Source: Paenibacillus thiaminolyticus (GTDB lineage Bacteria; Bacillota; Bacilli; Paenibacillales; Paenibacillaceae). Taken from it: DNA of 64,000 bases. A model generated the notes under the pieces. It was not told the DNA's origin, searched no databases, and worked only from the letters and a program-made list of their open reading frames with translations. The translations under genes and the position numbers were made by a program. The stretch covers positions 1,488,001 to 1,552,000 of the forward strand of contig NZ_CP041405.1 of assembly GCF_007066085.1 (NCBI RefSeq), written 5' to 3'. The number at the start of each line of letters is the position of its first letter. Position 1 is the first letter of the stretch. Below, piece after piece: positions 1 through 64,000 of this stretch.

Positions 1-414
1 CGCTACGAAGCCCCTGAGCAGGCCGCTTCCTGGGTCGCCAGCGAACTGGATCGCCACCGGAAGCAGGGCTATCAGACGACGGCCATTCTGACCCGCACGA
101 CAGAGGAAGCGCGCGAATGGCATGAGAGGCTCCGAGCGCTGGGCACCGCAGCGCATCTCATCGACGGCCGGCAGCAGCAATATTCGGGCGGCATCTCGGT
201 CCTTCCGGTCTATCTGTCGAAAGGGCTTGAGTTCGACGCCGTCATTCTGCTCCATGCCAATGACACGCATTACGGCATGAGCCCGCTGGAAGCGCGGCTG
301 ATGTATGTCGGCTGCACGCGCGCGCTTCATCAGCTGACCCTGTGCGTAGACGGCGCCATCAGCCCGCTGCTCCCGCAGTCAGATGATGAATGGACCGTGC
401 ACGAGCATTCATAA
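1..414 (+). CDS. C-terminal part of a HelD-like superfamily 1 helicase
   Basis: This is the last 137 codons of a gene that starts before the window and ends at TAA 412-414. The visible part matches the C-terminal half of a UvrD/HelD-type helicase: a motif V-like SKGLEFDAVIL and a motif VI-like YVGCTRALHQL, with Arg in the place of the ATP-sensing arginine finger. In Bacillota, HelD binds RNA polymerase and uses ATP to recycle stalled enzyme; it has the same short C-terminal tail after motif VI. The N-terminal domains that would separate HelD from UvrD or PcrA are outside the window, so the exact family is inferred. Two hairpins follow directly. Confidence 0.75.
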   Translation, partial: RYEAPEQAASWVASELDRHRKQGYQTTAILTRTTEEAREWHERLRALGTAAHLIDGRQQQYSGGISVLPVYLSKGLEFDAVILLHANDTHYGMSPLEARLMYVGCTRALHQLTLCVDGAISPLLPQSDDEWTVHEHS

Positions 415-422
415 ATAGCACA

Positions 423-505
423 AAGGCCGTCCCGAAAGAAGGAAGATTCTCTCATCGGGACGGCCTTCACACAGCCAAGAGCTATCCAAAGCTCTTGGCT
501 GTTTT
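423..505. terminator. Two back-to-back hairpins between convergent genes
   Basis: Hairpin 1 (423-467) pairs AAGGCCGTCCCGA with TCGGGACGGCCTT. Hairpin 2 (474-500) pairs AGCCAAGAGC with GCTCTTGGCT and is followed by GTTTTG. Read rightward, hairpin 2 with its T run ends the helicase transcript. Read leftward, hairpin 1 is the distal structure and is followed by TTTGT, so it can end the kinase transcript. The pair probably works as a bidirectional terminator. Confidence 0.7.
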
Positions 506-536
506 GCGTTAAGCGGAGCCGGGCACAAAATCGGCG

Positions 537-1799
537 CTACCGGAACAGCCGCACCTGCTTGAATTGCAGCACGCAGGTCGTCCCTTCGTCCGGCCGGCTG
601 TAATAGGAGACCTTGCCGTTCATCGCCTTCATCAATCCGATGACGACCATCAGGCCCAAGCCGGTCCCCTTCTCCTTCGTCGTGTAGAACGGCATGCCGA
701 TGCGCTTGATCTGACTCTCGCTCATGCCGACCCCAGTATCCTTGATATGGATATGGACGCCTTCGTTGTCGGACCATGTCGTCACGGTCAGTTCGCCGCC
801 GCTTGGCATCGATTCAACGGCGTTCTTCATAATGTTCAACAGGCATTGCTGCAGCTTCTTCGACTCCCCCGACACGTAACGCGGACATTTGGTCAGATGC
901 TGGGTGTTCACCTTCACCTCGGACAAGGCGCACAGCGGCGCGATCATGGCGACGACATCATCCACCTCCTTCTGAACGTGAAGCGGCTGTGCCAGCTCGA
1001 CGACAGGCTTGGCATAGTTCAAATAATCGGTGATGATTGCATTGGCCTGCTCGATTCCCGCTACGGCATGGCGGTGATAGTTCTCGAATTGCCCGGGGGT
1101 GAGATTCTCCTTCTTCATCAGTTGGAGAAAGCCTTGGGATGTGGTAAGAGGGTTGCGAATCTCATGGGAGATGGATGCGGCCAGCTGCCCTACGACCTGA
1201 TACTTCTCGGCGCGGAACAGCTCCTCCCGCATTTTTTCCTGGTTTTTGACATGATGATAAATATAACTGACGTACATCGCCGACAAATACGTGCCGACCA
1301 CCGCCACTCCCGCATCGATGCCAGTCAGATGCTCCCACTGGGTGAAGCATAGCAAATACCCAAGCAAATAGGTCGTCGTCAAGGTGACGGCCAGCAGGCA
1401 AATCTGCCAATAGGTGCTCTGAAGCATATGCCGGTAATGGAAAAAAAGGCCCATCACGAGCAGCAGCGTCGAGCCGACAGCGGTCGCCAGCACATTCTCG
1501 CCCAGCAGCAGCACGGTGATCACATTGAAGGCAAGCCAGGTGACGATCCCGGGCAAAAAACCTTCGAACAGCGCCGCCAGCGTCAGCGAGATCGGCGTCA
1601 GATGAATGCCGTACACGAACGGATGTATCTTTTCATAGCGAATATAGAAATACGTCAGCACCAGAAGGATGCCGATGAACAGCATCTTTCTCCGGTAATT
1701 GGCGAACATGAACTGCGGCGTGATCAGCAAGAACATCAGACAGGCGGACATAATATACAGCAGTCCCTTGAATTCCTGGGATAGTATCGAATCGATCAA
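537..1799 (-). CDS. KinB-like membrane sensor histidine kinase
   Basis: About 420 aa. The N-terminal half is five or six hydrophobic helices (roughly residues 10-180) of the 5TM-LYT type. It is followed by a HisKA domain with the phospho-acceptor His near residue 211 in SISHEIRNPLTT, an N box (NIMKNAVESM), and G boxes DTGVGM and GTGLGL. This layout and length match B. subtilis KinB, a membrane kinase that feeds the Spo0 phosphorelay. The reading frame is open up to an ATG at 1835, but that ATG has no RBS. TTG at 1799 is preceded by GGAAAGGAACGG at good spacing and is preferred. No response regulator is adjacent, as is usual for orphan sporulation kinases. The target (Spo0F) is inferred from the family. 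Confidence 0.85.
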   Translation of the reverse strand: MIDSILSQEFKGLLYIMSACLMFLLITPQFMFANYRRKMLFIGILLVLTYFYIRYEKIHPFVYGIHLTPISLTLAALFEGFLPGIVTWLAFNVITVLLLGENVLATAVGSTLLLVMGLFFHYRHMLQSTYWQICLLAVTLTTTYLLGYLLCFTQWEHLTGIDAGVAVVGTYLSAMYVSYIYHHVKNQEKMREELFRAEKYQVVGQLAASISHEIRNPLTTSQGFLQLMKKENLTPGQFENYHRHAVAGIEQANAIITDYLNYAKPVVELAQPLHVQKEVDDVVAMIAPLCALSEVKVNTQHLTKCPRYVSGESKKLQQCLLNIMKNAVESMPSGGELTVTTWSDNEGVHIHIKDTGVGMSESQIKRIGMPFYTTKEKGTGLGLMVVIGLMKAMNGKVSYYSRPDEGTTCVLQFKQVRLFR

Positions 1800-1857
1800 A
1801 GTTAACCGTTCCTTTCCGAACGTATTAGCTGCCATTCGCCGTACGCGCGAAAGCGAC

Positions 1858-3501
1858 TTAACCGATTATTTTCCCGTTCCAGGGCAAGCCTTTGTGGAAG
1901 CGGGCTCGATCGTTGGAACGCCAAGCCGACAGAATCGGGTAGTCATACATGTCCCATATTTTGCAGGGGGGCGCATCGGAGCCGGCGCGCTCCAAAATGC
2001 AGTTGACGGCCCGGCGGGCGGCTTCGTTCGCGCTTTCCATCGTAGCCAGATCCGTATTCGTCCGGACATAGTCGGAGGCCAGGAACAAATTCGGAATCGC
2101 CGTGTAGGCGTTCGGCCGCAGATTCCAGGTGTTCACGTGGTTCACGAGCAGCGGCTCCGCATTGGTCGCCCGCCCTTCTTCATATTGAATGTCTTCATCC
2201 AGATTCCACTCCACGAGCATATCGTCGGACAGCACGATCTTGTCCTGATTCAGACTGCGCTTGATCTGTTCCCACACCTCGGCCTTAATCTCCTCCCGCG
2301 TGCATTCCATCGCCGGCTTCCCGTACAGGATACCCGGGACCTTCCAATCGGACACATCGATCGAGATAATCCCCCGCACCTGACCGTTGCCATAATCGCT
2401 TAGCCGGTATTCGGGCCAGAACTGGGCCTGCGAGACCGAGGTCAGCGCCCAAGGGCTGTCCATGTAGATGACATGACCGTGAATGATCGGAACATCTTCC
2501 TTGAGATAAAATTGAACGCCGTTCATCCATTCCACATGCGTGGCCAGCTCGATTAACCCGCCCAGAAGCGGATCGCCGGCAAGCAGCCCTTCATTGAGAA
2601 GTCCGGCCATCACTTCCACAGGCAGCGCGGCAATGTAATAATCCGCGGTCACCCGTCTGGACTGGCCGTTCTCAGTTACCGTGACGCCCTGGATCCTGCT
2701 GTCTTCGCAGTGAATATGCTCCACCTGGGCGCCGAAGCGGTAATCGACGCCCCTCTGGCGCAAATAGTCCAGCCACGGGGTAATCCATACATCATTCGTC
2801 GGCCCGTTCAAGAGCCGATCGGCACTGCCTCCCGGCAGCACCATGTCCAGCATAATCGTCGCTCCGACCGTGCCGACGGTGCAAGCGTTTACTTCTCTGG
2901 CTCTCGCCGCGACCAGAATGCGCGTCAAGCCGGTAAAGATGTGCCGGAATTCCGGGGACTGCTTCTCCGCCTGCAGGAAATCCCACCAGGAGACGCGCTG
3001 ATAATCGAGCAATCTGCGCTCGTCACAGCTGGTCAACACCTTCCATAGCGCAGACACATAGTGGTCGATATCATGCTCGCTGAGTCTGAGATTGTTCCTG
3101 AAGAGAGATTTGAGTAAAGTTCTCCATCCGCTGATGGACTGGGGGAATTCGGTCAGAAATGGCTGCATTGGCCGGTCGAAAAACGCAAGTCCCAGATTCG
3201 TTCCTTCGATGAGGTTATCATAGACGCTGCGGCGCCCCCCCTGATACGGGATGCGCTTCATCGTGTCCGTGACATGCTTGTAGAACTTGGGGAAGAAGCG
3301 GAATCCGTGTTCAGCCGGCAAATCCCGGCGTCCCTCTGTTCCCGTTCCCGGCACGGGCATGCTGCGCGCCTTCCCTCCGGGAATGCGGCGCGACTCCAAT
3401 ACCGTAACGTGAAATCCGCGCTCCATTAGCTCCTGCGCGGCACTCATGCCGGCGATCCCGCCGCCCAGCACGACAACTGAAGGATGTACTGATGCTACCA
3501 T
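1858..3501 (-). CDS. FAD-dependent oxidoreductase, phytoene-desaturase-like
   Basis: About 547 aa. A Rossmann FAD-binding motif (VVVLGGGIAGMSAAQEL) sits at the very N-terminus, followed by an ESR..PGGKA segment. The C-terminus (LFLASDYVRTNTDLATMESA) closes the FAD site as in phytoene/zeta-carotene desaturases and hydroxysqualene dehydroxylases. The substrate cannot be read from the sequence, and no carotenoid or squalene synthase gene is nearby. The frame extends to a TTG at 3546, but the ATG at 3501 lies just downstream of AGGAG (13-nt gap) and matches the usual start of the FAD fold. The 92-bp direct repeat begins only 3 bp upstream of this ATG and carries its probable promoter and RBS. Whether the enzyme works with the lipopeptide cluster is open. 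Confidence 0.8.
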   Translation of the reverse strand: MVASVHPSVVVLGGGIAGMSAAQELMERGFHVTVLESRRIPGGKARSMPVPGTGTEGRRDLPAEHGFRFFPKFYKHVTDTMKRIPYQGGRRSVYDNLIEGTNLGLAFFDRPMQPFLTEFPQSISGWRTLLKSLFRNNLRLSEHDIDHYVSALWKVLTSCDERRLLDYQRVSWWDFLQAEKQSPEFRHIFTGLTRILVAARAREVNACTVGTVGATIMLDMVLPGGSADRLLNGPTNDVWITPWLDYLRQRGVDYRFGAQVEHIHCEDSRIQGVTVTENGQSRRVTADYYIAALPVEVMAGLLNEGLLAGDPLLGGLIELATHVEWMNGVQFYLKEDVPIIHGHVIYMDSPWALTSVSQAQFWPEYRLSDYGNGQVRGIISIDVSDWKVPGILYGKPAMECTREEIKAEVWEQIKRSLNQDKIVLSDDMLVEWNLDEDIQYEEGRATNAEPLLVNHVNTWNLRPNAYTAIPNLFLASDYVRTNTDLATMESANEAARRAVNCILERAGSDAPPCKIWDMYDYPILSAWRSNDRARFHKGLPWNGKIIG

Positions 3502-3504
3502 CTC

Positions 3505-3596
3505 AGCGCCTGCACTCCTGTTCTCTATGAAGTTTAGGAAAAACAACTAATATCATCTTACTATAGAAAGCTTATTTTTCAACATATTTCCACATT
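3505..3596. repeat. Left copy of a perfect 92-bp direct repeat
   Basis: Every base from AGCGCCTGCACTCC to TTTCCACATT is repeated at 31845-31936 in the same orientation, 28,340 bp away. The base on each side differs (C versus T before; T versus C after), so 92 bp is the exact limit. The left copy lies between the flavoprotein gene and a short gene remnant, a context that looks native. Together the copies enclose all of the biosynthetic and export genes. Confidence 0.97.
3555..3582 (-). promoter_or_regulatory. Candidate sigma-A promoter of the flavoprotein gene, inside the repeat
   Basis: On the minus strand, TTGAAA (3577-3582) is followed after 16 bp by TAAGAT (3555-3560). The RBS AGGAG and the ATG at 3501 follow about 55 bp downstream. 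The -35 is good and the -10 is 4 of 6. It is the only reasonable pair between the remnant stop codon and the gene. Confidence 0.45.
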
Positions 3597-3769
3597 TTTG
3601 CTAGAGTAAAAGGCATAAATAAATTCAGCACCTCCTGATCAAACTGGACGTGAGGTTTTCCGTCATGTTCCCATGTTCGTCCTTCATGCGCATGCAACTC
3701 ACAATCCATGCATATGACAGCTTCACTTCGCGTTCGGAACTGCGCTAGCGTTTGGCGTTTCTTTGCATA
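3572..3769 (-). pseudogene. Remnant of an unidentified gene (C-terminal part)
   Basis: A 65-codon open stretch follows a TGA at 3770-3772 and ends at TAA 3572-3574. Its composition is protein-like (for example EAVICMDCELHAHEG and FDQEVLNLFMPFT), but no RBS or start lies upstream. The last eight codons (MWKYVEK and stop) lie inside the 92-bp repeat and so recur at 31914-31936, but the coding continuation exists only at the left copy. It looks like the 3' end of a disrupted gene. I do not recognise the family. Confidence 0.4.
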
Positions 3770-4124
3770 TCAGTTCGTCAGACGTTGCCGGAAATACCGG
3801 TCAATTTGAATCATTCATTTGGGTACGCCGCAGAAATAAGCGCCGCTCCTCTTCCATCAGCGGAAGTGGGCGGCGCTATAGCTTAATGATGTAGCGAACC
3901 GATGGACAATACACGAGTACGAATATCGGTACTTGCTCAACATGCTGAAGGAGAAAAAATGACTTCCGGGAAGCATGTCTGTGCTGCACCCTGCCGAACT
4001 ATGTCGATCCCACTCGCACAAAATAGGATGGAGATATCTATATAGTCCTCTGTTCCGCCAAGAACAATGAGTGCCTGACACCTACTGCTCCTAGTTCTCC
4101 TGTTACTCTGCTGATAAGTTTTTG
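3597..4124. other. Intergenic region left of the export genes
   Basis: It holds the gene remnant (up to 3769), one hairpin at 3839-3877 and otherwise nothing convincing. A 63-codon frame (3937-4128) starting with a GTG that overlaps the permease stop shows no recognisable domain and is not annotated. Confidence 0.6.
3839..3877 (-). terminator. Probable terminator of the biosynthetic/export operon
   Basis: An 8-bp stem AGCGCCGC/GCGGCGCT has an inner CTTCC/GGAAG stem. On the minus strand it is followed by TATTTCTG, a weak T run. It lies about 250 bp past the last gene of the leftward operon. Confidence 0.5.
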
Positions 4125-6494
4125 TCACATGTTAGTCGGCGACGCGCCGAAGGTATGCACATACATCCGCCTAACGGCGAAGAGCACGGCATAATAAATG
4201 GCTACAATGATGACCAGCACCAAAACAAATGTATAAATACTGTAGATTAACGGAATAAAATCGTTCGTATTAAGCGAAACCATGTTGAGTATATATCTCA
4301 CAACCAATAAAGAGATCGGCGTAAACACGCAATATGAAACGGTCACAATAGCAATATATATATTCAACAACATATTGGCTATCTCCCTATCGCTGTACCC
4401 GATCATGCGGAGTACCGCCATGTTAGCTTTGTTCTCTTCTACCGTTATCAAAGCGACGAGCCACACCATGATGACCGCAATGACACCGCCGATGACCTGA
4501 TTCAGGACAGCGCTCAGTTGCGAGGAGGACGCCTGATCCTGCATTTCCTTGCGCATGCTCTCGGTGGATATGACTTTGCTGCCCTCTTCCTGCCGCGCAT
4601 CAGCCCCAAGCGAATGCGTGAACGAAGCGTTATAAATATCCGGTGAAATGCCGAGAGCCTTCGTCAACTGCAGCTTATCCATATAAACGGCCGCCGGATC
4701 TCCATTAGAACAGAAGGCCGCAATCGGAACGGCAACTTCCTTGCCGCCGAAAAGGAGCTTGATGGTCGAGCCGATTTGCAAGCCGTATAATTGCGCCTTG
4801 GAAACATGCACGATGGCTCCTTCCTTCAGCTTGGCATTCATCTCCCGTCCGCTTCCGTCCGACAATGTCAGCCACTGATCGTCGCCATCGAATGCCAGCA
4901 GATTGACCGTCGCTCCCGCCCGCTTGCCGCTGCCTTCGTCCCACGCCATGCGCTTGTTCTTCTGCAAATAGTAATCATTGCGGCTCCCATCATGCTGGGA
5001 AATCCTTGCTTCCGCATAATGAATATCGTATTGGTAGTGAACTCCGCGGAATCTCTGTTCTACCGCAATGGAGCTCGACTGATTCAATGACAAGCCCATA
5101 ATAAACAGGATCGACGACAGCAGTACCGTAATGCCAAGCATAACGATCATTTTCAGACTTCTTACAGACATTTGCAATTTAACTCGCCAAATGAAAGGCA
5201 GACCAGCCGTTGCGCGGCTTACCCACCTGGTAAGGAAATTAACGTGTTCCTGCTTCTGCCTGGCGTGAAGCATCGCAGCCGCGTCGCCGTTCATGATCCG
5301 AGCCAGCATCCAATAGGATGCCGCATTGAAGCCGATCATGATGACGAGCACACCCGTCAGCAAGGAAGAAGCATCAAGCTTCTTCGGAAAGGCGGGCATC
5401 ACATATTGGGCCTGAAACTGCTGGAGGAGCAAGTCGCTGGCAAAATACGCGAGAAGCAGACCCAGAATAACTCCAGCCGCACATAGCGCCGCATGAATGG
5501 CGACGTAGGCCTTACGGAGCTGGGCGCGCGGATAACCTAGCGCAATCAGACATCCCAGTGATTTCTGTTGCTGCCGCAAGCGGCGATTCAGAAAGATGAG
5601 AAATACCCCTGTGCATAACAGCGTCAAGATAATCAAAAATATGACCGCCATCCCGGAATTGGAAGCCGCGCCCTTCGCCAGTTCCGTCGCCTCGGGATTA
5701 TCTTGAGCAGGCAGGAAGGAAGCAAAGCGTACGTCCTCTGCCATTTGACGGATTACGTCTTCTTTATATACTCCATCTCGGAAACGTCCGCAAAAATAAT
5801 GAAATTCCTTGCCGTTAATCCTTTCATATTGCTTCGCGGACACGATAATATGGACAGGACGTTCTGCGTCAGCCGCATATCGCCGCATTTGTTCGGGAAG
5901 TATGACAGTTCCAGTAACGGCGTATGTCTGATCCCCGATTGTCAGCCGATCGCCGACCTTCCACGGCTGCCCCGTACCGGCATGTAAGGCAACGGCAATT
6001 TCGCCGTTGTCTGCGGGCATCCGCCCTTCTACGACATGAATCCGATTCACGCTCCGCTCGCTGACATCATCGTACCAGCGATAGAGAATTCCTTGATCGA
6101 CGTTCTCTTTATATTTCACCTCCGCTGCATCGAATCGATATTCCTCGCTCAAGCGCACAGCTGCCGCAGCTTCTTCATCCGGCAGTCGCAGCATGCCGGT
6201 ATCGATCAGGTTCTCCAGTCCAAGCGAGTCTAACTCTTGCTGGGATATGGATGCCCTCCGTGCAAGCTGCCGCAGCTTCTCTCCCTCCAGCAGCACGGCC
6301 AGATTTGGGCGGAAAGCAAAATGCTCCTGGCCGCTTGCTCCGGCAAAGCGTTCGTATTCCGTGCGGATTCCGTCCGAAGCATATTGAATAAAGAAATAAA
6401 TAAAGGATGTAGCCACGATGAGGAGAAGCATAAGCCATACCTGCAGCCGATGCTTCAACAAATCGCGCCACACTAACCTCATTACGTTTCTCAT
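4125..6494 (-). CDS. FtsX-type ABC transporter permease (large, 789 aa)
   Basis: The protein has an N-terminal TM helix (residues about 15-35), a large extracytoplasmic region, three TM helices near 280-400, a second TM near 450-470, a second extracytoplasmic region, and a C-terminal block of three TM helices (about 690-775). This double-FtsX layout is typical of MacB/YtrF-like permeases that move substrates out from the outer membrane leaflet or sense peptides. Such permeases often give self-resistance to peptide antibiotics. It follows its ATPase gene (stop 6519, start 6494; RBS GGGGAT) and is the last gene of the cluster operon. Export of, or immunity to, the lipopeptide is inferred from position. 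Confidence 0.85.
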   Translation of the reverse strand: MRNVMRLVWRDLLKHRLQVWLMLLLIVATSFIYFFIQYASDGIRTEYERFAGASGQEHFAFRPNLAVLLEGEKLRQLARRASISQQELDSLGLENLIDTGMLRLPDEEAAAAVRLSEEYRFDAAEVKYKENVDQGILYRWYDDVSERSVNRIHVVEGRMPADNGEIAVALHAGTGQPWKVGDRLTIGDQTYAVTGTVILPEQMRRYAADAERPVHIIVSAKQYERINGKEFHYFCGRFRDGVYKEDVIRQMAEDVRFASFLPAQDNPEATELAKGAASNSGMAVIFLIILTLLCTGVFLIFLNRRLRQQQKSLGCLIALGYPRAQLRKAYVAIHAALCAAGVILGLLLAYFASDLLLQQFQAQYVMPAFPKKLDASSLLTGVLVIMIGFNAASYWMLARIMNGDAAAMLHARQKQEHVNFLTRWVSRATAGLPFIWRVKLQMSVRSLKMIVMLGITVLLSSILFIMGLSLNQSSSIAVEQRFRGVHYQYDIHYAEARISQHDGSRNDYYLQKNKRMAWDEGSGKRAGATVNLLAFDGDDQWLTLSDGSGREMNAKLKEGAIVHVSKAQLYGLQIGSTIKLLFGGKEVAVPIAAFCSNGDPAAVYMDKLQLTKALGISPDIYNASFTHSLGADARQEEGSKVISTESMRKEMQDQASSSQLSAVLNQVIGGVIAVIMVWLVALITVEENKANMAVLRMIGYSDREIANMLLNIYIAIVTVSYCVFTPISLLVVRYILNMVSLNTNDFIPLIYSIYTFVLVLVIIVAIYYAVLFAVRRMYVHTFGASPTNM

Positions 6495-6518
6495 GAATAC
6501 ACATCCCCTGCAATGATG

Positions 6519-7223
6519 TTACCCCCAACTGATTTCCTCGGCCGAAAGCGGATGATCGTTCACTTCTTCGGCAATCAGTCGGCCGCTATTCAGCCTGATA
6601 ATGTGCCGGGCCATTTTCGCGATTCCGAGATGATGCGTGACGAAGACAATCGTAATACCGTATTTTCGCTGCATATTTTGCAAGCAGTTCAGCACCTGCT
6701 TTCCGTTCGCTTCATCCAGAGCGCCCGTCGCTTCGTCGCAAAACAGCACCTCGGGCTTTTTGATCAATGCCCTGGCAATCGCTACCCGCTGCTGCTGGCC
6801 CCCGGACAGTTCATACGGGAACCGGCTTTTCAGATGATGGATATTCAATTCCTTCGTGAGTTCATCCAAGTTGAGACTATCCACGTTCAGATATTGCCCG
6901 ATCTCAATATTTTCTTGAACCGTCAAATTCGAAATCAAATGATACTGTTGAAAAATATACCCTGTATGCTTCCGTCGAAATTCGACCAATTGCTTATCCC
7001 CATACCGGGAAATAGGCTGTTCGGCAAAATAAATTTCTCCCGCATCCGCCTGCTCCAGGCCGGACATCACGTTCAGCAAAGTAGACTTGCCGGAGCCGCT
7101 CGGACCAAGCAAAGCGACAAAATCGCCTTTTGTAATGCGGACGGTAATCCCGTCGAGCGCCCGAACCCGGCTTTCCTTTTCGCCATATGTCTTGCTGACA
7201 TTGTTGACTGTTATTAAGTCCAT
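6519..7223 (-). CDS. ABC transporter ATP-binding protein (MacB/LolD type)
   Basis: 234 aa with Walker A GPSGSGKST, Q-loop YIFQQYHL, signature LSGGQQQR, Walker B VLFCDEATGALD and an H-loop in FVTHH. The length and the FtsX-type partner downstream fit the LolD/MacB class. The preferred start is ATG 7223, 8 nt after GAAGGGGGAT; an in-frame upstream start at 7247 has no RBS. It begins 5 bp after the stop of the MFS gene, so the two are co-transcribed. It should power the permease at 4125-6494. Confidence 0.9.
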   Translation of the reverse strand: MDLITVNNVSKTYGEKESRVRALDGITVRITKGDFVALLGPSGSGKSTLLNVMSGLEQADAGEIYFAEQPISRYGDKQLVEFRRKHTGYIFQQYHLISNLTVQENIEIGQYLNVDSLNLDELTKELNIHHLKSRFPYELSGGQQQRVAIARALIKKPEVLFCDEATGALDEANGKQVLNCLQNMQRKYGITIVFVTHHLGIAKMARHIIRLNSGRLIAEEVNDHPLSAEEISWG

Positions 7224-7227
7224 TTGA

Positions 7228-8481
7228 TTATCCCCCTTCGTAACCATCGACCGCCGCGTGCTTGGTCTTGCTGTCTGTCAGGTACAACGCCACAAGAGCC
7301 GCGCTCGTCAATACGAGCAGGCCGCTAACGACGAAGAAAATGGGGAACACGCCGTATAAGTCGATCAACACCCCGCCCATCAAAGGGCCAACGATCGTGG
7401 CAAATGTGCTGAGGCTGCCGATAACTCCGAACACGCGGCTCGTATAAGACTCCGGCGTCAGCTTCTGAGCCATCGATTGGAAAGGAACAAATACGAGCGC
7501 CGCAAAACAACCGCCGAACAGTCCTAACGCAGGATACCATATCCACTTCCCTGACAATTCCCATTGCGTGAACAGGGTAATCAACACAAAAGCGACGCCT
7601 GCCCCGAGGCACCCCAGGGACATATAGGCAATTGCGCCGTTTATTTTCGCTTTGGACAAGTAAGCGGCGACCGCCAGCGTTCCGAGGCCGATCGCTCCCA
7701 TGACGATGCCGAACAAGGACGCCGGAACGTCGGACATTTCGCGCATCAGCACGACGAGTTGGGTATCCGTCAAGGTCAGCACAAGCATGGCGACGCTGAA
7801 TGCAATGGAGCTATATAGCAGAGCCGGCGTGTTCCGTATGAACGTTAATCCGTTTTTGAACAAAGAGACGAACGATTCCTCGCCCTTTCCGTCCTGTTCC
7901 TCCGGGATCGACCGCTTTGATAATCCCAGCAGCAGCAAGGCCGAAATGAGGAAAGACGCGGCGTCAATATAAAAGGCAAGCTTCACGCCCGTCACCGCCA
8001 CCAGCACCCCTCCGACCGCAGGCCCGACAATTTTGGATCCGTAGTCGATGATCGTCGTGATGCCGACCACCTGATCCATCTGCTCGTTAGGGACATATTC
8101 CTTCACCTTTCCGTTCTTGGCCGGAGTAAACATCGATTCGAAGGTTCCTTTCAGGAAGAACAAGCTGTACAACACCCAGATTTGATCCGTGAATGCAATC
8201 GCGAGCATGATGACGCAGCGAGCAATATCCGAAAATATCATGATTTTCTTGCGGTCGAATTTATCTGCCAACACGCCCGTGAGGGGACCGAAGAGAACAA
8301 ATGGAAGCCCTAAAGACAACGTGACATATGCCATTTCCATCGGGGAGGCTTCCATTTGAAAGCCGAACAAGGCCAGTATAGCGAGCAGGGATATTCCGTC
8401 TCCCAAAGCGGAAAATAGCTGTGCGGATAATAAATACACTACATTTTTATTGCCGAACAAACTCTGTTTCGCTGCTTCCAT
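7228..8481 (-). CDS. MFS exporter, second of a tandem pair
   Basis: 417 aa with twelve predicted TM helices and the MFS loop motif GVLADKFDRKK between TM2 and TM3. It belongs to the EntS/YfiS-like drug and siderophore exporter group (DHA3-type). The central loop (around 200-215) is charged and C-terminal residues are polar, as expected for a cytoplasmic tail. RBS AAAGGGGGGAAG precedes the ATG at 8481. It sits directly between another MFS gene and an ABC transporter in the same operon, so it is probably an export or resistance pump for the cluster product. The substrate is inferred. Confidence 0.85.
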   Translation of the reverse strand: MEAAKQSLFGNKNVVYLLSAQLFSALGDGISLLAILALFGFQMEASPMEMAYVTLSLGLPFVLFGPLTGVLADKFDRKKIMIFSDIARCVIMLAIAFTDQIWVLYSLFFLKGTFESMFTPAKNGKVKEYVPNEQMDQVVGITTIIDYGSKIVGPAVGGVLVAVTGVKLAFYIDAASFLISALLLLGLSKRSIPEEQDGKGEESFVSLFKNGLTFIRNTPALLYSSIAFSVAMLVLTLTDTQLVVLMREMSDVPASLFGIVMGAIGLGTLAVAAYLSKAKINGAIAYMSLGCLGAGVAFVLITLFTQWELSGKWIWYPALGLFGGCFAALVFVPFQSMAQKLTPESYTSRVFGVIGSLSTFATIVGPLMGGVLIDLYGVFPIFFVVSGLLVLTSAALVALYLTDSKTKHAAVDGYEGG

Positions 8482-8503
8482 GCAGACCGCTTCCCCCCTT
8501 TTC

Positions 8504-9754
8504 TCATTTCGCTTCCTTCACTGGATGGGATGAGCGCTGAGCCGATTTGCGCAGCTTTGCCAGAATCGCGGCATACCCCGCACTGGCCGCAAGGCCGAAG
8601 ACAAATATGCACACTCCCGCCCACAAGAACGTCGCGCCGATTCCGAGCCATGCCACGCCCATTCCTCCGAAGAGGGGCCCCAAAATATACGTAAGCGCCA
8701 TGACCGTGCCGAATTGCACCATTTTTGCGCGAGCGGCAGCCAATTGACCGAGCTTTTTCAGATAAAGGGAGAAGCCGATTTGCCAACATACGCCGCCGGC
8801 AAAAAACAGTCCCAATAGCCAGGCCACGTCCATGTGCCGGCTCATGGCCCACGTAACGGCAAGAAATACGAGCGCCAACCCTGCCGAGGACAGGCTTATC
8901 GCCTTGAAGGAGGGCTGGACTCCGGATGTTGCCACCCGCATCCGAACCAACAGCGTGCCGAGACCTGCGGCAGCCATCACATAAGCCACGATCGCGGCAT
9001 TATCCCATTGGTAGATGTCGCGGAACAACACGACCAATTGTGAATCGCCGACCGTGACGAAGAAGGACATCGCCGCAAGGATAATGAGCCCCGACATCAG
9101 GTATGCGCGAACGGATGCGTCCGGCGCCTCGCCTGGATGCTGCACGTTCCCGTTGTCCTGGGCCGGCTCCTCCCTGCTCGCTTCCCCCGCTCGCGCAGGT
9201 CTGGACAGAAAGGCTGCGGGAATGGCAGTAACGGCATAGGTAACGGCGGCTATCCACACGGTCACCTGCGGTTGCCATACCATCACGCTTAATCCGGCAG
9301 CCAGCGGCCCGGCGCACTTGACGATCGCCACCAGCCATTCGAACCGATTGTCAAGCGCCGCATATAGCTGCGGAGAGGTCATCCTCCGCAGCAATACCTC
9401 CTGTCCGTTAACAAAGCATCCGATGAGCAAGCCTTTGATGAGGATCAGCGCGATTGCCGCGGCAAAAGACGCCACGTATAAATGAAGGACCATGATCATC
9501 CCGCTCCCCCAAGCAGCTCCCATCATAACCAGTACATTCCGCTTCTGAATCCGTCCGCTTCCCATTGCTGTCGCCAGGGCCATGGAACCCGAAAAGCTCA
9601 TGATAAGAATCCCGAGCTGGATGGGCGTGGCGGCATGGTAAAAGCCCCAGTAATTCAGCATCGACACCAGATCGATCCACACGGCCACGTTAAAGATAAC
9701 AGCCGACCAGAACAGGATGCGGGCAACGGCAGACGGCGTATCGTTTGTTCCCAT
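8504..9754 (-). CDS. MFS-type transporter, first of a tandem pair
   Basis: 416 aa with about twelve hydrophobic helices and the overall layout of the DHA3 MFS group. The first cytoplasmic loop (SGRIQKRNVLVM) is shorter and less canonical than in its neighbour, with no clear GxxxDRxGR motif. RBS AAGGGGAG lies 9 nt before ATG 9754. It follows the methyltransferase stop by 17 bp. Two adjacent, diverged MFS genes could be paralogues with separate substrates or could form a heteromeric pump; the sequence does not decide. Confidence 0.75.
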   Translation of the reverse strand: MGTNDTPSAVARILFWSAVIFNVAVWIDLVSMLNYWGFYHAATPIQLGILIMSFSGSMALATAMGSGRIQKRNVLVMMGAAWGSGMIMVLHLYVASFAAAIALILIKGLLIGCFVNGQEVLLRRMTSPQLYAALDNRFEWLVAIVKCAGPLAAGLSVMVWQPQVTVWIAAVTYAVTAIPAAFLSRPARAGEASREEPAQDNGNVQHPGEAPDASVRAYLMSGLIILAAMSFFVTVGDSQLVVLFRDIYQWDNAAIVAYVMAAAGLGTLLVRMRVATSGVQPSFKAISLSSAGLALVFLAVTWAMSRHMDVAWLLGLFFAGGVCWQIGFSLYLKKLGQLAAARAKMVQFGTVMALTYILGPLFGGMGVAWLGIGATFLWAGVCIFVFGLAASAGYAAILAKLRKSAQRSSHPVKEAK

Positions 9755-9771
9755 AAAGACACGCTCCCCTT

Positions 9772-10582
9772 CTATGAGTTAGGTCTTACACCGCAGACGG
9801 CCATCATGATGAGCATGGCGTATGGGTGCTCACTGGCGAGAAAGGAAGAGACGCCTTTCTGCACGGCCGCCACTTCTTCTTCCGTTGCAAATCCGCTGTC
9901 CACCATCGTTCGCATCTCCTCGGCATCTACTTGCGGCAGGAAGGCTTCGATGCCGAGCTCGTCGCTATGTGAAGCGAGCAGCTTCAGCTGCAAATCGGCA
10001 TAGCCGGCCTGCTGCAGCATATGCCAGAGCTGGCGGCCAATGAACCGGTTGCCTCCTTGCGAAGCCTGCTCCTTGGCATGCTGATTCAACACGTGCAGCA
10101 GCTCCGGAATAACCGGATCGACCATGCCCCAGATGGCGTCATCCACATCCAAAATAATCAGCTTTCCTCCCGGTTTCAGCAGATCGAATATGTTCCTTGC
10201 GGCTTGTGCCGGATCCGGCACATGCTGAAACACAAGTCTGGCGATGGCGACATCGAATTGACCGAGCGGAAGGCCATGTTCCAGAATGTCTCCATGCACG
10301 ACGCTTACCCGTCCATCATCTCCGGGCGCAATGCGCTGCCGTGCATATTGGACGTAATAATCTTCGATTTCAATGGAAGTAATGCGGCTCGAAGGGAACA
10401 TTCGCGAGAGCTGCTCCGTTACGAATCCGGGACCGCTGCCAACCTCCAGAATGGAATCGCCGTCCTTGACGCCGAACTGTCCGAGAACCTGTTCTTCCTT
10501 GGACCAACTGATGTTCATTTGCCCCTTCATCCGTTCTAACAACCGCTTCAGCTTTCCTTCATCCATCATCAGCTTGTTCATG
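9772..10582 (-). CDS. SAM-dependent class I methyltransferase
   Basis: About 269 aa. SAM motif I is ILEVGSGPGFVTEQL, the acidic residue after beta-2 is in SIEIEDYY, and motif IV is FDVAIARLVFQHVPD. The start is ATG 10582, 6 nt after GAGGAGGA; the longer open frame runs into the end of the NRPS gene and is ignored. It lies 13 bp after the NRPS stop in the same operon. As the only tailoring enzyme in the operon, it probably adds a methyl group (O-, N- or C-) to the released lipopeptide or to an intermediate. The target atom is unknown. Confidence 0.85.
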
Positions 10583-10595
10583 TTCATCCTCCTCT

Positions 10596-13500
10596 TTACA
10601 CGGAAATTGGTTCGAAATAACCGCTGGCAGCAAAATAATCGATATACATGGCCAATCTGTCTGCATCCATTTGGGGGCACTCTAGCTTACGGTCTTTCAG
10701 GAAGGAGAACACTTTGTCCGCGTCAAAGACGGGTGTATCGCCTTCACTGATGGACATTTCTTCAATGAACGGCACGATCGAGATGTCGAGCCCACCCGCA
10801 TTGCCTGCATCAGTACCTGCTTCCAGGCTCTGCGACACTCTCGCCTTCCAATCCATCCAAGGCAGTTGCGCAAATGAATATCCTCGCTTCGCGAGTATGC
10901 GGGTGATATCCTTGAATGAGCAATCGTGATCATTCATCACGTGAAATGTCTGATTCGAGAATTGAGAGGAGGCTAGCCGAACGATGATGTCTGCGGCAAA
11001 GTCGGCCGGAATCAAGTTGAATCGGAAATCGATATCCGGGAATGCGCCAAGCTGGAGACAGAAGCGGATGATTTTCCAGAAGAAGTCACTGTCTTGGCAC
11101 GCCCCAGTTCGGCTGTCGCCCGAAATCCGGCCAAGACGGTACATGCTGACGGGGATTCCGCGTGTTCTGCCTTCCCGCATTACTCCTTCCGCCACCCATT
11201 TGCTTTGCGTGTACCCCAATTTTAAAGCATCGCTACAAACAGGCACATCATCCTCTAGAATGATTTTCTTGATTTTGGCATCTTTTTCAGAGAATACATA
11301 TAAAGTGGAGATATAATGGATCGGCTTCACGGCTCCGGCCGCGGCAAACCGCAATATCTCCTCGCACCCCTTGACATTGACTGCCTCCAAAGCCAAATAA
11401 GGTTGGGCAAAATTCACGATGGCTCCGTTGTGAAAAATGGACGTGATCTGCTTGGTCAAGAATTCGTATGCCTTCTCGTCCAGCCCTAGACGCGCTGCAC
11501 CCAAATCTCCGATTACCGCCGTAACCCGCGTCTCGTACTCGTCCTTCCATAGCCCATACTTTCTCATCCCCTCGGCGATCCTGCGCATGCCTGTCTCCCG
11601 ATCCGCAGCGCGTACCAGACAATAGACGTGCCTAGCGGAATCGGGCTGCAATAACTCATGCAGCAGGAACGCCCCGAAGAATCCCGTGCTTCCCGTCAGA
11701 AGCACGGCTTCATCCTGTGCCATGCTCACCGCCTGCGGGATGTCCGCAGCCTGAATGGCCGGATCGAGCACGATCCTGCTTGCCAAGTCCAGTCCTTCCC
11801 CAGTTTCTTCCTGCGCCAACACCCTATCGATTTGCGAGGCAATGCTCTTGATCGTCGGCTCTTGCATCAACTGTACTAGCGGAATCTGCACCTGGAACTG
11901 CTTCCGAATCTGGAACATCATCCGGCTGATTAGCAGCGAGTGGCCGCCCATATCGAAAAAGCTATCCTCTAATCCGACATGCTCCACATCAAGCAAGCCT
12001 AGCCACATCTCGCGCAGCGCCTGCTCCGTATCCGTGAAGTGCTGCGCAACATCTGACGCCGTCTCTTTATCCGCCAAGTGCCTGCCGGGCTTCAGCTCGC
12101 GCAATTTTGCGCGCTCGATCTTGCTGTTGGCCGTAAGCGGGAATTGCTCCAGTACCACGAATTGGGACGGAATCATAAAGTCCGGCAGCCTTTGCTTCAG
12201 CTCTTCTCGAATGCTGGCGGCCAGCCTTCCTTCCACCTCCTGCTGCATCGGAATGCTTGCCAGCTCCAATGAAGCCTTGTGTGCACCCGTGTATCTGCAA
12301 GGCGTCAGCTTCTCCTCCCCGTAAGGCATGAAGATCGCGTCCAAGCCTTTCTCATCATCGGACAACAGAAGTTCCACACGATGGCTCTGTCCGCCCCATT
12401 GCAGAATGTCCGCCGGATCTGTCCATTGCCATGAGGGCGACTCCTGCATGAGATGCCTGCGGTAATCCGCGATCGTGTCCGCCGGATCGGCCTGGCGCCG
12501 CCAGCGCATGAATTCCCACTCCTCCGCAAGGCGTCCATTCGGGATTCCCGTCACGAGGAAGCAGGCGGACGAATGTTCGGCGCACAACTTGCCTTCACGC
12601 AGCTGCCGCTTGATATCGGGACTCCATTCATAGAGAGCATCGGTCTCCCATACCGGTTTATCGCCGACATGCAGCACCGCATCGTATCGGAATTTGTTCA
12701 TCTCATTGCGATAGATGCCCTTTTTATAGAGCACTTCAACCGTTCGGATGGAGGTCAGTTCCCGCTGCAATTGCGCGAAATAGCCGGTATCCAGCATCAG
12801 TTCGCTGTGCTGCTTCATTTTGCGAAGCACGCGCCGGTCGAACTCCGGCAGTGAAAGCCGCTCGTCCACGCCATTCAGCACGACGGAGCAATGGAACGCT
12901 TCTCTGAACATAAGGCCGCAAATGTCGCCGAGAAAAATGCATCCTCCCGGCTTCAATTTGCCGGCAACATGCTGCAGAACCTCATTCAGATACGAGACAT
13001 CCGGGAAATACTGCACCACCGAGTTCAATATGACCATATCGACCTGCTCCACGTCGGGAAGCTCGTGGGCATTGCATTTGAACAGCGAAACCTTATGGCG
13101 ATTCTCTCCCAGCAGGTGCAGATGCGAACTGACATATTCGATCGCGTTCTCGGATAAATCGGTGCCGATATAGGACTCGCACGACGGGGCGATCCGGAAC
13201 AGCAGCAAGCCGGTACCGCATCCGATTTCCAGCACCCGTTTTGGCCTGTACTTCAGAATCCGTTCGACCGTTTCGCTGGTCCATTCCTCCATCTCGACCG
13301 CCGGTATGGGCAGCCCCGTATAGGTGTCATTCCATCCGACGATATGGAATGTCTTGTCGTCATGTTCATTGCCTTTGGCGTAATAACTGTCGAATACCGT
13401 TTCCCATCGATCGACCAGTTCGCCTTTGAACTGCCGAAGCGTGCCGTGCGCATGCAGTTCATTTTTGTGCGGGATCAAATAACATGTTAATTTGGCATCT

Positions 13501-16358
13501 CCGTGCTCATTCCGTTCGGCAACGACCACGCTTTGGGACACCAGCTCGTGATCGCTCACAGCGCTCTCGATCTCGCCAAGCTCAATGCGATAGCCGCGAA
13601 CCTTCACCTGCTCGTCACGGCGGCCCAAATATTCGATCTCTCCCGCCGCCGTCCATCTGGCCAAGTCCCCGGATCGGTACAGGCGAGCCCGGGGTCCATT
13701 CGCCGATACGGAAGCGAACGGATTCGCGATGAACCGCTCCCTGGTCAGCTCTTCGCGCTTCCAGTATCCGCGGGCTACGCCTCTCCCGCCAATATACAGC
13801 TCCCCCGGAACCCCCAAGGGAACCGGCTGGCCATGCTCGTCGAGTATGTACGCTTCCAGATCCGGCAGCGGCACGCCGATGACACTGCCCGCCCCGGCAT
13901 CCAGATCCTCCAGCGTAATCGGACGGAACGTCGCGTGTACCGTAATTTCGGTAATGCCGTACATATTGATCAACTGAGGCCGACGATCTCCATGCAGCCG
14001 GAACCAAGGTCGCAGCGACTGCAGCTCCAGCGCTTCCCCGCCGAAAATAATGTAGCGCAGCGACAGTTCCCCAGCCTCCTCGAACCCGTCATGCTGCTCG
14101 ACATGGATCAATTGCTTGAAGGCAGACGGCGTCTGATTCAGTACCGTTACCCGCTCGCGCACGAGAAGCCGATAGAAGTCCTCGAAGGAACGCGTCACGC
14201 CGGCAGGCACAATCACAAGGCTTCCTCCATGCAGCAGTGCCCCCCATATTTCCCAGACAGAAAAATCGAAGGCGCATGAGTGATACAGCGTCCATACATC
14301 TTGCGCATGGAAGCCGAACAATCGCCGCGTCGCTGCGAACAATCGGTTCACGCTGCCATGCTCGACAAGCACTCCCTTAGGCTTCCCTGTGGATCCTGAC
14401 GTGTAGATCATGTAGGCCAATTCGGATTCATTGACGAATACAGACAGATCGCTCGCAGAATCGCTTGCCGGATCCTCCTGCAGCGCCGATGCATTAATAC
14501 GCGTGCAAGAACGGACTGCCATCAAGTCCCGGGTCTCTTCATCCACCAGCAGCAGCGCGCATCCCGAGTCGCTCAGCATCCAGCGGATGCGTTCTTCGGG
14601 ATACGCCGGATCGAGAGGTACATATGCGCAGCCGGCTTTTAAGATGGCCAGGATTCCGGCAATCAGATAAGGGGAGCGGTTCATGCACAAACCGATGAAT
14701 TGCCCGGGCTCAGCCCCCGACTGCAGCAGATGGCGGGCAAGCCGGTTCGCATAAGCGTTGAGCTCCCGGTATGTCCAAACCGCTTCATTCCACTTCAACG
14801 CTGCATTGTTCGGATACAGGGCCGCATTGCGCTCGAATTGCCGATGAATGCCTTCCGATGCCGTCGCAATTGCCTCTATTGCACCGGAGCGCTGCAGCAT
14901 GCTCTCCCGCTCGCCCTCCTCCATCAAGTCCAGCCGGTCAATAGGCCGATCAGGCGCAGACAGCGCCGATCGAATGAACTGAATAAAGTGATTGACGAAG
15001 TTCCGCATCGACTGCGGAACGAACAGATTGGCGTTATATTCAAGCCGCCCGGTGATTTTTCCTTGCAATTCCGCCATCGACAGCAGCACATCCGACTTCG
15101 ACGTGCCGTTAAACAGTCTGATGCTCTCCGCTCGCGCTTTCGGAAGCTGGATATCGACGGCCGGCGTATTTTGATAGACGAACAGATTTCGAACTAGCGG
15201 GATGGCCCATCCTTGGCGATCCGGCTGCAGTTCCTCAACGATGCGGTCGAAAGGGAAATCCTGATGATCGTATGCTTCGGCCGCCGTTGCTGCCACTTGT
15301 CGCAGCAGTTCGCGGAATGTCATGTCCGCGCTTATGTCCACGCGAAGCGGCAATAAATTGACGAAGTAACCGATGAGACCTTCGATTTCGGTATCGTTGC
15401 GATTGGCAACAGGCGTCCCGACCACGAGCGTGCGCTCATGAGTATAGCGGTAGAGCAAGCCCCCGAACAGGGCGATCAGCGCCATGAACATTGTCGCGTC
15501 TGCTTCGGCGCAAAATGCTTTGAGTGCATGAGCCAGATCGTCCGGGAGTTCAAAGGACACCTCTCCGCCCCGGTTTCCGGCCCAATCCGTCATTTTTTTG
15601 TCCGGTGCGAGCGCAATGCTCGGGCAATGCTCCAATCTGTCCTTCCAATAACGCAAATGCTTCTCCCATGCCCCCGAATTTAGCTGCTCCGTCTGCCAAT
15701 GCGCGAAATCGCGATACTGAATCGGCAAGGAAGCAAGGGCGGGCGTATTGCCTTCTGAATAAGATCGGTAACACGCCACCCATTCCTTTGCCAGCACGCC
15801 CATGGACCAGCCGTCGGAAATAATATGGTGCAGGCATATCGCGAGCATATGCTCCCGCTCCTTCAACCGGATGACCTGCGCACGCATCAGAAGCCCTCTC
15901 TCCAGATCGAAAGGCGAAGAAATGACGCGCTGGATCACCGCGTTCGCTTCAGCTTCAGCTTCTGTCCCATGCCGTCCGCTAACATCTTCGATGGGCAATT
16001 CCAGCGTGAAATGCTCCATCCGCCGCAGTTGCGGCCGACCGCCGGAATTGATGAAATTGATGCGCAGTGACTCATGGCGGTCGATAATATGCTGCAGCGC
16101 CCGGCGGGCTGCCTCTATGTCCAGCTCTCCGCGGAACCTCACGGCAAAATACATGTTGTAAGCAGACTTATCCGCCAGCATTTGATCCATGAACCAAAGC
16201 CTTTTCTGAGCCGGAGACAGCACCAGGCCATCTTCTTCCGGTCTGGGAACAATCCGCGGTTGCTTCCTGCCTCGTCCCAGCTTCCACTGCTCAAGCAGCT
16301 CGCGCTGCTTGTCCGACAAAAGTGAACGTCGCGTTTCCAATTCATTTTTGTTCGTCAT
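10596..16358 (-). CDS. NRPS terminal module: C-A(Thr)-N-methyltransferase-PCP-reductase
   Basis: 1,920 aa. Condensation domain with HHIISDGWS near residue 179. Adenylation domain with YTSGSTGKPKG near 657 and FDFSVWE near 698. Aligning it by eye to GrsA gives the pocket code D-F-W-N-I-G-M-V-H-K, the standard threonine code. A methyltransferase domain (LEIGCGTG, near 1047) is inserted between A8 and A10, as in N-methylating modules. The PCP has GGHSLL near 1471. The terminal reductase domain has GSTGFFG near 1558 and YTQSK near 1718. The R domain uses NADPH to release the thioester as an aldehyde, or as an alcohol after a second reduction. There is no thioesterase. Start ATG 16358 is preferred over GTG 16376 but its RBS (GGTGGG) is weak. 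This is the last assembly-line protein. Confidence 0.93.
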   Translation of the reverse strand: MTNKNELETRRSLLSDKQRELLEQWKLGRGRKQPRIVPRPEEDGLVLSPAQKRLWFMDQMLADKSAYNMYFAVRFRGELDIEAARRALQHIIDRHESLRINFINSGGRPQLRRMEHFTLELPIEDVSGRHGTEAEAEANAVIQRVISSPFDLERGLLMRAQVIRLKEREHMLAICLHHIISDGWSMGVLAKEWVACYRSYSEGNTPALASLPIQYRDFAHWQTEQLNSGAWEKHLRYWKDRLEHCPSIALAPDKKMTDWAGNRGGEVSFELPDDLAHALKAFCAEADATMFMALIALFGGLLYRYTHERTLVVGTPVANRNDTEIEGLIGYFVNLLPLRVDISADMTFRELLRQVAATAAEAYDHQDFPFDRIVEELQPDRQGWAIPLVRNLFVYQNTPAVDIQLPKARAESIRLFNGTSKSDVLLSMAELQGKITGRLEYNANLFVPQSMRNFVNHFIQFIRSALSAPDRPIDRLDLMEEGERESMLQRSGAIEAIATASEGIHRQFERNAALYPNNAALKWNEAVWTYRELNAYANRLARHLLQSGAEPGQFIGLCMNRSPYLIAGILAILKAGCAYVPLDPAYPEERIRWMLSDSGCALLLVDEETRDLMAVRSCTRINASALQEDPASDSASDLSVFVNESELAYMIYTSGSTGKPKGVLVEHGSVNRLFAATRRLFGFHAQDVWTLYHSCAFDFSVWEIWGALLHGGSLVIVPAGVTRSFEDFYRLLVRERVTVLNQTPSAFKQLIHVEQHDGFEEAGELSLRYIIFGGEALELQSLRPWFRLHGDRRPQLINMYGITEITVHATFRPITLEDLDAGAGSVIGVPLPDLEAYILDEHGQPVPLGVPGELYIGGRGVARGYWKREELTRERFIANPFASVSANGPRARLYRSGDLARWTAAGEIEYLGRRDEQVKVRGYRIELGEIESAVSDHELVSQSVVVAERNEHGDAKLTCYLIPHKNELHAHGTLRQFKGELVDRWETVFDSYYAKGNEHDDKTFHIVGWNDTYTGLPIPAVEMEEWTSETVERILKYRPKRVLEIGCGTGLLLFRIAPSCESYIGTDLSENAIEYVSSHLHLLGENRHKVSLFKCNAHELPDVEQVDMVILNSVVQYFPDVSYLNEVLQHVAGKLKPGGCIFLGDICGLMFREAFHCSVVLNGVDERLSLPEFDRRVLRKMKQHSELMLDTGYFAQLQRELTSIRTVEVLYKKGIYRNEMNKFRYDAVLHVGDKPVWETDALYEWSPDIKRQLREGKLCAEHSSACFLVTGIPNGRLAEEWEFMRWRRQADPADTIADYRRHLMQESPSWQWTDPADILQWGGQSHRVELLLSDDEKGLDAIFMPYGEEKLTPCRYTGAHKASLELASIPMQQEVEGRLAASIREELKQRLPDFMIPSQFVVLEQFPLTANSKIERAKLRELKPGRHLADKETASDVAQHFTDTEQALREMWLGLLDVEHVGLEDSFFDMGGHSLLISRMMFQIRKQFQVQIPLVQLMQEPTIKSIASQIDRVLAQEETGEGLDLASRIVLDPAIQAADIPQAVSMAQDEAVLLTGSTGFFGAFLLHELLQPDSARHVYCLVRAADRETGMRRIAEGMRKYGLWKDEYETRVTAVIGDLGAARLGLDEKAYEFLTKQITSIFHNGAIVNFAQPYLALEAVNVKGCEEILRFAAAGAVKPIHYISTLYVFSEKDAKIKKIILEDDVPVCSDALKLGYTQSKWVAEGVMREGRTRGIPVSMYRLGRISGDSRTGACQDSDFFWKIIRFCLQLGAFPDIDFRFNLIPADFAADIIVRLASSQFSNQTFHVMNDHDCSFKDITRILAKRGYSFAQLPWMDWKARVSQSLEAGTDAGNAGGLDISIVPFIEEMSISEGDTPVFDADKVFSFLKDRKLECPQMDADRLAMYIDYFAASGYFEPISV

Positions 16359-16384
16359 AAGCACCCACCGTTCCACCGGAATTT

Positions 16385-19300
16385 TTATCGCTGATCATTG
16401 CCTGCCAAATGCTCAATCATCTGCAGTTCCAATTGCTCGGCAATCTCCTCAATCGTCGGATACTTGAAAATGCGCTCCAACTTGATGTCTATGTCCGGCA
16501 GCAGATTCCGCACGCGCGATATGAGCTGGGTCGCCATCAAGGAATGGCCTCCCAGTTCAAAGAAATTATCCTTGATGCCGATCGGGCGTACGCCAAGCAC
16601 CTGCTCCCATATCTCAACCAGATTTTCCTGCAACCCGTCCGCAGGAGGGACGTACATCGTTGACAGGTGCGCCCTTTCGTCCTCCAATCGCCCATGGCCC
16701 GCGCCTACTGGCGCAGCGGATTCTTCATGGCCCGCGCTTGCTTGGCTTTCCCGCCTGTCGCCGAACCAGCATCTCGTCCCCTCGAACGGATACGCAGGCA
16801 GCGGCACGCGTCCGGGCTGTCCATCATGAGTATGCTTCCAATGGATATCTGCTCCGGATAGCCAGCATTGCGCCAAGCCTTTCCATAACGCGGCAACGTC
16901 GGATTCCTCCTCCTTGCCATGCCGCATCAAGTTGATCGCATGAACCTTGCGCAATTCATCGTCACGCTGCCGCACCAATTGGGCCAAGCCTCTCCCTGGT
17001 CCCACCTCCAGCCAGATGGCATCATCTCCGAAGCTCCGCATAAGCGTGGACACCCCTCCTCCGAAGTTGACAGGCTCCCTCATATGGGCGCTCCAGTACG
17101 CGGCGCTCCTGGCCTGGGCCTCCGATATGTAATCACCGCTTACATTGGAGATGAAAGGGATGGAAGGGGCTGACAGCTCGTACTGGCGAAGCAAGCGTTC
17201 GAATTGCTCCGCGGCCGGCTCCATGAACGGGCTGTGGAACGCATGCGATACGGGCAGAAGCTTGTGGCCGATACCGCCGGATTCCAATCGCGCCGCCAAG
17301 TCAGCGATGGCTTCGCGCTCGCCCGCAACCGTGCATGAATCGGGGCTGTTGACGGCCGACAAGTACACGGCTTCGTCCGCTAAGCTCCGGATCTGCTCAT
17401 AGGATGAAGATACGGCCATCATGCCGCCGGCTGGGCTCTGCTGCATGACCGCCCCCCTTAGAACGATGATCGCAAGCGCCTCTTCAAGCCGGATGACGCC
17501 CGCGAGGCAGGCGGCGACATATTCGCCGAGGCTGTGTCCGATCATGGCACTGGGCCTCAGTCCCCAATCCATCAAGCAGCGGGCAAGCGCATATTCGACA
17601 ATGAACAGCAGCGGCTGCGCTATAGCGGTCTGCTCCAACGTTTGCGGTTCTCCGGCTCCGTTCGTACGGAACATCGCCTGCGATATCTCGGTGCGCATGC
17701 TCCCGTTCAGGACGGCAATGCACTTGTCCGCCCAACTGCGGAACAAAGGGATCTGTTCATACAATCCGGCCGTCATGTTCAAGTACTGGCTTCCTTGTCC
17801 CGGAAACATAAAAATGATGCTGGCCTTGTCCTTGCTCGCAATGCCCCTGCCAATGACTTGCAGACTGCCGTCCCTGCCGGATATTGCCGCATAACGATAA
17901 GGGAATGCCTTCCTGCCGACTTGAAGCGTATATGCGACCTTGTCCATGGAAGCGTCCGGGTGATGCCGGAAATACCTATCCAGAGCATCCTCCATTGAAC
18001 CGAGAGCGCTAGCCGTTCGCGCAGACAGAAGCAGCGCCTGCTCTCTCTGCTCCTTCCGGCATCCCGCGGCGCATTCCGCAGGTATTGGAGCCTCCTGCAA
18101 GATGAGATGCGCGTTCGTTCCGCCAATCCCGAACGAGCTTACCCCGGCGCGACGGGGATGATCCGAGGCCGGCCAATCCCGCAAGGCCGTATTGACATAG
18201 AAATGACTGGCCGTGAAGTCAATGGCCGGGTTGGAATCCTCATAATGCAGGCTCGGCGGAATTTGCCGGTGATGCAGCATCAATGTCGTCTTGATCAACC
18301 CCGCAATGCCCGCGGCAGCGTTCAAGTGGCCGATATTCGTCTTCACGGAGCCGATCGCGCAGCGCTGCCTGGCGCTGTCTTCGCCAGTCTCGCCGAATGC
18401 CTCTTGAAGCGCGGCTATCTCGATCGGATCGCCCAGCGCCGTGCCTGTCCCATGTGCTTCGATATAGTCGATTGTCTGCGGTTCTGCCCCCGCCATCATG
18501 AGCGCCTCCGCCACGACGCGGCGCTGGCCTTCGATGCTTGGCGCCGTGTACCCCACCTTGGCGGCACCGTCATTATTCACGGCGCTGCCAAGAATAAGGG
18601 CATAGATATGATCGCGATCGGCCAGAGCGTCCTCCAGGCGCTTAAGCGCCACGATCCCCGCTCCGCTGCCGAAGAGCGTCCCCTGCGCCTTAGCGTCAAA
18701 CGCCCGGCAATGCCCGTCCGGGGAGAAAATCCCCCCTTCCTGGTACATGTATCCTTCCTGCTGCGGAACCCGGATGGAGGCGCCGCCTGCAAGAGCCAGA
18801 TCCGACTGATACATGAGAAGGCTCTGGCAGGCATAATGGACGGCAACGAGCGATGTCGAGCACGCCGTCTGAATCGTGACGCTCGTTCCGCGCAAATTCA
18901 GCTTGTAGGAGATTCTGGTGCTTCCATAATCGTTGCTGTTCGCCTGCAGCACCATTTGCAGCTCCTCCTCCGAAAGTTCATCGCGACGCGGCAATATTTC
19001 GTTCACCAAGTAACTGTTGAATCCGCATCCGGCAAACAGACTGACCAAGCCCTGGTACGACTCCGCGACATAGCCCGCATCCTCAAGCGCTTCCCATGCG
19101 CACATCAGCAGCAGGCGGTGCTGCGGATCGAGCAGGTCAGCCTCGCGCTTGCTCATGCCGAAAAATTGATAATCGAACTTGTCGATGCCATCCAGGAGCG
19201 GGGAAGCCTTCACATAGTTCGGGCTGCGCAACTTCTCCTCTGCAATGCCGGATTCTCGCAGCATGTCATCGGTGAAAAAGGTGATCGTCTCCCTGCCATG

Positions 19301-19399
19301 CTTCAAGTTATCCCAATACTGCCCCATATGGCTGGCTCCCGGGAATCTCCCGCTCATCCCGATAATGGCTATCGTGTTCTCTGCCTCGCTCGCCGTCAT
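16385..19399 (-). CDS. PKS module: KS-AT-ACP, malonyl-type, no ketoreductase
   Basis: 1,004 aa. The ketosynthase has its active Cys in TACSTSLVA near residue 178, then EAHGTGTALGDP and KTNIGHLNAAAG for the two catalytic His. The acyltransferase has GHSLGEYVA near 620 and HAFH near 718, a malonyl-CoA signature. The ACP has GGHSL near 949. No KR, DH or ER domain fits between AT and ACP, so the beta-keto group should remain. Its ATG overlaps the NRPS stop codon (ATGA), which suggests translational coupling. The upstream NRPS ends in a basic helical tail likely to dock onto this KS. It should extend the dipeptidyl chain by one malonate and pass it to the threonine module. Confidence 0.93.
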   Translation of the reverse strand: MTASEAENTIAIIGMSGRFPGASHMGQYWDNLKHGRETITFFTDDMLRESGIAEEKLRSPNYVKASPLLDGIDKFDYQFFGMSKREADLLDPQHRLLLMCAWEALEDAGYVAESYQGLVSLFAGCGFNSYLVNEILPRRDELSEEELQMVLQANSNDYGSTRISYKLNLRGTSVTIQTACSTSLVAVHYACQSLLMYQSDLALAGGASIRVPQQEGYMYQEGGIFSPDGHCRAFDAKAQGTLFGSGAGIVALKRLEDALADRDHIYALILGSAVNNDGAAKVGYTAPSIEGQRRVVAEALMMAGAEPQTIDYIEAHGTGTALGDPIEIAALQEAFGETGEDSARQRCAIGSVKTNIGHLNAAAGIAGLIKTTLMLHHRQIPPSLHYEDSNPAIDFTASHFYVNTALRDWPASDHPRRAGVSSFGIGGTNAHLILQEAPIPAECAAGCRKEQREQALLLSARTASALGSMEDALDRYFRHHPDASMDKVAYTLQVGRKAFPYRYAAISGRDGSLQVIGRGIASKDKASIIFMFPGQGSQYLNMTAGLYEQIPLFRSWADKCIAVLNGSMRTEISQAMFRTNGAGEPQTLEQTAIAQPLLFIVEYALARCLMDWGLRPSAMIGHSLGEYVAACLAGVIRLEEALAIIVLRGAVMQQSPAGGMMAVSSSYEQIRSLADEAVYLSAVNSPDSCTVAGEREAIADLAARLESGGIGHKLLPVSHAFHSPFMEPAAEQFERLLRQYELSAPSIPFISNVSGDYISEAQARSAAYWSAHMREPVNFGGGVSTLMRSFGDDAIWLEVGPGRGLAQLVRQRDDELRKVHAINLMRHGKEEESDVAALWKGLAQCWLSGADIHWKHTHDGQPGRVPLPAYPFEGTRCWFGDRRESQASAGHEESAAPVGAGHGRLEDERAHLSTMYVPPADGLQENLVEIWEQVLGVRPIGIKDNFFELGGHSLMATQLISRVRNLLPDIDIKLERIFKYPTIEEIAEQLELQMIEHLAGNDQR

Positions 19400-22300
19400 T
19401 GACGCTCCCCCTTTCGCCGTAATTTTTGCGCTTGTTGCGCGGCTCGCTGCTTGCTTTTGCGCTGTTCGTCAACACCAACGCCGCGTTGCGCCTCCGTTCC
19501 GTTTCCGTTTCCTTCGAGATAGTGCGCCAACAAGGAAATGGTCGGATATTTGAACAGATCGACAACATGGATCGGCCTTGCCAATTCCGCTTCGAGTCCT
19601 TGCTGGACGCGAAGCAGGAGCAGAGAGTGGCCGCCCGCATCGAAAAAGTTATCGTGAATGCCCACTTCCTCTACCTTCAAATGGCGCTTCCATACCTCCG
19701 CAATTTGCCGCTGCAGCATCGTCTCCGGCAGTACCGTGCCCTGTCGGCTCTCCCTGAAGTTGAACGCCCCCGGCTCAGGCAGTCTGGCCGTATCTGCCTT
19801 CCCGTTGCGGGTCAGCGGAATCTGATCCAGCTCCACATACGCCGCAGGCAGCATATATTCCGGCAGGCGGTCTCTCAGATGAAGCTGCATGCCGGTCGGG
19901 TCGAACGACTTCTCGGCCGGAACCACATAAGCAATGATCCGGTCGTCCCTGTCCGCTTGGCATACCGTTAAGCAATCGGCGATCGCGGAGTGCCGCAGAA
20001 TCGCCTCTTGAATTTCGCGCAGCTCCACCCGATAGCCGCGAATTTTGACAAAGTCCCCCCGCCTGCCGATGAATTCAACGTTGCCGTCCGGCAAGTACCT
20101 CCCTAAGTCGCCCGTCCTGTATATTCGATCATGCTCCATGGATGTATAAGGATTGGGGACAAACGCGGGGCGACCTTGTTCCGCTTCCGCGTTCCCGATA
20201 TAACCGGAAGCCAGATAAGGCGAGCGAATGCAGATTTCGCCCGTTTCTCCAATCCCCTTCATGCCCAGATCCGAATCCATCACGAGCAATTGCACGCCTT
20301 CTCTCCCTTTGCCGATCGGGATCGACGGCCCTGGATCCGCGGGAACGGAATAGATCCCCATAATTTGCGGCGTCTCCGTCGCCCCATACCCGTTCAGACA
20401 GCGAACCTGCGGAGCGATCGCCCGGATATTCTCAATGTGGGACGGCATCAGCACATCACCGCCAAAAAAGGCATACCGCCATGCCCCCAGGTCGCACCTC
20501 TTTTGCCCAGAGCTGTCTCCGCCCGCGATCACCATGCCCATCGCAGGGGTTACATGGGTAATCGTTATCCGGCGGCGTTCCATCCATTCCGTCACATATT
20601 CGGGAATAATCATCCGGCTTCCGTCCGGAATGCAGATCGCGGCCCCGATGGACAGCGGCACGAATATGTCCCGCAGCAATGGATCGTGTCCCAAGCCGGA
20701 GAACATGCTGAACCGGTCCCGCCAATCAAGCCGGAATTCATTCACATGCCAGCGAATGAAGTTGGCAAGCGGCTCGTGCGTGCATTGAACTCCCTTCGGC
20801 GCTCCCGTCGTGCCCGAGGTAAACAGCACATAGGCCGGATCCTCCAAGGAGCATCCCTTCTCGAGCTGCGCCAGCATCGCTCGGACTGAGTCTTCTTCAT
20901 CAGCTGCATCATCGCCGTTGATGCCGTAAATGCAGAACGATACATGCCTTGCCCATTCATCGAGCAACCCGCCCAGTCTCTCCCGCTCCGCGCTGAGAAA
21001 GACGATGCCGTCCGCCTTGGACGCCTTGAGCAACTCTGTCGCCCGGATCGCCGGCTGCGCCGGATCAATCACCGCAAATGCCGAGCCGCTCTTGAGCACG
21101 GCGAGCATGGCGACGATAAGAGACGCGCTTCGTTCACCGTATATGGCTATCACTCCTCGCCGCTGGCGGGCGAAGCGAATCAACTTCGCGGCCAGTCTGT
21201 CGCTGCGTTCCTCCAGATCGCGATACGTGTATTCGGCATCATCGCTATCGATGACCGCAATAGCCTCTGGACATTGCGCCGCCTTGTGCCTGAACATCAC
21301 ATGAACCGGCTGCAGAAGCGGATCGCGCGCCTCCCTTAGCGGCATGCCCGGATCGGGCAGAACCGCGGCCGAGCGTTCGGTGAGGAGCGAATACCGCTCA
21401 ATCGGCCAATCGGGATCATTCACGATCTGGCGGCACAGACATTCGAATTGAGCCAGCATTTCGGTTGCCCTTTCCTCCTGGAACAGGTTGGAGGCATACG
21501 TCATCGTTAGTTGAATCCCTTCGGCTTGCTCCAGTGCGTACAGCGTCAGCTCGCATTTGGAATCGGGCTCGTCCAGCTCGATGATCTGCGTAGTCAGTCC
21601 GCTCAACTGAGCCGTAACCGGCGGAATGTTAAGCATATTGAACATGACCTGGAACATGGAGGAGCGGCTGAGATCCCGATCCGGTCTTGCCATCTCCACC
21701 AGCTTATCGAAAGGCATGTCCTGATGCGCATAAGCATTGATGGCTGCGTCCCTTGCAGACAACAGCAGCTGGTTAAAATCAGGATTGCCGGATAAATCAA
21801 GCCGGAGGAGCAGCGTGTTCACGAATAACCCGACGACTTGATCCAAATGACGGTGATGGCGGTTCGCAACCGGAACGCCGACGGCGATGTCGGAGGTTCC
21901 GCTCAATCGGTACAGCAGCGCATTGAAAACAGTGACTAGCGTCATGAACAGCGTGCAATTGTGCCGTTGCCCCAGCTCTTTCAACTCCTCGCTGAGCGCT
22001 TGCGGAAGCTTCAAGCTGACCTGCTTGCCCCGATAGCTCGACGCAAGCGTCCGAGGGCTGTCGGTCGGCAGCAGCAGGGGCGGAATCGGCTGCTGCAGCA
22101 CGCCTGCCCAATATTGAAGCTGCTTGCAATAGGAGTCGCTTCCTATCCATTCTTGCTCCCAGCGGGCATAATCGGAATACGTCAGCGGCGGATTCGGCAC
22201 AGTCTGCCGGGATTGCCCGACCCGGATCGCATAGAGCTGCCGAAGCTCGTTCAGGAGTATGCCTGTCGACCAGCCGTCCGTGATAATATGGTGCAGCACT

Positions 22301-25300
22301 AGCACCAAGTAGTGGCGGCGTTCTCCCGTGCGGAGCAGCGTCATCCGGTACAGCTCGCTATCCGACACCCGAATCGGACGACGGCACTCCTCTCTTATCC
22401 ATTGCTGTGCCGCTTCCTCCGTGCATGTCTTGATTGCCAGCCGGAACGCCTTTTCCTCCCTGACTAAGGAGAAGGGGATACCTCCCTCTTGATGAATGGT
22501 CGTCCGGAGAGAATCATGCCTGCGAATCAGCTCTTGCAGAGCTTGCTCAAGAGCCTCCACGTCCAGCGGTCCGTCAAGAGACAACGTGCCGGGCAGCAAA
22601 TAAGCCGTCTGATCCTCATCCAGCTTCTGCAGGAACCACATTCTCTGCTGGGCGCTCGTGAGCGGAGCCCGGTAATCCCCGGCCAGCTTCAGCGGAACGA
22701 TGTCCGCCTTGTCCGTTCCGCCCTCCGCCTTCTGCAGCATTCGGCGGATTTCGTATGCCATATCGCGCAGGGCGGGCTTGGCGAAGACCGTGCCGATCGG
22801 CAATTCGATGCCGAACACGTCATGAATGGCCGTGATGAGCCGGGTTGCCAGCAAGGAGTGGCCGCCAGCCTCGAAGAATTGCTCTTCTGGATGCACCTGC
22901 TTTTTCCCAAGCAATTGCTTCCATATTTGTATCATCACTTCTTCGACCATATCACTGCCGAAGCTGTTATCTTCCGGCGCGTCATGCATCCCGTAAGCCT
23001 CTTCGGCCTCCTCTGCAAGCAAGGAGCACAATGCTTTGCGATCCACCTTGCCATTGGGCGTCAAAGGCATGTCGCCTAGTACCACAAAGCGGGACGGAAT
23101 GTAATGGCCCGGCATGCGTTCTTGCAGAAATTTCCTTACATCCGTCTCCTCCCACGCTGATTGCGGCTTCATGACGACAAAAGCGACGAGCGAAGCCTGA
23201 TCGGGAGCCTCTCCGGCGACAATGACGGCACAGTGGGCAATGTCCGCACGCTCTGACAAGTGGGATTCGATTTCGCCGAGATGAAGTCTTACCCCCCTGA
23301 CCTTGACTTGATCGTCCCGTCTGCCAACGAACTGGAGCCTTCCGTCGGGCAGGCATCTTACCAAATCGCCTGTTCGATATAAGCGCCCCGGCTCGTGTCC
23401 ATCGCCGGCCGAAGGCGCAATGAATTTGGCCTCCGTCAATTCGGCATCGTTACAATACCCGCGGGCAAGCCCGATTCCGCCGACGTACAATTCGCCAATG
23501 CCCCCAGGCAATGGGCGCTGCATGTAGTCATTGAACACGTGCACCTCCACATTCGGGATCGCTTCTCCGAGATCGATGATCGATTCATCTGAACCGCATT
23601 CCTTGACCGTTACCCAGACGGTTGCTTCTGAAGGACCGTATGCGTTGTAAAAACGCCTTCCCGGAGCCCAGCGTGCCACGATATCGCGGGTGCACGCTTC
23701 GCCCGCCGATATGAGAACCTCCAATTCCGGCAAGTCCGCATTCGGAATCAGGGTTAGAACAGATGGAGGAAGCACCGCATGAGAAATCCGCTTTTCCCTC
23801 ATCCACCGTGCCATTGCCGCGCCGGGCATCAGCGTATCCCTGTCGGCCATGCACAGCGTTCCCCCGCTGCGAAATGCCATCACGACCTCAAACACCCAGG
23901 CATCGAAGCTGAAGGATGCGAACTGGAGCACCTTGCTTCTATCGCTAAGATTGAAATATTGACGCTGCGCCTCTGCCATGTTCCATATGCCGCAGTGCTC
24001 AATCATGACAGCCTTCGGCTTGCCAGTGGATCCGGACGTGAAGATGACATAAGCCAGGTCGCGGATTCCGACGTCCAGCCCGGTCGGCCTCGAGCTCTGG
24101 CCAGCAATGTCCGCCTCGTCCCGATCGAGCAGCGCCAGTTCGATGCCTTCTCCGAACGAACCCAGGCCGATCGGCGAAGTGCTGATGATGACCCTCATCT
24201 CGACCTTGTTCGCCATATAGGCGATGCGCTGCGGCGGATATGAGGGATCGATCGGCACAAAGACCGCGCCGAGCTTCAAGACGGCAAATACCGCTGCGAC
24301 CATGTCCGGCGAACGACGCAAGCACACTCCTACAAATTGGCCCTTCCGTACGCCTTTGCCGGACAGCCACCAAGCGATGCGATTCGCCCTATGCTCCAGC
24401 TCCAGGTAGGTCAACGTATCGTCCATGAACGTAACGGCCGCCGAGTCCGGCCGCTGCGACGCTTGATATTCGAGCAAATGATGCAGGCAGATGTGAGGCA
24501 GCGGCGCGGACGGGAGCTGCAACCGCCGGCCATGGTCAGATCGCGCATTCAGCCTCAGCGTGCCGATCCGCTCCTCCGGATTCCGCACGACCCCCTCGAC
24601 CAGCTCCGTATACAAGCGCGCCATTGTCTTCATGAAGGCGGCACTGAACAAATTCGAGCGATAGATGAAAGAACCATGGATGAACGCGTCCGTCTCCTCC
24701 ACCATCAAGACGAGCTCGAACGGCGTATCCTTGGTTCCCAGCGGCACCGGCCGCCAAATCATCCCCCCGAGCTCTGTCAGATCCTGATCATCGCTTATGA
24801 ATAGCGGAGAGCGAGTTCCATCCCCGCTTTGGGCCCGTTCCATGACAAACGCAACCTGAAACACGGATGAAATCTTGGCATCGCGCTCCGGCTGCAGCCG
24901 TTCCGCCACCAAAGGGAACGGATAATCCTGGTGCTCCAGTGCCGCCAGCATTGATCGCTTGACCGAATCCGCGAGCTTCCCAAATGGCAATTCGCCCGAG
25001 CACTCGAGGCGCAGGGCAACCGTGTTGACCAAATAGCCGAAACCCTCCTCGAAGCCGGCTTCGTTCCTTCCGGAGACGAACGTGCCGATGACGACTTCCT
25101 CTTGCTCCGTATAGCGATACAGCAGCGCAGCAAAGGAAGATAGCAGCAGCGTATTCACGGTAACACCGAGCTCCCTGCTTAATCGGATCACTTCTTGGGA
25201 CAAGGATTCACTGAACCTGAAGAGACAGTTTTCCCCTCTATGATCGTACGCGGAGGCTCCGCCCCCGACTTTGTCCGCGACCAGCGCGCAGATGGGCAGC

Positions 25301-25974
25301 GGCTCCGCAAGCGTACGCTCCCAGTAGTTCCGGTCTTGTTCTGCACGCTCACTCTGCAAATAACGCTGCTGCCAATCCACGAATGCGCTGTAGCTGCGGC
25401 TCTCCCGCAATCGATCCCGAACCGGAACGCCATGCTGGTACTGATTTGCGAAATCGCGCAGCAGCATGACGATCGACCATGCGTCCGCAATTATGTGATG
25501 CATGGATATCAATAGTCGTGGCGGACGATCGGGAGCATAGAACAGGAAAATGCGGAACAGCGGGCCATCATGCAATGAGAACGGCTCCCGCATGCAGCGC
25601 TGGAACAATTCTTCCGCTTCGGATCCCCAAGATGCGAGCCGATGCACCCGAAAATCAACTTCTCCGTCCGGCCTTACATGACGTTTGATCTCTCCGTCTT
25701 CTATAGAAAACACAGTGCGCAAAGAACTGTACGTATCATATACACTTTGAAAGGATAAGCGCAGCTTATGCTCATCCACAGGCGTTAACAGATCCCATGC
25801 CGCTTGCATATGGTAGGCGCAATTGTCCGGATGGGCCTGCTGCAGCAGCCAGAGCGCCTTCTGCCCGTAAGATGCCATCGTATCCCGCTTCACCTGACGC
25901 TGCTGCAGGAGCTGGCGGATCAGCCTTTCTTTGTCCTGGCGGGATAAGCCTGCAGTGACAATCGAATCGTTCAT
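19396..25974 (-). CDS. Dimodular NRPS: C-A-PCP-C-A-PCP
   Basis: About 2,192 aa. C1 has HHIIADAWS (near 163; the usual DG is DA). A1 has FDAWVFE near 690; its eye-aligned code is D-A-F-V-I-A-A-V-W-K, hydrophobic, with no exact match that I know. PCP1 is near 1038. C2 has HHIITDGWS near 1229. A2 belongs to a different subfamily: GLGHDPLLRDIF near 1766 resembles fungal Lys2 aminoadipate reductase, and its code is D-P-R-H-F-G-G-Q-I-K. PCP2 is near 2113. The C-terminus is a Lys/Arg/Gln-rich helix (KSKQRAAQQAQK), a likely docking tail. Neither module has an epimerase. Start ATG 25974 lies 9 nt after AGGAG. It adds two residues to the polyketide-extended fatty acyl chain. Confidence 0.92.
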   Translation of the reverse strand: MNDSIVTAGLSRQDKERLIRQLLQQRQVKRDTMASYGQKALWLLQQAHPDNCAYHMQAAWDLLTPVDEHKLRLSFQSVYDTYSSLRTVFSIEDGEIKRHVRPDGEVDFRVHRLASWGSEAEELFQRCMREPFSLHDGPLFRIFLFYAPDRPPRLLISMHHIIADAWSIVMLLRDFANQYQHGVPVRDRLRESRSYSAFVDWQQRYLQSERAEQDRNYWERTLAEPLPICALVADKVGGGASAYDHRGENCLFRFSESLSQEVIRLSRELGVTVNTLLLSSFAALLYRYTEQEEVVIGTFVSGRNEAGFEEGFGYLVNTVALRLECSGELPFGKLADSVKRSMLAALEHQDYPFPLVAERLQPERDAKISSVFQVAFVMERAQSGDGTRSPLFISDDQDLTELGGMIWRPVPLGTKDTPFELVLMVEETDAFIHGSFIYRSNLFSAAFMKTMARLYTELVEGVVRNPEERIGTLRLNARSDHGRRLQLPSAPLPHICLHHLLEYQASQRPDSAAVTFMDDTLTYLELEHRANRIAWWLSGKGVRKGQFVGVCLRRSPDMVAAVFAVLKLGAVFVPIDPSYPPQRIAYMANKVEMRVIISTSPIGLGSFGEGIELALLDRDEADIAGQSSRPTGLDVGIRDLAYVIFTSGSTGKPKAVMIEHCGIWNMAEAQRQYFNLSDRSKVLQFASFSFDAWVFEVVMAFRSGGTLCMADRDTLMPGAAMARWMREKRISHAVLPPSVLTLIPNADLPELEVLISAGEACTRDIVARWAPGRRFYNAYGPSEATVWVTVKECGSDESIIDLGEAIPNVEVHVFNDYMQRPLPGGIGELYVGGIGLARGYCNDAELTEAKFIAPSAGDGHEPGRLYRTGDLVRCLPDGRLQFVGRRDDQVKVRGVRLHLGEIESHLSERADIAHCAVIVAGEAPDQASLVAFVVMKPQSAWEETDVRKFLQERMPGHYIPSRFVVLGDMPLTPNGKVDRKALCSLLAEEAEEAYGMHDAPEDNSFGSDMVEEVMIQIWKQLLGKKQVHPEEQFFEAGGHSLLATRLITAIHDVFGIELPIGTVFAKPALRDMAYEIRRMLQKAEGGTDKADIVPLKLAGDYRAPLTSAQQRMWFLQKLDEDQTAYLLPGTLSLDGPLDVEALEQALQELIRRHDSLRTTIHQEGGIPFSLVREEKAFRLAIKTCTEEAAQQWIREECRRPIRVSDSELYRMTLLRTGERRHYLVLVLHHIITDGWSTGILLNELRQLYAIRVGQSRQTVPNPPLTYSDYARWEQEWIGSDSYCKQLQYWAGVLQQPIPPLLLPTDSPRTLASSYRGKQVSLKLPQALSEELKELGQRHNCTLFMTLVTVFNALLYRLSGTSDIAVGVPVANRHHRHLDQVVGLFVNTLLLRLDLSGNPDFNQLLLSARDAAINAYAHQDMPFDKLVEMARPDRDLSRSSMFQVMFNMLNIPPVTAQLSGLTTQIIELDEPDSKCELTLYALEQAEGIQLTMTYASNLFQEERATEMLAQFECLCRQIVNDPDWPIERYSLLTERSAAVLPDPGMPLREARDPLLQPVHVMFRHKAAQCPEAIAVIDSDDAEYTYRDLEERSDRLAAKLIRFARQRRGVIAIYGERSASLIVAMLAVLKSGSAFAVIDPAQPAIRATELLKASKADGIVFLSAERERLGGLLDEWARHVSFCIYGINGDDAADEEDSVRAMLAQLEKGCSLEDPAYVLFTSGTTGAPKGVQCTHEPLANFIRWHVNEFRLDWRDRFSMFSGLGHDPLLRDIFVPLSIGAAICIPDGSRMIIPEYVTEWMERRRITITHVTPAMGMVIAGGDSSGQKRCDLGAWRYAFFGGDVLMPSHIENIRAIAPQVRCLNGYGATETPQIMGIYSVPADPGPSIPIGKGREGVQLLVMDSDLGMKGIGETGEICIRSPYLASGYIGNAEAEQGRPAFVPNPYTSMEHDRIYRTGDLGRYLPDGNVEFIGRRGDFVKIRGYRVELREIQEAILRHSAIADCLTVCQADRDDRIIAYVVPAEKSFDPTGMQLHLRDRLPEYMLPAAYVELDQIPLTRNGKADTARLPEPGAFNFRESRQGTVLPETMLQRQIAEVWKRHLKVEEVGIHDNFFDAGGHSLLLLRVQQGLEAELARPIHVVDLFKYPTISLLAHYLEGNGNGTEAQRGVGVDEQRKSKQRAAQQAQKLRRKGERQ

Positions 25975-26008
25975 CTTGTTCATCTCCTGTCATTGATGTG
26001 AAGCACGA

Positions 26009-29000
26009 TCATGACCCCTTCTCTTGCGTTAACAGCAGAAGCAGCCGTTCCATGTCTTCGTCGGACAACTCGCCCAGATCTCGCTCCATGTCGCCGGAAT
26101 TCAGCAAATCGTCGATGCGCGATCGTTCTTCGTTGCTCTGCCTATCCCGGGCATCCAGCAGGATGCCGTGCAATTTCGATGCGGCCTGGCGGGTAGTGAT
26201 CCCTTCCAATAACTGAACAATCGGCAAAGATACTTGGAATTGCTGTTCGATCGCATGCTTCAGCTGCAGCGCCATTATGGAATCCATCCCGAGCATGACC
26301 AGCGGACGATCCAGGGACAGGTCGGACGCGGGAATTATCTTCAGCACGCTGGCGAACATGCCCTGCAAGTGCTCCTCGAGCAGTGGCAGCGTTTCCACGC
26401 GATCGCGTACGGCTTGAAGGATATGCTGAACTGAGGAAGCGTTTCTAGAGCTTTCCCTCGCCCGGTCCGTTTGCGATTCGGGCACCGCTCCAATCGTTCC
26501 TCTCTCCAGCGCCTCCGGATCGTCGATCCACAGCCGTCTCTTCTCCCAAGGATAGGTCGGTATGGCAATGCATTGTCCCCGGCTGCCGACGGCATTCCAG
26601 TCCAGATCCGCCCCATACCGGTATAACCTGGCCGCAGCCTCCGGCATGCATGCTCCGTCATCGCCCCTGCGCATCGAGAATGCCGCCAGCTTGACTTCTC
26701 CATCCTGACCGCATTCTTCTACATGCTGTGTGAGGACCGGATGAGGGCCGAGCTCTACAAAGGCATCGTATCCGTCCAGCATGGCCGCATGCAGCGCGTC
26801 CGCAAATCGAACAGGCTTGCGCATATTGTCGGACCAATGCTCCGCCCCCAGCCTCAGCCCATTCTCCATCCGCCCCGTCACCGTCGAATAGATGCGCAAG
26901 CGGGCCAGCCGGTGGCGAACCGGGCCAAGCTCGGTTTGAAGACGATCGCATAACGGCTCCATCAAGTGGCTGTGAAAGGCAAACGAGCTTGAAAGGAAAT
27001 GGGTTTTAACCGTATCGGGCAGGTTCCTCAGCAAGCGCTCCACTTCATGTGCTTCTCCGGCCACGACAACGGATGAGGGCCCGTTCACCGCCGATATCCC
27101 TACGCCCGGATATTCGCCGAGGCGCTGCTCGATATCGGCAAGCGGCATGCGTATGGAGACCATGGCACCTTGTCCCTTGGTCGATTGCATGAGCGTGCCG
27201 CGCCAATATACGATACGCATCGCATCTTCCAAGGTGAGCACGCCTGCCGCGTAGTGCGCGGAAATTTCCCCAAGACTGTGCCCGATGACCGCCTTCGGTT
27301 CAATTCCCCAGCTCCTCCATAGAGCGAGAAGGGACGCTTGAACGGCAAAGACGAGCGGCTGAGCCGCATCGGTGCGATCCGCCCAAGCATCGTCAGCTCC
27401 GCGGTGAAGTTCGTCCCACAACGACCATCCGGCATACTTGCTCCATATCGCATCGCATTCCAGGAATGTTCGTGTAAATGCGTTATCCCCGGATAAGTAT
27501 TGCAGTCCCATTCCGTTCCATTGATTGCCTTGGCCGGAGAAGACGAACACAAGATTGGACGGATCGGCGCTCGCGCAAGTCGCAGTAAGTCGCTCCAACC
27601 CAAGAGCGAGCTCCTCGCGATTGCTCCCGAGAACGGCTGCGCGCCAGGCACGGTGCGTACGCCTCTGCTGCGCCGTGTAGCAAATATCGTCCAACGAAGC
27701 ATCAGCGCGCTCCTGCAGGTATCGTTGCATGTCGGCAGCAAGACGCGTTAGGGAGCCGTGGCTATTGGCGGACAAAGGAAGAATATGTAATGAAGGAGGT
27801 GCCTGCTGCGATGTCTGCGCCGGCGGCATCAACGAAGTTGCATACTGCTGCAGCACCACGTGAGCATTCGTTCCGCCGAAGCCGAATGAGCTCACCCCGG
27901 CCACCGAAGGTCTGCTTCCTGACGACCAGCTTACCGGATCCCGCACGATCTGGAGCGGAAGATCGCGAAGCGGGATGTATGGATTGATCTCTTCCAGGTT
28001 CAAGTTCGGAACCCATTCCCGGTAGTGCAGGCAAAGCACGGTCTTGATGAAGCCGGCAATGCCGGCAGCCGCCTCCAGATGACCGATGTTGGTCTTGACC
28101 GAACCGATATAGCACTTGCTCGCAGCGGATCGGTTCCTAGACAGCACCCGCCCTATAGCCTGAACTTCGATCGGGTCTCCCAAAGCGGTTCCCGTCCCGT
28201 GCGCTTCGATATAGTCGATTTCCTCTCCGGATAAGCCCGCGATGCGGTACGCATCCTGCAGCACCTCTTCCTGGGCCTGACCATTGGGTGCAGTTAAGCC
28301 GTTGCTTAAGCCGTCCTGATTGATGGCACTCCCCCTGATCACGGCGTATATGCGATCACGGTCGCGAAGGGCAGCAGCCAGCGGCTTCAAGATGACCGCG
28401 CCAGCTCCTTCTCCCCGTACGTAACCGTCAGCGCGCGAATCGAACGTTTTGCACCTGCCGTCTGCCGAGAGCATTCCCGCTTCGCGGAAAGCTTTGCTGA
28501 TGGCCGGATTCAATATCACGTTCACCCCGCCCGCGATCGCCATATTCGTCTCGCCCGTTTTCAAACTTTGGCAAGCCAGATGAACCGCGACGAGAGAGGA
28601 GGAGCAGGCTGTATCCACGGCCATGCTGGGGCCCCGCAAGTTCCATATATACGAAATTCGATTGGCGGCAATGCAATTGGAATTTCCCGTCACCGTATAA
28701 ATGCCGCTTCGCTCGTAATCGGACAGCTTGCCGCAGCCGTAATCGTTGCTGGAAATGCCGACGAACACGCCCGTCCTCGAGCCGTTCATCGCTTCGTTCG
28801 TCAATCCCGCATCCTCGAGCGCCTCCCATACCACTTCCAACAGCATGCGCTGCTGCGGATCCATCTGCTCCGCCTCGCGGGGAGATAAGTGGAAGGCTTC
28901 ATTATCGAACAGGTCGATTTCTTCAACGATACCGGCACGGTGCATACCGTCCTGCGCGAACCGTGACGAGCGCAGCCCGGGCATCTCCGTGATGCAATTT

Positions 29001-29383
29001 TCTCCGCTGCGGAGATGATGCCAATATTCGTCGATGCTGCGCGATTTGGGAAATCGGCAGCCCATGCCGATGACAGCAATCGCGTCCTCTTGCTCGGCTC
29101 CGCAGTCATCTCGCGCTGCATGCCCATTCTCCCCTCCGAACGCAAAATGCCGAGCCACGGCTTGGATGGAAGGATAGTCCCAGAACAGGGTTGGATCAAC
29201 GGAACGCTTAACGAACGATTCCAATTCACCGGATAAAGACACCAATTCCTTCGAGTCAAGGCCATATCGGGAAAATGGAAATTCGGCCTTGATTTCATGT
29301 TGCGATATTTGCTTCAGCGCGCTGATTTGCTGCACGAACCAATTACATATGTCCTTGTAACGCTTGTCCTGTCCCTTGTCCAT
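26009..29383 (-). CDS. PKS loading/extension protein: ACP-KS-AT-ACP
   Basis: 1,124 aa. An N-terminal ACP (GLDSKE, Ser near residue 40) can accept the acyl group made by the adjacent acyl-AMP ligase. The KS has TACSSSLVA (near 258), EAHGTGTALGDP and KTNIGHLEAAAG. The AT has GHSLGEIS near 701 and FAFH near 803, close to the malonyl-type HAFH. A second ACP has GMDSIMAL near 1033. There is no KR. The layout parallels mycosubtilin- and iturin-type starters, where a ligase primes an ACP with a fatty acid and one malonate is added. Its start overlaps the ligase gene end by 41 bp, and the RBS (GTGGGGTGG) is weak, so coupling is likely. Confidence 0.92.
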   Translation of the reverse strand: MDKGQDKRYKDICNWFVQQISALKQISQHEIKAEFPFSRYGLDSKELVSLSGELESFVKRSVDPTLFWDYPSIQAVARHFAFGGENGHAARDDCGAEQEDAIAVIGMGCRFPKSRSIDEYWHHLRSGENCITEMPGLRSSRFAQDGMHRAGIVEEIDLFDNEAFHLSPREAEQMDPQQRMLLEVVWEALEDAGLTNEAMNGSRTGVFVGISSNDYGCGKLSDYERSGIYTVTGNSNCIAANRISYIWNLRGPSMAVDTACSSSLVAVHLACQSLKTGETNMAIAGGVNVILNPAISKAFREAGMLSADGRCKTFDSRADGYVRGEGAGAVILKPLAAALRDRDRIYAVIRGSAINQDGLSNGLTAPNGQAQEEVLQDAYRIAGLSGEEIDYIEAHGTGTALGDPIEVQAIGRVLSRNRSAASKCYIGSVKTNIGHLEAAAGIAGFIKTVLCLHYREWVPNLNLEEINPYIPLRDLPLQIVRDPVSWSSGSRPSVAGVSSFGFGGTNAHVVLQQYATSLMPPAQTSQQAPPSLHILPLSANSHGSLTRLAADMQRYLQERADASLDDICYTAQQRRTHRAWRAAVLGSNREELALGLERLTATCASADPSNLVFVFSGQGNQWNGMGLQYLSGDNAFTRTFLECDAIWSKYAGWSLWDELHRGADDAWADRTDAAQPLVFAVQASLLALWRSWGIEPKAVIGHSLGEISAHYAAGVLTLEDAMRIVYWRGTLMQSTKGQGAMVSIRMPLADIEQRLGEYPGVGISAVNGPSSVVVAGEAHEVERLLRNLPDTVKTHFLSSSFAFHSHLMEPLCDRLQTELGPVRHRLARLRIYSTVTGRMENGLRLGAEHWSDNMRKPVRFADALHAAMLDGYDAFVELGPHPVLTQHVEECGQDGEVKLAAFSMRRGDDGACMPEAAARLYRYGADLDWNAVGSRGQCIAIPTYPWEKRRLWIDDPEALERGTIGAVPESQTDRARESSRNASSVQHILQAVRDRVETLPLLEEHLQGMFASVLKIIPASDLSLDRPLVMLGMDSIMALQLKHAIEQQFQVSLPIVQLLEGITTRQAASKLHGILLDARDRQSNEERSRIDDLLNSGDMERDLGELSDEDMERLLLLLTQEKGS

Positions 29384-31106
29384 TTAGTCCACCCCACACG
29401 AATAAACTTCCGTTCAGATACATCTCTTTGCACTTGCGGCGCTGAATCTTGTTACTGGTCGTTTTCGGGAGATTCAAAGGCTTGACGAGCTTGACATCAT
29501 AGGCATATAGCTGGAGCTGTTCGGCAATGGCTTCGCGAATTCGATGAGCAATCCCGCTGCAGCAAGCTTCCCAATCGAGTTGCTGGCGCTGCACGGCATG
29601 CTTGAATTCCCGGTTCATTTCGCACACTACGACAAGTTCCTCTCCGCCCTGCACCTCTATCGAAAATGCGGCCAGACTCGCCCCGTTAATATCCGGATGA
29701 CAGCTGGCGGCAATCTCCTCGATATCCTGAGGATAATAGTTCTGTCCCCGAATGATGATCAAGTCTTTCAGCCGTCCGGCTATGTATAATTCGCCACCGT
29801 GAACAAAGCCGAGATCACCGGTGCGCAAGAACGGACCTTCCTCCGAATCCAACAAATAAGCCGCAAATGTCGCTTCGGTCTCGACCGGGGCATCCCAATA
29901 GCCTTGGGCGACGCTTTCTCCCTTAATCCATATTTCGCCGATTTCGCCCGCCTCACATTCGAGCTGGGTGGACGGGTCTACGATTTTAATCTGATGATCC
30001 GAAAAAATCGAACCGCAGCCGACCTGGGCACGCGCCGCATCCCCGTGGGCTTTGACTGGGGCGACATTGTTCTGCTGGAGCGCCTTATCGTCCAGATAGA
30101 GCAGCTTCTTTTGCGCCTCTTTGGCCGCAACGGTCACGCACAGCGTCGCCTCGGCCAGGCCGTAGCTAGGCAGCAGCGCTTCATCGCGGAAGCCGCATAC
30201 TCGGAAGCTATCGCAAAACTCGCGGATCGTTTCTGCCCGAACCGGTTCGGAGCCGTTGAAGGCGATCGCCCAAGGGCTCAGATTCAGTTCTTGTTTATCT
30301 TCATCCGTTATTTTTTGGACGCATAGCCGGTAGGCAAAGTCGGGGGCTCCACTGAAGGTAGCTCGATATTTCGTGATCGTCCGCAGCCATCGAATCGGCT
30401 TTTGGATGAAATCCATGGGCGACATCAGATAACAGCTTCCGCCATTGTATACGTTTTGCAGCACATTCCCGATGAGCCCCATATCATGGTACATCGGCAG
30501 CCAAGACACCATAATCGTGTCATTTGAATGATAGAATCGTTTCTTCATGATTTCGAAATTGTGGAGTAAATTGCGATGGCTTACCATTACGCCCTTCGGA
30601 GTGTTGGTAGATCCGGACGTATATTGAAGAAAAGCGATATGGTCGCTCGGGATTGTTTGTGCCCGATAGACAAATTCATCGTCACGCTGCAGAATATCGT
30701 CAAGCTTAATGGAGTAGGCATTTCTCATCTTCTCTGGAAGCTTCGTGGAATCAAGGGGAGATTGCGTAATAAGCAGGGCAGGCTTCGCATTCTCATAGAT
30801 CGCTGTGATTCGCTGCCCATTGCGCGACTTGCCGGGAGGAAAGGATGGCACCGGCAAGGCGCCAGCCTGCAAGCATCCGAAAAAAGCAATGATATAGTCG
30901 ATCCCGCTCGGCAGCAGAATCATGACTCTCTCGCCGGCCAAGTTCAGAAATTGAAAATACGCGGCAAGCTTCTGGGAACGGAGGCGCAGCTCATGATAGG
31001 TGCAGCTTTCACTCTCGAACTCCCCATTTTTCAAATAAATAAACGCTTTGCGATTGGGATAGTGATACGCCGTATAATCTAGCATTTCTAACAAATTTTT
31101 ATACAT
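29343..31106 (-). CDS. Fatty acyl-AMP ligase (FAAL)
   Basis: 587 aa of the ANL family. P-loop-like YTSGSTNTPKG is near residue 166, followed by MVSWLPMYHDMGLIG and RTITKYRATFSGAPDFAY, both hallmark stretches of FAALs rather than acyl-CoA ligases. The enzyme activates a free fatty acid as acyl-AMP and passes it to an ACP, here probably the N-terminal ACP of the next protein. It is the first gene of the roughly 27-kb operon; RBS AAAGGAAG precedes ATG 31106. Chain length cannot be read from the sequence. It defines the product as acylated, that is, a lipopeptide. Confidence 0.93.
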   Translation of the reverse strand: MYKNLLEMLDYTAYHYPNRKAFIYLKNGEFESESCTYHELRLRSQKLAAYFQFLNLAGERVMILLPSGIDYIIAFFGCLQAGALPVPSFPPGKSRNGQRITAIYENAKPALLITQSPLDSTKLPEKMRNAYSIKLDDILQRDDEFVYRAQTIPSDHIAFLQYTSGSTNTPKGVMVSHRNLLHNFEIMKKRFYHSNDTIMVSWLPMYHDMGLIGNVLQNVYNGGSCYLMSPMDFIQKPIRWLRTITKYRATFSGAPDFAYRLCVQKITDEDKQELNLSPWAIAFNGSEPVRAETIREFCDSFRVCGFRDEALLPSYGLAEATLCVTVAAKEAQKKLLYLDDKALQQNNVAPVKAHGDAARAQVGCGSIFSDHQIKIVDPSTQLECEAGEIGEIWIKGESVAQGYWDAPVETEATFAAYLLDSEEGPFLRTGDLGFVHGGELYIAGRLKDLIIIRGQNYYPQDIEEIAASCHPDINGASLAAFSIEVQGGEELVVVCEMNREFKHAVQRQQLDWEACCSGIAHRIREAIAEQLQLYAYDVKLVKPLNLPKTTSNKIQRRKCKEMYLNGSLFVWGGLNGQGTGQALQGHM

Positions 31107-31239
31107 CCTCGACTTCCTTTCTCATTCGGAAAATTACACAAAAAAAAGAAGACAGGCGTGTTATACATAGCGACATCAACGGCTATATTGTCTATTTTTA
31201 CACAAGAAGAGTATGGAATTTGAGTTTTGGCCGGTAAGG

Positions 31240-31484
31240 GGTCAAAAAACGAGTTCAGTAGTTCTTTCATATCATCCAGAAAACGACTGTAAAAGCGTGG
31301 CATGATGAATGCGAGCGTTATCCAATACCATGACGGTTTGGCCCGTCGGATAGGGAGCAACTACCTGTAAGCAAACTGGTGCACCCTTTTTTGGAAAAAG
31401 GAGGTGATTCTCTTGTTTCGTATGCGCTCGTTGACACTTCGGTGGAGTAATTGAGGCCGGAGTCCAGTTAAAATGAAAATGCAA
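31240..31484 (-). pseudogene. IS630-family transposase remnant
   Basis: A 70-codon frame contains PYPTGQTVMVLDNARIHHA, the DDE-domain segment around the second catalytic Asp of IS630 transposases, followed by TLLQSF. It then stops. Just beyond, a degraded TELVF-PL stretch resembles the next part of the family (ELVFLPPYSP) with stops. No N-terminal helix-turn-helix, no catalytic C-terminal Glu region and no clear terminal inverted repeats were found. It is the debris of an insertion sequence between the cluster's first gene and the right repeat. Confidence 0.75.
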
Positions 31485-31844
31485 AGCCTGTTAACGTTCA
31501 TACATGCAAAGTTTTTTCTTTACATATGGCTAGAGTGACTTCTTCTAATTTTGAATTCCATCTTGATTCCCTGCCTATTTGATTATGGTTTCTTTAGTTA
31601 TTCGACAAACAGGCATGAAATCCATTTCCATAGTTTATAATTTTAAGTTCAATTTATATAAACAACCTTAAAATACCACTATATATTCTTGGTGTCAATA
31701 CTTCAATAATCATGTTATTGTTCTTCTGTTATAATGTTATCCTATAACTGTTCTGGGATAATCTCACTATGGGACAGAGGATAATTGCATTGAAGAATGC
31801 CGCGACAAAGAAAATTCTGGTTGTGGAAAAGTATCGAGCTTAGT

Positions 31845-31936
31845 AGCGCCTGCACTCCTGTTCTCTATGAAGTTTAGGAAAAACAACTAATATCATCTTA
31901 CTATAGAAAGCTTATTTTTCAACATATTTCCACATT
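31845..31936. repeat. Right copy of the perfect 92-bp direct repeat
   Basis: Identical to 3505-3596 in sequence and orientation. Here it is not next to a flavoprotein gene; it sits 739 bp upstream of the FAAL start, with a terminator and the AraC promoter on its right. Unlike the left copy it has no coding continuation on its right side, so it looks like the derived copy. Confidence 0.97.
31895..31922 (-). promoter_or_regulatory. Duplicated promoter pointing into the biosynthetic operon
   Basis: The same TTGAAA - 16 bp - TAAGAT pair as at 3555-3582, carried by the right repeat. It faces left, toward the FAAL start at 31106, with no obvious terminator in between. It could drive or add to transcription of the whole operon. 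Confidence 0.35.
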
Positions 31937-31942
31937 CTCATG

Positions 31943-31972
31943 CAAAAAAATAGCGTGCAACGCCTTGCACGC
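31943..31972 (-). terminator. Leftward intrinsic terminator
   Basis: A perfect 8-bp stem GCGTGCAA/TTGCACGC with a CGCC loop. On the minus strand it is followed by TATTTTTTTG. It would stop leftward transcripts, for example read-through from the MFS gene across the AraC gene, just before the right repeat. Confidence 0.75.
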
Positions 31973-32029
31973 CATCCGGCTCCCATAGATAAAAGATGGA
32001 ATTGCCGGCAACTTCTTAGGACTCCCATA

Positions 32030-32038
32030 TGGTATAAT
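32030..32038 (+). promoter_or_regulatory. Extended -10 promoter of the AraC gene
   Basis: TGGTATAAT, an extended -10, lies 37 bp before the GTG start. No good -35 is present at 17 bp, which fits an extended -10 promoter. Confidence 0.55.
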
Positions 32039-32074
32039 TTTTTGTAAAACGCATGATCGAAAGGAGGGCATTCG

Positions 32075-32902
32075 GTGAGCGCAAAGAAAGTACTGGAAAC
32101 GGCAAATGGACTTTTTTTATTCAAGCAAGAGGTCAATCAAGAAAGCAATTGGCGCTCAGATCATTGTTATAAATTTATTTATTCCGCAAATGGCTCGATG
32201 ACTTATCAAACGAATCGGAACCAGATTTCTCTTGATGAGCAGCAATTTCTATTGTTGAATCCATATGATGAACATAAACAATTAGCTTTGGAGAACACAA
32301 AGTTTCTAATTGAAATAGAACCAGCCTTTTTGAACCGGGCAGCCAGAGCGATATCGTCTCTTCATTTTGATGTTCAATTTGCTTCTTGTACACAAAGACA
32401 CCCTTCGTTGACGAAATGGGTTCATTTTGTTTTGGACTATGTGCAGCTTGAAGAAGACGGAAATTCGGAATCCATGGAACTTTTTTTAGAGCATAGTTTT
32501 AGTCAATTAGCTTTAATTTTGGTAAAAAACGCCATCGGAACACAATCACACGATATCCACTTGCCGGCTTATAAAACGATTCATCCACAACTCTATAAAA
32601 CGATTGAGGCCATGAAAGAGAATTTTCAACACCCATGGACGTTAGATGAAATGGCGGATCTTTCATACGTCAGTAAATTTCAATTTGCTCATTATTTTAA
32701 GGAAATTGTCGGGATATCCCCATACTCATGGCTACAACTTTATCGAGTCATTCGCAGCCAAGACATGCTGATACACACAAATAAAACCGTATTAAAGATC
32801 GCCATCGAGTGCGGTTTTTCTTCTGTTTCCGTTTACAATCAGCTGTTTAAACGATTATACGGCATAACCCCCCGATCTTTTCGAACAATGGCCCGTAAAT
32901 AA
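32075..32902 (+). CDS. AraC-family transcriptional regulator
   Basis: 275 aa. The N-terminal part (to about 150) is a cupin-like sensing domain with LDEQQFLLLNPYDEH. The C-terminal part carries two helix-turn-helix motifs: WTLDEMADLSYVSKFQFAHYF and LKIAIECGFSSVSVYNQLF, ending in the typical GITPRSFR. GTG start 7 nt after AAAGGAGG. The gene is AT-rich compared with its surroundings. Its last 64 bp overlap the end of the convergent MFS gene, which is similarly AT-rich, so the pair probably arrived together. It likely senses a small molecule and controls the pump. Control of the biosynthetic operon is possible but unproven. Confidence 0.88.
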   Translation: MSAKKVLETANGLFLFKQEVNQESNWRSDHCYKFIYSANGSMTYQTNRNQISLDEQQFLLLNPYDEHKQLALENTKFLIEIEPAFLNRAARAISSLHFDVQFASCTQRHPSLTKWVHFVLDYVQLEEDGNSESMELFLEHSFSQLALILVKNAIGTQSHDIHLPAYKTIHPQLYKTIEAMKENFQHPWTLDEMADLSYVSKFQFAHYFKEIVGISPYSWLQLYRVIRSQDMLIHTNKTVLKIAIECGFSSVSVYNQLFKRLYGITPRSFRTMARK

Positions 32903-34077
32903 ACGCCTGAACCGAGAATCATCATCATGCCGCATCCCAAAAATAAAATATGAGTGGATACAAACGAAGAAATGAATCCGAATATCCCAAGTGAAATTAC
33001 ATTTGAAAAATATAATAGAAATGCATTAAAACTGAAGCCGAGACCTAATTGGTCTGCGGGTAAATAGCGCTGTAACAAGTACACCCGTGACAAACCAGAT
33101 ATGGGCAAACCAATTGCCGCTGCCAACACGCCTATAAAATAGAATGGGAGATGATATGCAAAACCTAAAAGAAAAATACCTGCTCCCCACATCAAAGAGC
33201 CAAATAGATAAATTTTCAAACTTAACTTCTTCCATAATAGCGGAATCATTACATTGACCGCGATAACAGCCGCACCGTACCATCCCAGGAGAATACTATA
33301 CCATTCTTCCCCGTCGGGAGTCGTATTGATTAGCTGCATGAATAGACCAACCTGCCATACCCAGGTATTCAAAAAAACAATCATGACGGTGACCATAAAT
33401 AAAGTGCGGATAGTATGCTCGTTCTTTGCCCAATTCGTAAATTTTTGAATAGAAATCAAGATATCCTTCATCTTCTTCGGCTTGGCATTTATTTGTGTTT
33501 CTGAAAATTGGATGTGATAAATGAATAACGCGCTGAGCAGGTACGTGAGTGCATCAAATGTAAAAAAATGAATAATGCCGATTGTATTTATGAATCCGGC
33601 GCTTACAATGGGACCTAATACCGTAACCCCCCTTGTAAACGTATCGAGTAAGCTATTAACAGCCGTTCTTTCTTCTTCTTTCGTAATCATGGGCAACATT
33701 GCCCGATGAGCGGGGTTAAAGAAACAGCCCAGACATTGAATCACAAAGCTGATTACAATTAAATGCCAATAGGTTAACATTCCAAATTGATCAAAGATGA
33801 CAAGGGAGACCATCAGAGGTCCCCTTATCAGTTCAATCGCTATCAATAATCTTTTTTTGTTCACCCAATCCGCAATTACGCCTCCAATTAATCCGAAAAA
33901 AAGATACGGCAAAACTTGTGAAAAGGCAACACCCGTCGTATAAAGACTTGATTCCGTCAGCTCATACGCTAAAAATAAGAATGCCAGCCCCGAAATCACA
34001 TTGCCTAAATTAGAAGCCCCTGCCCCCAGCAAGTAAAGTAGAACATTCCTGTTCGTCTTTATAACTTTTACGTACAT
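32839..34077 (-). CDS. MFS drug exporter, AT-rich and probably acquired
   Basis: 412 aa with twelve TM helices and GGVIADWVNKKRLL in the TM2-TM3 loop (MFS motif A). It belongs to the DHA3/macrolide-efflux (MefA-like) group by length and by the N-terminal segment LYLLGAGASNLGN. The open frame extends upstream to 34383, but that part is the shadow of the ABC permease. ATG 34077 has GAGGTGA at 7 nt. The SD can be sequestered by an upstream hairpin (34084-34116). The 3' end overlaps the AraC gene tail to tail by 64 bp. It probably confers drug efflux. Confidence 0.85.
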   Translation of the reverse strand: MYVKVIKTNRNVLLYLLGAGASNLGNVISGLAFLFLAYELTESSLYTTGVAFSQVLPYLFFGLIGGVIADWVNKKRLLIAIELIRGPLMVSLVIFDQFGMLTYWHLIVISFVIQCLGCFFNPAHRAMLPMITKEEERTAVNSLLDTFTRGVTVLGPIVSAGFINTIGIIHFFTFDALTYLLSALFIYHIQFSETQINAKPKKMKDILISIQKFTNWAKNEHTIRTLFMVTVMIVFLNTWVWQVGLFMQLINTTPDGEEWYSILLGWYGAAVIAVNVMIPLLWKKLSLKIYLFGSLMWGAGIFLLGFAYHLPFYFIGVLAAAIGLPISGLSRVYLLQRYLPADQLGLGFSFNAFLLYFSNVISLGIFGFISSFVSTHILFLGCGMMMILGSGVYLRAIVRKDRGVMPYNRLNS

Positions 34078-34083
34078 ATCGTT

Positions 34084-34116
34084 CACCTCATGTCCATCGT
34101 ACATGGGAGTGAGGTG
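34084..34116 (-). promoter_or_regulatory. Hairpin that can mask the MFS Shine-Dalgarno sequence
   Basis: In the leftward transcript CACCTCA (34110-34116) can pair with TGAGGTG (34084-34090), which contains the MFS SD. An inner CATGT/ACATG pair stabilises it. An in-frame ATG lies inside the loop side of the structure. This is the geometry of translational attenuation in some inducible resistance genes. The control itself is inferred. Confidence 0.45.
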
Positions 34117-34126
34117 TTTTTCTGTT

Positions 34127-34151
34127 GAAAAATTGCTGGCTTTGACAGCAA
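34127..34151 (-). terminator. Terminator of the ABC-2 exporter operon
   Basis: Minus-strand stem TTGCTG/CAGCAA with loop TCAAAGC is followed by TTTTTC, 24 bp past the last permease stop. The stem is short. It lies at the boundary between GC-rich and AT-rich DNA. Confidence 0.55.
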
Positions 34152-34174
34152 GATATGAGTAGTCGCCAGTTCTC

Positions 34175-34921
34175 TTATTCCTCTGCCCGATTGCGGTACC
34201 GCTTGTAAGCGAGCGCCAGACAGAGAACGTGAAGGGCCACGCCCCAAGCGATGCTTCCTGTCGTCCCCCACGGCTCCGTAAGGGGAAATCCGGCTGCGGG
34301 CTCCGCCGTAAACAGATGCGCGACCCAATAGGTCGGCAGCCAGGCGAATGCGGGCGACCAGGAAGCCGGGAGCACGTAAGCAAGCACCGGGAGGAAGACC
34401 GCGATCCCGCCCAGCTTGGATAGCGCCAAGCCTTCCACCTTGTTGGAGGCGCAGCCGGTCAGGAATAGAGCCATCAGCGGAACCTCCAACATGAGCATCG
34501 GCATCGCGCCCAGGACGGCCGCCGGGCTTAACGGCATCCACCCGATGCTGACAGCCGCCAGCGCGAGATAGAGACCGGCCAGCGCCAGCGGAACAACCAT
34601 GCGCCGGAGCAAATAACCGCTCTTCCGGAGCGGAGTCGCCGCAAAGTAGTGCAGCACCCGCTCGTCCCGCTCATCAAGCATGAGCAGGCCAGCCATGACG
34701 CCGATAACGAGCGGAATAAGAAGCAGGCCGATACCGGATAGGATGCCGGCATGCTCCATCAGACGGAGTCCGGCCTGCCGTTCGAGCAGCGCGGCGGTCC
34801 ACGGGACGCCATATACCATCGCCGCGATCAGCAGGGCCGGGGCCATCACGATGAACAGCATCATCGGGTCGCGGCCCATATGCAGCAGGTCATAGCGAAG
34901 AAATTGCATCATTCGACTCAT
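34175..34921 (-). CDS. ABC-2 type exporter permease, second subunit
   Basis: 248 aa with six predicted TM helices (first near residue 20-40, last near 220-240) and a short N-terminal cytoplasmic segment MSRMMQFLRYDLLHMGRDP, typical of ABC-2 permeases. RBS AAGGAGGT precedes ATG 34921. It follows a sister permease and an ATPase gene in one operon whose first gene is a TetR regulator. The three-gene set (one ATPase, two permeases of similar size) resembles annotated fluoroquinolone-type exporters. The actual substrate is unknown. Confidence 0.82.
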   Translation of the reverse strand: MSRMMQFLRYDLLHMGRDPMMLFIVMAPALLIAAMVYGVPWTAALLERQAGLRLMEHAGILSGIGLLLIPLVIGVMAGLLMLDERDERVLHYFAATPLRKSGYLLRRMVVPLALAGLYLALAAVSIGWMPLSPAAVLGAMPMLMLEVPLMALFLTGCASNKVEGLALSKLGGIAVFLPVLAYVLPASWSPAFAWLPTYWVAHLFTAEPAAGFPLTEPWGTTGSIAWGVALHVLCLALAYKRYRNRAEE

Positions 34922-34938
34922 CGTTTACCTCCTTGCGT

Positions 34939-35682
34939 TCACGAACGGTGCCGGAATAATTGAAGCGACCGAAAGGCCCATGCATACGCCGCGCCGATCC
35001 AGACGATGAGGCAGGCAGCACCGAAGAGCAGCTCCCCGTCCGGCACAGGCCGGAAGGCCGACTGAAGCAGCAGCAGCGATCCCGTTGCTGGCAGAGCATG
35101 GAGCAAGCCGCCTCCGTACAAGCCAAGAACCTCTGCGACAGGCAGCGTGAAGATGGCGCACACAGGAACGGAGCAGAAGAAGAAACCGTTCATCGTGCGG
35201 CAGCGGGCGGCCAGCCCCAGGCCGACCAGCATAAAAAATGCGGAGGTCAGCGCCACCCCGAGCAGGAACCAGCCCAGCCCCCGATGGAAGCCGAAGGTGC
35301 TGATATGAATCAGGAGGCTGCTCCCCAAGGACAGCAGCATAAGGGATACCGTCTTCGATCCGATATAAGCGGACGGCGAATGCGGCGTGACGAACAAGGC
35401 TTCGTGAATATCCTGCCCTTTCTCCAGCAGGACGAGACCGCCGATGAAGAAGAAGCCGAGCATGCTCGGGTCGGAGAAGGTCAGGAGCAGGTTCGCCGTC
35501 GCCCTGTACTCGGCCGGCAGCTGATGAAGCAGGACGATATAGACCGTGCTCACCAGCGCATATGCGGTGTAGAACTGGTGGCGCACCTGCAGCCGGATAT
35601 CGCCTGCCAGCGCATGGCGGAAGCGGCGGGCGGCACGCCGGAGCGGGGAGATCTCCCGGTGCGGTACGACAGGCTGATTCAT
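34939..35682 (-). CDS. ABC-2 type exporter permease, first subunit
   Basis: 247 aa with about six TM helices, beginning with a cytoplasmic Arg-rich segment (PLRRAARRFRHALAGDIRL) and HQFYTAYALV at the first helix. Its ATG overlaps the ATPase stop codon (ATGA at 35679-35682). RBS GGGAGG. It pairs with the permease at 34175-34921, 17 bp downstream, to form a heterodimeric channel with the ATPase. The GC content matches the rest of the chromosome, unlike the neighbouring MFS/AraC genes. Confidence 0.82.
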   Translation of the reverse strand: MNQPVVPHREISPLRRAARRFRHALAGDIRLQVRHQFYTAYALVSTVYIVLLHQLPAEYRATANLLLTFSDPSMLGFFFIGGLVLLEKGQDIHEALFVTPHSPSAYIGSKTVSLMLLSLGSSLLIHISTFGFHRGLGWFLLGVALTSAFFMLVGLGLAARCRTMNGFFFCSVPVCAIFTLPVAEVLGLYGGGLLHALPATGSLLLLQSAFRPVPDGELLFGAACLIVWIGAAYAWAFRSLQLFRHRS

Positions 35683-36533
35683 GTCAAAGCCCTCCCGGTT
35701 ACTTCTATGAATAACTGATCAAGGGACGCTTCCTGCGTGTGCATCGTCTCTATCGCCCCGATCCGGAGCAGCCGCAGAAATTCCGCATTGCCATCCAGAC
35801 CGGCCAGCCCGAACTCGGCCCGCTTCCCGGATCCGGCCTCCCGATACTCGACCCGGACCGTGCGCTTGCCGGCTCTTACCTTCAAAGCGCGAGGGGAATC
35901 GATGAGGCGAACCTCGCCGTCGACGATGAAGGCAACCCGATCGCAGAGCTCTTCCGCTGCGGTCATATTATGCGTCGTAATAATGATCGTCTTGCCCGCG
36001 GCTTTCTGCTCCAGGATAAGCTCCTTCACCAGGGCCGCATTAACCGGATCGAGCCCGGACGTCGGTTCGTCCAGGAAGAGAAGGCGGGGACGATGCAGCA
36101 GAGCGCGGCATAAATTGAGTCTCATCTTCATTCCCTTGGAATACTGGCCGACCTTCATGCCGGCATAGCTGTCGAGCCTGACCCGTGCCAGCATGCGCAT
36201 CGGATCCTCGGTCTCCACGTCATAGAGCGAGGCGAACAGACGCAGATTCTCCAAGGCGGTGAACCGGCTGTAGAAATTCGGGAATTCAAAGGCGACCCCG
36301 ATGCGATTGTAATAATCCCGGCCGTGCTGTCTGAGAGGCCGCCCCATAACCCGGACGGTCCCTTCATATTGAGGCAGTGTGCCGATCAGCACTTTTTGCG
36401 TCGTGCTCTTGCCTGCTCCCGAGGGGCCAAGAAAGCCGAAAATCTCTCCCTGGGCAATCTCAAAGTCAATCCCCTTTAACGTATAATCAGACTGGCCTGG
36501 ATATTGATACCGAAGCTCCTTCACTTCAATCAT
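35679..36533 (-). CDS. ABC-2 type exporter ATP-binding protein
   Basis: 284 aa with Walker A GPSGAGKST, signature YSKGMKMRL (the form seen in drug and lantibiotic exporters), Walker B LLFLDEPTSGLD and H-loop ITTHN. An extra C-terminal domain of about 75 residues follows the ATPase core, as in DrrA/BcrA-like proteins. The start overlaps the TetR stop (ATGA, 36530-36533), so regulator and transporter are translated together. It powers the two permeases downstream. Confidence 0.9.
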   Translation of the reverse strand: MIEVKELRYQYPGQSDYTLKGIDFEIAQGEIFGFLGPSGAGKSTTQKVLIGTLPQYEGTVRVMGRPLRQHGRDYYNRIGVAFEFPNFYSRFTALENLRLFASLYDVETEDPMRMLARVRLDSYAGMKVGQYSKGMKMRLNLCRALLHRPRLLFLDEPTSGLDPVNAALVKELILEQKAAGKTIIITTHNMTAAEELCDRVAFIVDGEVRLIDSPRALKVRAGKRTVRVEYREAGSGKRAEFGLAGLDGNAEFLRLLRIGAIETMHTQEASLDQLFIEVTGRALT

Positions 36534-37153
36534 CCGTTCTCCCTCCGATCCGCCTCGATAATTAGCCCTTCGGCCATTAACTCGATCAGGAGCTCCATCG
36601 TCTGTTCATAATGAGCTTCCCCGATCCGCTTCTTCTGCAGCGAGAACAGGACGAATGATCGAATCAGACTGACCATCGCGTCAGGCGAACCGTCCCGCAT
36701 CCAGCCTTGCCGCTGCCCCTCGGCCAGAAAGGGGTACAACTCGTCGTAATCATCGCCGTAATGCCGCTCCAGTGTCTCGGGGGACAGCTTGCGGAAGAGC
36801 GATGCCACCAGTTCCTCATCATACAGCTGCTGCAAAAACGCATTCTCCTCCAGCATGTGCAGCGATTCATGCAGAAAACGGCGAAACCGGTCCCGGGTCA
36901 TCGGGGAATCCGTCTGCAGATAGGCAGCGGACAAATGCCGGCGGACCGCCTGCTCTTCTTCCTCCAGCAGCTCGAAATACAGTTCTTCCTTCGAAGGGTA
37001 GAACAAATAAAACGTGCCCTGTGCCACGCCGACCGCTTTGGTCAGATCGGCGACGCTTGTCTTTTTCAAGCCGAACACCGTGAACAGCTGCTTCCCTTTT
37101 TCCTTCAGTTCCTGTCTGATTTTTTCTTTTTCCTGCTTACTGAAGCGCGGCAT
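36530..37153 (-). CDS. TetR-family repressor of the exporter operon
   Basis: 207 aa. The N-terminal helix-turn-helix is typical: LFTVFGLKKTSVADLTKAVG then AQGTFYLFYPSKEELY. The C-terminal ligand domain is helical (EEEQAVRRHL onward). The correct start is ATG 37153, 7 nt after GAGGAGAG; the longer open frame has no RBS. It is the first gene of the exporter operon, and a 25-bp palindrome lies 23 bp upstream. This indicates autoregulation: the repressor binds its own promoter and is released by a drug that the pump exports. Confidence 0.88.
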   Translation of the reverse strand: MPRFSKQEKEKIRQELKEKGKQLFTVFGLKKTSVADLTKAVGVAQGTFYLFYPSKEELYFELLEEEEQAVRRHLSAAYLQTDSPMTRDRFRRFLHESLHMLEENAFLQQLYDEELVASLFRKLSPETLERHYGDDYDELYPFLAEGQRQGWMRDGSPDAMVSLIRSFVLFSLQKKRIGEAHYEQTMELLIELMAEGLIIEADRRENG

Positions 37154-37482
37154 GACAATCTCTCCTCGTGAATATATGAATATTTTTATTTTATATTCAT
37201 AATTAAACGGTAATTCTTTCCTCTTGTCAACCCGGCAGTTCCACTCCATTCCATCTGCCTCATCTCCGAGCATGGGCGATTCCGATCTGCCGTCACTTCC
37301 CTCCAGATTAAGCGCTGATGCGTGACTCATAGGTCTCCATTCCGGGTAATTCAGAGTAAAATGTTCACTCAATGCTGCAGCGTCGACATTTTTTTTGGAG
37401 AAAGGCAAGAAAATTGAAGAAACATGTAACTTTTTCGGGTTATCCACGTTATAAACTAGTAGTAAAGGAGGTTATCGGTTCT
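37154..37482. other. Divergent promoter region between the TetR operon and the CuAO-N gene
   Basis: It holds the TetR operator (37176-37200) and the RBS AAAGGAGG (37464-37471) of the rightward gene. The central part has no coding capacity that I trust. Confidence 0.6.
37176..37200. promoter_or_regulatory. TetR operator palindrome
   Basis: Inverted repeat ATGAATAT (37176-37183) and ATATTCAT (37193-37200) with a 9-bp AT-rich spacer. It sits just upstream of the TetR start, where the promoter must be. Size and symmetry fit a TetR dimer site. Confidence 0.6.
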
Positions 37483-37980
37483 ATGCAAGCTACTCTTCGT
37501 ACATTGGGCATGATTATGTTAATAGGAGCTCTGGTGGCGTCGTTCACCCTTCCGGCATCGGCCGCCAAGGAGGAAGACCAGCCACGGGCCGTGAAGCTCA
37601 CGCGCGATCCTGTCAGCGTTCTGGTCGTCGATAAGGACGGCGAACCGATAACAGAGAACGGACTTCTTATCGACAGCAAGACCTATGTGCCCATCATGGA
37701 TATCAGTGAAGCGTTCCAGTTCAAGGTCCGGTGGGAAGCCATCAGCCACACCGTATATATCGATGGTCCCGAGGATGATATCGCCTGGAACTCACTTACC
37801 AATAAGATGAAAGTCAACGGCAAGGATACGAAGCTGACCACGCTTCCCAAAGTGATCAAAGGCAAGACCTATGTGCCGATTCAGCTGTTGCACGACGTAT
37901 TTCTGTTCGACTTCACCTGGGAAGGCAAGTCGAGAACCGTTACGCTCTGGCTTGATCCCCAGCCTTATAATACCGAATAA
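37483..37980 (+). CDS. Secreted protein with copper amine oxidase N-terminal-like domain
   Basis: 165 aa. A signal peptide (LGMIMLIGALVASFTLPASA, cleavage after ASA) is followed by one stalk-like domain with paired GLLIDSKTYVPIMDISEAF and KGKTYVPIQLLHDVF repeats. This is the copper-amine-oxidase-N fold common in Paenibacillus secreted proteins, often a cell-wall-linked module of unknown function. No amine oxidase catalytic domain is attached. ATG 37483 lies 11 nt after AAAGGAGG, a little far. A strong terminator follows at 38022, so it is monocistronic. Confidence 0.8.
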   Translation: MQATLRTLGMIMLIGALVASFTLPASAAKEEDQPRAVKLTRDPVSVLVVDKDGEPITENGLLIDSKTYVPIMDISEAFQFKVRWEAISHTVYIDGPEDDIAWNSLTNKMKVNGKDTKLTTLPKVIKGKTYVPIQLLHDVFLFDFTWEGKSRTVTLWLDPQPYNTE

Positions 37981-38283
37981 TTGCATATGCCGTACCGTCA
38001 GCATGACGGCGGACGCTGAACGGGACCGGGCTCTTCCGGTCCCGTTTTTTGGCGTGCTCTTCGCCTGACATGAACCGAAAGACCCGCTTCTGCCGCCGCG
38101 CTTGGCGGGAAAACCGTGCACCCCAAGACTTTCATCATGAAAATTTATCGCAAATGGGAATAAATAGAGACGAGTTGGCATTTTTATAGAATGATAGGGT
38201 ATACACCGATGGCCGCATCGAATCTGCTTCATCATCTCGCCGCCGGCCAGGTGGACCACTTCATACCAAGAGAGGGGTACGCT
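37981..38283. other. Intergenic region before the peptide importer
   Basis: It contains the terminator at 38022-38050 and the RBS AGAGGGG of the next gene. A weak promoter pair (TTGGCA 38175-38180 and TATACA 38200-38205, 19-bp spacer) may serve the importer operon. Nothing else was seen. Confidence 0.45.
38022..38050 (+). terminator. Strong intrinsic terminator
   Basis: Stem GGGACCGG/CCGGTCCC with a 6-nt loop, followed by GTTTTTT. It ends the copper-amine-oxidase-N transcript. Confidence 0.92.
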
Positions 38284-39996
38284 ATGCGAATGAGACGTAA
38301 ATCTATGCTGGCCGTGCTGACACTATTACTCGCTGTAAGCGCTTTTATGAGTGCCTGCGGGGGCAGCGGACAAGGCACCGACTCTTCCTCGCCTCCGGCG
38401 ACGAACAACGAAAAATCCGCCGAACCGGCACCTGGCGGCGGCAAAACCGAAGCGCCGAAGGAGCAAGTCTTCCGCTTCAATCTCCACTCGAACCCGCCGA
38501 CGCTCGATCCCGGACTGTCGCAGGACACGGTGGCGCATGCCGTGCTCAACGGACTGTTCGAAGGGTTAACACGGAGCAGCGAGAACGGAGAAGCCGTCCC
38601 GGGCACCGCCGAGAAGTGGGAAATATCCCCGGACGGTACCAAGTACACCTTCCATTTGCGGAAGGACGCGAAATGGTCGAACGGAGATCCCGTGACTGCG
38701 GAAGACTTCGAGTTCTCCTGGAAGCGGGTGCTTGATCCGAAGACCGAGCCGGCGCCGCCGTACGCTTATCAGCTGTACTATATCAAGGGCGCCGAAGCAT
38801 ATAACACCGGACAGAGCACCGACCCGAGCTCGGTCGCCATCAAGGCTGTCGATGCCAACACGCTTGAGGTCGAGTTGGAGCATTCCACTCCGTACTTTTT
38901 AAGCCTGCTTTCTTTTCAGACCTATTTGCCGGTTCATTCCTCCGTCAAAGACAATCCGAAATGGGCATCAGAGGCGAGCACCATTGTGTCGAATGGCCCG
39001 TTCAAAATCAGCGAATGGAAGCAGCAAAGCTCGCTGGAGATGGTGAAAAATGAACATTACTACGATAAGGACGATATAAAATTCACCAAGGTGCAGATGT
39101 CCATGGTCGCTGATTCGGGCTCGGAGCTGAACATGTACGAGACCGACCAGATTGATTATGCAGGCATGCCGACTGGACGCGTTCCGAATGAACAAATTCC
39201 GATCTTGAAGGAAACGAAGCCGGACGAACTGGAGATCAAGGGCGTCGCCTCCACCTACTACTACTTGTTCAATAACCAACAAGAGCCGTTCAACAACGTC
39301 AACATCCGCAAGGCGCTGTCAATGGCGATCGACCGCCAATTGATTGTCGATAAGGTGACTCTCGGCGGACAGCTGCCCGCGTTTGGCATCGTACCTCCCG
39401 GCATCACCGGCTTGAAGGGCGAATTCCGCAACGAGCACAAGGACGATTTTTTCACAGAAAATATAGAAGAAGCGAAGGCACTGCTGCAAAAGGGGCTCGG
39501 CGAGCTGGGATTGTCCGCCATGCCTGAATTTACGCTCGCTTACAATAACGATGAGAACCACAAAAAGGTGGCCGAGGCGGTCGCTGATATGTGGAGCAAA
39601 AATCTCGGCGTCAAAGTGAAAATCGAGAATCAGGAATGGGGCGTCTTCCTGAAGAACCGCACCGCGCTCAACTATCAAATGGCCCGGTCCGGATGGTCAT
39701 CCGATTACAACGACCCGATGTCCTTTATCGACCTGTACACGACCGGAAGCGGCAACAACGACATTGGTTACAGCAATCCGGAATTCGACAAGCTCGTCCG
39801 GGAGGCGAAGCAATCGTTGGATAACAAGGAAAGGATGGAATTGATGGCGAAGGCGGAGCGCATGATGATCGAGCAGGATCAGGCCATTCTTCCGCTGTAC
39901 TACTATACGGGCGTCGGGTTGAAGAAGCCATACCTCAAAAACGTGTTTATCGACTATCAGGGAATGATCAACTACAGCCGGGGATACTTCGAATAA
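38284..39996 (+). CDS. Oligopeptide ABC transporter substrate-binding lipoprotein
   Basis: 570 aa of the OppA/DppE (SBP family 5) type. The lipoprotein signal is MRRKSMLAVLTLLLAVSAF followed by MSAC; the Cys at about residue 24 would be lipidated. A Gly/Pro/Ser-rich linker (about 25-65) precedes the binding domain, which starts at FRFNLHSNPPTLDPGLSQ. WEISPDGTKYTFHLRKDAKW is the family signature. ATG 38284 has AGAGGGG upstream. It is the first gene of a five-gene importer operon. It captures peptides outside the membrane and delivers them to the two permeases. Confidence 0.93.
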   Translation: MRMRRKSMLAVLTLLLAVSAFMSACGGSGQGTDSSSPPATNNEKSAEPAPGGGKTEAPKEQVFRFNLHSNPPTLDPGLSQDTVAHAVLNGLFEGLTRSSENGEAVPGTAEKWEISPDGTKYTFHLRKDAKWSNGDPVTAEDFEFSWKRVLDPKTEPAPPYAYQLYYIKGAEAYNTGQSTDPSSVAIKAVDANTLEVELEHSTPYFLSLLSFQTYLPVHSSVKDNPKWASEASTIVSNGPFKISEWKQQSSLEMVKNEHYYDKDDIKFTKVQMSMVADSGSELNMYETDQIDYAGMPTGRVPNEQIPILKETKPDELEIKGVASTYYYLFNNQQEPFNNVNIRKALSMAIDRQLIVDKVTLGGQLPAFGIVPPGITGLKGEFRNEHKDDFFTENIEEAKALLQKGLGELGLSAMPEFTLAYNNDENHKKVAEAVADMWSKNLGVKVKIENQEWGVFLKNRTALNYQMARSGWSSDYNDPMSFIDLYTTGSGNNDIGYSNPEFDKLVREAKQSLDNKERMELMAKAERMMIEQDQAILPLYYYTGVGLKKPYLKNVFIDYQGMINYSRGYFE

Positions 39997-40113
39997 CGGC
40001 GCCGCTCGCGCTCGCCCGGGATGAACGTCCGGGATGCACTTGCCCAATGGCCGGTGCGTCCCGCTTCTTCATATCCGTGGCGGAATGAACCTGACAAGGA
40101 GGAGGATGCATCC

Positions 40114-41052
40114 ATGATTCGCTACTCCCTGACCAAGCTGCTCTATCTCATCCTATCGCTGTGGGTGCTGGCTTCCGTCACTTTTTTGCTCATGAAGGCC
40201 ATTCCCGGCGATCCATTTATGTCGGAAAAAGCGGTTCCACCGGAAATTCGCGCCCGTCTGATGGCCCAATACGGACTGGATAAACCGCTGTATGAGCAAT
40301 ATTTCGTCTACTTATCCAACCTGGCGAAAGGCGATCTGGGGATTTCGATGAAAATGATGGACCGCGAAGTCGGCCAAACGATCCGCGATGCCTTCCCCTA
40401 CTCCCTGAAGCTCGGCGTCGTCTCGATTATCGTCTCCATCGTCATCGGCATCAGCCTGGGCATGATTGCGGCGCTGCGGCATCGCAAGCTGCTCGACTCC
40501 GCCTCGATGGTCATCGCCGTTCTGGGCGTATCGGTCCCCAGCTTCGTGCTGGCCTCCTTCTTCCAATATATTTTCGGCGTGAAGCTGAAATGGCTGCATG
40601 TCGTCGGTCTGAACGGTCCGCTTGACTACATCATGCCGACCCTGGCGCTCTCCGCCCTGCCTATCGCCTTCATCGCGCGCCTGACGCGATCGAACATGCT
40701 GGAAGTCTTGACGGCCGATTATATTAAGACCGCCAAGGCTAAAGGCTTGTCCCGCGGCGCCATCATCCGCCGGCATGTGCTGCGCAACGGCATTCTGCCC
40801 GTCGTCACCTATCTCGGACCGCTCACAGCGAACGTCGTAACGGGCTCCTTCATCATTGAGCAAATTTTCGGAATCGGGGGACTCGGCAAAATATTCGTTA
40901 CGAGCATCAGTAACCGCGACTACTCGCTCATTATGGGCATTACCCTATTCTACGGACTTATTCTGATGTGCGCCCGCTTCATCACCGACATCGCGTACGG
41001 AATAATCGATCCCCGAATTATGCTTGCCACGAGAAAGGAGAAGGCCGCATGA
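40114..41052 (+). CDS. Oligopeptide ABC transporter permease (OppB/DppB type)
   Basis: 312 aa with six TM helices. The first helix is LLYLILSLWVLASVTFLLMK, and the EAA-like loop is YIKTAKAKGLSRGAIIRRHV. AIPGDPF and YGLDKPLYEQY are family signatures. ATG 40114 lies 6 nt after AAGGAGGAGGATG; the longer frame from 40021 is not used. It overlaps the next permease by ATGA. With the OppC-type partner it forms the membrane channel. Confidence 0.92.
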   Translation: MIRYSLTKLLYLILSLWVLASVTFLLMKAIPGDPFMSEKAVPPEIRARLMAQYGLDKPLYEQYFVYLSNLAKGDLGISMKMMDREVGQTIRDAFPYSLKLGVVSIIVSIVIGISLGMIAALRHRKLLDSASMVIAVLGVSVPSFVLASFFQYIFGVKLKWLHVVGLNGPLDYIMPTLALSALPIAFIARLTRSNMLEVLTADYIKTAKAKGLSRGAIIRRHVLRNGILPVVTYLGPLTANVVTGSFIIEQIFGIGGLGKIFVTSISNRDYSLIMGITLFYGLILMCARFITDIAYGIIDPRIMLATRKEKAA

Positions 41053-41996
41053 TCACGTTCCATTCCTCCTCTGCCGAAGAACGCCCTCTCGCCCCGGAAG
41101 ACTTCCGAAAGGCGGACGTCGGCGAACATGCGGCGGAAGCGATCGAACAGGAGAGCATATCCGCATGGCGCGACGCCTGGCTGCGGCTGCGCAGCAACCG
41201 GGTTGCCATGACGGGCCTTGTCTTCTTGCTGCTCATCATCCTCATGGCCATCATCGGTCCGATGCTGACGCCTTACGATTACTACTCCAATAATCTGGAG
41301 AAGACGAACCTGCCGCCTTCCGCCGAGCATTGGTTCGGCACGGACGATCTCGGCCGCGACATGTTCGCCCGCACGTGGATGGGGGCCCGCATCTCTCTTA
41401 CCGTCGGCTTCTCTGCCGCGGCTATCAATCTCTTCATCGGCGTCATCTACGGCGGCATTATGGGATATATCGGCGGACGGCTCGACGAGGTGATGAACAA
41501 AATTTCCGAAATCATTTATTCCATCCCGGATCTGTTGGTTGCGATTCTGCTCGTTGTCGTCTTCGAACCGAGCCTGAGCACGATTATTTTGGCGTTGTGC
41601 GTGACCGGCTGGATCAATATGTCCTGGATTGTACGCGGTCAGATGATGCAGCTCAAAAACCAGGAATATGCCCTCGCCTCCCGTTCCCTTGGCTCGTCCG
41701 GCATGCGCATTCTATTCCGGCACCTCCTGCCGAACGCGATGGGCCCGATTATCGTCACCTTGACCTTGGCGGTGCCGGCAGCCATCTTCAGCGAAGCGGT
41801 ACTGAGCTTCCTCGGGCTGGGCGTGCAATCGCCGGCCGCATCATGGGGGACGATGATTAATGACGCGCTCAAGGCCATGATCATTCATCCTTGGCGCCTT
41901 GCCTTCCCTGCGCTGTTCATCAGCTTGATGATGCTGTGCTTCAATCTGTTCGGCGACGGGCTGCGCGATGCGCTCGATCCGAAGATGAAAAAATAA
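41049..41996 (+). CDS. Oligopeptide ABC transporter permease (OppC/DppC type)
   Basis: 315 aa. An N-terminal cytoplasmic stretch of about 55 residues, then TGLVFLLLIILMAIIGP as first TM, the family signature WFGTDDLGRDMFARTWMGAR, and an EAA loop (YALASRSLGSSGMRILFRH). Five or six TM helices. ATG 41049 overlaps the preceding stop. It forms the channel with the OppB-type subunit and contacts the two ATPases encoded next. Confidence 0.92.
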   Translation: MITFHSSSAEERPLAPEDFRKADVGEHAAEAIEQESISAWRDAWLRLRSNRVAMTGLVFLLLIILMAIIGPMLTPYDYYSNNLEKTNLPPSAEHWFGTDDLGRDMFARTWMGARISLTVGFSAAAINLFIGVIYGGIMGYIGGRLDEVMNKISEIIYSIPDLLVAILLVVVFEPSLSTIILALCVTGWINMSWIVRGQMMQLKNQEYALASRSLGSSGMRILFRHLLPNAMGPIIVTLTLAVPAAIFSEAVLSFLGLGVQSPAASWGTMINDALKAMIIHPWRLAFPALFISLMMLCFNLFGDGLRDALDPKMKK

Positions 41997-42015
41997 GGAC
42001 AAGGAGGGTTCGCCC

Positions 42016-43004
42016 ATGCAGCGCTTGTTAGAAGTCCAAGATCTCCATGTCTCCTTCCATGTCCGCGGCGGCGAGGTGCAGGCCGTGCGCGGCATCGAAT
42101 TCCATGTCCAGCCCGGCGAAGCCGTCGCCATCGTCGGCGAATCCGGCTGCGGCAAGAGTGTGACCGCCCAAGCGATCATGCGTCTTCTGCCGCATCCTCC
42201 CGCCCGCATTCATCAAGGGGTGATCCGGTTCCAGGGGAAGGATCTGCTGCGCGTGAAGGAGCGGGACATGCAATCCATCCGGGGCAAAGACATCGGGATG
42301 ATCTTCCAGGATCCGATGACATCGCTCAATCCGACGATGACGATCGGACGCCAGATTACCGAAGTGCTGACGAAGCATCAGCGTATGGCACCGCAGGCTG
42401 CCAAGCGGCAGGCCATAGAGATGCTGGAGATGGTCGGCATCCCCCATCCGGCCACACGCTTCTCCCAATATCCGCATGAGTTCTCCGGCGGCATGAGGCA
42501 GCGGGCCATGATCGCCATTGCCTTGGCCTGCCGCCCGGCGCTGCTCATCGCAGACGAGCCGACGACGGCGCTCGACGTAACGATTCAGGCCCAGATTCTG
42601 CGCGTGCTCAAGCAGCTGCAGCGCGACTTCGGGACATCAATCATTCTGATTACGCACGATCTTGGCATCGTGGCGGATCTGTGCGACCGCGTCATCGTCA
42701 TGTATGCGGGCCAAATCGTCGAGACCGGCACGAAGCGGGACATATTCAAGCAGCCGCAGCATCCGTATACCCGAGGGCTGCTTCGTTCCCTGCCGCGGAT
42801 CGATCAGAGCAAGGATGAGCCGCTCGTGCCGATTTACGGCACCCCGCCCGATCTCGCCAAGCCGCCGGACGGCTGCCCGTTCTGGGCCCGCTGCAACGAC
42901 GCGATGCGAGTCTGCCAGGAACGGCAGCCGGAATCGACCGCCATCAGCGGAACCCACAGCGCGAGCTGCTGGCAGCTGCATCCGCTGGCACGGGAGGTGG
43001 CCAG

Positions 43005-43008
<4 letters not shown>
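42016..43008 (+). CDS. Oligopeptide ABC transporter ATP-binding protein (OppD/DppD type)
   Basis: 330 aa with Walker [10 protein letters not shown], signature FSGGMRQR, Walker [13 protein letters not shown] and H-loop LITHD. The C-terminal oligopeptide-transporter extension contains the Cys-rich [15 protein letters not shown], which in relatives holds an iron-sulfur cluster. RBS AAGGAGGG. It dimerises with the next gene product to power import. Confidence 0.93.
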
Positions 43009-43964
<956 letters not shown>

Positions 43965-44023
43965 GCCAACTGCGATCCGCCGCAGGAGACAGAGCAGAAG
44001 ATACAAGTAGAAGCTATACAAGA

Positions 44024-44061
44024 AGAAGATACAATATAGAAGATACAATATAGAAGATACA
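44024..44061. repeat. 14-bp tandem repeat, about 2.7 copies
   Basis: AGAAGATACAATAT is repeated exactly twice and then partially. Looser AGAAG-containing variants (GACAGAAGTT and similar) flank it on both sides, from about 43995 to 44110. Confidence 0.85.
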
Positions 44062-44108
44062 GGGATACGACAGAAGTTACGACAGAAGTTGTGATAGAAG
44101 ATGTGACA

Positions 44109-44137
44109 GGAGGCCGAACGCGTTCCGTTCAGCCTCC
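44109..44137. terminator. Hairpin after the peptide importer operon
   Basis: GGAGGCCGAACG pairs with CGTTCAGCCTCC (one mismatch) across a 5-nt loop. No T run follows on either strand, so termination is uncertain. Confidence 0.4.
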
Positions 44138-44289
44138 CCTGCGGCGCGATCCGCATCATCCCGTTCCGGCTTGCGAAGCCGTCTGCTCCGCCCATCATCG
44201 GTTGCTACGCTTCGTTCCGCGCGGCGCCGAGCGGACAAGCCAATGAGCGGCATCTTCGCCGAACCAGACCTCATCCTCGCCCGCCGCGT

Positions 44290-44976
44290 TCATGCTTGTA
44301 GCAAATAAGAAGACAACTGAAACAGATCGCTGCAGATGAACCGGGTATGGGGGAAGCTGCCCCGCTTGTTCTTCCGGTTCAGCCAGACTGCATCGATTCC
44401 GACATTCGTTGCGCCCCCCACATCGCCGCTCAAAGAATCCCCGATATGCAGCACATCCGCCCCCTTTACGCCGAACTGCTCTAGAGCGGAGCGGAACATC
44501 TCCGGCCGCGGCTTGTAGGCGCGGACATCCTCGCTCGTAATGACCCCGTCCACCTGTAAAGCATGCAGGCGCAGAGCCGCCTCGATATCGGCCCGGTCCG
44601 TATTCGACAAAATATAGACCGGATAGGATTGGCGGGCCTGTTCCACGAACCGTCTCGCATCCTCGTACAGGTTAGGCTGCTCCCAATTGGCGTATTGCAG
44701 CGCCAGCAGATCGTCCGGCCGGCTGAACGAATCGAAATAAATCAGCGTCTCGGCCAGGCATTCCCACGCGAGCTGGCGCTGGCTCTGATAAGCGCTGCCG
44801 TAGCTCTCGAGAAGCAGTCTGGACAAGCTCTGCCACCAGTAAGTGCCAATCTCCTGCAGGCTGCATGCCCGGCGGGAATTCACCTGGATATTACGGAACA
44901 CAATCTGCAAAATGTTCTCATCTTCCCATGCCAGCGTTCCATAGAAGTTAATAAATAGGGCCTTGTACTTCGCCAT
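44290..44976 (-). CDS. HAD-superfamily protein with altered catalytic motif I
   Basis: 228 aa of the HAD-IA class with a helical cap (about residues 15-100). Motif II is VYILSNT, motif III lysine is in YKPRPEMF, and motif IV is IGDSLSGDVGG; all are intact. Motif I reads LFINFYGTL: the nucleophilic Asp is Asn. The Tyr in place of the second Asp is normal for haloacid-dehalogenase-like members (DxYGT), but Asn at the first position is not. The protein may have lost phosphatase activity or use another mechanism. ATG 44976 lies after GGGGATGGGAC. It is monocistronic. Confidence 0.82.
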   Translation of the reverse strand: MAKYKALFINFYGTLAWEDENILQIVFRNIQVNSRRACSLQEIGTYWWQSLSRLLLESYGSAYQSQRQLAWECLAETLIYFDSFSRPDDLLALQYANWEQPNLYEDARRFVEQARQSYPVYILSNTDRADIEAALRLHALQVDGVITSEDVRAYKPRPEMFRSALEQFGVKGADVLHIGDSLSGDVGGATNVGIDAVWLNRKNKRGSFPHTRFICSDLFQLSSYLLQA

Positions 44977-45451
44977 GAACGTCCCATCCCCTTACCCGTA
45001 TGACTTCTGGCCGATGTTCCGTATGAATGCGCCTCGCCTGTACCTGCCCGCACGTTCCGGGCCTGGCTGCCTGCACTGAAGAATCCCGCCGAGAAGCGTC
45101 GAGAATACTTTCAGTATAGCAAACCCGTTCCGCAAGAAGAGAGTCATTTCCTGAAAAAGGGACTTGGGGCCTCCCGGATAGGCTGACTGACCTAGGAATG
45201 CGGGGCGGCTCTTTCTTCATTCAGCTCCTTCCGCCCCATCACTCCTTCCGCCCCGCCACGAAGATGAGCCAGAGCGCGGCAAGCAAGCGGCATGGCAAAT
45301 ATTGATTTTGCGCAACAAAAGGCGGAAGCGGAATCTCGATTCTATCAATCGCGCATATGGTAAGGAGGGGAGCGGCAAGCCAAAGCCAGTTCAACCGCGA
45401 TCATTATCCGGGCTGAGCTGGCCGGTTCATGTTAAAGTAGAGGGAGGTGCA
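44977..45451. other. Divergent promoter region between the HAD gene and the pyruvyl transferase gene
   Basis: On the minus strand TGCTATACT (about 45113-45121) is an extended -10 for the HAD gene. A GGGGCGG/CCGCCCC pair spans about 45199-45235 without a T run. The open frame from 45302 into the next gene lacks an RBS. The RBS AGGGAGG of the rightward gene is at the right edge. Confidence 0.5.
45113..45121 (-). promoter_or_regulatory. Extended -10 promoter of the HAD gene
   Basis: Minus-strand TGCTATACT, about 140 bp upstream of ATG 44976, in an otherwise GC-rich region. No consensus -35. Confidence 0.35.
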
Positions 45452-46477
45452 ATGATGCATATTGCGGTATGCGGATATTACGGAATGGGGAACTTCGGCA
45501 ACGATGTATGCCTGCGGACGCTGCAGAAGCGGTTCGACGGACATGCCGTCTACCCCTGGCTGCCGCAGATGAGCCCGGATGATACCGATGCCGTCATCAT
45601 CGGCGGCGGGGATCTGATTACGCTGTATTCCTTCAACCCTTACTACTTCCCGGCGGCGCTGCGCAATCATCCGACCTGGGTGTACAGCGTCAGCATTGTC
45701 GACGCGTATCCGGAAGAAACATGGCCGAAAGATCAGGTTAATCGGTACCAGGAACGGATACAGCGGGCCCAAAAGGCTGTATTCCGCGACGCCCTTTCGC
45801 TCGCTATCGCTTCCCGGGCCGGATTTCACCCGTATCCAACGATGGCGCCGGACATCGCTTTCGGCTATCAAGAACCCCGCTTCCCCGTGAAGCGGTTGTC
45901 TGACAGGCCGACGATCGGCATCGTCATATTCGCCTATTCCTCCTTCCCGTTCGAAGCGATGCTCCGGCTCTTCCTCCGGTTGTCGGGCCAAGGCTACCAT
46001 CTCGCCCTTATCCCCGTCATCAATCATCCGACCAACGGCTTCTCCGACTTCGGCATGTGCAATCGGCTGTACCAAGCCATGAAGGCTCGCGATCCCCGCG
46101 CCTCCGTCGAATCGCTGCCGCTGCTCATGGAGCTGGATGTCACCTATAGCATCATCCAGTCCATGGATATGCTGATCTCCTATAAGCTGCATCCGTCGCT
46201 CGCCGCGCTGCGCGCCGGGAAGCCCGTGTTCGCCTTCAGCAAGATGAACAAGGTCCGCAGTCTGCTCAGACAGTTCGGCATGGAGGAATATATCTGCTCC
46301 TATCAGGAGCCTGAGGAGGTCTATTGGCCGCGAATCGAGGACTTCCTCGAACACGGCCAGGCCAAGGCGCAGGCGGCGCTGCCCCGCATTCGCCAGGCCG
46401 AACGCGAGAGCGTGCGCCAGCTTCACCGACTGAAGGCGGATATAGAGCAGCAATGCCGGCAGCATCGCCGGTTCTGA
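45452..46477 (+). CDS. Polysaccharide pyruvyl transferase family protein
   Basis: 341 aa. The N-terminus MMHIAVCGYYGMGNFGNDV matches the glycine-rich start of the CsaB/WcaK pyruvyl transferase family. AVIIGGGDLIT (about residue 50) and the C-terminal MDMLISYKLHPSLAALRAG, with the conserved His, also match. These enzymes transfer pyruvate from PEP onto surface sugars, as in anchoring S-layer proteins to the wall; some members act in spore-coat polymers. AGGGAGG lies 4 nt before ATG 45452 and 7 nt before ATG 45455, so either may be used. The acceptor is unknown. Confidence 0.85.
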   Translation: MMHIAVCGYYGMGNFGNDVCLRTLQKRFDGHAVYPWLPQMSPDDTDAVIIGGGDLITLYSFNPYYFPAALRNHPTWVYSVSIVDAYPEETWPKDQVNRYQERIQRAQKAVFRDALSLAIASRAGFHPYPTMAPDIAFGYQEPRFPVKRLSDRPTIGIVIFAYSSFPFEAMLRLFLRLSGQGYHLALIPVINHPTNGFSDFGMCNRLYQAMKARDPRASVESLPLLMELDVTYSIIQSMDMLISYKLHPSLAALRAGKPVFAFSKMNKVRSLLRQFGMEEYICSYQEPEEVYWPRIEDFLEHGQAKAQAALPRIRQAERESVRQLHRLKADIEQQCRQHRRF

Positions 46478-46520
46478 TAGCTCTCTGAACATGATGATCG
46501 TGGGAGAGGAGGAAGCAAAG

Positions 46521-46808
46521 ATGTGGTTATGGTTCGGGTACGGCCGGCTTGACAGCAAGGTTCGTCATCTGGAGGAAAAAGTGGAGGAATTGGCTCATGG
46601 AGTAGACGAAGCGGCTTCTGGAGTCGTGCCTAATCAAGAATTAAGACGGTTCCTGGAGTTCAAGGTGGGGAGAGAGATCGTGGTCTACACCCCAAGCGCT
46701 GAAGTACGGGGCGTGCTCCTCTGCGTAGGGGCCGGAGTGCTACAGCTAAGGGAGACTGCCGGCGCCCGCGCGATCATTCCGTTTTCCAAAGTCACGTATA
46801 TCCAATAA
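46521..46808 (+). CDS. Small protein with coiled coil and Sm-like DUF2642-type domain
   Basis: 95 aa starting at ATG 46521 after GAGAGGAGGAAG. Residues 8-35 form an amphipathic helix (LDSKVRHLEEKVEELAHGV). The C-terminal half (VGREIVVYTPSAEVRGVLL onward) resembles the small beta-barrel of DUF2642/YuzF proteins, known from spore formers. It lies 43 bp after the pyruvyl transferase gene and 26 bp before a second protein of the same type, suggesting one operon. A spore-coat role is only suggested by family. Confidence 0.65.
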   Translation: MWLWFGYGRLDSKVRHLEEKVEELAHGVDEAASGVVPNQELRRFLEFKVGREIVVYTPSAEVRGVLLCVGAGVLQLRETAGARAIIPFSKVTYIQ

Positions 46809-46834
46809 TCGGCAAGAAGAGAGGAGACTTCGCG

Positions 46835-47041
46835 ATGAACTTTCGCCAACTGCTGCGGGGGTATATCGGGACGGTGGTCGAAATCATTACCGCTCATGGC
46901 GTGACGGCGGGCAGAGTGCAATCCGTCGGCAGTTCCACTCTCACCCTCAAAGTTCCGCCAATTGTGGACGGGCCTTCCGGACAAATCGCCGCCATTCCGC
47001 TGCAAGCGATCGAATTCGTCCGCATTCCTGCAGACGGATGA
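46835..47041 (+). CDS. DUF2642-type small protein
   Basis: 68 aa, start after GAAGAGAGGAG. The whole length is one small beta-barrel: YIGTVVEIITAHGVTAGRVQ then AIPLQAIEFVRI. This is the same fold type as the C-terminal half of the preceding protein (EIVVYTPSAEVRGVLL ... IIPFSKVTYIQ), so the two may be partners or paralogues. Confidence 0.65.
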   Translation: MNFRQLLRGYIGTVVEIITAHGVTAGRVQSVGSSTLTLKVPPIVDGPSGQIAAIPLQAIEFVRIPADG

Positions 47042-47048
47042 TGGTGCT

Positions 47049-47077
47049 GGGGCGCACGGGAAGGGAGCGTGCGCCCC
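47049..47077. terminator. GC-rich hairpin after the small-protein operon
   Basis: A perfect 10-bp stem GGGGCGCACG/CGTGCGCCCC, 9-nt loop, 7 bp after the stop codon. No T run, so its strength as a terminator is uncertain. Confidence 0.5.
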
Positions 47078-47158
47078 GGCACTGCCGGTAATCGCTATGG
47101 CCATTCCCCTCCCAGTCCAGCGGGTGCCAAGCCCCCGGGTGCAGAGCTAAGCCGTTGC

Positions 47159-47413
47159 TTAACGATGTCCTTGGACGGGACGCTCCAGTGCGTACAGATC
47201 GTCTTCCAGAGCGGCCATCCGCTCGAGAAGCAGCTTCCTTGCATCCTGAACCGCCTGATTATACAAATGCGGGCCCAATTCCTTGATCATAAAATCAATG
47301 AGCTGCTCCGCTCCGATATCACCAAGCTCCTCCGAGCGTTCTTCCGCGAAATACTGCTTCACCTGCTCTATAATATGTTCCTTCCGTTCTCTGGGCAGCT
47401 TAATCGGATTCAT
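47159..47413 (-). CDS. DUF2164-type small protein
   Basis: 84 aa. The start is MNPIKLPRERKEHIIEQVKQ at ATG 47413, 6 nt after AAGGAGGT; the longer open frame is not used. The sequence IIEQVKQYFAEERSEELGDI and AEQLIDFMIKELGPHLYNQA is typical of DUF2164. The function of the family is unknown. It lies in a leftward group of small genes (47159-48287). Confidence 0.75.
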   Translation of the reverse strand: MNPIKLPRERKEHIIEQVKQYFAEERSEELGDIGAEQLIDFMIKELGPHLYNQAVQDARKLLLERMAALEDDLYALERPVQGHR

Positions 47414-47468
47414 GCCATACCTCCTTCGTTGCTTGCGTTGAACTTCAATCACAGCCATAGGGATCGCA

Positions 47469-47660
47469 TCAGCGATCCGGCGGATAGACCGGAGGCTGTC
47501 CGATTCGGCTCTCCTTCTCGTGAATAGACAAGTCCAACCATCGGATTGTTCTGTGCAGCGCACGGATGACCAGAATACAGATGTAGACCCCAAGGACGAA
47601 CACCACCATATAAATAAGAAGCGGGATAAATCCGAAAAATGAAAAAAATCCGATATCCAT
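47469..47660 (-). CDS. Small single-pass membrane protein
   Basis: 63 aa. One hydrophobic helix (FIPLLIYMVVFVLGVYICIL, residues about 11-30) is followed by a charged tail ending in PPVYPPDR. RBS GGGAGGCAGG precedes ATG 47660. No family recognised. It is placed between the DUF402-type and DUF2164 genes on the same strand. Confidence 0.6.
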   Translation of the reverse strand: MDIGFFSFFGFIPLLIYMVVFVLGVYICILVIRALHRTIRWLDLSIHEKESRIGQPPVYPPDR

Positions 47661-47735
47661 CGAACCTGCCTCCCTCTGTTATGATTCGCACTGCGCCATC
47701 CCCGCCAGCCACGGCCGGCAAGCTGCCCCACAACC

Positions 47736-48287
47736 CTATCCGTTCGGGTAAGGACGCAGCAGCAGCTTCAGCTGGCGGAAATCATCCATCCCGTTGCGCA
47801 CGGCAGCCAGCTCTGTTATATGTTCCATCAAATGATGCGCTTCCTCGGACGCCAGCCGGTATTGTTCCTCCGAAATGCGTCCCAGGCGCAGCGCTTCGTC
47901 CAATTCCTCTTCATCCAGCAAGAACCTCTTCCCTGACGGGAGCAGGACGACGTCCAGATACAAATCGTCATAATACGGAATCCCGCGCTCATCCAATACG
48001 GGAGGCTCGCAGACGTCCACATACCACTGGACCACTTCTTCCTGGTCATTCAGCATCGTCGTCACGGAATAACGCTTCCCTTGCGGGAAATGCTGCATCC
48101 AATAGTAGCCGGCATCCGCCAGCACGAGCTTCCGTCCGTCCATTTTTTTAATAAGCGGCGCACGCACGGCATGGAAATGGAGCAGCGTCACATAGCCTGA
48201 GAAAGCATCGGTTTCCTGACGCATGATAGCAAACTCACGCGTTTCGATCCGTTTCCAGTCACTGCGGTCAGCATGTTTTCGTTTCAT
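47736..48287 (-). CDS. DUF402 (YgaC/Ntdp-like) protein
   Basis: 183 aa starting at ATG 48287 (AAAGG at 8 nt); a GTG at 48317 is possible. GYYWMQHFPQGKRYSVTTM, VVQWYVDVCEPP and YYDDLYLDVVLLPSG are hallmark stretches of DUF402. Its B. subtilis and Staphylococcus members hydrolyse nucleoside tri- and diphosphates with a metal bound by Asp/Glu residues, which are present here (YVDV, DDLYLDV, DEEELDEAL). Activity is inferred from the family. Confidence 0.85.
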   Translation of the reverse strand: MKRKHADRSDWKRIETREFAIMRQETDAFSGYVTLLHFHAVRAPLIKKMDGRKLVLADAGYYWMQHFPQGKRYSVTTMLNDQEEVVQWYVDVCEPPVLDERGIPYYDDLYLDVVLLPSGKRFLLDEEELDEALRLGRISEEQYRLASEEAHHLMEHITELAAVRNGMDDFRQLKLLLRPYPNG

Positions 48288-48367
48288 GAAGTCAACCTTT
48301 CTTCTCTCCAAATACACGTTCTCCGTAAATCTCTTCCATTATACCGTTAATCCGCCGGAAAATCTGC

Positions 48368-48396
48368 AAAAAAAAGAACATCGCTCCCGATGTCCT
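48368..48396 (-). terminator. Terminator of the type VII secretion operon
   Basis: Minus-strand stem ACATCG/CGATGT with a 4-nt loop is followed by TCTTTTTTTT, 38 bp past the phosphatase stop codon. Confidence 0.8.
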
Positions 48397-48433
48397 TTCT
48401 TGGCGTATGAATAGCAGACCAGCATACCTTACC

Positions 48434-49258
48434 TCACCACGACACCTCAATAAATGAGGCGTCATCCGTCAGCGCGCCGCCCTGCGGCTGATCCAGCATC
48501 CGCTGAAGCTCCGCATCTGATGGCGTCCCGCTGCAGCCGTCCAGCTCGCGCAACCCATCCGTATAACAAAGCAGCCGGTACGTCCCGGAACCGGGCAGCT
48601 CCATCGTGAACAGATGCGGCTCACCGCCGACCGGGCCGGTTAACGTAGACCAACGCTCGCCGATGCGTCTCTTATCCTGGAACGGCGCCTTCACTTCCGT
48701 GCCGTTCACCCACAGGCGCAGACGGCAGTCGCCCTGCCACGCCAGCCACAGTCTTCCTTTGCGAAGCCCGCTGCGGCTGGCACGCTCGATGCGGCCGCAG
48801 ATGAACATCGATTCGCTGCCGCGGCAACGCTTCTCTTCAAGCACTTCCCTCAGCAGCCGCGGCGTGCCATGAGGTATCGGCAGACCTTCTACCGCCTCAG
48901 TCGCCGGGCCGGTCAGCCCTCCGATATAGGCATGGAAGGCCTGCTCGCTCAGCGGCGCTCCCAGGTCTGCGAGCCAGCTGAGCAGCCGCTCGCCCAGGAA
49001 CCGGGCGGCGAAGTCGCCCTGATAGCTCAGGCTGACCCCGTCGCACAGCACGAAGCTGCAGCCGTTGCCCTGCAGATGCAGTCCGAGGAAGTCCTGCCCG
49101 TTCTCGCGCTGCTGGACCGTCTCCTCCGCCCGCGCATAGCCGTACCTGCACCGGTACGGGTGGTCAATGATCGTTACGGGATGCTCCATATGCTGGGAGC
49201 ACAGGATTCGCTGTACCGCCGTATCATGTCGGGACGACTTTTTTCGGCCAATTCGCAT
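48434..49258 (-). CDS. PP2C-like Ser/Thr phosphatase of the type VII locus
   Basis: 274 aa. PP2C features include FVLCDGVSLSYQGDFAARFL (metal-binding Asp and the DGxxxxxxG stretch), LLCYTDGLREL and the C-terminal LTDDASFIEV with the metal-binding Asp. An early acidic motif is GQDFLGLHL. ATG 49258 has GGGGAG at 7 nt, better than ATG 49273. It is the last gene of the operon, directly after a vWA gene, with a kinase-like gene just before that. It probably removes phosphates placed by that kinase. Confidence 0.8.
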   Translation of the reverse strand: MRIGRKKSSRHDTAVQRILCSQHMEHPVTIIDHPYRCRYGYARAEETVQQRENGQDFLGLHLQGNGCSFVLCDGVSLSYQGDFAARFLGERLLSWLADLGAPLSEQAFHAYIGGLTGPATEAVEGLPIPHGTPRLLREVLEEKRCRGSESMFICGRIERASRSGLRKGRLWLAWQGDCRLRLWVNGTEVKAPFQDKRRIGERWSTLTGPVGGEPHLFTMELPGSGTYRLLCYTDGLRELDGCSGTPSDAELQRMLDQPQGGALTDDASFIEVSW

Positions 49259-49275
49259 GCGCAATCTCCCCATCC

Positions 49276-50028
49276 CTACCGAACCGGCGTCGCCGCCGAC
49301 ATCTGGAACCCGATGGACACGAGCTCCGCGCAGCTTCCGGGGAGCATCATGCGCGCGCCGGGAGCGAGCTGATAATCCGCCTCGACCAGCATCTCCCGGT
49401 AACTCTCCGGCAGGACGGAGGACATGTTGCGCAGCTTCCCGGCATGCTCATCCTTGAATGGCGTGTCCGCCATAATTCCTTTCCAGCGGCGCGGCTCCGC
49501 GATCGGCGAGCCCATAATATGATCGGATATGAAAATATTCTCCACCAGCACATTGCCGTCCGGCACGCTCATTTGCATAATCCGCTTCGCGATCGGCTCC
49601 GGGTCCTCCCCTGTCGCGACCCCGTCGGTCATATGGCACACAAGCGGAGCCGGGCAGTCCTGCATATTCGGCAGCTCCCCCTCAAGGATCCGCTCCGCCT
49701 GCCGGAACGCCTTGGCCGAATCGGAGAACCGGACCGGCGTCAGATCCGGCAGCGAGCCAAGACTGGCGATCTCGTCGATACCCTTGATGCCGTTCAGCAG
49801 ATCGTATACATCGTCACTGTAGGCCAGTATAGCCAGGCGGTACCGGGGAGTCAGCCGGTTGCCCTTGGTGGAACGGAACACCATCTGCCGAATCGCCAAG
49901 GATAGCGCTTCGTATACAATGTCAATCCGGCGCTTCCCGTCCATCAGCATATTCATCGAAGCGCTAATGTCAATGAGATAAATAATGAGCGCCGGCGTCC
50001 GTTGGGAAGCTTGTATGGTATAATTCAT
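49276..50028 (-). CDS. von Willebrand factor A domain protein (TerY-like)
   Basis: About 250 aa. The MIDAS motif is IYLIDISASMNM (DxSxS), followed by VCHMTDGVATG with the distal Asp. The whole length is one vWA domain similar to TerY/YegL proteins, cytoplasmic and without signal peptide. ATG 50028 has AGGTGA 12 nt upstream; a GTG at 50043 is possible. It lies between the kinase-like and phosphatase genes. In Ter systems, a TerY vWA protein, a PP2C phosphatase and a kinase form a signalling triad; here the same trio is in a secretion operon. Confidence 0.82.
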   Translation of the reverse strand: MNYTIQASQRTPALIIYLIDISASMNMLMDGKRRIDIVYEALSLAIRQMVFRSTKGNRLTPRYRLAILAYSDDVYDLLNGIKGIDEIASLGSLPDLTPVRFSDSAKAFRQAERILEGELPNMQDCPAPLVCHMTDGVATGEDPEPIAKRIMQMSVPDGNVLVENIFISDHIMGSPIAEPRRWKGIMADTPFKDEHAGKLRNMSSVLPESYREMLVEADYQLAPGARMMLPGSCAELVSIGFQMSAATPVR

Positions 50029-50075
50029 CCGCTTCGGTGTCACCTCAGTTCTGTCATGCTTTTCGGATTCAATGA

Positions 50076-52028
50076 TTAAATATCGGGAAGCTCATGCTCC
50101 CGATCTTTCAAATATTTATAAATATGTCCCGCCCGGGCGGACATGTCAGGCTTCTTATTGAAGTAATCGGGATCCTTCTCATAGCGATTCGCGAATTCCA
50201 GCGCTGTCTTTCGAGCCTTCTCATGATTATCCCGCTTGGCGGAATTATAGGTCTTGTTATAGGAGGCCACGAGCAGGACCGCATCCCGCTCCCGAATCCG
50301 CTCCAGTTCTTCCTCCTGCTCCTTGCGCTTGCGGGCCTCTTCCTCCTGCTTGCGCTTCTGCGCCTCGGCCTGCTGCTGCTTCCACTGGAGGTACATCTCA
50401 TATTTCGCTTGCTTATCATACTTCTCCTGAAGCTTCTTCCGCTCTTCTTCCTTCTTCTTCTGTTCAGCCCGCTTCTGCTCAGCCAGCTTCTGCTGCTCCA
50501 GCTTCTTCCACTCCTGATCCTTCTTCGCCTCTTCCTCACGATGCGCCGCCAGCCGCGCTTCGTCCTCCTGCTTGCGGCGGGCTTCCTCCTCCGCCTGCTT
50601 CCGGGCCAGATCCGCCTCTTCCCGCTGCTTCGCGGCCAACGCCTCCTGCTGCTCCTTCGCCTTCATTGCATCGGCTTGCAGCATATTATACACAAGCGGA
50701 CTCGCTCCCAGCAGCAGCATGACAATGCCGGCCGCCAGCAGCGCGGCGGTTCTGCGGCGCGTCCACGGGCGCTTCCCGGACGGAGCCTGCTCCGCGCGCA
50801 GCCGTTCCTGCAAGCCTGCGATAGCGGCCGCCAGTTCAACCTCCATCGGGCTTCCGGCAGAGACGAAATGATGCGCCGAACGGTATACATCAAGCGCGCT
50901 CTGCCATTGCCCCTTCTTCTCGAGCTCCCTGGCCTGGTTGAACAGACGATCCACCACGTTCGGATCGGACAAGTCTGCCGTCCCGGAAGTCGCAGACGGC
51001 GGAACCGGGTCTTGCCCGGCCGGCTCGGACTCCAGCCTGCTCTCTGGCGTCCCGCCAGCAGGCTCAGGCTGAGGCTGCACCGTGATCGGCTCGTCAGCGG
51101 ACACGCCAGACAAAATAATGAGCCATTCGCCGAAGGTCGGGCAACTGCTCAAGTCTTGGCTCTCCCATGCCCGGACAAATAGCTCGGCAATCTTCGTCCC
51201 CCAGCGCTCCTCCAGCGAGCGCTTCATCAATCCGTACCGCTCGCAGGCGGTCTGCATTTCATGCTGATCGAAATAACTCTCGCCCCATGCGCGCCCGATG
51301 ACTCTGTCATCGGACCAGCCGAGCATCTCGGCGAGAATGACCGCTCCGGCGAACCGATCCGCATACGCGCTCCACAATCCGCTTTGAACGGTGCGGTGGG
51401 CCGCATACCCTGGCGAACCGGCGAGAAGCACGTCCGGCCGGTCCAGCTTCGGGCTGTACATCTGCTCTACGTCGACGAGCTCGATCTTGGATCCGTTGCG
51501 ATGCTTGTTAACTTCCGAAAAAAACGGAAGCAATACGTTCGGCGCAGACAAATCGCAGTGAGCCAATCCTTTTTGCTCCATCCCCGAGCAGATCTGCGCA
51601 AGGGATGTTGCCAGCTCGAGGCTTTCCCGACGGGTAAGAGCCCGCTGGGCTGCGATAATATCCAACCAGGTAGGGCCATGTACCCATGGCATCAGCACCG
51701 CATATAACAGGTCGGTATGCGCCTGGATGATTCCTCCGTTTTTTTCAGGAGTCAAGATGTGCCGCTTGCATACGCTAAGCCCGGGCAAGGCACTGTACGC
51801 ATCCAGCTGATCCGACTGGTAGACCATGGCCGGTATGCGGTATTTCGGAAAGAACACCTTGAGCGCCTTCATCCCCTGCACGTCGCCGTCATGCGGGATC
51901 AATTGGTATACGATTCCTTGTCTTCCGGCCTGCGCGTAAGCCAGACCGGGAGCAGCCGGGTGCTCTCCAATGAGATAATCGGCTTCATACAGCCGGATCG
52001 AATCTCCCGGATTCGGCTGAAATGACAT
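50076..52028 (-). CDS. Protein kinase-like/TM/coiled-coil protein (EssB-like layout)
   Basis: 650 aa. Residues about 10-310 are a protein-kinase fold with catalytic residues retained: Lys57 in MKALKVF, HCDLSAPNV with Asp159 and Asn164, and Asp186 in LVDVEQ (in place of DFG). A linker (310-425) contains a TPR-like helical pair. One TM helix (about 428-448, AALLAAGIVMLLLGASPLVY) follows a WTRRR stop, indicating N-in. The next 150 residues are a Lys/Glu/Gln-rich coiled coil, ending in a small helical domain. EssB/YukC has the same order (pseudokinase, TM, helical outer domain), and no other EssB is encoded here. It could be an active kinase, an EssB substitute, or both. Confidence 0.72.
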   Translation of the reverse strand: MSFQPNPGDSIRLYEADYLIGEHPAAPGLAYAQAGRQGIVYQLIPHDGDVQGMKALKVFFPKYRIPAMVYQSDQLDAYSALPGLSVCKRHILTPEKNGGIIQAHTDLLYAVLMPWVHGPTWLDIIAAQRALTRRESLELATSLAQICSGMEQKGLAHCDLSAPNVLLPFFSEVNKHRNGSKIELVDVEQMYSPKLDRPDVLLAGSPGYAAHRTVQSGLWSAYADRFAGAVILAEMLGWSDDRVIGRAWGESYFDQHEMQTACERYGLMKRSLEERWGTKIAELFVRAWESQDLSSCPTFGEWLIILSGVSADEPITVQPQPEPAGGTPESRLESEPAGQDPVPPSATSGTADLSDPNVVDRLFNQARELEKKGQWQSALDVYRSAHHFVSAGSPMEVELAAAIAGLQERLRAEQAPSGKRPWTRRRTAALLAAGIVMLLLGASPLVYNMLQADAMKAKEQQEALAAKQREEADLARKQAEEEARRKQEDEARLAAHREEEAKKDQEWKKLEQQKLAEQKRAEQKKKEEERKKLQEKYDKQAKYEMYLQWKQQQAEAQKRKQEEEARKRKEQEEELERIRERDAVLLVASYNKTYNSAKRDNHEKARKTALEFANRYEKDPDYFNKKPDMSARAGHIYKYLKDREHELPDI

Positions 52029-52155
52029 TCCCCATCCCCCCGTGGTGATTCAGGTTACCTAATGCGGCATACTGCAAGAAAACCGGGAGTCGCTACAACG
52101 CCCGGTTTTCTTATCAGGTTCATGCGCAGCGGCAGCACAGCCCCGCATTCAGATA

Positions 52156-52431
52156 TTAGCGCTGTTGGTCGATAGTGCGGAACTTGTTCGCAATCACGCG
52201 CAGTTCTTCGCTGATGCCGTTCAGCGTCTGAACGAAAGCCTGCATCTGTCTGCTCGCTTCCTGGAACTCCTGGAAGAAGCGTTGTTTCGTCATCCCTTCC
52301 CATTGGCCTTCCATGCCTTGAATCGCTTGCGTCAGGCCGGAGACCACCTGTTGGCTTTGCTCTCCGCCCTGCTTGAATTGATTCGCGACCTGGTCCACTT
52401 GTTCAGGTGTTATTAAAATACGGCCTGCCAT
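52156..52431 (-). CDS. WXG100 protein (EsxA/YukE type)
   Basis: 91 aa, two helices joined by the WEG turn (GQWEGM, residues about 40-45), the WXG100 signature. N-terminal ITPEQVDQVANQF and C-terminal ISEELRVIANKFRTIDQQR are typical. RBS AAAGGAGGAAG. These helical hairpins are secreted by the EssC ATPase and often carry effector partners. It is the only canonical WXG100 gene in the window. Confidence 0.95.
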   Translation of the reverse strand: MAGRILITPEQVDQVANQFKQGGEQSQQVVSGLTQAIQGMEGQWEGMTKQRFFQEFQEASRQMQAFVQTLNGISEELRVIANKFRTIDQQR

Positions 52432-52538
52432 TATTAACTTCCTCCTTTGGAAATGGATAGGATAAATGCTAGGTCAATTGTACATGAAATCCATTCCTAC
52501 TCGGTAAGAGGCCCTGGTCCTAATTTCCATATAACCTT

Positions 52539-52841
52539 TTACTTAGCTGTTGAGACTTCTTGAAGAACTTTTTGGAAAGCTTCTTCTTCATAGTTCGAAA
52601 AACCTACATGGGCGACAACGTCGATATCCTCATGATTGAATAAAAAGGAAAAGTTCTCATCTATGTATCCTTCCGGATAGACGACGCCCAAATAATCAAA
52701 CAGACGATTTGTCTTGATTTGAAGCTGCTTGCGGCCATATATCATCAATTTCTTACTTCCGTCGCGCAGCAATACGATCGAGCCCAGCGGAAGTAACGTC
52801 TTGTCATGTGTAGGACGGAGTTGTTCTGCTTGATTCTTCAA
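52539..52841 (-). CDS. DUF4176 protein of the type VII locus
   Basis: 100 aa starting at TTG 52841 (AAGGGAAGGG upstream). TLLPLGSIVLLRDGSKKLMIYGRK and LFDYLGVVYPEGYI are the DUF4176 signature. Members occur next to WXG100 secretion genes in Bacillota, but their role is unknown. It lies between the candidate substrate gene and the WXG100 gene. Confidence 0.85.
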   Translation of the reverse strand: MKNQAEQLRPTHDKTLLPLGSIVLLRDGSKKLMIYGRKQLQIKTNRLFDYLGVVYPEGYIDENFSFLFNHEDIDVVAHVGFSNYEEEAFQKVLQEVSTAK

Positions 52842-52883
52842 ATCGCACCCTTCCCTTCTCTGTTCAATTGCGTCTCTGACCCG

Positions 52884-54077
52884 TTAAGATCCGTTCCCGG
52901 GGGACCATTTGCCAAGCCCCCCGAACGTGTCCGAGACGGAATCGGCGATGCGCTTCGCTGTCTTCGTCGTTCCGCTCTTGACCGCCTTCACTCCATCGGC
53001 CACCGTGTCCGAGACGGATTGCACTTTCGTTGAGAGCGACTTCGTACTGTCCGACACCGAATCGGATGCGCCGTCCACGACGCTGTCTACCGCGTCCACC
53101 GCATAGGTTTTCAATGACTTGCCGTTAACCGTGACTTCCGAGGCCATGGAAATAACGGCACCTGCGGCCAATCCGACTCCGGCCCCGACGATCGTCCCTC
53201 CTACCGGAACGACGGAGCCGACATATGCGCCGACCGCGGCGCTGGCTGCCATCGTGCCCAGGCCGAGCGAGCCGTTCACGACGCCGCTTGCCACCGCGCG
53301 GCTGGCTCCCCCCGCTTCATAATCCGTCATCACGGCAGTTCCCGTGTCGTAGGCGAGGCCGGCATAGCCCAGCTTCGCGCTCCATCCATTGAGCGAGAAG
53401 GCTTCCTTCATCGCGATGCTCGGGTCGACGAACTTCCATACATTGCGGTGATTGGACGCGTTCGAAGCGGCATACCGTGTGCCGTGAATCCCTTCCGACA
53501 TCGCGTAGTCGGATCGGGCCCCGCTAATCGTGACATAACCGTCTCCCCGCACATTGACGTTGAATTTGTCACGGTGCATGCGCAGCATATCATAGCCGCC
53601 CTTGCCGATGCCGTATAATTGGGCTTCCGTCGGCTTCCAGCTTAATCCGATGCTGGTTCCCCCTCCGTTCATCGCGCGAACGGCTGAATTCGGATTCGAG
53701 ATCGTCCCGAGCCCCGGTGCAACCCCAGGAAGAATAAGAGACGTCCCCCCCATCATGATGCCGCTGAATATGGCCGTTGCCGATCCGATCTTAGCCCCAG
53801 GCGGCAAAATGCTGTTCGTCTGCTGATCAGCCGTCTGGAATTGCTCCGCTTTCGTACTGATTTGCTTGCCCAGCTCGAACAACAACTCGTGAATCTGGGA
53901 AGACAGACGCGATGCCTGCTGCCATTCTTCCATGACGGATGTCCTAATCGAAGACTCCCATGTCAACGTATGCAGCGCCTGACTCAGAGACGATTGAATA
54001 GTTTGTATTTGTTCCGCCGCAATTTGAAGCTGACGGCCCAAATCACGGAGCGCATCCGGATATACGAGAATACGCAT
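52884..54077 (-). CDS. Candidate type VII substrate with WXG-like N-terminus and glycine-rich region
   Basis: About 397 aa from ATG 54077 (RBS AGGGAAGG). Residues 1-90 form a helical hairpin (LQIAAEQIQTIQSSL and TWESSIRTSVMEEWQQ) like WXG100/LXG targeting domains. The middle is a glycine/alanine-rich, membrane-active-looking stretch (GLGTMAASAAVGAYVGSVVP and VGAGVGLAAGAVISM). The C-terminus is Ser/Asp/Thr-rich with repeated SVSD and DSV units. No known toxin catalytic motif was seen and no immunity gene is obvious. It is probably secreted by the EssC system, perhaps as a pore-forming or structural effector; that is inference. Confidence 0.65.
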   Translation of the reverse strand: MRILVYPDALRDLGRQLQIAAEQIQTIQSSLSQALHTLTWESSIRTSVMEEWQQASRLSSQIHELLFELGKQISTKAEQFQTADQQTNSILPPGAKIGSATAIFSGIMMGGTSLILPGVAPGLGTISNPNSAVRAMNGGGTSIGLSWKPTEAQLYGIGKGGYDMLRMHRDKFNVNVRGDGYVTISGARSDYAMSEGIHGTRYAASNASNHRNVWKFVDPSIAMKEAFSLNGWSAKLGYAGLAYDTGTAVMTDYEAGGASRAVASGVVNGSLGLGTMAASAAVGAYVGSVVPVGGTIVGAGVGLAAGAVISMASEVTVNGKSLKTYAVDAVDSVVDGASDSVSDSTKSLSTKVQSVSDTVADGVKAVKSGTTKTAKRIADSVSDTFGGLGKWSPGNGS

Positions 54078-54082
54078 CGTTG

Positions 54083-54928
54083 TCACCTTCCCTCATCTTT
54101 TGCGAGCTGCCGGTCCCACTGCACGAACATTTGGGCAAATTGCTCCTTTGTCGTCGGCGTGGCCGTCAACCAATCTTCGTCACCTTTAGAGCTTTTGCGG
54201 ATCAGCCAGTTGCATGAATCGCCAATGATGAACGCCAGCCCCTGAACGTCCCAATCCTGCTCATTCCAGACCAGGAAGAGGAATTCTCCTTCCGCGACTT
54301 TATTTTTCATCGAGCGGGCCAGGGCGAGTGCCCCTTCTTCTTCTCCGTCGAACGTCATCAATTGGCATGTCATTTGCTCGACCGTCAGCTGGGGCGCCTG
54401 CTCATACAGCTTGTGAAAATGCCTTTTGGACAAGATCACCGAGGTCATCTCCGTCTCCGGCTGGTCGGCCCAGCGCATCCTCTCGATAAGCTCACGGCAC
54501 GCCTCTTCTACCGATCCGATCTCATAGAGCGTATACCGATTCGGATCTTCATTGCACCGCACGCGCTGGATGACCATCTCATCCGTCATGTGCAGGTACC
54601 CTTCGAACGCCTCGCTTGCATGGGAGTACCTGACCCAGCATGATCGCTTGGCCAGCCCGGTAACGGCAACGCTCGAAAACACATGCGGGGGCATGGACAG
54701 CTCCACCCCGTTCGGCTCTTCCATCAAATATCCTTTTTTCAGCAGAGCTGACTTGGCCCGGTCCCATTCTTCCGCAATCTCGTCCGTCAAACATCCGCGA
54801 AACGGATCTTCGATGCCCAATAAACGGTCAGAACCGATAATACCGGTCAGAAAGTACAACTCCTTCGCATCCAGCGTAATGCTATCTCTCAACTTTTTCT
54901 CTTCTTTGTCAACGTCATCTGTCGTCAT
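54083..54928 (-). CDS. Uncharacterised type VII-locus protein
   Basis: About 281 aa from ATG 54928 (GGGGGGTG at 9 nt; GTG 54940 is possible). Predicted mixed alpha/beta and cytoplasmic: no signal, no TM. N-terminal LDAKELYFLTGIIGSDRLLG, middle VTGLAKRSCWVRYSHASEAF, C-terminal EGEFLFLVWNEQDW and SKGDEDWLTATPTTKEQFAQ. I do not recognise a family. Its place between EssC and the candidate substrate, and its size, resemble those of EspG chaperones in mycobacterial ESX loci, which hold substrates before export. That is only a positional analogy. Confidence 0.6.
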   Translation of the reverse strand: MTTDDVDKEEKKLRDSITLDAKELYFLTGIIGSDRLLGIEDPFRGCLTDEIAEEWDRAKSALLKKGYLMEEPNGVELSMPPHVFSSVAVTGLAKRSCWVRYSHASEAFEGYLHMTDEMVIQRVRCNEDPNRYTLYEIGSVEEACRELIERMRWADQPETEMTSVILSKRHFHKLYEQAPQLTVEQMTCQLMTFDGEEEGALALARSMKNKVAEGEFLFLVWNEQDWDVQGLAFIIGDSCNWLIRKSSKGDEDWLTATPTTKEQFAQMFVQWDRQLAKDEGR

Positions 54929-54946
54929 CAATTCATGCACCCCCCA

Positions 54947-57900
54947 TCAGACCGGTACATTCCATCGTTCGCGAATTCGTTCTGACCATTCATTTGGAGT
55001 CCACGACTCGGTATATGGAAAAGCGGCTTTCAGTTTGGTAAATTTGCGTCGCATAAAATATCCTTGTCCCGGCGGCAGCATCTTCGTTCCGGAGCTGCCG
55101 CTGTTCGATTCGGAGATCGGCAAGCGCAGGAAGGACAGGTCGTTCGCGTCAATCGTTCCGAACAGGAATCCCGATTGGGATGCCTTCACATCGTTGAACC
55201 AATCGACGCCGAAGGTCGGGAATTCCGATGGAACTCCCGCCAGCACGACATGGACATTCCGGTCCCGGCCCTGCCGTACGATGGCTGACAGCTGATCCTT
55301 TACAGAAAAATCAGTCAACTGTTTGCATAAATCATCGGCATCGTCCATCACGAGCAAGAGGGCCGGTTCATGCGCTTCCTTCGTCCGGTTCTGTACTTGA
55401 TCATATATCATCTGCACGAGGAATGGAATCTCTTCTTCTCGCACTGCGACTCCTTTGACATGAGGAAGACCGGACAATCGGCTGATTCCTTCCCCGCCGA
55501 ACCGGGTATCGACCATATAGATATGAAGCCGCCCAGGCGAGACATGATAAGCCAACGACAGCATCCAGCTCGACAGGAATGACGTCTTGCCGCTCTCCAT
55601 CGGACTGGCTGCCACGAAATGAGGGCCTTCCTTCAAATCGATCAGGAACGGCTCCAGGTCGTCCGAACGGAGACCGACCGGCACCCGGTACAAGCCTTCG
55701 GCGCCTTCCTGAGCCCGCCTTCCCGGCTCCTGGAGCAGCTCCGGCAGCCGGACCAGGTCAGGAAGCGGCCGGATCGGCGGTGCTTCCTTCCCGTTCCACG
55801 CCTCCTTGATCGACTTCATCTCGGCGCGAAGCCGCCGGATCCGCTCGGTCTCGTCCGGGCCGCTGGATGGCAGCGCCGTCTGGAATTCAAGCGGCGGCAC
55901 GGCCCCCTTCACCAGCCCGCGCCCCGGCGGAAGCTGCGCCGGCGCCTTCGTCGGCCGTCCGACCGCGAAATAGTAGTCGCTCGGATCGGCAAGCTCGAAC
56001 GACACCGCCTGCGGAATATTGCTGCGCACCTTCTCGAAAATATCGGTTACGCGGTTCGCCGTAATCACGAACGTAATGGCGAGACTTCCGCCCTCGCGCA
56101 GCAAATATTCCAGCAGTTCATTCTCCTCCGGATAGGTCGACCGGAAGTTCAAGTATCCGTCAATGACGACGACGATGTGCGGCACCTGTTCGCGGGCCGC
56201 TCTCCGGTAGGAGGCGATCGTCTTGACTCCCGCTTCCGATATCCTTTCTTTGCGCTCGCTCAACTGCTGCCCCAGGTAACGGAACAGCCGCTTGATGCGG
56301 TCTTCCTCCTCCGCCAGCATGACCGAACCGATCTGAGGCAATTGGGCCACATCCTTCATCATCCGCCCCATGTCCACGACATAACCATGCCACCGTTCCG
56401 GCGTGAATTGCTTCGCCAGCGACATCAGCAAGGACTGGACGAAGGTCGTCTTCCCCGTGCCCGGCATGCCGTATACGGCAAGATGTCCCTGCTCCATGCT
56501 CATATGGAGCGGCTCCTGCCGCTGCTGCATCAGATCGTCGACCAAGCCGATCGCGGCACAGAGCTCGGTCTCCGGATGCTCCGCCTGCCATGGTCCTGCC
56601 GGTTCTTCCCCGCGCAGCGCCAGAACCTCATCCAATTCCAGATGCTCCGGTAGCGGCGGGAGCCAAGGGCCCGGAAGCCGCTCAATCCCCTCGCGGCGGG
56701 CCGTCTCGGCCACATGGCCGATGAACACTTGCAGCTGCTTCGGCGGTTCCTTCTCCATCAGCGCGGAGGAGAGTTCCTCTCCGGTCAGCAGCGGTTCCCG
56801 CTTGCCATTCAGCCGGACCTCATAAATCTGGACAGGCGAGGCCTCTTCATCCTGGCGCTTAACCAGATAGGGCGCCCCGCTCCAGGCGAACTGCATCTCT
56901 TCGAACACTTCATCGCTGCCAACCTGGAAGTAGCCTCTCCCGGGATTGGTAATCCAGGCGGCATTCGGTATTTTGAGCATATCCCGGCTGTCCCCTTCAC
57001 TCTGAACCCGCAGGCAGATGCGGAAGCGGGTGTTGCTCCATATTTTCTCGTCAACGACGCCAGCCGGCTTCTGCGTGGCCAGGATGAGGTGGACACCGAG
57101 CGTCCGGCCGATCGTCGCGATGCTGATCAGCTCATCCATGAACTCCGGCTGATCCTTCTTCAATTGGGCGAATTCATCGATAATGATGACCAAATGCGGA
57201 AGCGGGTGCTCCGCCCGCCGGTCCGATCGGTAATATTCATCGATATGCTGCAGATTCCCGGCATCATTCAAGATGCGCTGCCGGCGGATCAGCTCCGCCC
57301 GGAGCGACACCTTGGCCCGCTCGATCAAGCTGTCGTCCAGATTCGTTATCGTGCCTACGACATGCGGCAGATCGACGAAGGTGTTCGACATGCCGCCACC
57401 CTTGTAGTCAATCAGCATGAACGCAAGCTCATGGGGATGGAACTCGGCGGCAAGCGAAGCGATGAGCGACTGGATAACTTCGCTCTTCCCCGAACCGGTC
57501 GTTCCCGCGATCAGGCCGTGCGGCCCATGTCCCTTGCGCTCAATCTTGTCATGAAGATTGAGCATGATCTTCTTGCTTCCCGCGCGTACGCCGACCGGAA
57601 CCGGCAGCGTATCGGGATAACGGTTCTTCCGCCAGCGCGAAGCTGCGTCCAACTGGCCGATCTCCTTCACGCCCAGCATCTCGAACAGCGTCAGGACGGT
57701 AGGAATGTCGGACGCGGCCGAGCGCTTCAGGCGGATTGGCGCCATAAAGCGGGCCAGCGTGTCCATCCCTTCCAGAGACATAAGATCGGCGGAAAAGGCA
57801 TTCCGAACGATGCCTTCTTCTCCCGTCTTATGCGTATAGGTTTCTTCGGATTCGCCCACTTCCACGATAAGCTGGCACTGCATCGGCAGGAGCTCCTTGC

Positions 57901-58945
57901 TCTCCGAGAGCACAATCGTGCAAGCGTCGATTCGGCCAGCATCCTCCAAAAGGAGCGGATACAGCGGCTCCTCTTCCACCAACTGCGTATCGGACAGCAG
58001 GACGACATAACAAGGGAGATGCTGCTTCTTCTGACCGGATGTCTGGAAGCTCTTCCTCCGGTTCAGCAGGCTGAACAGCTGGTCCGCCAGCTGATGCGCC
58101 CCGCTGCGTCGATCCGCCAAATACCGCTGCGTCCGTTCGTCATCCCATGTATGCGGCAGCCATCTCAGCCAGCTCCATTCCTCGGCTTCGCGCTCATCAT
58201 AGAAGGCAGCCAGCTTCACTTCATCTGGCGAATGCCGGGTGGACAGCTGCGCCGTGATGACGCGGATCGCATTCATTACCGCTTCCCGGCCACCGACGAT
58301 GCCGATGACCTTGGCTGGATACAAAGGGAGCGTGATAGGCGCCTGCTCCACCCGCTTGAACTCTTCCGCGACTTCGCGGGCAGCGTCAATCAACGGATCG
58401 CGCTCATAGCCGTCCACGCGCGGCACTTCAATATCCATGTAGAATGGCACCATGCCAGTGCCGATTCGCACATGCATGAAATCGTCATCCGCCGGACCGC
58501 GCTCCCACAGATTGCTGCTCCGGTTCTTGACGATCTGATAGCATACTTCGGGATCGCCATGGATCGCCTGCATGGCCTCCAATTGCTCCCTTGTCTTCTC
58601 CTGCAGTTCTTCCCGATGCTTATCCAATTGGGTGCGGTACATCCGATCGCGTTCCACCTTGCGGCGATCGTACACCTTCTTATTGTTCAAATACATAAAA
58701 AATGGAAGAGTATACGACGTCAGCATCATAAAAATGGTCAACATCTGGAACATCATATAATTGCTGTTGCCCATCTTGCCTGATATTGACATATATATGT
58801 AAAAACCGACACTGACCAACGTCATAATAATCGTAATGATCGAAAATGTAGGACGGGTCGGTTCCGCTGGCGGGCGCAAAATCTCAAGCTTGTCCCTGCG
58901 CAGCGTCGGCTTGATTCTAGGTGATCTCTGGTACAGTACGTTCAC
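54947..58945 (-). CDS. essC: EssC/EccC-type FtsK-SpoIIIE ATPase without FHA domains
   Basis: About 1,332 aa. Two N-terminal TM helices (FSIITIIMTLVSVGFYIYMS and MMFQMLTIFMMLTSYTLPFF, residues about 35-90) and a DUF domain precede three FtsK-like ATPase modules. Walker A motifs are GTTGSGKSE near 481, GMPGTGKTT near 830 and a degenerate SPMESGKTS near 1116. Walker B LAFMLIDYKGGG is in the first. Bacillota EssC/YukBA starts with two FHA domains; here they are missing, as in actinobacterial EccC. GTG 58945 lies 9 nt after CGAGGAG; TTG 58954 directly abuts the SD. This hexameric motor drives WXG100 export. Confidence 0.93.
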   Translation of the reverse strand: MNVLYQRSPRIKPTLRRDKLEILRPPAEPTRPTFSIITIIMTLVSVGFYIYMSISGKMGNSNYMMFQMLTIFMMLTSYTLPFFMYLNNKKVYDRRKVERDRMYRTQLDKHREELQEKTREQLEAMQAIHGDPEVCYQIVKNRSSNLWERGPADDDFMHVRIGTGMVPFYMDIEVPRVDGYERDPLIDAAREVAEEFKRVEQAPITLPLYPAKVIGIVGGREAVMNAIRVITAQLSTRHSPDEVKLAAFYDEREAEEWSWLRWLPHTWDDERTQRYLADRRSGAHQLADQLFSLLNRRKSFQTSGQKKQHLPCYVVLLSDTQLVEEEPLYPLLLEDAGRIDACTIVLSESKELLPMQCQLIVEVGESEETYTHKTGEEGIVRNAFSADLMSLEGMDTLARFMAPIRLKRSAASDIPTVLTLFEMLGVKEIGQLDAASRWRKNRYPDTLPVPVGVRAGSKKIMLNLHDKIERKGHGPHGLIAGTTGSGKSEVIQSLIASLAAEFHPHELAFMLIDYKGGGMSNTFVDLPHVVGTITNLDDSLIERAKVSLRAELIRRQRILNDAGNLQHIDEYYRSDRRAEHPLPHLVIIIDEFAQLKKDQPEFMDELISIATIGRTLGVHLILATQKPAGVVDEKIWSNTRFRICLRVQSEGDSRDMLKIPNAAWITNPGRGYFQVGSDEVFEEMQFAWSGAPYLVKRQDEEASPVQIYEVRLNGKREPLLTGEELSSALMEKEPPKQLQVFIGHVAETARREGIERLPGPWLPPLPEHLELDEVLALRGEEPAGPWQAEHPETELCAAIGLVDDLMQQRQEPLHMSMEQGHLAVYGMPGTGKTTFVQSLLMSLAKQFTPERWHGYVVDMGRMMKDVAQLPQIGSVMLAEEEDRIKRLFRYLGQQLSERKERISEAGVKTIASYRRAAREQVPHIVVVIDGYLNFRSTYPEENELLEYLLREGGSLAITFVITANRVTDIFEKVRSNIPQAVSFELADPSDYYFAVGRPTKAPAQLPPGRGLVKGAVPPLEFQTALPSSGPDETERIRRLRAEMKSIKEAWNGKEAPPIRPLPDLVRLPELLQEPGRRAQEGAEGLYRVPVGLRSDDLEPFLIDLKEGPHFVAASPMESGKTSFLSSWMLSLAYHVSPGRLHIYMVDTRFGGEGISRLSGLPHVKGVAVREEEIPFLVQMIYDQVQNRTKEAHEPALLLVMDDADDLCKQLTDFSVKDQLSAIVRQGRDRNVHVVLAGVPSEFPTFGVDWFNDVKASQSGFLFGTIDANDLSFLRLPISESNSGSSGTKMLPPGQGYFMRRKFTKLKAAFPYTESWTPNEWSERIRERWNVPV

Positions 58946-58970
58946 GGCGAACAACTCCTCGTCTGAATCG

Positions 58971-59303
58971 CTACTTATTCGCTACCCTGTCCTTCTCTGG
59001 TTGAAACAGCATTCGTCTTCCATATGCAGGAAGCGAGTCGGTTGTCGTGGAGTAAGCCCGTTGGATGCGGATATGTGCGCCTTCGCGCAACCCGGCTTCC
59101 GCAAGCCGCTGTTGTTCCTGTACTACGAACCACAACCCTTCCGGTTGCTTCGCTTCGAGAATATATTGCACATCATTGCGCGGCGGCTCACCGAACAATT
59201 TCAATCCGAGAATAGATTTCAACTGCAGGCCCGTGCAATCCTCCGACACATCAATGTCGAACCACTCCTGGCCCTGCCTTCCTGAAGATACGGTCAGCAT
59301 CAT
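58971..59303 (-). CDS. YukD/EsaB-like ubiquitin-fold protein
   Basis: 110 aa. Ubiquitin-like fold over residues about 12-80 (EWFDIDVSEDCTGLQLKSIL, AEAGLREGAHIRIQ), with a polar C-terminal tail. RBS GAGGAGGG precedes ATGATG. YukD/EsaB proteins are small cytoplasmic regulators of type VII secretion. It is the first gene of the operon, 17 bp before the ATPase frame. Confidence 0.8.
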   Translation of the reverse strand: MMLTVSSGRQGQEWFDIDVSEDCTGLQLKSILGLKLFGEPPRNDVQYILEAKQPEGLWFVVQEQQRLAEAGLREGAHIRIQRAYSTTTDSLPAYGRRMLFQPEKDRVANK

Positions 59304-59875
59304 CGCAAGCGCCCTCCTCTTCCCGTGCGGATGCGAGCCGCTCCGGCTCTGCCTGTCTCATTTCACTCTACACCCGCAGGGGGAGAGCGGTCAATCCGGG
59401 GCGACTGCGGCGCCGGTTGCGGGGGACCGGACAGGACTGGACTGCTTCTACGACAGACTAGTATACATGATAATACCATATCCGTACTTAGTATATATTG
59501 GAATTACCCGGTTGCAATGAGCCATAAGAACGGAATTCGTGACAGAGTTCCAAAAAGAATGCCTCGCCACCCGGGGTCTGACTTTTGCTAATTTCTGGCA
59601 TCTGGCTGGCTAGGCTGGAGCCGGGCCTAGGAAGGTTCCAGGTTCCTGCTCATTCCTGTTCAGATTCCCGCTCAAGTCTGTCCAGGTTCCAGCCCAAGCC
59701 TGCTTACGTTCACTATCCCAACTATTCAGGCTCTTCCAGTTGCAAAGTCAGACCGCTTCTTGCCATCGTCCTTCCGATAGGCTGACCGGATCACTTCTTC
59801 CTTTCATTCCCCGGAATGGTCAATCGGCTCCATCAACTTACTCATTCTCCCAGATAACTCAAAATCCGTTCCTTC

Positions 59876-60090
59876 TTATGTTCGCTATCCCTATCATTCA
59901 GTCCGTCACTTCTTATGTTCGCTATCCAATCCGTCAGTCCGTCACTTCTTATCTTCACTATCCCAGTCAGTCAGTCCGTTACTTCTTCTCTTCTCTATCC
60001 CAATCAGTCAGTCCGTCACTTCTTATGTTCGCTATCCCAATCAGTCAGTCCATTCCTTCCTTACCATCACTATCCCAATCGGTCAGTTTA
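59876..60090. repeat. 37-bp tandem repeat array A, six imperfect units
   Basis: Units start near 59876, 59913, 59949, 59986, 60023 and 60061 (36-38 bp). Each has TTATGTTCGCTATCCCAATC, then CAGTCAGTCCGTCACTTC. The last is partial. A further diverged copy is near 59703. The units are contiguous, without spacers. Confidence 0.92.
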
Positions 60091-60270
60091 GCAGCAGTCC
60101 TTCTTCTTCACTCTCCCCGTCGTTCAGAATGCTTCTCACTTCATTAGCCCTAATATAACAATTTACTATTCAACCATTCGATTTCCTCCTCGATCACACG
60201 AGGGTCTAGTCCGTTCCTTCTCCTTGAACCGGGGCCATCATACATGATGAATAAAGTGTAACATCGCTTA

Positions 60271-60550
60271 CTGACTAGATGGGAGACTGCGCAAAAGGAG
60301 TTTCCATTCATACTCTTCCTGACGAGTTGGGATATTGGACAAAAGGGGTTCCATCTATACTCTTCCTGACGAGTCGGGATATTGGACATAAGGAGCTTCC
60401 ATTCCATACTCTTCCTGACAAGTTGGGAGATTGAACAAAAGGAGTTGCCATCCATACTCTCTTCCTGACGAGTTGGGAGATTGGTCAAAAGGAGCTTCCC
60501 TGCATATTCATTTTCCTGACTCCATGGGAGATTGGACAAAAGGAGTCCAG
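60271..60550. repeat. 47-51-bp tandem repeat array B, six imperfect units
   Basis: Units begin with CTGAC at 60271, 60319, 60366, 60415, 60465 and 60516. The core is GTTGGGAGATTGGACAAAAG, followed by a TTCCATCCATACTCTTC stretch. It resembles array A read on the opposite strand (TGACTGATTGGGATAGCGAA). Confidence 0.92.
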
Positions 60551-60593
60551 GGACTCCAGGGACTCCAGACATCTCCAGACATCTCCAGACAGC
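60546..60593. repeat. Short tandem repeats of 9-10 bp
   Basis: Two copies of TCCAGGGAC (60546-60563) are followed by two exact TCCAGACATC units (60564-60583) and a variant, TCCAGACAGC (60584-60593). They abut array B. Confidence 0.9.
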
Positions 60594-60630
60594 TCAAAAA
60601 GCTCCCGTATCGCGGAAGCCCAAGCAGCGA

Positions 60631-60993
60631 TTATTCCCATTTCGTCCATTGCGTCCGAATGTTTTCCTTCGTGACGATACCTTTTTGCAGCAGCGCATTC
60701 GGCACCATCGAATTGTAGGTCCGGATGCTGCGATTCAGTTCCTCGAACGCCTGATCCACGGGCTCGCTACCAAGCTCCTCCACCTGATGCAGCAGTTGTT
60801 CAAGCTGGCTTCGAATCTTTTTTTGAAGCTCCAGCCAGGAAGGGAGCACATTCGCTTCCTTCATGACGCTCTGGAGCGCATCCCCGCTTGCCACATCAAG
60901 CGGCTTGCCCTTGCCGGGCAGTTCGTCCATGCCGCCCGACTTCGCATAATTCGAGAAAATCTCATCCATCCAGTCCCCATGCCGCTCACTCAT
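60631..60993 (-). CDS. DUF1992 (DnaJ-homologue subfamily C28-like) protein
   Basis: 120 aa. LPGKGKPLDV, the signature of DUF1992, is near residue 26. LPSWLELQKKIRSQLEQLLHQ and FEELNRSIRTYNSMVPN also fit. RBS AGAGGAGGAG before ATG 60993. The family is small, helical and of unclear function; eukaryotic relatives (DNAJC28) add a J domain that is missing here. Confidence 0.85.
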   Translation of the reverse strand: MSERHGDWMDEIFSNYAKSGGMDELPGKGKPLDVASGDALQSVMKEANVLPSWLELQKKIRSQLEQLLHQVEELGSEPVDQAFEELNRSIRTYNSMVPNALLQKGIVTKENIRTQWTKWE

Positions 60994-61082
60994 GTCCGCT
61001 CCTCCTCTATTCGGCTTCGATCCTCTGCTCTGCTTCCGCCGGCTTCACTGCCGGAGCCAAGGGCGTAGTCCGGGCAAGCATC

Positions 61083-62033
61083 TCATACATATGTTGCTCC
61101 GCTCAGGATATCCTCCCGCATGCGTGCCAGAATGGCCTGCTCCTGAGCGCTCCATTCCTCCGGCCGCTTGCTCGTCCGGTGATACAGATACGAATAGATA
61201 GTTCGATAACGGAGGAAAAAGGGAACCCGCCCCCATTCCTCGGCAGGCAGCTTGTCCGCCTCCGCATACCCGCCCGCAAACGCATCCAAAAACCGGGTTA
61301 CGAAGGCCGGCCGTTCCTCCCGGTTCCGCACACTCATCGAGGCCGCCTGCGCGGCAATCGCGATATCATACGCGTACCAGTGGCGCATGCTGTCACCGAA
61401 GTCCAACACCGCCAACCGGTCTCCAACCCGCAACAGGTTGCCCGGATGCAGATCGTGATGGATGAGGCCGTAGCGTTCGGCCTCCTTAGGGAATCGCTGC
61501 GCCTCCTGCACACACTCGAGCCACAGATCCCAGACAGGCGCATCTCCACCGAGGCGGCCGCTTCCGGCAGGATCCAGCGCCTCCCGGACGAGCCGGTCGT
61601 CCGTCCAATCCTGGAACGGCGGAGCCCAAGCGGCCGTATAGTGCCGTGCCGCCCGGCGCAGCGTTCCCATCGTTTCCCCCCATTGGCGGAAAAGCCATTC
61701 GTTCCACTGCTCCGGTTCCCTCGGATGAATGGCAGTCCCGTTCAGCTTCTTCGTGACGACGGCGAAGCATTCCCCATCCAGCCTGGCCGTCATTCCCCCG
61801 TTCTTCGCCGGCACCGGCTCCGGCACCAGCAGGCCGGCTTCCATCGCCTGCTTCATCCAGGCAAGCTCGGCCTCCACGAAGGCCGGGTCTTCGCGATCGA
61901 ATCGGCAGCATTTGATGACCATAGCTCCGTCAGACGTCTCGAATACATGGTTATAGTACCCTCCGAGCAATCTTGAACCTCGCGCATCGATGCCGTAAGC
62001 CGCTTCAATAGCGGGCAGCAAATTTTGGATCAA
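61083..62033 (-). CDS. Aminoglycoside phosphotransferase/CotS-like kinase
   Basis: 316 aa of the APH/choline-kinase fold. The catalytic loop is LIHHDLHPGNLLR (HxDxxxxN) and the metal-binding Asp is in LAVLDFGDS. Spore formers have several such kinases (CotS, YutH, homoserine-kinase-like). The substrate cannot be read, and a resistance role is not implied. TTG 62033 is the likely start, after GGGAGAGAGGGG. It lies between the BadF-type and DUF1992 genes on the same strand. Confidence 0.82.
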   Translation of the reverse strand: MIQNLLPAIEAAYGIDARGSRLLGGYYNHVFETSDGAMVIKCCRFDREDPAFVEAELAWMKQAMEAGLLVPEPVPAKNGGMTARLDGECFAVVTKKLNGTAIHPREPEQWNEWLFRQWGETMGTLRRAARHYTAAWAPPFQDWTDDRLVREALDPAGSGRLGGDAPVWDLWLECVQEAQRFPKEAERYGLIHHDLHPGNLLRVGDRLAVLDFGDSMRHWYAYDIAIAAQAASMSVRNREERPAFVTRFLDAFAGGYAEADKLPAEEWGRVPFFLRYRTIYSYLYHRTSKRPEEWSAQEQAILARMREDILSGATYV

Positions 62034-62122
62034 TGCCCCTCTCTCCCTTCCCCCGACCTCAATTTAATGGTCAAAATCGCCCGCCGCTCCTCGAGTCTGA
62101 GCATCCAATGATACCTATCCGT

Positions 62123-63127
62123 CTAATCCGACGATTGTGAACGCGGATGCCGCTGCAAGCGTGCGAGTATATCAGGCGTAATGGCGACGCCTATCGATTG
62201 CAGCGCCAAGACGATTGCCCCAGCCACGGGGGACAGCGCCGGCTCGATGACCCGGAAGCGCTTTCGACCGCACGCGGGCGTGGACGCGGCAGCCTGCTGC
62301 AGCCGTTCGGCGACGATTCGGCGGATATACGGATCCCGAATGACACTGCCTACGAACGCGACGGATAGAGTCTCCTCGCTGAAGCGCGAGCCGACGATGC
62401 GAATCCCTTGCTCGAGCGCTGAGGCAGCCTCGTCGCAGACGAGCCGGGCCAACGGGACGCCGGCCCCGGCTGCTCTCGTAACATAAGGCGCCATCTCGCC
62501 AAAGCGCCGCATTCGTTCATGCTCGTCGCAGACGAAGCCGCGGGCGGCTCCCAGCTCGCTCAGTTCATCAACGCTCGCGGCACCCCAGTAACGGAGTATC
62601 TCGCCTACCCAAGCCTGATCCGCCTCAGCCGCGTAGCCGGCAATGATTTTGTACACCGCTTCATAGGATAAAAATCGGGCGGCCGTCGCATAGTGATGAA
62701 AATCCTGATTGCGCACGATGCGGCCCGCCTCATTCACCCCGAACACGACGGAACCGGTTCCGGCCACAGCCATAATTCCCGGCTCTCCGAGAAAGGCTCC
62801 CGCATGTGCTACCATCCCGTCATTGACATGCCGCCGCACGATTGAAGCGGTTGCAGCGCCGAACGCGTCGGTGAATTCCTCGGCCCATGCCATATCTTGC
62901 TCCGATTCCAGACCGGCCAGGCCGGCGCACAGAGCAGCAATCGGGGCCCCGCCGGAACGTGCCGCCGCCTCCTGCAGCGCATCTCTGACATGCTGCTTCG
63001 CCTGCACATCCTTGTTCGGATTGCAGCAGCCGTTCTCGGCATAAGCGATGACCGCACCATCCAAGGAAGCCGTCATAACCCGCGTCGTCGTTCCCCCACC
63101 ATCGATGCCGATGACGATGTTGCCCAT
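62123..63127 (-). CDS. BadF/BcrA-type ATPase, probable N-acetylglucosamine kinase
   Basis: 334 aa of the ASKHA fold. Phosphate-1 motif VIGIDGGGTTTRVM is at residues about 5-18, GIMAVAGTGSVVFG is phosphate-2, and SVAFVGSVIRDP is in the adenosine region. Bacterial members of this length phosphorylate N-acetylglucosamine or similar amino sugars; the electron-transfer BadF enzymes have Cys ligands not present here. ATG 63127 after GGGGGATG. It would salvage cell-wall sugars. Confidence 0.85.
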   Translation of the reverse strand: MGNIVIGIDGGGTTTRVMTASLDGAVIAYAENGCCNPNKDVQAKQHVRDALQEAAARSGGAPIAALCAGLAGLESEQDMAWAEEFTDAFGAATASIVRRHVNDGMVAHAGAFLGEPGIMAVAGTGSVVFGVNEAGRIVRNQDFHHYATAARFLSYEAVYKIIAGYAAEADQAWVGEILRYWGAASVDELSELGAARGFVCDEHERMRRFGEMAPYVTRAAGAGVPLARLVCDEAASALEQGIRIVGSRFSEETLSVAFVGSVIRDPYIRRIVAERLQQAAASTPACGRKRFRVIEPALSPVAGAIVLALQSIGVAITPDILARLQRHPRSQSSD

Positions 63128-63169
63128 TCATGCATCCCCCATATTCAAATGATGAAGCGGCAGGACCGC

Positions 63170-63769
63170 TTATTTGGCCAAATAGCCACGCTCGACCGCT
63201 TGCTGGACCAGCTTTTCCGCGAACCTGCCCAACTGCTGCGATCCTTCCTTGATTCCCCCGATGCGGGCCAGAACCCGATCGCTGGTGATCCCATGCTCCT
63301 GCCATGATTTCCCTTCTGTCGTATAGTTATGAATCAGAGGCTGCAGCCGGTCCAGCGCTGCCGCATATTGGGCCTCTGGCGTCTGGCGCTGCTCGAATTC
63401 CATCCAGAGCTGCATCATTTCATTTTTCTGTTCCTCCGGCAGCATGCCGAACAGCCGCTTCGCAGCCTTCGACTCCCTGGCGAATTTGTCTTCATGCCCC
63501 TGCGCATCATAGGCGAACGTGTCTCCGGCGTCAATCTCCACGATATCGTGAATGATAAGCATCTTCAGCACGCGCAGCAGGTTCAGATTCCGCTCGTTGG
63601 CGTACTCGTGCAGCAGTATCGCCATCACTGTCAAATGCCATGTGTGCTCGGCGTCATTCTCATGCCGGCTCCGATCCAGCAGATACGATTGCCGGAAGAC
63701 CGATTTCAATTTATCCACTTCTTTGATGAACTCGATATGCATTTCCAGTCTATCCTGCATGGATGCCAT
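63170..63769 (-). CDS. HD-domain phosphohydrolase (YfbR/HDDC2-like)
   Basis: 199 aa. The metal site is RHENDAEHTWHLT (His), MLIIHDIVEIDAGDT (HD pair), and a distal Asp in ALDRLQPLIH. This is the HDDC2/YfbR group of 5'-deoxynucleotidases. RBS AAGGAGGT precedes ATG 63769. It starts a leftward group that includes the BadF-type gene. Activity is inferred. Confidence 0.85.
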   Translation of the reverse strand: MASMQDRLEMHIEFIKEVDKLKSVFRQSYLLDRSRHENDAEHTWHLTVMAILLHEYANERNLNLLRVLKMLIIHDIVEIDAGDTFAYDAQGHEDKFARESKAAKRLFGMLPEEQKNEMMQLWMEFEQRQTPEAQYAAALDRLQPLIHNYTTEGKSWQEHGITSDRVLARIGGIKEGSQQLGRFAEKLVQQAVERGYLAK

Positions 63770-63867
63770 TCGTCCAACCTCCTTCAGCCTGTATTTCCCC
63801 GAAAGAGCGGTTCACGTCCGCGATCCGCCCCTTGGGATCGGTTGGCCCCCCTCAGTGCTCCGCGCGC

Positions 63868-64000
63868 TTACCGTTCCTCCCGATGAATGACAGCGACACT
63901 GGTCTGGCGGTTATTGAACGGATCATAGCCGTTCAGTATGCGGCCATGAATGATGCCGTAGCGGCCCAGACGCCGATGCAGCCACACTTCCGGCTCTTCG
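63868..64000 (-). CDS. C-terminal fragment of an unidentified gene cut by the window edge
   Basis: 44 codons ending at TAA 63868-63870: the visible part contains EVWLHRRLGRYGIIHGRIL and YDPFNNRQTSVAVIHREER. No family recognised. The start is beyond 64000. It lies 98 bp upstream of the HD gene on the same strand. Confidence 0.6.
   Translation of the reverse strand, partial: EEPEVWLHRRLGRYGIIHGRILNGYDPFNNRQTSVAVIHREER

Follow-up and report, generated by a model that had tools for sequence, protein, structure and literature searches.

Genes and features of the locus

The window analysed here is a 64,000-bp stretch of the Paenibacillus thiaminolyticus chromosome (genome G000, 6.61 Mb in one contig), and all coordinates are those of the window. 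Positions 3505–3596 and 31845–31936 carry an identical 92-bp sequence in direct orientation, at a spacing of 28,340 bp. Neither side of the match can be extended by even one base, the runner-up exact direct repeat of the window is 30 bp long, and chance cannot account for an exact match of 92 bp. A search of the whole source genome with the 92 bp returned two matches, both in the window (E ≤ 0.001). An earlier note on this DNA had described a perfect 92-bp direct repeat around a lipopeptide cluster; this is confirmed, and the genome holds only these two copies. We found no stretch of viral contigs matching a 30-base part of the repeat, and the portions of the literature available to us, which include parts of PMC3240628 and PMC13036774, hold no description of this repeat or cluster.

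The left copy (3505–3596, minus strand) corresponds to the upstream region, with promoter and ribosome-binding site, of a flavoprotein gene of the flavin amine oxidoreductase family (1858–3501, minus strand; Pfam Amino_oxidase, 2.4e-24, scanned from a TTG at 3546). By eye, this gene starts with an ATG at 3501 accompanied by AGGAG. The right copy (31845–31936, minus strand) is an orphan promoter region that points at the cluster. Promoter-like hexamers occur at 3582–3555 in the left copy and at 31922–31895 in the right copy, but both are weak when set against shuffled sequence (1 found versus 1.2 expected for the left, 5 such sites in the scanned stretch versus 2.6 expected for the right).

Between the copies lies an insert of 28,248 bp (3597–31844), which is missing from this site in P. 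popilliae (G010) and other cluster-free species. All cluster genes are on the minus strand, and their domains were assigned by Pfam. The first gene (29343–31106) encodes an AMP-ligase starter enzyme (AMP-binding) that, from its position and family, is probably fatty-acyl-AMP-ligase-like. It is followed by a PKS with KS-AT-ACP domains (26009–29383), an NRPS with two C, two A and two carrier domains (19396–25983), a further KS-AT-ACP PKS (16385–19399) and a terminal NRPS with the order C-A-MT-PCP-reductase (10596–16376). Beyond these are a methyltransferase (9772–10680; Methyltransf_11), two MFS proteins (7228–9754, comprising 7228–8481 and 8504–9754; MFS_1), an ABC ATPase (6519–7247; ABC_tran) and an FtsX-type ABC permease (4125–6494; FtsX). 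The bracket does hold exactly assembly-line, tailoring and export genes, as had been proposed. A search of 29343–32902 against phage records found no match.

At the left edge of the insert, 4 bp from the repeat, ends a group II intron relic (3601–3820, minus strand) that represents the intron's 3' end (D5-D6). The relic matches three mutually identical copies at other loci (L019, L023 and L024) at 75%, and most cognate intron copies begin at the same bases as the relic. An Rfam Intron_gpII match lies at the corresponding place in L024; the relic itself gave no Rfam match (3400–4200, E up to 5), nor did the whole window at gathering thresholds. Three plasmid records matched 3400–6000, all at places annotated ltrA.

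The right copy is separated from the first cluster gene by 738 bp with IS relics. A transposase relic with broken frames (31220–31675, minus strand), presumably IS630-like from its motif, is multicopy in relatives: 31220–31366 and 31457–31675 match several places in G009 and one in G011. Next to it is the start of an insertion sequence (31716–31837, plus strand) that breaks off a few bases short of the right repeat and has cognate copies of ~1.47 kb in G009 and G011. A scan of 31100–32080 found no minus-strand terminator between the right copy and the first cluster gene. On the far side of the right copy, the scan identified a terminator-like hairpin (31948–31977, minus strand) that adjoined the 92 bp on the right in the ancestral arrangement, and to the right of the bracket is an AraC-family regulator (32075–32902, plus strand; Pfam HTH_AraC).

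Empty site and distribution in relatives

The 92 bp are recognisable upstream of the orthologous flavoprotein gene in G010, G003, G011, G002, G017 and G013. Sequence comparison identifies them as host DNA, a conserved upstream region of the flavoprotein gene that is present without the cluster in related Paenibacillus. In the cluster-free P. popilliae, the flavoprotein gene is followed by one 92-bp copy and then by the right-flank terminator, where a sequence like the hairpin region comes after the single copy. When the flavoprotein 5' end, one copy and the right flank were joined by script, the product aligned to P. popilliae as one stretch (1–230); the left junction aligned only to 192, which is the end of the repeat. 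The earlier note had proposed that in a cluster-free relative the flavoprotein and the AraC side should be linked by one copy. The single copy in P. popilliae does join the flavoprotein to the right flank, but this species is without the AraC gene. A single host copy at the empty site was also found, more weakly, in G013, and in G003, G011, G002 and G017 the left and right flanks could not be distinguished at the empty site.

The bracketed cluster is present at this locus in 4 of 19 Paenibacillus genomes (G000, G007, G008 and G016). Its junctions coincide to the base in G000, G007 and G008, except for a piece inserted at the right junction in G007, and the left junction of G016 also falls at these bases. 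Three of the 19 genomes (G003, G011 and G014) have an orthologous cluster elsewhere, with no 92-bp match reported there at the sensitivity of that search. In G009 the cluster was lost in a larger deletion that took along the left repeat as well as the AraC side. P. popilliae may have lost the cluster or may never have had it; loss by recombination between the copies, as the earlier note envisaged, would fit this species on its flavoprotein side, where one copy is present, but the AraC side is missing. The HK-flavoprotein tree places it as sister to G000 (support 1.0), so that its empty site would be secondary; the rpoB+gyrB tree places it with G000 and G007 (support 79.6/78), and its branching is tentative. 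For the cluster of P. apiarius, the left and right neighbours sit at two separate places in G000, and thus no simple former home was found.

Probable insertion of the cluster with duplication of host DNA

Since the 92 bp belong to the host upstream region, P. popilliae has an empty site and no match to the repeat was reported at the orthologous clusters elsewhere, the repeat is best read as the scar of an insertion, a target duplication made by the insertion itself. An insertion scar had been among the options considered earlier, and the single copy at the junction in cluster-free P. popilliae bears it out. One insertion in an ancestor of the carrier species, by no recognisable recombinase, would be the simplest history. 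The 28-kb cluster of antibiotic-type genes would have landed in the region upstream of the flavoprotein gene, doubling a 92-bp segment of the host promoter there. One copy would have remained with the flavoprotein gene, and the other would have stayed by the far-side terminator, pointing at the cluster. Together with later conversion that kept the copies alike, we consider this insertion without a recognisable recombinase reasonably probable. It would provide a roughly datable route for the entry of a large biosynthetic cluster into a chromosome with no recognisable recombinase, for which both an empty site and several descendants are available.

Clean direct repeats around a gene cassette and an existing empty site are also features of integrative conjugative elements and genomic islands with att repeats. 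An integrative element or transposon, flanked by attachment sites or by a long duplication of its target, was weighed as a rival. The genome-wide search for recombinases at the family level covered the tyrosine integrases (Phage_integrase), and all 10 matches in the genome lie outside the window, so the earlier statement that the window holds no integrase stands for this family. The window also has no tRNA (ARAGORN), the right end of the insert lies within a truncated IS, and the profiled bracket genes are all for biosynthesis or transport; no recombinase was found among them, and only the IS and intron relics were seen in the 28-kb unit. With no tyrosine integrase in the window, the repeat being a conserved host upstream region, and orthologous clusters lying elsewhere with no copy reported there, an integrative element is very improbable, and the attachment-like site that had been suggested is rejected together with an island. 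Host DNA is doubled on both sides of the insert as in a transposition target-site duplication, but 92 bp is far longer than is usual for one, and the unit as a whole showed neither element ends nor a transposase of its own. A composite transposon was rejected because the relics at the two ends are unlike, a group II intron on the left and a truncated IS on the right.

Two routes by homology or end-joining are each possible, and both are put forward tentatively. A broken molecule that carried the cluster together with a short piece of the promoter of the flavoprotein gene may have re-circularised and integrated by a single crossover within the promoter. This resembles Campbell-type integration, in which direct repeats of host DNA flank the insert, the empty site has one copy and no dedicated recombinase is required. 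There is a precedent in E. coli: according to PMC3240628, PCR for a duplication was positive in 56 of 60 clones, the 14 that were sequenced had duplications of 109–950 bp, and the authors read these as single crossovers of a partly degraded, re-circularised plasmid. Unlike those cases, the repeat here is slightly shorter, old and common to four species, and no donor molecule is known. The join at 31844|31845, which shows no clear shared bases on visual inspection, could be the join of the circle, but the donor would have had to carry a cluster already touching the promoter; none was seen, and the three orthologous clusters lie elsewhere. An illegitimate-looking junction beside a homologous region also recalls homology-facilitated illegitimate recombination (HFIR), but HFIR generally deletes host DNA, which is duplicated here. 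Its microhomology is usually 3–10 bp, and none was found in three of four E. coli cases (PMC3240628).

Alternatively, a linear cluster fragment may have been captured at a double-strand break in the promoter with a stagger of ~92 nt, and fill-in and end-joining would then have made the duplication, a reading to which we likewise give somewhat less than even weight. The insert boundaries, inside a truncated IS on the right and beside the intron relic on the left, are not two ends of one element. The lack of clear shared bases at the join fits capture as well, the genome encodes Ku, so that end-joining is possible, and a single event with no special donor suffices. However, 92 nt is a long stagger, a direct trace of end-joining is absent, and later edge changes (intron, deletions) have blurred the left join. 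Template switching may also have been the source of the first 92-bp duplication.

Probable gene conversion and possible selection on the right copy

After the insertion, ectopic gene conversion probably kept the two copies alike. It would have run mostly from left to right, as is probable with the left copy being the promoter of a gene, and would have kept the copies alike in three of the four species, with G008 showing the unconverted state. The right copy of G007 is of the left type, and its flanks are G008-like. In tests that were small, uncorrected and partly chosen after a first look, G007 differed from G000 at 1/92 positions of the right copy and 30/210 of the flanks (Fisher p = 0.00014), and from G008 at 9/92 and 6/216 (p = 0.017; 88 right and 130 left bases). 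The first test of G007 against G008, with the 140-base right flank alone, gave no contrast (9/88 versus 14/135, p = 1); the 88 right and 130 left bases were used afterwards because of a deletion further right in G008. For G000 and G008, p was 0.0017 with the first flank choice and 0.075 with the second, and G000 and G016 gave no contrast (2/88 versus 3/140). At its edge the right copy of G007 carries a 115-bp piece of the flavoprotein gene, 98.3% identical to the gene of G007 itself. The fragment and the left-type copy point to gene conversion as judged from these alignments; the piece matches the flavoprotein genes of G008 and G009 equally well (98.3%), and it may thus have come from another chromosome. 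The earlier suggestion that homologous recombination is the simplest model holds in that it probably acts on the repeats, but the pattern seen looks like gene conversion.

The right copy might instead be conserved, with no conversion, because it works as the promoter of the cluster. It has the orientation of the cluster, with no minus-strand terminator before the first gene in the scanned stretch, and the right copies of G000, G007 and G016 have 0, 1 and 2 changes relative to the left sequence of G000, even though the DNA beside the G007 copy differs from G000 at the 30/210 positions given above. Selection could keep the right copy alike in these three species and be relaxed in G008, where it has 8–9 changes. 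Those changes, the 738 bp with IS relics before the first gene and the flavoprotein piece bordering the G007 copy, which points to copying, make selection alone an unlikely explanation. More doubtful still is a combination in which the insertion doubled the promoter and the cluster copy stays functional through conversion with the host copy, which is under selection, so that expression of the cluster is tied to the flavoprotein gene. If the right copy is an active promoter, the insertion would have connected the incoming cluster to a host promoter in a single step.

Age of the insertion

The 0/92 differences between the copies within G000 could be taken as a sign of recent insertion. We regard this as extremely improbable: the bracket is common to four species, and at the junctions the DNA of G000 has diverged from its counterparts in G007 and G008. 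Beside the right copy, G000 differs from G007 at 14/129 and 16/81 positions and from G008 at 17/130 and 19/82, a divergence of 11–23%; in these genome pairs the 4-fold sites of rpoB and gyrB differ by 7.7–19.6%. The insertion would be about as old as the split of the carrier species. Conversion can refresh a flanking repeat, and even a perfect one is no proof that the insertion was recent. G007 and G008 differ by only 2–3% beside the right copy, and with such mosaic flanking haplotypes interspecies transfer blurs both age and conversion. We looked for the sharp drop in divergence exactly at the repeats that is expected of whole-unit transfer between species and did not find it; divergence changes inside the unit.

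The duplicated 92 bp and the bracketed cluster

The segments at 3505–3596 (left copy) and 31845–31936 (right copy) match exactly over 92 bp in direct orientation, lie 28,340 bp apart and extend by no base on either side. The whole source genome (G000) contains two copies, both at this locus, and the next-longest exact direct repeat within the window is 30 bp. Between the copies, all on the minus strand, are genes for an AMP-ligase starter enzyme, a PKS (KS-AT-ACP), an NRPS with two C, two A and two carrier domains, a second KS-AT-ACP PKS and a second NRPS, which has MT and reductase domains. The remaining genes encode a methyltransferase, two MFS proteins, an ABC ATPase and an FtsX-type permease. 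The perfect repeat around a lipopeptide-type cluster described in the earlier note is borne out. A group of short direct repeats (20–30 bp) lies elsewhere, at 59872–60478.

The left copy is directly upstream of a flavoprotein gene (1858–3501, minus strand, ATG at 3501) and contains, as judged by eye, the ribosome-binding sequence of that gene, together with a promoter-like hexamer pair, the number of such hexamers being within chance. Flavoprotein-region DNA matches in 13 of 19 genomes of the genus. Judged from homology, the 92 bp is host upstream DNA, because the region is recognisable 5' of the orthologous gene in G010 (P. popilliae), G003 (P. apiarius MW-14), G011 (P. profundus), G002, G017 and G013, none of which has the cluster at this site.

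The cluster lies between two copies at this site in 4 of the 19 genomes (G000, G007, G016 and G008, P. dendritiformis G25-126), and orthologous clusters occupy other places in G003, G011 and G014. When 295 genomes sampled from the family were searched with the starter enzyme (E ≤ 1e-150), eight matched, namely these seven and G278. The DNA search of the 19 genus genomes reported no 92-bp match beside the clusters of G003, G011 and G014, which argues that the repeat is part of the target site and not of the cluster.

An empty site in P. popilliae

A script joined the 5' end of the flavoprotein gene to a single repeat copy and the right flank, and the product was aligned to relatives, with the left junction as comparison. 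The joined sequence aligns to G010 in one stretch (1–230, 86.5%), whereas alignment of the left junction ends at 192, the repeat end. G010 has a single copy followed by sequence resembling the right flank of the right copy, including a terminator-like hairpin. G013 shows the same pattern more weakly (7–210, 67.7%, versus 7–130 for the left junction), and in G003, G011, G002 and G017 the alignment does not discriminate. The predicted cluster-free junction is thus found in G010 as far as one copy joins the flavoprotein gene to the right flank, but the AraC side is missing there, and the sequence next resumes at 37365.

G010 groups with G000 and G007 at 79.6/78 in the rpoB+gyrB tree, whereas the histidine kinase–flavoprotein tree makes it the sister of G000 (support 1.0); if it is nested among carriers, its empty site may be a product of loss. 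G009, which groups with the carriers G008 and G016 (1.00 in rpoB, weakly, 80/50, in rpoB+gyrB), has lost a stretch equal to 3467–37204, including the left repeat and the first flavoprotein codons (locus L084, flavoprotein 5' end).

Origin of the duplication

The G010 empty site and the host origin of the 92 bp uphold the earlier suggestion that the repeat is a scar of insertion, and we conclude that it is a real and informative one. What makes the locus interesting is its demonstrated empty site, its age and a repeat that conversion has probably refreshed. The suggested attachment-like site is rejected on the host origin of the 92 bp and on window searches for tyrosine integrases and tRNAs: no Phage_integrase family match occurs inside the window, in agreement with the earlier note, and no tRNA was found there.

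From sequence comparison, the insert boundaries are not two ends of one mobile element, because a group II intron relic lies beside the left one and the right one falls inside a truncated IS. The intron 3'-end relic (3601–3820) starts four bases from the left repeat. Both G009 and G007 carry related copies at several sites, and three of those in G009 are identical; most copies start at the same bases, and one scores Rfam Intron_gpII there. The relic is degraded to differing extents across the four carrier species. The truncated IS starts near 31716 and loses its similarity to other copies at 31830–31837, a few bases before the right repeat, broken off about 120 bp into a full element of about 1.47 kb.

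Insertion of the cluster into the flavoprotein upstream region would have doubled 92 bp of host DNA in one of two ways, which we regard as about equally probable. A staggered break may have captured a fragment and then been filled in and closed by end-joining; this last step requires Ku, which the G000 genome encodes outside the window. Alternatively, a re-circularised molecule carrying a promoter stub may have entered by a single crossover, which requires a donor where cluster and promoter were already joined. The closest published precedent consulted is such crossover in E. coli, which gave duplications of 109–950 bp in the 14 clones sequenced (PMC3240628).

Age, exchange and conversion

Both junctions are at the same bases in G000, G007 and G008, except for a piece inserted at the G007 right junction; in G016 the left junction is also at the same bases and the right has lost a short stretch. 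Beside the right copy, G000 differs from G007 at 14/129 (left) and 16/81 (right) sites and from G008 at 17/130 and 19/82, and G007 differs from G008 at only 3/129 and 3/87. Four-fold divergence from G000 in rpoB and gyrB is 7.7% and 11.8% for G007, and 13.6% and 19.6% for G008. In our reading, the age of the insertion is close to that of the carrier species, and flanking haplotypes have since been exchanged between them. The repeat is rejected as evidence for a recent insertion. Haplotypes at 31250–32074 cross the species tree, G007 going with G008 on both sides and G000 with G016 on the right.

Within genomes, left and right copies differ (88 sites) by 0 in G000, 2 in G007, 2 plus one gap in G016 and 9 in G008, and left copies differ among species by 0–2. 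The G007 right-copy flanks differ from those of G008 at 6/216 sites (inserted piece excluded) and the copy itself at 9/92 (p = 0.017); against G000 the copy differs at 1/92 and the flanks at 30/210 (p = 0.00014). G007, alone among the four carriers, has 115 bp of flavoprotein gene at the left edge of its right copy. This piece derives from a point 336 bp past the left repeat; its identity is 98.3% to the G007 flavoprotein gene and just as high to the G008 and G009 genes. The simplest reading is that the G007 right copy was later repaired from a left locus by ectopic gene conversion, and the repeat has probably been refreshed in this way.

Selection acting on the right copy would likewise fit three of the four carrier species. 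With the 140-base right flank alone, the copy is more alike than the flank for G000–G007 (p = 0.00027) and G007–G016 (p = 0.0021), with no contrast for G007–G008 or G000–G016 (p = 1 for each). The same excess for G000–G008 (p = 0.0017) and G016–G008 (p = 0.0041) counts against conversion, because the G008 copy should then be unconverted; in the two-sided-flank test G000–G008 gives p = 0.075. As a candidate promoter, the right copy might drive the cluster.

The assembly-line genes (10596–31106) are much closer (four-fold divergence 2.5–7.8%) than the carriers' histidine kinase and flavoprotein genes (12–22%), which suggests that species later exchanged the interior of the cluster. No step in divergence was seen at the repeats, which are therefore not the borders of this exchange. 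The AraC regulator and MFS genes (32075–34383) look like a separate acquisition, since their GC3 is low (0.37 and 0.46, versus 0.59–0.79 in the other ten genes measured) and related DNA sits elsewhere in G011 and G017.
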